Source: Stramenopiles sp. TOSAG23-6 (Eukaryota > Sar). From it: 20,928 nt of DNA. Under the pieces are notes generated by a model, which did not search any database, was not told the DNA's origin, and saw only the letters and a list, made by a program, of their open reading frames with translations. Positions 1-20,928 of this stretch are shown piece after piece. Numbering within the stretch: the stretch's first letter is position 1; the number at the start of each line of letters is the position of its first letter. The translations under genes were made by a program, and so were the position numbers. Location of the stretch: the NCBI GenBank assembly GCA_900128565.1, contig LT636032.1:1-20928 (forward strand), given 5' to 3'.

Positions 1-83
1 TATTTCAAAAAAAAAACTTAAATTTGTTAGGTACGAAATTTCGTACGAAAAAAAAATAAATTAGAAATTCATATAAAACATAC
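1..83 (-). other. Introner-type intron (partial), dehydrogenase gene intron 4
   Basis: On the minus strand it starts GTATGTTTTATATG after exon phase 1, then has the palindrome TTTCGTACGAAA and the core GTACCTAAC. The 3' end lies outside the window, so the contig breaks inside a repetitive intron. Confidence 0.8.
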
Positions 84-1324
84 ATGATTCTAAATTTTTG
101 CATACTAATTCAACACCAGCTAATGCAAATCCTTCACAGTATTCAATATCTTCTTTTGTCATATATTTTGGAAAAATATTGTTTTTTATTGTTTTGTTTT
201 TTTTGGTTAGGTACAAAATTTTCTATATATATATGTATTTTTTTTTTTGGAAATACATTTTTGTAGTAAAAATTTTGTTCTTCAAAAAAACAGTATTCAA
301 AAATGATGATAACGGACATTCCATCACGATTTAGCATTGTTTCATTAGGTACCATATATGCCTCAATTGAATGAGACAATGCATCCACGCCAGTTGCAAA
401 AGTAAGTAATGCAGGCTTCTTGCAAGTAAATTGAGGAATCAGTGCCGCAGATTTAGGAAGGAGCGCAGGATGACCAAAAACAACTTTGATTTCATCCACA
501 TCTTTAATCACGCAACTCTTACCACCATCAGAACCCGTGCCAGCAGTTGTAGGAATTGCACCAAATTCAGGGACAGCTTGTACCCAAGCTTCATCTACTA
601 TATTGGGTAGACCTCGACGACACGTTTCTGTAATAAAACGAGCAGTATCATATATCGTGGAAAATATTTTTTTTTTTTTGTAAAAAAATTCGTTAGGTAC
701 AAATTTTGGTATAAAAAAAAATTCAATTTTGAAAACGTACATCTGCAGTATGAAACGAAGGATTGCTTCGTGCTTCGGCTACAACGGCCATACCTCCTTT
801 TGCGGCATCTATTGGTCCACCGCCACCTACACCGATACATGTATTGCAAAAAATATTTTGCTTTCAAACGTTTTGTTAGGTACAAATTTTCAAATTTTCA
901 TTGTAAAAAAAACATATTTTACGTTCAATTTTGAAAACGTACATGAATCACATTTTCCTTCCTCAAAAGCAGCAGCAATGTGAGCAACGTCAGCGTGACT
1001 AGGGTCCGGTGTGCATTCGTCAAAGACAAAAGGTGTCATGCCAACATCACGCAACTGTGCTACAACTTCATCAACGATACCAAGAGCAGAAACTCCTGCA
1101 TCAGCTACAATAAGAGGTCTAGAGCATGATTGTGCTTTTAAGCGGTCAACGAAGAGTGCAAGTGCTTCTGTTCCTGCAAAAATTGACTGGTCTGGAAAGT
1201 TCAAGATGTTTAGGTCTGTATTGAAACTCAATGTTGGTTGATGGAAAGTATTTGATAAAGTCGATAACAGACGAAGGCGTTTCGCAGCTGAACTCACTAC
1301 GACCCGATGAGCATATCCCATCAT
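84..1324 (-). CDS. Iron-containing alcohol dehydrogenase, 5 exons or more, C-terminus beyond left edge
   Basis: Exons on the minus strand are 1324-943, 838-741, 649-318 and 160-84; the gene continues past the window in an intron. The joined frame is open throughout (296 codons plus 1 base). Family motifs seen: GGGGPIDAAK for dinucleotide binding, TTAGTGSDGGKS (the family usually has TTAGTGSE), and GVDALSHSIEAY containing a metal-ligand His. The family oxidises alcohols or hydroxyacids with NAD(P) and Fe or Zn; the ADHFE1 branch is mitochondrial. The N-terminus (MMGYAHRVVVSSAAKRLRLL) is basic and Ser/Leu-rich, fitting mitochondrial import, but this is inference. The two ATGs at the start are adjacent. 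Exon 4 (160-84) is only recovered by recognising the GTCCG intron start at 317. Substrate cannot be told from sequence. Confidence 0.88.
161..317 (-). other. Introner-type intron, dehydrogenase gene intron 3
   Basis: Starts GTCCGTTATCATCA, core GTACCTAACC, ends CCAAAATATAT. It is 157 nt, the longest with well-set ends. Splicing here joins GGA-AT to G-ACA and gives DGMTKEDIEYCEGFAL, a natural continuation of the dehydrogenase. Confidence 0.8.
650..740 (-). other. Introner-type intron, dehydrogenase gene intron 2
   Basis: Starts GTACGTTTTCAAAATTG, core GTACCTAACGAA, ends CCACGATATAT; phase 0. The join reads HTAD-DTARFITE. The intron-like core lies 43 nt before the end. Confidence 0.88.
839..942 (-). 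other. Introner-type intron, dehydrogenase gene intron 1
   Basis: Starts GTACGTTTTCAAAATTG, core GTACCTAAC, ends GCAATACAT; phase 1. The join restores CDSCIGVGGGGPIDAAK. CATGTA occurs at both junctions, the longest shared flank in the window. Confidence 0.88.
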
Positions 1325-1737
1325 ATTTAGGAGATGCTAGTACGTAATTGCTTCAAGAAATATATTGATCGGGTGTATAAATTTTTATACCACGAAGTGT
1401 CGTAAAGGAGCACTAGACTCCAATTGAACAATTCCACTGTAGAATTTGATTCGAAGGAGTCGAGTAAACTAGTAAAAGAATTTTACTCAATATAATAAGC
1501 AATAAAATTACGAAATTTTGACTGATTTTGACTGTCATTTGATTTTGACTTGACCGTTGATTCGCGATAATTAATAATTATGATAGGACATGTACATGTA
1601 GCTAGGTACAGTACCCTACTAGGGGGTATAATATATTTACTATAAACACGCAAATTCTTTCTCTTTAAAAGAATTTATTTAATTTGAAACATTTTTTTGA
1701 AGCGAAAGTAATGAAAAAAATATCTTTAAATGAAAAG
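1325..1737. other. Intergenic, 413 bp; promoter side of the dehydrogenase
   Basis: No ORF. It holds an inverted repeat GTATAAA/TTTATAC (1375-1381, 1384-1390) that also gives a minus-strand TATAAA about 60 bp before the dehydrogenase ATG, a possible TATA box. ATTTTGACT occurs three times (1515, 1525, 1542). Short palindromes ACATGTACATGT and GGTACAGTACC lie near 1590-1612. Function unknown. Confidence 0.4.
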
Positions 1738-2790
1738 TCATCTTTCCATGTTCATTGCCTTTCGACAAACATCAAGCGTTTCAGCTTGTAAGTTTGTATT
1801 TTCATAATATGAAGAATATTTATTTTGGTTTGTTAGTGGGCCGGAAGCGCCTAGCCAACAAGGGCAGCACTGTGAGGGTGACGCAACAACACTACCACTT
1901 GGAAATCTTTCTGTAAAACTAACATCTGTTAATGCATCAATATATCGTTTTGCACCTACTTCAGTGGAGTGGATTGCACGTACACAGCTGAATATGCAAG
2001 AACAATTGCTCATTAGACAGCTTAATGGTTGAGGTAGTTTGTTATAAATAGGTGTCTTCACTCCACCAGGGCTCACAGTTGCAAAATAGTAGTTTTTTCT
2101 TTCTTTCGCTAGTGCAGAAAGATAGAGTCCACCGAGGAGCTTCGCATTTCCATAAGATGCCATCGATGCTCTTACAGGGATACAACTGGTAGGTGGATTT
2201 CTTGTATATTCTTCAATTTTTCCTTCTTTACACTTCACGAACGGTTGAAAGCCCGTAAAAAGCCAAACAGACCTTGTCAATTCAGTACCTGAAAATATAA
2301 TTCTTGCCCCATTAGCCAACTTGTTGTTCGATAACAAACCCTCAACCAACTCAAGATGCCCAAGAACAGTATTCTGGAACAATTTACCTACACCTCGCGA
2401 GCTTGGTTCCGTAGGAGATGCATTTGGACTTGACGCATTCAGAACAATTCCAGAAATGTTTTCTGGTAATTCATCAATACAATCCTGAATACTTTTTACA
2501 TTATTTGTATCAAGTACCATAGGTTGAAAAACATCTTTTGGCTTGTTTGTCAAATTTTGCAACCCAGCAACAGCTTCTTTAGCTCTATCCATTGAGCGGG
2601 AGGTTAAGATGATTCTTTCTGTACCAAGAAGTGCAAGCTGACGACAGCAATCATATCCAATTCCTGAGGTACCACCAGTAACGAGAACGCATTTTTGGGA
2701 GAGCATAGAGTAAGACTTTGCAGTACACGAAGAAAAATATGTAGGAATACCTACTGCACGAAGAAAAACCAGGCGATGAACGTCTTTCAA
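1738..2790 (-). CDS. Short-chain dehydrogenase/reductase (SDR), single exon
   Basis: A 350-residue protein with the SDR Rossmann fold. Cofactor motif TGGTSGIG lies at residues 38-45, an NAS at 118-120 takes the place of the usual NAG, the catalytic Ser is probably S167 (FSGTE), the YxxxK pair is Y213/K217 (SYGNAK), and SPGGVKTP at 240-247 is the post-catalytic PG motif. It is therefore predicted to be an active NAD(P)-dependent oxidoreductase; the substrate is not evident. The domain order and the long C-terminal part resemble retinol-dehydrogenase or protochlorophyllide-reductase-like SDRs. About 28 residues precede the domain and could be a targeting peptide; MLSQKCVLVTGG, at residue 29, is an alternative start. 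The gene has no introner. Stop is TGA. Confidence 0.9.
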   Translation of the reverse strand: MKDVHRLVFLRAVGIPTYFSSCTAKSYSMLSQKCVLVTGGTSGIGYDCCRQLALLGTERIILTSRSMDRAKEAVAGLQNLTNKPKDVFQPMVLDTNNVKSIQDCIDELPENISGIVLNASSPNASPTEPSSRGVGKLFQNTVLGHLELVEGLLSNNKLANGARIIFSGTELTRSVWLFTGFQPFVKCKEGKIEEYTRNPPTSCIPVRASMASYGNAKLLGGLYLSALAKERKNYYFATVSPGGVKTPIYNKLPQPLSCLMSNCSCIFSCVRAIHSTEVGAKRYIDALTDVSFTERFPSGSVVASPSQCCPCWLGASGPLTNQNKYSSYYENTNLQAETLDVCRKAMNMER

Positions 2791-3065
2791 GTAAAAAAAT
2801 CTAACGTATTATTTATTATTCGAACAAAAATAGCGATTTCGATTTGTCCGTTACGAGTTTTGTGATGTCCAAAATATCCCGGCGCTGGTGTAGGTAGTAC
2901 TTATGTAAAAAACAACCAACTGCACAGAGTTTGTTTACTTACATATTTCCAAGCATTAACTAGTACTGTAGTAACTAGGTGTATACTCACTGTATTGCCC
3001 TAGTATACTTTATTAATTTTCAATTATACTATTTTGATGTTTTACAATAAACAGCTCTATACAAT

Positions 3066-4340
3066 ATGGAGATGAAACTAAACGGTAACTCATTAACCAA
3101 GCAGACAAAAGTTGCCGTAGCAGCTGCTTCAACTGCCGCTCTATTGGCGCGTAAGTCTTCCATTCGAGCCCTGGCTATTGCAGAAAACTCAATTGCACGT
3201 ATCCAATGTAAACCACAACAAACAGATCGTGAAGTAGAATTACGAATTATCCATAAGTTAGACTCAAAAAATATCCATTTTGAAACATTTCCTAGTTTCA
3301 AAATGTTTGAAAACCAAGAAACAGGTAAAGTCCTCCACCGACATCCACAAGATGAAGGTACTAATTTCAGTGCTACTCATGATGGATCAACTTTAAATAA
3401 AGATGAAGATTTGAGGTATCAGTTACAGCTATATGATAGAGATCAAAATAGAAGAAATAGAAAATATATAGACACGAAATACAATGATCAAAATAGAATA
3501 AATAGAAGAAAATATATCGACACAAAATACAAAACAAAGCAGACACCAAAGCAGAGACCGAATACTGCACCTCAGAAAAATGTATTTAGCAGAAGAAAAC
3601 AAAGGATGCTTGCAATGGTTCCTGTAAAGACTAAGGACAGACCAACATCATCCAGTCCATTCAAACAACGAATTCGAAATGAAACACACGAAATACATGG
3701 AATAATTACAAACTTTTGTTTTCAAAGACAAAAAAATAAGTGCAGAACACCAACAGATAGATTCTTCAAAAAAACAGCACGTGTATATAAAGCACGACTC
3801 CCTAGGAATACAGTCCACCAATTAAGACATAACCCTAACCCTAGTAGGACAAAACAAAAAAAGAAGAACAATCAAAAAAATCAGAAAATGGTAATAATGG
3901 AGGACGATCCACTACTTGGTCGTTTTAAAAATAGTACTATAGTATCTACTGACATATCGAAATCTTCACTAATACAACGAAATCCTCGAACAAAATTATC
4001 TCCAAGTGATCTTTCCGATTTCAATTCTGTCCAATTTAACACTTTTGTGAAAAAAAAAAGTTTAAGGTTGAATGAAAAGAAAAAGAATGATGTACTAAAA
4101 AAATACAAAAATTCATATCAAACGCTTCCAACTGAAAACAGGAAAATGGTAATTAAGGGGACAGTATGGTACTCCAGCAGAGAAAGGCACACAGGTAGAA
4201 TATTTCATTATAATAGACAAGGCTTGCGGAAATGGACATTACCTAACCCTAATGACCCTAACCCTAACCCTCATGACGATTCTGAAATGTATAGGCCCAA
4301 AGAACAACGAAATATTTCCCATCTAGTTCGAATCATGTAG
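3066..4340 (+). CDS. Basic disordered protein with C-terminal WW-like domain
   Basis: A 424-residue single-exon protein, rich in Lys, Arg, Asn and Gln, with no family I recognise for most of its length. Residues about 368-393 match the WW pattern: a first Trp (TVWYSS), G-R-I-F-H-Y-N in the middle, a second Trp 22 residues after the first, and Pro three residues later (KWTLP). WW domains bind proline-rich peptides. A tandem repeat of DQNRxNRRKYIDTKY occurs twice near residues 128-158. CCCTAA runs encode NPNPS and PNPNDPNPNP. The N-terminus has an Ala-rich stretch (VAVAAASTAALLARK). ATG at 3066 is the first in frame. A role as a scaffold or nucleic-acid-associated protein is only a guess. Confidence 0.75.
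   Translation: MEMKLNGNSLTKQTKVAVAAASTAALLARKSSIRALAIAENSIARIQCKPQQTDREVELRIIHKLDSKNIHFETFPSFKMFENQETGKVLHRHPQDEGTNFSATHDGSTLNKDEDLRYQLQLYDRDQNRRNRKYIDTKYNDQNRINRRKYIDTKYKTKQTPKQRPNTAPQKNVFSRRKQRMLAMVPVKTKDRPTSSSPFKQRIRNETHEIHGIITNFCFQRQKNKCRTPTDRFFKKTARVYKARLPRNTVHQLRHNPNPSRTKQKKKNNQKNQKMVIMEDDPLLGRFKNSTIVSTDISKSSLIQRNPRTKLSPSDLSDFNSVQFNTFVKKKSLRLNEKKKNDVLKKYKNSYQTLPTENRKMVIKGTVWYSSRERHTGRIFHYNRQGLRKWTLPNPNDPNPNPHDDSEMYRPKEQRNISHLVRIM
3831..3844 (+). repeat. Telomere-like CCCTAA run in exon
   Basis: Reads aaccctaaccctag on the sense strand and encodes Asn-Pro-Asn-Pro-Ser in the WW-like gene. Confidence 0.8.
4242..4271 (+). repeat. Telomere-like CCCTAA cluster in exon
   Basis: Four or five CCCTAA-type units, interrupted by tga, encode a Pro-Asn repeat directly after the WW-like domain. 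Confidence 0.85.
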
Positions 4341-4458
4341 GCTTTATATCTTGTTGAATATTGTAGGTAATTAATTTGGTATGAAAAAAAAATCGTTGCT
4401 TCTCTCTACATTTTTTTAAAAGCTATATAAATAAACAAAAATAAACAAAAACAATCAT

Positions 4459-4476
4459 CTAACCCTAACCCTAACC
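4459..4476 (+). repeat. Telomere-like CCCTAA run between convergent genes
   Basis: ctaaccctaaccctaacc lies 120 bp past the stop of the plus-strand WW-like gene, probably in its 3' UTR, and just past the kinase stop. Confidence 0.75.
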
Positions 4477-4520
4477 GTCTAATTTTTCTAATAACCTAAC
4501 TGTCTAACTTTTCTAATAAC
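4471..4520. repeat. 25-bp tandem duplication over the kinase stop codon
   Basis: Two adjacent 25-bp units, 4471-4495 and 4496-4520, match at 23 of 25 positions. The second holds the last codons and TAG stop of the minus-strand kinase; the first is a copy just downstream. Confidence 0.85.
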
Positions 4521-5796
4521 CATGGATGAAGTTGTGCTTGCTCCCCATTATATCTACAATTCGGGTCTGGATGTAGAAGCCGACTAACTAAATCTTGGGC
4601 TTCTTTTGACACCGTTTTCCAAATTGGATGATCAAATTTTACATGTTGTACATGTTTGGAAGTCTTTACATATTTGTTAGGGTTAGGGTTACCAAAAAGC
4701 CAATTTCCAATTTGTTGTAGAGGTGTCCACTGTAGGTCATAATATTTTTCAACGTTTTTCTTAATGGGAAATGGAGGATAACCACAAAGCATTATATATA
4801 GTAAGCAACCGACGGAGAACCAATCAGCAGGAAAGCCATACTTCTGACCAATGTATATTGTGAAAAAATATTTCAAATTTTTGTAAAGTTTTTTGTTAGG
4901 TACAAAATTTCCTAAGAAAAAAATTCCAAGGAAAAAAAAAATGAATAATGAAAACGCATTTTCTTGACTTCTGGGGCTTGAAAGCCAAATGAACCACACA
5001 CTGTATCCGTGATTAAGCGAGGGTTATAGCTATTATTTGAGTGACTACTGCTGCTGATAAAGTCTTCTGTGACTTCATCTGACTCCATTTTTAAAGCTAA
5101 GCCGAAGTCACAAATTCGAATTTTGTATTTATTTTGGGTCATTGAAGGAGTGTTTAATAGCAATATATTTTCAGGTTTGAGATCTCGATGTAAAATACCG
5201 AGTGTGTGTAATGTAAGAACTCCACTGATAATTTGACTGATAATATCCGCTGCTTCACTTTCACTCAAATGTCCTTTTTTTACGATAAGATCAAATAATT
5301 CGCCACCATCAGCTAACTCAGTAACAATAAATATTCGTGATGGTGTTTCAGAAATATCATACACACCAATAATCGGGGAACACATTTGACGAGGATAATT
5401 TCCTAACCCTCCAACTAATCCTGAACCTACACTTGAAAAATATGGCTTTCTAGATTGTAGTTGTAGGAGAGCAAGAAAGCGAAGAATATTAACTTCGTTT
5501 TCAATTTTAGCACTAGCAGCAAGCTTGTGCCAGAACCCTTTGAAAACTATTTTGACAGCGCATGGTCTTGAACATTGATGAAGGTCTGCTGCAGCCCAAA
5601 CGTCACTAGTCCCTCCTCGATTAAGAAAGTAAAGCAACTTATACCGTCCTTTTTTTCCAACTAAGTTGCCTGCGGAATACGAAAAGTATTGCCGTAGAAA
5701 ACGTTTTACAGAGCTGCTACTATAAAAAAAACTACAACCTACAACAGCAATAGCTGCTATAGTGACATAACCTCCTTTAGGTGGATTAAATAGCAT
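4496..5796 (-). CDS. Membrane-anchored CAMK-like serine/threonine kinase, 2 exons
   Basis: Exons 5796-4958 and 4850-4496 give 397 residues. A hydrophobic stretch at about 10-23 (YVTIAAIAVVGCSFFY) is a likely N-terminal membrane anchor. The kinase domain then has a degenerate Gly loop (LNRGGTSDVWAA, about 58-69), the ATP-binding Lys in CAVK (K82), alpha-C Glu near 101, HRDLKPEN (catalytic D205), DFG (D230), APE (275-277) and the C-lobe ADWFSVGCLLYIMLCGYPPF typical of the CAMK group. All catalytic residues are present, so activity is expected. The poor Gly loop is the one weak point. FGNPNPNK in the C-lobe comes from a CCCTAA run. I chose ATG at 5796 since no ATG lies further upstream in frame. 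TAG stop. Confidence 0.9.
4677..4690 (-). repeat. Telomere-like CCCTAA run in kinase exon 2
   Basis: Plus strand reads TTAGGGTTAGGGTT; the kinase sense strand is CCCTAA and encodes Asn-Pro-Asn-Pro-Asn inside the C-lobe. Confidence 0.85.
4851..4957 (-). other. Introner-type intron with GC start, kinase gene
   Basis: Starts GCGTTTTCATTATTC (GC where the others have GT, as if TA were lost from GTACG), core GTACCTAAC, ends CACAATATACAT; phase 2. The join gives APEVKKIGQKYGFPADW, correct for a kinase activation segment. Confidence 0.9.
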
Positions 5797-6139
5797 TTCA
5801 CGGGTTGTTGCAATAACAAAAGTATAAGTCAGATTCAATGTATATGAAAAATTATTTGGCCAAAAAAAAAAGATGATCGACACAAGCACCAAAAAACGAC
5901 AGACACCAAAAAATCGAAATAAATCAATCGCAATAATCGCGTTTTTCGTTCACAGGAGCGGCTTCTTCGCTCTTTCGCTTTATAGAATCTAATCGCTCTT
6001 AACGCGGTTATATTTTGAGATCGACACTACATTTCAATTTCGCGATTCTGAAGGTTCTTACATTCTATTAAATGCAAAATTTTTAGAATCATAAGATAAG
6101 TAAACAAAAAGGAAGTTATACTTTTCCTAGTTACAAGAT
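5797..6139. promoter_or_regulatory. Divergent promoter region, kinase and WSC-kinase genes
   Basis: 343 bp between two divergently read genes. No ORF with an ATG and no recognisable motif beyond AT-rich stretches and several tcgc/gcga words (about 5930-6050). It must hold both promoters by position only. Confidence 0.4.
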
Positions 6140-9119
6140 ATGATATTTGCAATAGTTCTATTTACGTTAACGCTTATTCCAAGTGTTTTATCTGTTGAGA
6201 AAGTTTTACCAAATCCTTTTATATTCTTTGGTTGTTATCGCCACGATTCACAAGCTCAGGTATCTAAATGGGGGTCACAGATCGATGGATTTACTTGGGA
6301 AGAGTGTGCACAAACTGCAGCTGCAGCTGGTAGCCTGTGGTTTGCAATGGAATTTCCTCAAGGATTCAAAAAAGTCGGGACTGCCAACTGTGGTCATCGA
6401 GGCCATTTCTCATTAGAAGGCAGAGTACCAAATTCCATGTGCGAGGCAGAAATGAATAAAGGAAAACGTCTCGGTGGTTCAAAATTGATGGCAGTTTATT
6501 TCAATCCTTCAGAATATAAGTTGAACTTTCAGTCACTTTTACATTCAGAGTTTTTATTAATTTGTAAACTTCAAGTACAAATTGACAATATATCACATGT
6601 AATATATTTTGATGCTGAAGAAGATTTAATGCTAGTAGCACATACTTTTGCTATAGAACATGGTATTTATCCTATTACAACTACTGTAGATTCACTCTTT
6701 CCTTCTTGTACGTTGTCTACTTTTACTTTCATTTTTTTTTCGTACGAAATTTCGTACCTAATATTTTTTTTCCATATAAAATCCAAATCCTATAATTTTT
6801 TTTCTGTATTGTCCCTGACGAATTTTAAATTTTTGAAATATTTTTCAGCAATATTTGGGAAATTTATCAAAGAATAGATTTTCCTGTAAAGTCAAAACTA
6901 TTAGCCGATGATAAAAAAAGCCCTAACCCTAAGGCATTTTCTACGAATTCATCTCGTCCTTTACTAATTAATCATAATATGTATAGAAAAGCGAAACAAA
7001 TAGCTCGGATATCTTCGGATGTAGATCGCATGTACGTTTTCAAAATTAAATTTTAAAATGTTTTCATACGAAATTTTGTACCTAACGATTTTTTACAAAA
7101 AAAAATATTTTTCACAATACATTGGTCTTGGAGTCTCTCAAAATGGATTGCTCAATAGATTATTGATTCAAGGTGAAGGAATCATGTCTATAAATTCTCC
7201 AAATATACAAATCCCTGATGCGTATTTATTGAATAAGGCATCCGTTATGATTGGCCTTCAAAATATTGATGAGTATCATCAAAACACGAAATATAAGTCT
7301 CCAACTAACTTGTTCGATGTACATGGTACTGCTCATAATAATGACAAAGATGATGATTATAACTTTGAACAACGAAAAAATGTCCAAACTAGATCATATA
7401 TTGAAAAAAGCAAAGAATCTGGAGAAGCAGACATTTATTTTATTAGAAAAGGTGAAAGAAAAAATACTATAAAAAATAATAGTGATGATAGTAAAAGCTA
7501 TGATAATAGTATGATCAAACTGAAAGCCCCAGTTCAATATGTCTTCAAGGATAGATCAAGATATTGGTTAATTCAAGAGCAAATGATTCGAAACAAACCT
7601 GCTTCAATGATCACTGTACTTGAGTCAATTGTACGTGAAGCTTACTTGGATGAGTTGGCAATGTTATTAGGCTTACAAAACTCATATGTTTCGTCTGCAC
7701 CTGCATGTACGTTTTTATCATGAATTTCAAATTTATTATCGTTTTTAGTACAAAATTTTGCACCTAAACAAAAAAGATTTTTTTTTTTGAAATATTTTTC
7801 CACAATACATACATATGTTTAAAACGATCTTTTGATGGTCATAGATGTATTGTGAAAAAAATTGGCATTCTTCAAGATTTTGTGCAAAGTCCATTTAAAA
7901 AAAAATCACACAAGAAAAAAGATCAAAATGATAAAGATGAATTTTTGCCAGGAGATTGGCGATCACTTTTAAGAATGGATGAAGCTACGCCTGAAAGAGT
8001 GAAGGAAATTTCGCAACGTTCATTTCAGGATGTAGCCTTACTTTTTTTTGTACGTTTTCAACATCAATTTCATGTTTTTTTTTCCATAAAAAATTCAAAC
8101 CTAAAGAAATTTAAATGTAAACATATTTTCTCACGATACATATCACAGCTCATCCTGATCTTCATGGGGGGAATCTTCTAGCTCATACTCAAAAACTACA
8201 AAAACAGAAAGAAACAAATGATGATAAATTTGGAAAAATTGAAATGAAACTAATTGATGCCGACATGACATTTAACCACTCTCCAGGCTGTCATGTTGGA
8301 ACAATACGAATGCCTTGTATTTTTGGAGGAGCTGCGACGTGTACGTTATCCACATTTATTTCAATTTTTTTTTTTTTTGAGTTTAAAAAAAAACATTTTT
8401 CAATTTTTTTTTGAGTTTAAAAAAAAAACATTTCATACCTAACAATTTTATTTTTTTATTTTTTCACAATACATTCTTTTCAAGTCCATGTATATTTTCA
8501 AAAGGTTTCCATAACAAGAATGGTTTGGATGCATGTCCGTCATTTCCGCATATACATCTTCCATTTGATGATCACTCAATTGAACTTATACGAAATTGGA
8601 ATCCTGAAAAAATTAGAGAAAAGTTTTTTCGTAATGAATCGATTATTGAAGACGCCTGTTGGCGTCTTGATATATCTCCTTTTGTTTGTCCCTCAATGAA
8701 AGACATTTTTCGTAATGGTACAGTAGAATTATTGATGTTACGAATTGAAACACTTAAAGAAATTCTTGGAATATATGTATATTTTCATCGTGAATTTTAA
8801 ATTTATTTTTTCGTACGAAATTATGTACCTAACGATTTTTTATCCAAAAAAAAATATTTTTTTCACACTACATGATCAAACAAAACAGAATAATACAAAC
8901 AATAGTGATATGAAACAGATGTATGACGAAAAAGATGAAATGGAAAATGTTTGTGTCGATGAAAACAAAAAATGTAGACAGTTTAGTGCAAAAAAAACAA
9001 TTTTGGAGGTATATGAAGAATTTGCCCCTCTTTACATATATAAAATTCTGAGATCTGGTGATAAAGTATTTGCTCATTATAATAGAAATGAATTTGTTTT
9101 AGGTGGCGCGATGCATTGA
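6140..9119 (+). CDS. Secreted protein with WSC-like domain and atypical kinase-like core, 7 exons
   Basis: Exons 6140-6707, 6848-7031, 7123-7706, 7811-8049, 8142-8340, 8475-8776, 8874-9119 give 773 residues in one frame. Residues 1-18 are a signal peptide (MIFAIVLFTLTLIPSVLS). Residues about 29-122 resemble a WSC domain: FGCYRH, FTWEEC, FAMEF, then Cys84 and Cys101; WSC domains bind glycans. Residues about 400-570 look like a protein-kinase-like fold: LESIVREAYLDELAMLLGL, then ITAHPDLHGGNLLA (D531 and N536 spaced as in HRDxxxxN) and MKLIDAD (D564) in the DFG position. The core is closer to PI-kinase, HipA or aminoglycoside-kinase patterns than to Ser/Thr kinases. The fusion suggests a secretory-pathway or surface kinase. 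The ATP-binding Lys is not assigned. The exon 2 start is uncertain by 3-6 bases. Confidence 0.75.
6708..6847 (+). other. Introner-type intron 1 of WSC-kinase gene; 3' end uncertain
   Basis: Starts GTACGTTG, has TTTCGTACGAAATTTCGTAC and CCTAAT, but runs much longer past the core and ends near TTTTTCAGCAATATTTGG. Frame allows exon 2 to begin at 6848, 6851 or 6854. Splicing after CAG would lead to an in-frame TAG within ten codons. Confidence 0.65.
6921..6932 (+). repeat. Telomere-like CCCTAA run in exon 2
   Basis: ccctaaccctaa encodes Pro-Asn-Pro-Lys on the sense strand of the WSC-kinase gene. Confidence 0.8.
7032..7122 (+). other. Introner-type intron 2 of WSC-kinase gene
   Basis: Starts GTACGTTTTCAAAATT, core GTACCTAACGATT, ends CACAATACAT; 91 nt, phase 2. 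The join reads DVDRM/I to IGLGVSQNG with the frame kept. Confidence 0.9.
7707..7810 (+). other. Introner-type intron 3 of WSC-kinase gene
   Basis: Starts GTACGTTTTTATCATG, core GCACCTAAAC, ends CCACAATACAT; 104 nt, phase 1. The join gives SSAPAYICLKRSFDGHRC. Confidence 0.88.
8050..8141 (+). other. Introner-type intron 4 of WSC-kinase gene
   Basis: Starts GTACGTTTTCAACATC, weak core AACCTAAAG, ends CACGATACAT; 92 nt, phase 0. The join builds LLFFITAHPDLHGGN, the putative catalytic motif. Confidence 0.88.
8341..8474 (+). other. Introner-type intron 5 of WSC-kinase gene, with internal duplication
   Basis: Starts GTACGTTATCC, core ATACCTAACAATT, ends CACAATACAT; 134 nt, phase 1. A segment of T-run, GAGTTT and A-run is present twice (about 8359-8397 and 8399-8433), which accounts for the extra length. 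Confidence 0.88.
8777..8873 (+). other. Introner-type intron 6 of WSC-kinase gene
   Basis: Starts GTATATTTTCATCGTG, has TTTCGTACGAAATT, core GTACCTAACGATT, ends CACACTACAT; 97 nt, phase 0. The join is ILGIY-DQTKQ. Confidence 0.88.
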
Positions 9120-9352
9120 AATGATCATTGAAATGAATAAAATTTCTTTTAAAATAACTATTTTAAAATAAAAATTGTGAATCATTTTATTTTATGTTTG
9201 AAAAGATTCGATGTTTGAACAAATAAAGTTCAAACATTATTTGAGGTATTTCCAAAATTTTCTCTAATATCACAAGGAAATGCAAAAGTGTCGGACTCAA
9301 AACTGATATTTTTTTGAGTTTTTTTTGGGTTTTTTTTTTTGAGTGTATTACA

Positions 9353-9368
9353 TTAGGGTTGGGGTTTA
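9353..9368 (-). repeat. Telomere-like CCCTAA run at the stop of the orphan exon
   Basis: Plus strand TTAGGGTTGGGGTTTA; sense strand reads AAACCCCAACCCTAA just after the TAA stop at 9366-9368. Confidence 0.7.
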
Positions 9369-9493
9369 ATCGGAGAATATAGACAAAGAACGATCCTCTC
9401 CAACTTTTTCAGAAGAATCATTATTATCATTGTTATTATTATCATTTTCATCACCAATGTGCTTCCGAAGTTGCTCTTTCCATCGAGAATGCC
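9366..9493 (-). CDS. Orphan terminal exon; probably the end of the gene at the right edge
   Basis: Reads (T)GG-CAT-TCT and encodes WHSRWKEQLRKHIGDEN, then an Asn/Asp run, ending SLSIFSD and TAA. This frame needs a phase-1 upstream exon. The G-patch exon that precedes it here ends in phase 0, which would put this exon into another frame (ending in a TAA at 9353). The gene at 20376-20923 ends in phase 1 and shares the same last 50 coding bases and the splice site. The acidic frame of that gene joined to this exon gives a smooth reading (GPSADD then WHSRWKEQL). I infer this exon belongs to that gene. Confidence 0.6.
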
Positions 9494-9606
9494 AAGTACT
9501 GTGAAAAAATATTTCAAAACATTTTTAATTTTGTTAGGGTTAGGTGTACCACAATTTTCTATGAAAAACTAAATAAATTTGAAATTGAAATGATAAAAAA
9601 ACGTAC
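9494..9606 (-). other. Introner-type intron before the orphan exon, CCCTAA-expanded core
   Basis: Starts GTACGTTTTTTTATC, core ACACCTAACCCTAACAAAA in which the branch-point-like CCTAAC is duplicated as a telomere-like run (plus strand 9534-9544), ends CACAGTACTT; 113 nt. Confidence 0.75.
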
Positions 9607-9656
9607 AATCATCAGCACTTGGCCCCGAATCACCAAAAACACTATTTTCTTCTCCC
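9602..9656 (-). repeat. 55-bp exact copy of the right end of the window
   Basis: Minus-strand 9656-9602 is identical to plus-strand 20874-20928 over exactly 55 bases. The next base out differs (T here, C there), and the nine before it (AAGAAGAAA) match again. The segment covers an exon end and GTACG. Confidence 0.95.
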
Positions 9657-10134
9657 ATTTCTTCTTTGTAGATACGAAGCCACGTCGACCAGGGCGACGT
9701 CCTGCACATGCTTTATAAAGGTCATCGAATGAAACACCCTTTGAGTTGACAGATTTTTCCTCATCTGAGTCTGAACTATCCGAACTATCAGAACTATCAG
9801 AACTATCGCTATTACATCCTGGAATGATGACCTTGAATTTTGAATTTGACGCATAGATATCCGCAAAATGACCAAGATCAAAGCTTTTACTTTCCTCTTC
9901 TATTTTCTCAGCTTTGTAGCCGAGACCGTCGTCTTCATCTTTTTTGACTGCTTTGATGTGCGTTGTAATTCCACTCTCAGTCTTTCCAAGACCTTTTCCT
10001 TTCCAGCCCATACCTGCCAACATTCGCTTTGACCAATCATTTGGACCAGTTGCATTCTGCTCATTGACAGTGGAACACATCTTCGATAACGTTTTTCTCG
10101 ATGCACATCGAATTGTCTCTGCAATTGCCGTCAT
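9607..10134 (-). CDS. G-patch protein, PINX1/GPATCH4-like; 3' part doubtful
   Basis: Residues about 34-75 match a G-patch: DWSKRMLAGMGWKGKGLG, then a basic tail GITTHIKAVKK and DDGLGYK, as in PINX1 and GPATCH4. G-patch proteins activate DEAH-box helicases in ribosome biogenesis or splicing. A Ser-Asp microsatellite (about 109-126) and an acidic patch follow, then SFDDLYKACAGRRPGRRG, comparable to the family's LFxACxGRTAHKGAR segment, so the frame is right to about residue 160. After that, inside the 55-bp shared segment, the frame reads IVFLVIRGQVLMI, which is hydrophobic and unlike the family. The true 3' part is probably elsewhere. M1 at 10134 or M19 could be the start. Confidence 0.75.
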
Positions 10135-10374
10135 TGTAATAATGGTAGGTACTTTTAGTAGTTCCGTCTTGAAGACTGGTAAAATTGAATTTTACAAAGT
10201 TGCACTGACTGTCGAAACCGAAAACAAAACGATGACGTCATCGAAAAAAGTGACTCTTTTGGATTGACTCTCTTCGTCTCGTCAAGTGACCCACTTTATT
10301 TTCACCTCGACTTCTTGAAGTTGAGAAAACCAATCAACTTGGAGCAATTCGACTCGCGAGCTAAATTTGAAATT
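10135..10374. promoter_or_regulatory. Divergent promoter region, G-patch and ALG5 genes
   Basis: 240 bp between the two start codons, with no ORF that begins with ATG and no motif I recognise. TGACGTCA-like tgacgtcatcg at about 10213-10223 resembles a bZIP site, but one copy proves nothing. Confidence 0.35.
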
Positions 10375-11409
10375 ATGGTACTTCTTTGGTTTGATTGGTT
10401 TCAGATTATTCTGGTATTACTAATAGTTTTATGGATTTTGTATCCTTATTTTCTTTTCTGGAATCATTTATATTTTATGAATTATTATGCTACAGAACAT
10501 ACGTTTTATGATCCATTTAAGAGCACCAAGGTTCCATTTCCTTCACTACACGAACGTGGTAGTGTAGAGCTTAGCGTAGTCATTCCTGCTTACAACGAGG
10601 AACATCGTATTACAGCAATGTTAGATGAATGTATGTCGTACCTAGTCACGCGTGCACTTCGCGATAAGCATTTTTCTTATGAAGTTATTGTTGTTGACGA
10701 CGGTAGTACCGACCGTACAGCAAAAGTAGTTGCAGATAAGTATGTGCGTAAGTATGGAGCCGATTACATTCGGTTATGTAGGTTATGTTTTAACAGAGGG
10801 AAAGGTGGAGCGGTACGTCATGGAGTTTTTAGAGCTCGCGGTTTAAGTATCCTCATGGTTGACGCGGATGGAGCCACTAAATTCGAAGAAGTTGAGAAGT
10901 TAGAGGCGATATTGCGTCAAACGCAGCGCAATGGATTCGGTATCGTAGTTGGCAGTCGTGTACATAATAGATCTCTGATTAGATCGAAATCTTCGATTGG
11001 AGTGAATGGGACTCGTCGGAGTTTTGGTGAAAAGAGGCTTTCAACGCAGAAATCCGCGGGTGAATTACTGCGTCGTTTTTTTAATCTTTTTGTGTCCATT
11101 ACTTGTGTATCTGGAGTACAAGACACCTTGTGTGGATTTAAACTATTTTCCCGTCGTGCCGCTCAAACTATATTCCCATCATTACATCTACAGAGCTGGG
11201 GATTTGATGTAGAATTGTTGTATATAGCCCGGCGTTTTTTTATACCTATTACTGAAGCGTCGGTGAATTATATCGATATTCCGGGATCAAAAGTTCAATT
11301 TAGTAATTTTGTAGAAATGTTTAGGGATATATTGCTTCTTCGTTTTTCTTATGCGACGTTTCTTTGGCATTTAGAGACTGAAGGTACGGATTTAAATAGT
11401 ATTCGTTGA
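10375..11409 (+). CDS. ALG5: Dolichyl-phosphate beta-glucosyltransferase ALG5
   Basis: A 344-residue single-exon protein. An N-terminal membrane helix (residues about 8-30, IILVLLIVLWILYPYFLF) is followed by a GT-A fold of family GT2: VVIPAYNEE (68-76), VVDDGSTD (106-113), NRGKGGAV (140-147), and DADGATKF (163-170), all diagnostic for ALG5. The enzyme makes dolichyl-phosphate-glucose on the cytosolic side of the ER for N-glycan precursor glucosylation. The length is close to the family's usual 320-340. An insert near residues 200-240 is Ser/Arg-rich. ATG at 10375 sits directly before the helix; the frame is open upstream but without ATG. No introner. Its presence implies glucosylated lipid-linked oligosaccharides in this organism. 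Confidence 0.95.
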   Translation: MVLLWFDWFQIILVLLIVLWILYPYFLFWNHLYFMNYYATEHTFYDPFKSTKVPFPSLHERGSVELSVVIPAYNEEHRITAMLDECMSYLVTRALRDKHFSYEVIVVDDGSTDRTAKVVADKYVRKYGADYIRLCRLCFNRGKGGAVRHGVFRARGLSILMVDADGATKFEEVEKLEAILRQTQRNGFGIVVGSRVHNRSLIRSKSSIGVNGTRRSFGEKRLSTQKSAGELLRRFFNLFVSITCVSGVQDTLCGFKLFSRRAAQTIFPSLHLQSWGFDVELLYIARRFFIPITEASVNYIDIPGSKVQFSNFVEMFRDILLLRFSYATFLWHLETEGTDLNSIR

Positions 11410-11450
11410 AATTTTATTAAAATGTTATTAAAAAAAAACAATAAATGGTT

Positions 11451-11451
11451 N
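11451..11451. other. Ambiguous base (n)
   Basis: Single n after the ALG5 stop, in an A/T-rich stretch; an unresolved assembly position. A second n is at 13744. Confidence 0.95.
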
Positions 11452-11503
11452 CGTAATATAAATAGTTAGACTTGAAATTTTATTAAATAAGACTGGTAAA
11501 TGT

Positions 11504-13438
11504 CTAAATAACATTTGGAGAACGACCAACGATCACCATACTCTGACGAATTTGCTTACGATTCATATTTTCACCTTTAATCATATTTGTCCTTCTTTGC
11601 TCATGCATTGTCAAAAAAAAAAACAGACTCAAAATGTTTTTGTTAGGTACAAAATTTCGTATGAAAAAAAAAAACTAAATTTGAAATTCACAATGAAAAC
11701 GTACATATTTTCGTTTATCCCAATGTCTTTTAAATCCTCCCGTCCAGGACGATTCGCCTATTTTGAGTCTCTGGAATTGCAAATGTTTTTCTTCATTGAA
11801 GTTTCTCCGTGTTGAACGTGAAGCAGCCGCACTTTGAGTTCGCTTATATTTAGATTTAGATGAAATACCAGTTTTATTCTTTGAATTCATTCCGCGATAT
11901 TTTCGATCAGAGTGTCGTGTAAGTGGCGCTGAGGAAATTTGCCTTCCAGATCTATTTTGTTTTGTACCAAAATTTGTAATTTTTGTTCTATTTCTATCGT
12001 ATTTTTCTGTAACCAGAGATTCCGCACTCTTACCAAGATATTGCTCATATTGCTTCGTAGTCACATCTACGCTTTGTCTTGATTTTCTTGAAGCTGATGA
12101 ACATAGTCTTTCACTTCTGGTTGCTGGTGGTCTTCTATGGCCTGCATCTGTCGAGCCAGGGCGTTGTGTAGATCTCAAGGTACCCGCTGTGGTGGGTCGT
12201 GCAGTTTTTCTTTTCATACGTCTATTTGTACCAAATTCTGTACCTAACGAACGCCTTTCTTGTTTCGGACTTATTGGAGCCTTTACAGCGATAAGTCTAA
12301 AGTTCATATCATTATCAATATGATTTGAACGATTTACTACGCGAAAAGCGGACTGAGCTGTTTCGTTAGACAACGGACCACTTTCAGTATTATTCCAGGC
12401 AATTTTTTGGTTGTAATGCTTGTTCTGTATTGTGGCTGAACGTTTTTGGTTATGATGCTTGTTCTGGTGTGTGACTGAAGGAATGACGTTGTCCTTAAGT
12501 ATTGTGAAAAAATATTTCAAAAAATCTAAAAAAAATTGTTAGGTACAAAATTGCCTATGAAAAAATACATTCGAAATTGAAAAATAATGAAAACGTACAA
12601 TATCATTAGAATTCGTCAAATTACTTTGAAAACTATTACTTGAACTACATCTTGAACCACGATCTCGAGTACTACTTGTAACACTTTGTTCATGAGCAGC
12701 AATTTCAATTCGGTACGCATTTGCTAAAGCTGTACCGATACTACTATTATCTGAATTTTGGACTAATGGCGGCGTTGGAATGAATGCCGATCTACTTTCG
12801 AAATCAAAATTATCAAAGGTATTACTATGAGTTGGCTTTACAGTACGTTGTTGTGTGTTCTTTTCAATAGACTCTTGCTCTTTGTGTACAATACTTTCCT
12901 TATTTTCTCCTAGAATGGTTTTGTTAATACTATCTTCACCGACGTTGGTTTCACCGAAAAGATCAACTATTGATAAATATTCTTCGTCACTACTGGTACA
13001 ATATTGTGTAGTTGAATTTGACAAAAATCGTTTTGGCTTATGCATATTTCGTTTATACTTATTTCCTCCGTATACTAGTATTTTTTTCCTATTTTGAAGC
13101 ATCGTTTTCTTTCTTGGTACGAACTTTTTAACACTTTTAGAAGTGACTACATCAGGGGAGAATATTCCAGAAATTGCATTATCAAAGCTGCCCCTTGGAT
13201 CTACACTTCGCTTATGTTTTTTATAGCTATTACATTCATTGTTGTAGACTCGCCGAGCATTCACGAGTTTCTTATCAAATACTCGTACTGATTTCTTTCC
13301 TACTGGAGATACCAATACACTTTTCTTGTGTAACGTGTGCGACGTTTTGTTTACCTTTTTCTTCTTCGGTGAATAGGACATAAGCACCTTGCGCTTTCCC
13401 GAATTAGCAAGTTTAGACTCCTTAAACCTTCTGTCCAT
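11504..13438 (-). CDS. Basic disordered protein of unknown function, 3 exons
   Basis: Exons 13438-12599, 12496-11705 and 11602-11504 give 576 residues. The last, 33-codon exon (EQRRTNMIKGENMNRKQIRQ onward, TAG stop) is short but keeps the frame exactly. The protein is rich in Lys, Arg, Ser, Asn and Thr, with no domain I recognise. The N-terminal third is strongly basic (PKKKKVNKTSHTLHKKSV), the middle has acidic patches (SSDEEYLSIVDLFGE), and the C-terminal third has Arg/Pro/Thr motifs such as RPTTAG and RPGSTD. PKKKKV resembles a classical nuclear localisation signal, so a nuclear role is possible but unproven. ATG at 13438 is the first in frame. The composition resembles the WW-like gene at 3066-4340, but no alignment is evident. 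Confidence 0.75.
11603..11704 (-). other. Introner-type intron 2 of the basic disordered protein gene
   Basis: Starts GTACGTTTTCATTGTG, has TTTCATACGAAATTT, core GTACCTAAC, ends GACAATGCAT; 102 nt, phase 0. The join reads WDKRKY-EQRRTN. Confidence 0.88.
12497..12598 (-). other. Introner-type intron 1 of the basic disordered protein gene
   Basis: Starts GTACGTTTTCATTATT, core GTACCTAACAATT, ends CACAATACTT; 102 nt, phase 0. The join reads NSNDI-KDNVIPS. It shows that ACTT is an accepted 3' end. Confidence 0.88.
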
Positions 13439-13739
13439 ATTAATGATTTGGTTTGTTACAAGATAATCATTGGTCAATATTCATTCTATAACGCATGTAG
13501 ATCTTACCGTGTGAGAAAGATACTCTACAACTATTATAATTATTTTGAAACCCGTATAGTACGTACGTTTTCAAAATTCGGTTTTTTTAACCGATAGATT
13601 TTTTGAAAGCCCACGAAATCAAATCGGAGTGGCGTGAAACGTTTAAAATTTTGAAATTTTTTTTAAACCTCGCGCAAGTGTCGGAAAAGCTGTCGAAAAT
13701 GTCTCAAAAATCGTTCCTCTAAAGCAAAACAATAAAACA
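13439..13739. promoter_or_regulatory. Divergent promoter region containing a solitary introner 5' end
   Basis: 301 bp between divergent genes. At 13563-13578 it holds GTACGTTTTCAAAATT, identical to the start of several introns, in plus orientation, but no CCTAAC core or ATACAT end follows. A short inverted repeat CGGTT/AACCG lies next to it (13579-13593). It may be a decayed introner or the 5' half of a 5' UTR intron of the F-box gene. Confidence 0.45.
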
Positions 13740-15140
13740 ATGANAAAAAACAGAAGAAATAAACCACGCAAGGATAAGAAAAAAACTAATAATAGATACT
13801 TTAAACAGGAAAAATACCAAAATCGTAAACATCGAACGAATCAGAAAAGTTCTCAAACTCGGAGTCAACATTTTCAGTCAGGAAAATGTTCGAGTCAAAC
13901 GACAGAGCCTAGCGACATAGCAGTTTCAATAGCGGCGCTTATTTCCTCAAAACCAATCGGGAATGCAAAAAATACTAGTAATATACAACGTACAATGCAC
14001 GAGAGCAAACATGAAGCGATAGAAAAATTTTCTTTATTGGAACTGGTTGATAATAACCCTTGCTGGATTGATACTTTACCAAGGGTACTCTTGCTGGAAT
14101 GCTTTTCATTTCTAGGAACAGATTCTCTTCATAAAGTTATATGTATAAGATGGCAAGAATGTTTACGTTCTAAAGCTGCTTCATATTGTATATGGCATCG
14201 TATATATTTTCATACATTTCCAACATTACCAGATTTCTTCCATCTTTATCAACATTCAAATGAAATTTCTGAATGCGATTCCTGGTTAACAGCTTGTTCT
14301 CGAAGGTGGGAGCAAGATAATCAATGGCTCAATGAATCCTCATCATGGAAAGAGTTAAAACTCTCATGGTATTCGCGTGAAGAATTGCATGTTGGTCCAG
14401 ATCAGGAGTTTAAGGATATTCGTAGCGCGTTAGATTATGTATTGTTTCATCATTAAATACAAATTTATTTTTTTTACTATGAAAATTCTGTACCTAACGA
14501 AAAATTCAAATGTAAAACATATTTTTTCAGAATATATGGTGGACCTTTTGACAGAATTGTTGTACATCCTGGTCAATACAGACCTTTATTAATTACTATA
14601 GTTAAACCTGTTGAAATAATTGGTCTTACCAAAAATAATCCAAAAATGCTAGAAAATAATTTCAGAGACAACGTTTCAAACTCTAATCCAAACCCTCAAA
14701 AAGTTGAAAAAGACAAATTTCTCTTACTTCAGGACACACCCATAAAACTCGATATTCACATTGAAGTTAAACTAAAGTCACATCAAACAGCCAGAATGGC
14801 AAATTTTCATATTTGTTCTTCAAGCAATGCTGATTTTCCCGTTGATTCGTTATCTGGTGTAGAGAGTGTAAGTGGATGCCTGCAACTTGATGATTGCATA
14901 GTAGAACGTGCGAATGTTTCCTTGTTAAAAAAGCATCCTTCACCTTTGGCCGGTCGTCGAGATGGTTTAGGTAATGGTATCATTGTACCTTCACGCTGTA
15001 TTTTCAAAAAGTGTGTATTTTATGACACAATCTGCCCAGCCACACTTGACAATTTAAGGTATTCAAAAACAATTAATTGTGTTTCAAATGAGGATGAAGT
15101 TCCATGGCCTAATGGAGAAGACTTAGTACTACCAATTTAA
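13740..15140 (+). CDS. F-box protein with beta-helix-like C-terminus, 2 exons
   Basis: Exons 13740-14438 and 14538-15140 give 433 residues. After a basic tail, residues about 109-155 match an F-box: WIDTLPRVLLLECFSFLGTD, then LHKVICIRWQECLRS. F-box proteins link substrates to SCF ubiquitin ligases through Skp1. Beyond residue 220 the pattern FKDIRSALDY, then VVHPGQYRPLLITIVKPVEI and IGLT, is that of the first turns of a right-handed parallel beta-helix as in FBXO10/FBXO11 and pectate-lyase-like proteins (often preceded by a tIqeAid phrase). The remaining helix is short or divergent. Codon 2 contains an n (13744). A Trp-rich region at 160-215 links the two parts. TAA stop. Confidence 0.82.
14439..14537 (+). 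other. Introner-type intron of the F-box gene
   Basis: Starts GTATTGTTTCATCATT, core GTACCTAACGAAA, ends TTTTTTCAGAATATAT; 99 nt, phase 0. The join is SALDY-GGPFDRIVVHPG. Ending at the CAG would give AAT-ATA-TGG-TGG-ACC-TTT-TGA, a stop, so AG is not the 3' site. Confidence 0.9.
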
Positions 15141-15618
15141 AAAGTCAATGCTAAACAAATTGAATTATGTAGAGATGAAAAAATATTAGATAGTACTAAA
15201 TTGTACTAAATTGTCTGGAGAAATATATTATATATAAAAAGAAAATTTGTTGTAGTACTTTTTACATTTTTTTTTGGTACAAAATTTTAAATTTTGGTAT
15301 TAATACGTGGAATAAGAATTTATCAGTTTTAGACTTTGGAAAATACTTTCGGAAAGACTTTCCGGAAAGTACTCTTTGGTACAAAATTTTGTAATTAAAA
15401 TAAAAATTCATCAAGTTTCCTATCTTCGTCAAAAAAATTCCGGAAAGTCTTTTTTTTGGTACAAAATTTTGTACTTAACGTTCAAACGTCGATTTTTTTA
15501 AAATTTTCTACAGGAGCGCGCGGCAATCTGCCCCTTTTACCATTTTTTATTTAAAAATTAGATTAGATTAGATTGGAAGTTGGAACGAGTCGAAACTTTG
15601 CGTTTGAAATTTTGGAGG
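15141..15618. repeat. Intergenic, 478 bp, with repeated introner-like core and CCGGAAAGT boxes
   Basis: GGTACAAAATTTT occurs at 15276, 15378 and 15458, the last two as the palindrome GGTACAAAATTTTGTA; the third continues to CTTAACG, close to the intron core. CCGGAAAGT occurs at 15362 and 15440, each about 10-16 bp before such a palindrome, and (with 15350-15370) forms a ctttcCGGAAAG palindrome. It precedes the esterase gene and follows the F-box gene. It could be a pair of diverged element copies or upstream control sites. Confidence 0.55.
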
Positions 15619-18497
15619 ATGCACCGTTGCTCCATTGTCATTCTTTTCTCATTAATCAGTACAGTCTTGGGCGTCCCCGCTAGCAATCTCGGCTCCAACA
15701 CGTATAGTCTTGGCGATGGTGCCGGCAACGACAGAGGGTTTCACGTGCGTGTACCTGCGGGAACGGGCCCATTCCCCGTGGCCATATTGCTGCACGGCAA
15801 GGGCGGAAGCGGTACCGGAATGCTCTCTGACTTTGTCGATAATGTAGCATTAAACCCCTTGTCCAACTCACACATCCTCGTTGCACCCGATGGTAAGGAC
15901 AACTCATGGAACATTGTGGCTGAGCCGTCAGAGCTGGACGACGTCAAATTTGTAGGCACAACTCTGGTTAACCATTTGGTGTCCTTTGCAAACGTTGAGG
16001 CAAAGTTCACGTTGATCGGGCATTCTAATGGAGCAGGTTTCACGAACCGCATCCTCATTGAGAACGACGACGTTCGCATCGTTGCTGCTGTCACCGACGT
16101 CTCGCAGCTAAATGAGCGTCAGTACCGCAACTCCAATTTCTATATTGGAGGGACTAACAACGACTACACCACCGTCAAGAATACACTCACGGCCCGCAAG
16201 CTGCTTCAGATCACAGGCGCACAAGATACCACCATTCCTGCCAATGGCGGGGAATCCCCTATTCCGGGTGCGCGGAATAACCCTGAGACCAAGCTTAGTT
16301 TTGTGGATTGGAAGGTTTCCATCTATGCATACGCGGTTGCATACGGGTTTAAAGCACCAGCGAATGTAACAAAGGACGACAACGAACTCACACAAATGAG
16401 CTTTCTAAATGGCAATGTTCAAGCATACAACTTCAAAACTGGAGGTCATGGAATGTTTCCTGGTGATGGTGACGCAAACTCAAAGAAAGCAACGGCTGTT
16501 GTCCTTGCTTTCCTCGGACTCACAACAACAACACCAATACCTACACAAGTTTCAAAAACCATAAAAATTGATTGGTTATCTGGATTCGGAGATGCATCAA
16601 AAAGAAAAAGCACAGCAAATCCGGGTGATAGTGTAGAATTCTCATGGATTGGACAACATAATGTGTTAGAGCTGCCAACAGAGACAGCCTTTGATGATTG
16701 CGATCTGGGCTCTTATACCGTCGTTGGGGGTGAATCAATAACATCAAGTACGGATGCAATTACCTCTCCAGTTACTTTCACGATTCCATCAAATGCTGCA
16801 GGACAGACTATATATTTTGCATGTGGTAAGACAGGGCACTGCACTGGCGGACAGAAGCTGGCTGTTGTTGTGGAAAGTCCTGCAACTCCAGCCCCAACAC
16901 CAGCAACTCCAGCACCGACGCCAGCAACTCCAGCACCGACGCCACCACTTCCAGCATGTCCTCTTCTCAGAATCAATGTATTGACCGCAGATTGCTCTTG
17001 CAACGGAGTCACATGTTACAAAGGTCTGTTTTGTTACGATAATAAATGTGAAAAGGTAGCCCAGGCGGCACCAACTCCAGCACCGACGCCACAACTTCCA
17101 GAATGTATGGATGATCCTTCAAATGCATCGATCGCAGATTGCTCTTGCAACGGAGTCACATGCTACAAAGGTCTGTTTTGTTACGGTAATAAATGTGAAA
17201 AGGTAGCCCAGGCGGCACCAACTCCAGCACCGACGCCACATCTTCCAGAATGTCGTGAGGATCCTTCAAATGCATTGAACGCAGATTGCTCTTGCAACGG
17301 AGTCACATGCTACAAAGGTCTGTTTTGTTACGGTAATAAATGTGAAAAGGTAGCCCAGGCGGCACCAACTCCAGCACCGACGCCACATCTTCCAGAATGT
17401 CGTGAGGATCCTTCAAATGCATTGAACGCAGATTGCTCTTGCAACGGAGTCACATGCTACAAAGGTCTGTTTTGTTACGGTAATAAATGTGAAAAGGTAG
17501 CCCAGGCGGCACCAACTCCAGCACCGACGCCACATCTTCCAGAATGTCGTGAGGAGAGGATCCTTCAAATGCATTGAGCGCAGATTGCTCTTGCGACGGA
17601 GTCACATGTTACAAAGGTCAGTTTTTTTATGATAATAAATGTGAAAAGGCAGCCAAGGCGACACCAACTCCAGCACCGACGCCACAACTTCCAGCATGTC
17701 TTGAGGATCCTTCAAATGCATTGAGCGCAGATTGCTCTTGCGACGGAGTCACATGTTACAAAGGTCAGTTTTTTTATGATAATAAATGTGAAAAGGCAGC
17801 CAAGGCGACACCAACTCCAGCACCGACGCCACAACTTCCAGCATGTCTTCAGGATCCTTCAAATACATTGACCGTAGCTGATTGCTCTTGTAACACAGCC
17901 ACATGCTACAAAGGTCAGTTTTGTTACGATAATAAATGTGAAAAGGAAGCAAAGGTGACACCAGCACCAACACCTGATGCTTCGTCAAGTCCAAACTTTA
18001 CTCCTTCAGATGATGTAACACCAGCACCAACTCCTTCCAAAGAACAGACCATAACTCCAAATCAAGATACCAAATTCCAATCTGATGTTTTGATAATCTT
18101 TCAGCAGCAATTTGATCCTTCAGCAAATTACTCCGCACTCGCGAAAGAAATTTGCGATGCAGTTCAAACAAAGACAGCTAATAAAGGAGCAACAATGACA
18201 ATAATTGGGGCAAATTGTGAAAACAGTATCAAATTCCGTAGTGGTTCACTTGTAGCTGAATTCAAAGTCACTTTAGAGGCACCAGCAAAGAGTTCAGCGG
18301 CATCAATAAATAACACTGTGCAGCTACAAGTTCTTGACCTCTTACAACAAAAGAAAGTCAATAATGGTGCCACACCAACAGTCAAGGTGAACACTTCAAC
18401 AGTACAAGATGTCACAATTGTCGGGTCGTTTGCGTCACAGGCGAGTTTATCAAGTATAGTGATGACTTTGATTATTGTAGAAATTCTTATGAGTTAG
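15619..18497 (+). CDS. Secreted esterase, stellacyanin-like domain and Cys-rich repeats; one 5-bp frameshift
   Basis: Taken across a 5-bp duplication at 17551-17560 the frame gives 957 codons; as written it stops at 17577. Signal peptide MHRCSIVILFSLISTVLG. Residues 40-300 are an alpha/beta hydrolase like LpqC, PHB depolymerase or feruloyl esterase: LLHGKGG (oxyanion hole), GHSNGAG (nucleophile S137), AQDTTIP (D203) and GGHGMFP (H277). Residues about 314-418 are a cupredoxin: QHNV (H347), then YFACGKTGHCTGGQKL (C402, H407, Q412), as in stellacyanins, whose axial copper ligand is Gln. Seven Cys-rich repeats with APTPAPTP linkers follow, then about 170 residues and a hydrophobic C-terminus that looks like a GPI signal. 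No introner, and the 5' part is GC-rich, unlike its neighbours. AATAAA lies at 18529. Confidence 0.85.
16990..17965 (+). repeat. Seven-unit 147-bp tandem repeat encoding Cys-rich modules
   Basis: The word gattgctc starts units at 16990, 17137, 17284, 17431, 17583, 17730 and 17880. Spacing is 147 bp except 152 (the 5-bp insertion) and 150 (one added Val codon). Each 49-residue unit has six Cys (DCSC, TCYKG, FCY, NKCEK, PxC) and a Thr-Pro linker. Units 2-4 are almost identical, a recent expansion. Units 5 and 6 have FFY in place of FCY. Confidence 0.97.
17551..17560 (+). other. 5-bp tandem duplication (GAGGA) that breaks the frame
   Basis: Other units read cgtgaggatcc; here it is cgtgaggagaggatcc. 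The copy adds 5 bases between repeat units 4 and 5 and causes a stop at 17575-17577. Removing it restores one frame to 18497. Confidence 0.95.
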
Positions 18498-18915
18498 TTT
18501 TGGATTATATACATCAAAAAAAACATACAATAAAAATACTTTTACAAAAAAAAATCTTTTATTTAATAAAGCGATAGAATAGTGGATCAGATCTCACTCG
18601 TGTATTTTCTTTCTACCTATGCGCCTGGTTGCAATTGAGTCCTGAAGCAATTCGTGATACACCATTTGCCGTACCACCAAACTCACCAAATGGTGCAAAA
18701 ATTCGTTTCCATCTAGATCTCAGATCAGTCGAGAAAATACAGTTTTCGAATTTTTACATGTTTCACAATTGAATGCTACCTGAAGTATTTTTAAATGAAA
18801 TGAAATGAAATCTGTACTGAAGAAAGTATCGTCAAGTATCGTGCCGAAAAAAACTCAATTGAAAACGTTTTAGTAAAATATAAAAGAAAAATTCGTTTTT
18901 AATATACAAAAATTC
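18498..18915. other. Intergenic, 418 bp, between convergent genes, with an ORF fragment
   Basis: Probably the 3' UTRs of both genes. On the minus strand about 18750-18613 is open for about 46 codons and reads protein-like (DLRSRWKRIFAPFGEFGGTA) but has no ATG and is not attached to a recognised splice site. It might be a remnant or an unrecognised exon. Confidence 0.35.
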
Positions 18916-20048
18916 TTATAGGTGAGTGTCTCTTCTCCCTGAGCTAAGAATTCTCCGACGTTCTTGAAGGTACCTGAGAATAATCCGAGTCAATATTTCT
19001 TCTTCTCGTGATTGAAATCTAGTTTGAAATCTACTATTACAAAGGTATAATTTGTAGAGTAAGAAAATTACATACAATAATCTAATAATTATTCTTAGGA
19101 TTATGTATAGTGAAAAATATTTTTTTTTTTTGGTTTAAAAAAATCGTTAGGTACAAAATTTGGTACAAAAAAAAACATTTGAAATGATGAAACGTACATG
19201 AGCCCTTGTAGGAAAATAAAAAGGAATACATGCTGCCACGAAATACGAAAAAATGTAGAGGAAAGTTCATTTGCTTCAATTTGAAATAGTTGCCACTCTA
19301 CTATATCGCGACTAGTATATGGTTTACCTTGTATATTATTCAAGAATGAAGCTTTGATAATTTTGAAAAATAAATGAAAAATATTTGACATTTTTCTCGA
19401 AGCTGTTCGTCTTTTTATAGAATTTCGCAAGCTCTTCATCACATCTTTACTATCTTGGAAGAAAAGATCCACCTTATCCTCCTTTTGTGTTTGATTAAAA
19501 TCGTTTCTATAGGTTAATAGGCCACTTTGAAGTTCGGTGAGAAGCTTTGGATGTCTGTATAAATATTTGCCACTATCAACTTCCCAATTATAAAGTTTTG
19601 AATCTACTTCAATTCTATCATATTGTTGATCACTACACCCAGCGTTATCTAAACTTACAAGTGACATAAAATAATTACCCTCGCGTATTGCTTTTGAAAC
19701 TTTGGGGCAAATTCGAGCTTTGTCACGCACAGTAGAATTTATTAATACATTATTTGTAGTAATCAAATAGGTAGCCAAACAGAAGAGAGAAACCCAGAAA
19801 AAAAGCCAAAGCGATAAAGATTGGTAAAAAACCTTCTGTTCACGTCGATTGTCATATGCACGTAGGCGATAAAAATGTATACCTAAGTCAGAGTTTGTAT
19901 TACTTTCTAAAGGTCTAAATAACCAGTGTTCTCGTGGGCGGAGTAGCTGCCGATATCTTCCGTATCTCATTTGTCCTTCATCATCAGTCAAAGTAGTTAC
20001 TCCAAATACTCCATCATGTGGCCTTTCATGGACACCAAATGATCTCAT
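18916..20048 (-). CDS. Membrane protein of unknown function, 2 exons
   Basis: Exons 20048-19198 and 19102-18916 give 345 residues. A membrane helix lies at about 76-98 (SLSLWLFFWVSLFCLATYLI) and a second long hydrophobic region spans the intron, about 267-305 (HVFLFIFLQGLM, then IILRIIIRLLYVIFLLYKLYL). Between them about 170 residues contain Cys in RICPKVS and NAGCSDQ plus NxS/T sites (INST, FNQT), fitting a lumenal or extracellular loop. The N-terminal 70 residues and the short Arg/Glu-rich tail (QSREEEILTRIILRYLQERR) would then be cytosolic. I do not recognise the family. Exon 2 is open for 61 codons up to TAA and restores the second helix, which supports the join. Confidence 0.78.
19103..19197 (-). 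other. Introner-type intron of the membrane protein gene
   Basis: Starts GTACGTTTCATCATTTC, core GTACCTAACGATT, ends CACTATACAT; 95 nt, phase 2. The join gives FLQGLIILRIIIRLL. Confidence 0.9.
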
Positions 20049-20375
20049 CTCTTTTGTGAAAATTAATGTACTTGATGTATATAATGTTTAGCTTGAACAA
20101 AAGAATTTACATCTCATAAGAATGATCAAATCCCAAGAAGCCCAAGAACCGGTAAATAATTTTAAACGTGTACTTGTGTTGACAGACAAAGAGTCTTATA
20201 CACAGGTCAAATTTTTTGTTTAGGTACTGGTACCCGGGTAACTATTAATTCTAAATATCCGTTACAAATTGTGCGTTACTTTTTCTCTCTTTCTTGTTTG
20301 TGTTTCTTTCGGTTTCTTTCGGTTCTTTTTGGTCTTTTGGATATACAAATAATTAGCGAAACAGTGAGAAAGAAA
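20049..20375. promoter_or_regulatory. Divergent promoter region, 327 bp
   Basis: Lies between two divergent membrane-protein genes. It has a sense-strand pyrimidine tract with repeated TTTCTTTCGG (about 20281-20340) and a GGTACTGGTACCCGGGTAAC palindromic cluster near 20222-20242. No ATG-initiated ORF of note. Confidence 0.4.
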
Positions 20376-20923
20376 ATGAAACACTGTAGGTGGTATAGTC
20401 AAGCTATATTTTTATGTTTCATCATTATCACGGAAGCTCAAACACAGACAGAAATCAAGTACAGCGAACAAGGTTTTTTTTCAGTATACTATTCTCTGCG
20501 GAATATCAAATACTGTCTTTACTCTCTTTATGACTCTTTGGACTATTGCACTAATTGTCGGTATTGTTATGAATGCAATGACTGTGCTCAAGTATAGAAA
20601 AGCATTCGGAAATGATGGTACTATCTCACAGAAGGTTGCTGTTGTGGAGCTAACAAATACGGATGCTGCTACCAAAAACAGCTTATCAAAGCAGAAGGGC
20701 AATAATATGAACGGCGACACCGATATTGGTCATATGGAAGGTGAACAAGGGCACAGAGTAGCCAATACATACGACGAAGACGGTAACCCTAATAACCCTA
20801 AACCTTACAATCAAGATTACGAGGATCCTCCATGGACAGATGATGATGAAATGGATCCAGGGGAAGAAGAAACGGGAGAAGAAAATAGTGTTTTTGGTGA
20901 TTCGGGGCCAAGTGCTGATGATT
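20376..20923 (+). CDS. Single-pass membrane protein with acidic tail, 3' incomplete, one apparent frameshift
   Basis: ATG at 20376 opens MKHCRWYSQAIFLCFIIIT, a signal-peptide-like N-terminus. The frame shifts at a run of eight T (20474-20481): with seven T it continues as EQGFFQYTIL, then a membrane helix at about 46-70 (TVFTLFMTLWTIALIVGIVM), a basic KYRK stop-transfer, and an acidic tail ending EENSVFGDSGPSADD at the GT of an intron. One-base loss makes exon 1 182 codons plus 1 base. A start at an ATG within the helix is the alternative if the T8 is real. A CCCTAA run encodes NPNNPKP. The continuation is probably the exon at 9493-9366, which would give about 224 residues. No known family. 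Confidence 0.6.
20784..20802 (+). repeat. Telomere-like CCCTAA run in exon
   Basis: taaccctaataaccctaaa on the sense strand encodes Asn-Pro-Asn-Asn-Pro-Lys. Confidence 0.75.
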
Positions 20924-20928
20924 GTACG
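20874..20928 (+). repeat. 55-bp exact copy of 9602-9656 (reverse strand), at the window end
   Basis: Includes the last 50 coding bases and the first 5 bases (GTACG, 20924-20928) of an introner-type intron. Exactly 55 bases match. Confidence 0.95.

Follow-up and report, generated by a model that had tools for sequence, protein, structure and literature searches.

A family of putative introners that appear to be spliced as GT...(A/T)T introns in an uncultured protist

Few rules of eukaryotic genes are as constant as the AG at the intron end. The window analyzed here, the whole 20,928-nt contig C82 of the 8.03-Mb assembly of an uncultured protist (probably a stramenopile), raises the question of how introns that seem to disregard this rule arose and how they are removed. 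A sequence-only reading had described an intron set in the window of which none ends in AG. The set is real and extends past the window. We located 15 complete introns and one truncated at the contig edge (Table 1), all of them copies of one ∼96-nt family, and an AG 3′ end was found in 0/15 of the complete introns. The 5′ end is GT in 14 and GC in one. The 3′ ends are ACAT (8, one of them within a longer AATATACAT), ATAT (3), ACTT (2), GCAT (1), and ATTT (1), the last of which was missing from the earlier list. The start given as T/GT (the slash marks a junction) has the fuller context [A/T]T/GT, and 13/15 introns end in a second copy of this dinucleotide (AT with AT in 10, TT with TT in three); the mismatches are a TT flank with an AT end at 8050 and a GT flank with an AT end at 8341. 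The boundary of the 6708 intron was corrected: it ends at 6856 (CAGCAATATTT/GGG), with TT flank and TT end, and yields the product PS/WEIYQRID. The branch core is of the spliceosomal type, as had been proposed, and is not intact everywhere (CCTAATA at 6708, AACCTAAAG at 8050).

Table 1. Family introns in the window, contig C82 (slash, exon-intron junction).
Intron	Position	Strand	Junction sequences	Match to the family	Reading frame
Fe-ADH intron 1	839..942	-	CAT/GTACG..AATACAT/GTATCGG	nhmmer E 6.7e-07	
Fe-ADH intron 2	650..740	-	GAT/GTACG..GATATAT/GATACT	nhmmer E 2.4e-09	frame kept
Fe-ADH intron 3	161..317	-	AAT/GTCCG..AATATAT/GACAAA	matrix match; absent from listed nhmmer matches	frame by hand
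Fe-ADH intron 4, truncated at contig edge	1..83	-		nhmmer E 6.4e-09	
CaMK-like kinase gene intron	4851..4957	-	AAT/GCGTTTTC..AATATACAT/TGG	nhmmer E 1.1e-09	
Diverged family intron	6708..6856	+	CTT/GTACG..CAATATTT/GGG	partial nhmmer match 6708-6772, E 4.3e-07	frame
Family intron	7032..7122	+	CAT/GTACG..AATACAT/TGG	nhmmer E 2e-12	frame
Family intron	7707..7810	+	CAT/GTACG..AATACAT/ACATATG	nhmmer E 1.4e-11	frame
Family intron	8050..8141	+	TTT/GTACG..GATACAT/ATCACAG	nhmmer E 3.1e-06	frame
Family intron	8341..8474	+	CGT/GTACG..AATACAT/TCTTTT	matrix match; partial nhmmer match E 0.0044	frame
Family intron	8777..8873	+	TAT/GTATA..ACTACAT/GATCAA	nhmmer E 3.2e-13	frame
G-patch gene intron	9494..9606	-	ATT/GTACG..CAGTACTT/GGC	nhmmer E 2.2e-07	frame by hand
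Family intron	11603..11704	-	TAT/GTACG..AATGCAT/GAGC	nhmmer E 1.5e-12	frame
Family intron	12497..12598	-	ATT/GTACG..AATACTT/AAGG	nhmmer E 1.5e-14	frame
Family intron with internal CAG	14439..14537	+	TAT/GTATT..CAGAATATAT/GGTGG	nhmmer E 6.4e-06	frame by hand
Family intron	19103..19197	-	CAT/GTACG..TATACAT/AATCC	nhmmer E 9.3e-10	frame

Across the assembly the family has the consensus GTAYGTTTT ... GTACCTAAC ... TTTTTCACAATACAT, with a 3′ end reading ...TTTTTCACAATACAU and a median length of 96 nt. Among 77 distinct copies, drawn from fetched sequence and including 31 from loci chosen for a TT flank, the 5′ ends are GT (72), AT (3), and GC (2), and the 3′ ends are AT (52), TT (21), GT (2), AC (1), and AG (1). 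Searched across the genome, an exact core pattern matched 19 times vs. 0 for a reversed control, and pairs of copies reach 93.6% similarity with unrelated flanks. Long stretches covering 2.9% of the assembly held 64 full-length copies, and the genome probably carries hundreds. A scan of viral contigs with two core patterns gave no match.

The GT...(A/T)T cut preserves the reading frame (offset 0) in 67/76 copies, and in all 48 confident cases. The junction is open at the assigned boundary in 73/76; moving the downstream exon by 1 or 2 nt lowers this to 22/76 and 20/76. Three protein junctions align without a gap. Spliced at Fe-ADH intron 1, the product matches two PDB chains at CDSCIGVGGGG; the DEAD-box motif VI junction YI/HRLGRTAR aligns with known proteins; and the coronin junction KGWC/MMPKR aligns with two PDB chains and with an environmental protein of 68% identity. 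At Fe-ADH intron 2 the PDB alignment is gapped at the junction and uninformative there. With its exons joined by hand, the kinase domain scores 168.8 bits against Pfam vs. 101.7 and 57.5 for the two parts separately, with a length difference of one residue right beside the junction. The upstream frame of the 9494..9606 intron is less certain due to a frame break just upstream in the G-patch gene (∼9668-9678). P0144 is identical over its covered part and starts within the second exon.

Could these be ordinary GT-AG introns with misplaced boundaries? Two window introns had been said to hold a CAG near the end; three in fact hold an AG within the last 12 nt, the third being 9606-9494 with CACAGTACTT. 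Cutting at the two CAG sites does create an in-frame stop with the same 5′ site, as claimed, but when read by hand a GT lying 4-5 nt further in gives an in-frame GT...CAG alternative at 6708 and 14439 (PSCTNIWEIYQ; ALDYVLIYGGPFD). Also in keeping with misplacement, 19/77 copies carry an AG at least 8 nt past the branch site called by our script. Against it, 58/77 copies have no such AG, and of the 19 AGs, 14 would break the frame and two (L059, L063) precede the CCTAAC core. In at least one copy outside the window, L017 4744-4834, a well-placed TTTTTTCAG lies 29 nt from the branch site and is bypassed, and an 820-aa frame requires the ACAT cut. We therefore consider misplaced GT-AG boundaries highly unlikely. 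For at least three copies (L052, L059, L063) the script placed the branch site at an earlier match, and its longest branch distances, which reach 70 nt, are therefore overestimates. Between the branch site and the intron end, 21 AGs were observed vs. 51.1 expected; since the copies share ancestry, this depletion and the conservation of the end are not independent events.

The repeated dinucleotide is informative about the origin of the family. The dinucleotide at the intron end covaries with the exon dinucleotide preceding GT: an AT flank goes with an AT end in 17/17 copies and a TT flank with a TT end in 18/34 (Fisher p 9e-5). In the 46 copies not chosen by flank, the covariation holds at position -2 (p 0.001), and none is seen at -3 to -6. 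Covariation over two bases is the signature of a duplicated 2-bp target site, and the family is therefore assigned to the introners, transposon-like introns of new insertion, in agreement with similar introns at unrelated positions (77 distinct copies). Two points absent from the sequence-only reading follow from these comparisons of sequence: the introns are copies within one mobile family, and their last two bases, AT or TT, represent one half of the target-site duplication. At 2 nt, the duplication is shorter than the 3-9 bp given for introners (PMC9860276). A search for empty insertion sites among the fetched sequences found none; its five matches were loci hitting themselves.

Wherever the two repeat halves match, a cut two bases earlier would leave an identical mRNA. 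The upstream half would then be intronic, making these AT-AC (or TT-AC) introns of a minor (U12)-like kind. AT/GTAYG..ATAC/AT can indeed also be read as ATGTAYG..ATAC, and 3/77 copies start with ATATG. However, the 5′ end is a U1/U6-type GTAYGT. The U12 5′ motif is ATATCCTTT, and it is absent from the GTAYGTTTT consensus. Copies with a changed flank (GT/GT, AG/GT) also retain a 3′ AT. The AT-AC reading is disfavored above all by which repeat half varies: an altered flank with an AT end was counted 66 times and an AT flank with an altered end 10 times (p 3e-11), a count that takes in duplicated contigs and in which at least four of the 10 and a few of the 66 show no CCTAAC core in their letters. 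The variation of the upstream half favors GT...AT over AT...AC, and we judge the AT-AC reading unlikely.

Removal without a spliceosome was also considered, either as excision at the DNA level, similar to ciliate internal eliminated sequences, or through an end-joining stem as proposed for euglenids and hemistasiids. A short direct repeat, precise restoration of the coding sequence, and short inverted ends (only GTAT..ATAC, judged by eye) are compatible with these. The orientation of the 64 full-length copies (45 sense, one antisense, and 18 without a nearby coding call) is unexpected for DNA excision; the 33 partial copies include seven sense and three antisense. The conserved 5′ and branch sites argue against such removal, and no clear stem was found: the median folding z is -0.65 (approximate shuffle) with ends paired in 17/76 copies. 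Folding is not in excess, and the hairpin-end reading was dropped. Together, DNA excision and stem splicing appear very improbable.

The explanation that we favor, and hold to be highly probable, is that the family consists of introners, mobile elements inserted in genes and spliced as GT...(A/T)T introns by a U2-type spliceosome. The element would be short, non-autonomous, and transposon-like, inserting into genes at [A/T]T, often ahead of G, and duplicating this dinucleotide. It would supply the 5′ splice site GTAYGT, the branch site CCTAAC with its A ∼38 nt upstream of the intron end, a U-rich tract, and ...AATAC, and the duplicated (A/T)T would complete the 3′ end. Excised from the transcript by an ordinary spliceosome of U2 type, with a join at GT...AC(A/T)T/, the element would leave the original coding sequence exactly restored; the last three intron bases would then be YAT (or YTT), not YAG. 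We infer that the spliceosome removes the introns and that the cut lies at GT...AT, not at the shifts TG...CA or AT...AC that give the same product. The final U may be tolerated through pairing with G+1 or through altered 3′-site factors. A mobile element thus appears to break the AG rule many times in one genome, with target duplication supplying part of the 3′ site, and it may offer a natural test case for splicing without a final G. Introns whose two repeat halves differ (8341, 8050) allow clean junction tests.

The spliceosomal look of the 5′ end and branch site noted earlier is supported by the GTAYGT and CCTAAC consensus. Judged by these letters, the introns would pass as U2-type at the 5′ GT and the CTAAC branch site but not at the 3′ AG (1/77). 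Of the 3′-site factors named as worth seeking, Prp8 is conserved in this genome, and U2AF35 was not found in a low-sensitivity search in which no candidate was taken up. Searches of low sensitivity, with 46/464 and 47/916 candidates scored, did not find U2 and U6 snRNA. A U2AF large-subunit model gave nine matches, one of which (C376) spans the C-terminal part (positions 408-508), in an assembly that may be incomplete; one U2AF2-like gene was found.

The earlier suggestion of a changed 3′-site rule is supported as regards real introns with a non-AG 3′ end, but a genome-wide change is not supported: GT-AG introns with TACTAAC coexist with the family. Three were found at two loci, a GTAAGT..CAG intron in a TBC-domain gene (C13/C14) and two introns, read by hand, in a leucine-rich-repeat-like gene (C73). 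In ∼229 kb, 22 interruptions lacked a family copy, and of these only L021 8183-8285 gave a convincing GT-AG intron; inspection by eye assigned the others to ends of genes, small frame shifts, one masked contig, a decayed family copy at L018 that the model had missed, and a candidate at L028 2036, which was dropped because the joined frame misfits the downstream SDR frame. An automatic GT..CTRAY..YAG scan accepted 2/658 candidates, one of them L021; the same scan with YAC, YAA, and YAT ends accepted 8/704, 13/876, and 12/836, most of which overlap family introns. Since GT-AG introns are kept alongside the family, both kinds can be compared within one cell. More tentatively, and with somewhat less than even confidence, introner invasion may have made GT-AT the main class, with a spliceosome re-tuned to YAU/YUU beside a few YAG, perhaps via a diverged U2AF large subunit whose two RNA-binding domains each match U2AF65 domain 1. 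If so, this would be a living system able to do without the near-universal last G across its genome. Many multi-exon genes here would probably be missed or shortened by gene finders that rely on AG.

Several known systems share features with this family, the closest being the 3′-AT introns of Fritillaria and the introners of Amoebophrya. In hemistasiid diplonemids, non-GT-AG introns likewise prevail and spliceosomal parts are conserved, but those introns are without conserved ends and have strong end-to-end pairing (PMC12621601). Introners known from diverse eukaryotes, Florenciella and Aureococcus among them, resemble the present family in their transposon-like gain, and most preserve mRNA length; in some families the duplicated target provides a splice site, but the 3′ site recruited here is not AG (PMC9860276). 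That survey is based on annotated introns and mentions GY/AG sites, and surveys of this kind would probably overlook the present family. Amoebophrya introners, as here, are repeated introns of an invasive kind, bordered by direct repeats and mostly non-canonical at their ends, beside a canonical minority; their splice motifs vary widely, with direct repeats of 3-5 nt, inverted repeats of 8-20 nt, and possible hairpins (PMC7789003), whereas the present family has two fixed ends and a 2-nt repeat, and showed no clear hairpin or end-joining inverted repeat of 8-20 nt. The earlier statement that no known comparison has this 3′ motif does not hold for Fritillaria, whose introns most often end in AT (PMC13326754). 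According to the same source, canonical introns make up 5% in F. borealis, and 3′ AT is the commonest end, at 34 and 44% in F. borealis and F. pellucida, respectively. Few canonical introns and a predominant 3′ AT are common to both systems; Fritillaria retains the core spliceosome (PMC13326754). Its main non-canonical classes, however, start with AG (here, GT in 72/77), and U2AF1 and U2AF2 are duplicated in F. borealis (PMC13326754); here one U2AF2-like gene was found, and the repeat is 2 nt. Fritillaria introns of the AG/AC and AG/AT classes nearly always have YAY as their last triplet, and YAY often precedes the 5′ site (PMC13326754). In our family the 3′ triplet is mostly CAT, and the flank has C or T at -3 in 50/77 copies and A at -2 in 37/77, with TT flanks over-sampled.

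The assembly comprises 8,027,113 bases in 408 contigs, and the window is one contig (C82) in full. Its genes include those for an iron-containing alcohol dehydrogenase (Fe-ADH), an SDR enzyme, a CaMK-like kinase, a G-patch protein and a family-2 glycosyltransferase. The coding regions are interrupted by 15 complete, similar segments, 91 to 157 nt long, and by a further one truncated at the contig edge, with the consensus [A/T]T/GTAYGTTTTC ... TTCGTACGAAATTTTGTACCTAAC ... TTTTTCACAATACAT/ (the slash after the flanking [A/T]T and the last slash mark the intron boundaries). The sequence-only reading had placed introns here that run from GT (once GC) to ACAT, ATAT, ACTT or GCAT; its boundaries stand overall, with some corrections. 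The upstream frame of the G-patch intron is less certain because of a frame break in that gene (see table for coordinates). A second G-patch exon copy lies at the contig end and reads in the second of the gene's two frames, and C82 terminates within it, at the intron start GTACG.

Coordinates of introns and other features in the window and in fetched genomic stretches (L-numbers)
Stretch	Position	Strand	Feature
Window	650..740	-	Fe-ADH intron 2
Window	839..942	-	Fe-ADH intron 1
Window	4851..4957	-	Kinase intron
Window	3833-3841, 4256-4264, 4463-4471, 4680-4688, 6921-6929		Short telomere-like CCCTAA runs, within and between genes
Window	9602-9666 / 20864-20928		65-bp inverted repeat, 98% alike
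Window	about 9668-9678		Frame break in G-patch gene, shortly upstream of its own intron
Window	12223-12255, 15335-15506		Fragments resembling the intron core, outside introns
Window	16816-18002		Tandem array, unit about 147 bp
Window	near 17553-17577		Frame shifts in the tandem array
L017	4744-4834		Family intron with TTTTTTCAG at 29 nt
L019	8961		Family intron beginning AT (coronin gene)
L021	6347		Family intron beginning AT
L021	8183-8285		GTAAGT...TACTAAC...CAG intron in TBC-domain gene
L024	9772		Family intron beginning AT
L028	2001-2160		Rejected GT-AG candidate in SDR gene
L079 (contig C376)	3-1775	-	U2AF large-subunit-like gene

The segments belong to one family found across the genome. 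Genome-wide, the exact core pattern matched 19 times and its reversed control not once. We fetched 23 stretches of about 10 kb each, some surrounding known matches; L030 and L031 are allelic and were excluded from most counts, so that the survey set consisted of 21 stretches and the window (229,245 bases). A family profile search of this set (E < 0.01) found 64 full-length and 33 partial copies. For the position-matrix step 40 further loci, picked for a TT flank (the two exon bases before GT), were added, and 90 of 235 core motifs were accepted, 77 of them distinct. These 77 copies begin with GT (72), AT (3; ATATGTTTT) or GC (2), and they end in AT (52), TT (21, inflated by the TT-flank loci), GT (2), AC (1) or AG (1). 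Because the matrices left the last two bases unscored, they did not impose these ends. The three copies that begin AT still end AT. A prior set of 52, obtained before the TT-flank loci were added and with a looser cut-off, ended in AT (41), TT (5), GT (2), AC (2), AG (1) and CA (1), a few of these ends being misplaced at contig edges. The assembly contains redundant or allelic contigs (C13/C14, C64/C69).

To place the reading frames on either side of the copies, we used a codon model whose training set was 84 long open frames. Of 76 copies, 67 have frames that agree across the GT...(A/T)T boundary and 9 do not; where both flanking frames are clear, agreement is 48/48. The joined frame is open in 73/76, and with the downstream exon shifted by one or two bases in 22/76 and 20/76. 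Frame agreement leaves the cut ambiguous by multiples of three bases, and its exact position was therefore sought in protein alignments. Fe-ADH intron 1, within CDS-CIGVGGGG, gives a gap-free alignment to two PDB chains. The coronin junction (KGWC/MMPKR) is gap-free against two PDB chains and the environmental protein P0121 (68% identical), and an intron in DEAD-box motif VI (YI/HRLGRTARA) is gap-free at the junction itself, with one gap slightly further upstream, a few residues away. Two junctions are uninformative: the alignment is gapped around Fe-ADH intron 2, and the kinase junction adjoins a one-residue length difference. The spliced Pfam scores were 112.9 bits for Fe-ADH (vs. 46.8 and 36.4 for the pieces) and 168.8 bits for the kinase (vs. 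101.7 and 57.5). The sequence evidence indicates that family introns are removed, and exactly so.

Relative to adjoining coding sequence, the full-length copies (64 in all) are sense in 45 cases and antisense, on one side, in 1; for the other 18 no coding sequence is called within 45 nt. Excision from DNA would show no strand preference, so this sense bias points to removal from RNA. The 33 partial matches are divided into 7 sense, 3 antisense, 14 uncalled and 9 at contig edges; several contigs end in family introns, and assembly breaks or false joins at such repeats are therefore possible. One of the core-like fragments outside introns lies antisense within a coding region. The 5' end and core had been described earlier as spliceosomal in appearance, and this description holds: GTAYGT and CCTAAC presumably fit pairing with U1/U6 and U2, respectively. 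The branch-site A lies a median of 38 nt from the intron end. Folding of 76 copies revealed no special stem (median z -0.65 vs. an approximate shuffle), and in 17 of them the ends pair.

In 19 of the 77 copies an AG occurs 8 nt or more past the scripted branch-site call; in two of these (L059, L063) it lies ahead of the CCTAAC core, and 14 of the 19 AGs would break the frame. In the L017 copy such an AG is available, yet the long downstream frame requires the ACAT cut. There are fewer AGs than base composition would give (21 observed vs. 51.1 expected), a shortage that common ancestry of the copies may explain.

Ordinary introns occur in the same genome. The TBC-domain gene on L021, a stretch that carries family introns too, has a GT-AG intron with an allele on C14, the end of which might fall 3 or 6 nt away as judged from frame alone. 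On C73, two introns of a leucine-rich-repeat-like gene were read by hand as TT/GTAAGT..AATACTAAC..CAATTCAG/GGC and TT/GTAAGT..AATACTAAC..CAATTCAG/GGG, and their removal gives the joined frame SLALHYILSGEIPKEIGQLTNLTSL. The coding score of the scripted join was -10.6 vs. -58.9 when retained, and is negative because the second intron comes directly after the first. C73 was reached through an exact pattern search with no enrichment overall (7 vs. 10 in the control), and only C13 and C73 held up among six places besides the C14 allele. The L028 candidate (GTAATT..CTATTGAC..TTCTACAG) is a short interruption in which a GT-AG cut misfits the frame. With one convincing GT-AG intron against 64 full-length family copies in 229 kb, ordinary introns look few in this non-exhaustive search.

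The two bases before GT covary with the last two intron bases. In 54 strict-consensus copies, an AT flank was paired with an AT end in 17/17, and a TT flank with TT (18), AT (15) or GT (1); the other three comprised two GT/AT copies and one CT/AG copy (p 9e-5 by Fisher's test of the 2x2 part). Permutation of 46 copies unselected for flank gave 39 matches at position -2 vs. 32.6 expected (p 0.001) and no covariation at -3 to -6; position -1 is nearly always T. The element itself is therefore GT...AC, and the intron is completed by a 2-bp duplication of the target, of which the final AT is one half. When the halves agree, GT...AT, TG...CA and AT...AC are indistinguishable, because removing the element with either half yields the same message. 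Across the genome, a changed flank with an AT end occurs at 66 places and an AT flank with a changed end at 10 (p 3e-11; some duplicated contigs are included, and the printed letters show no CCTAAC core for at least 4 of the latter and a few of the former). Constraint thus falls on the downstream half, which is what one would predict if that half forms the 3' splice site and the upstream half is exon; this favours the GT...AT reading. The same constraint could arise if insertion itself sometimes supplied the A; the TT/TT cases speak against this, in part only.

The best account is that an introner inserts at [A/T]T and duplicates this target; it carries a 5' site and a branch site with it, and the duplicated dinucleotide closes a YAU 3' site. 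One report (PMC13326754) discusses how a terminal pair that is not G-G may be tolerated if similarly shaped; the family introns may form a G-U or A-U terminal pair. They work like the 3'-AT introns of Fritillaria and like the introners of Amoebophrya, but fall outside both classes as defined, with a GT 5' end, a 2-nt repeat and no hairpin seen. Titles and abstracts found in the open-licence literature described no GT-AT introner in a stramenopile.

The sequence-only reading had proposed a search for altered 3'-site factors. Prp8 was found and is conserved across the 1406 residues read, within a 2021-aa open frame; U2, U6 and U2AF35 were undetected in low-sensitivity searches, a result that carries no weight as absence. 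In the best 120 of 8000 scored Prp8 candidates, the top match is a partial Haematococcus record (57% of the query covered), and next among the matches listed are two environmental proteins (81 and 79% identity), then oomycetes (77-78%). Hondaea and Spumella head the named coronins among the matches listed, and an Ectocarpus relative is tenth among those listed for the U2AF2-like protein. The host is therefore likely a stramenopile. The one U2AF large-subunit-like gene found has an RS-rich start; both of its RRMs match model domain 1 (positions 171-265) and its C-terminus matches 408-508, whereas domain 2 is not clearly recognisable (human domain 2 in the PDB is matched weakly, at 6.9 bits). 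This architecture may be relevant to 3' site choice.

The tandem array in the window encodes a repeat rich in cysteine and proline; a single spacing of 152 shifts the frame, either through a sequencing error or because the gene is broken. CCCTAA runs of at least 2 units occurred 9 times in 229 kb vs. 0-1 for each of five control hexamers, and some of them translate as NPNPN in proteins.
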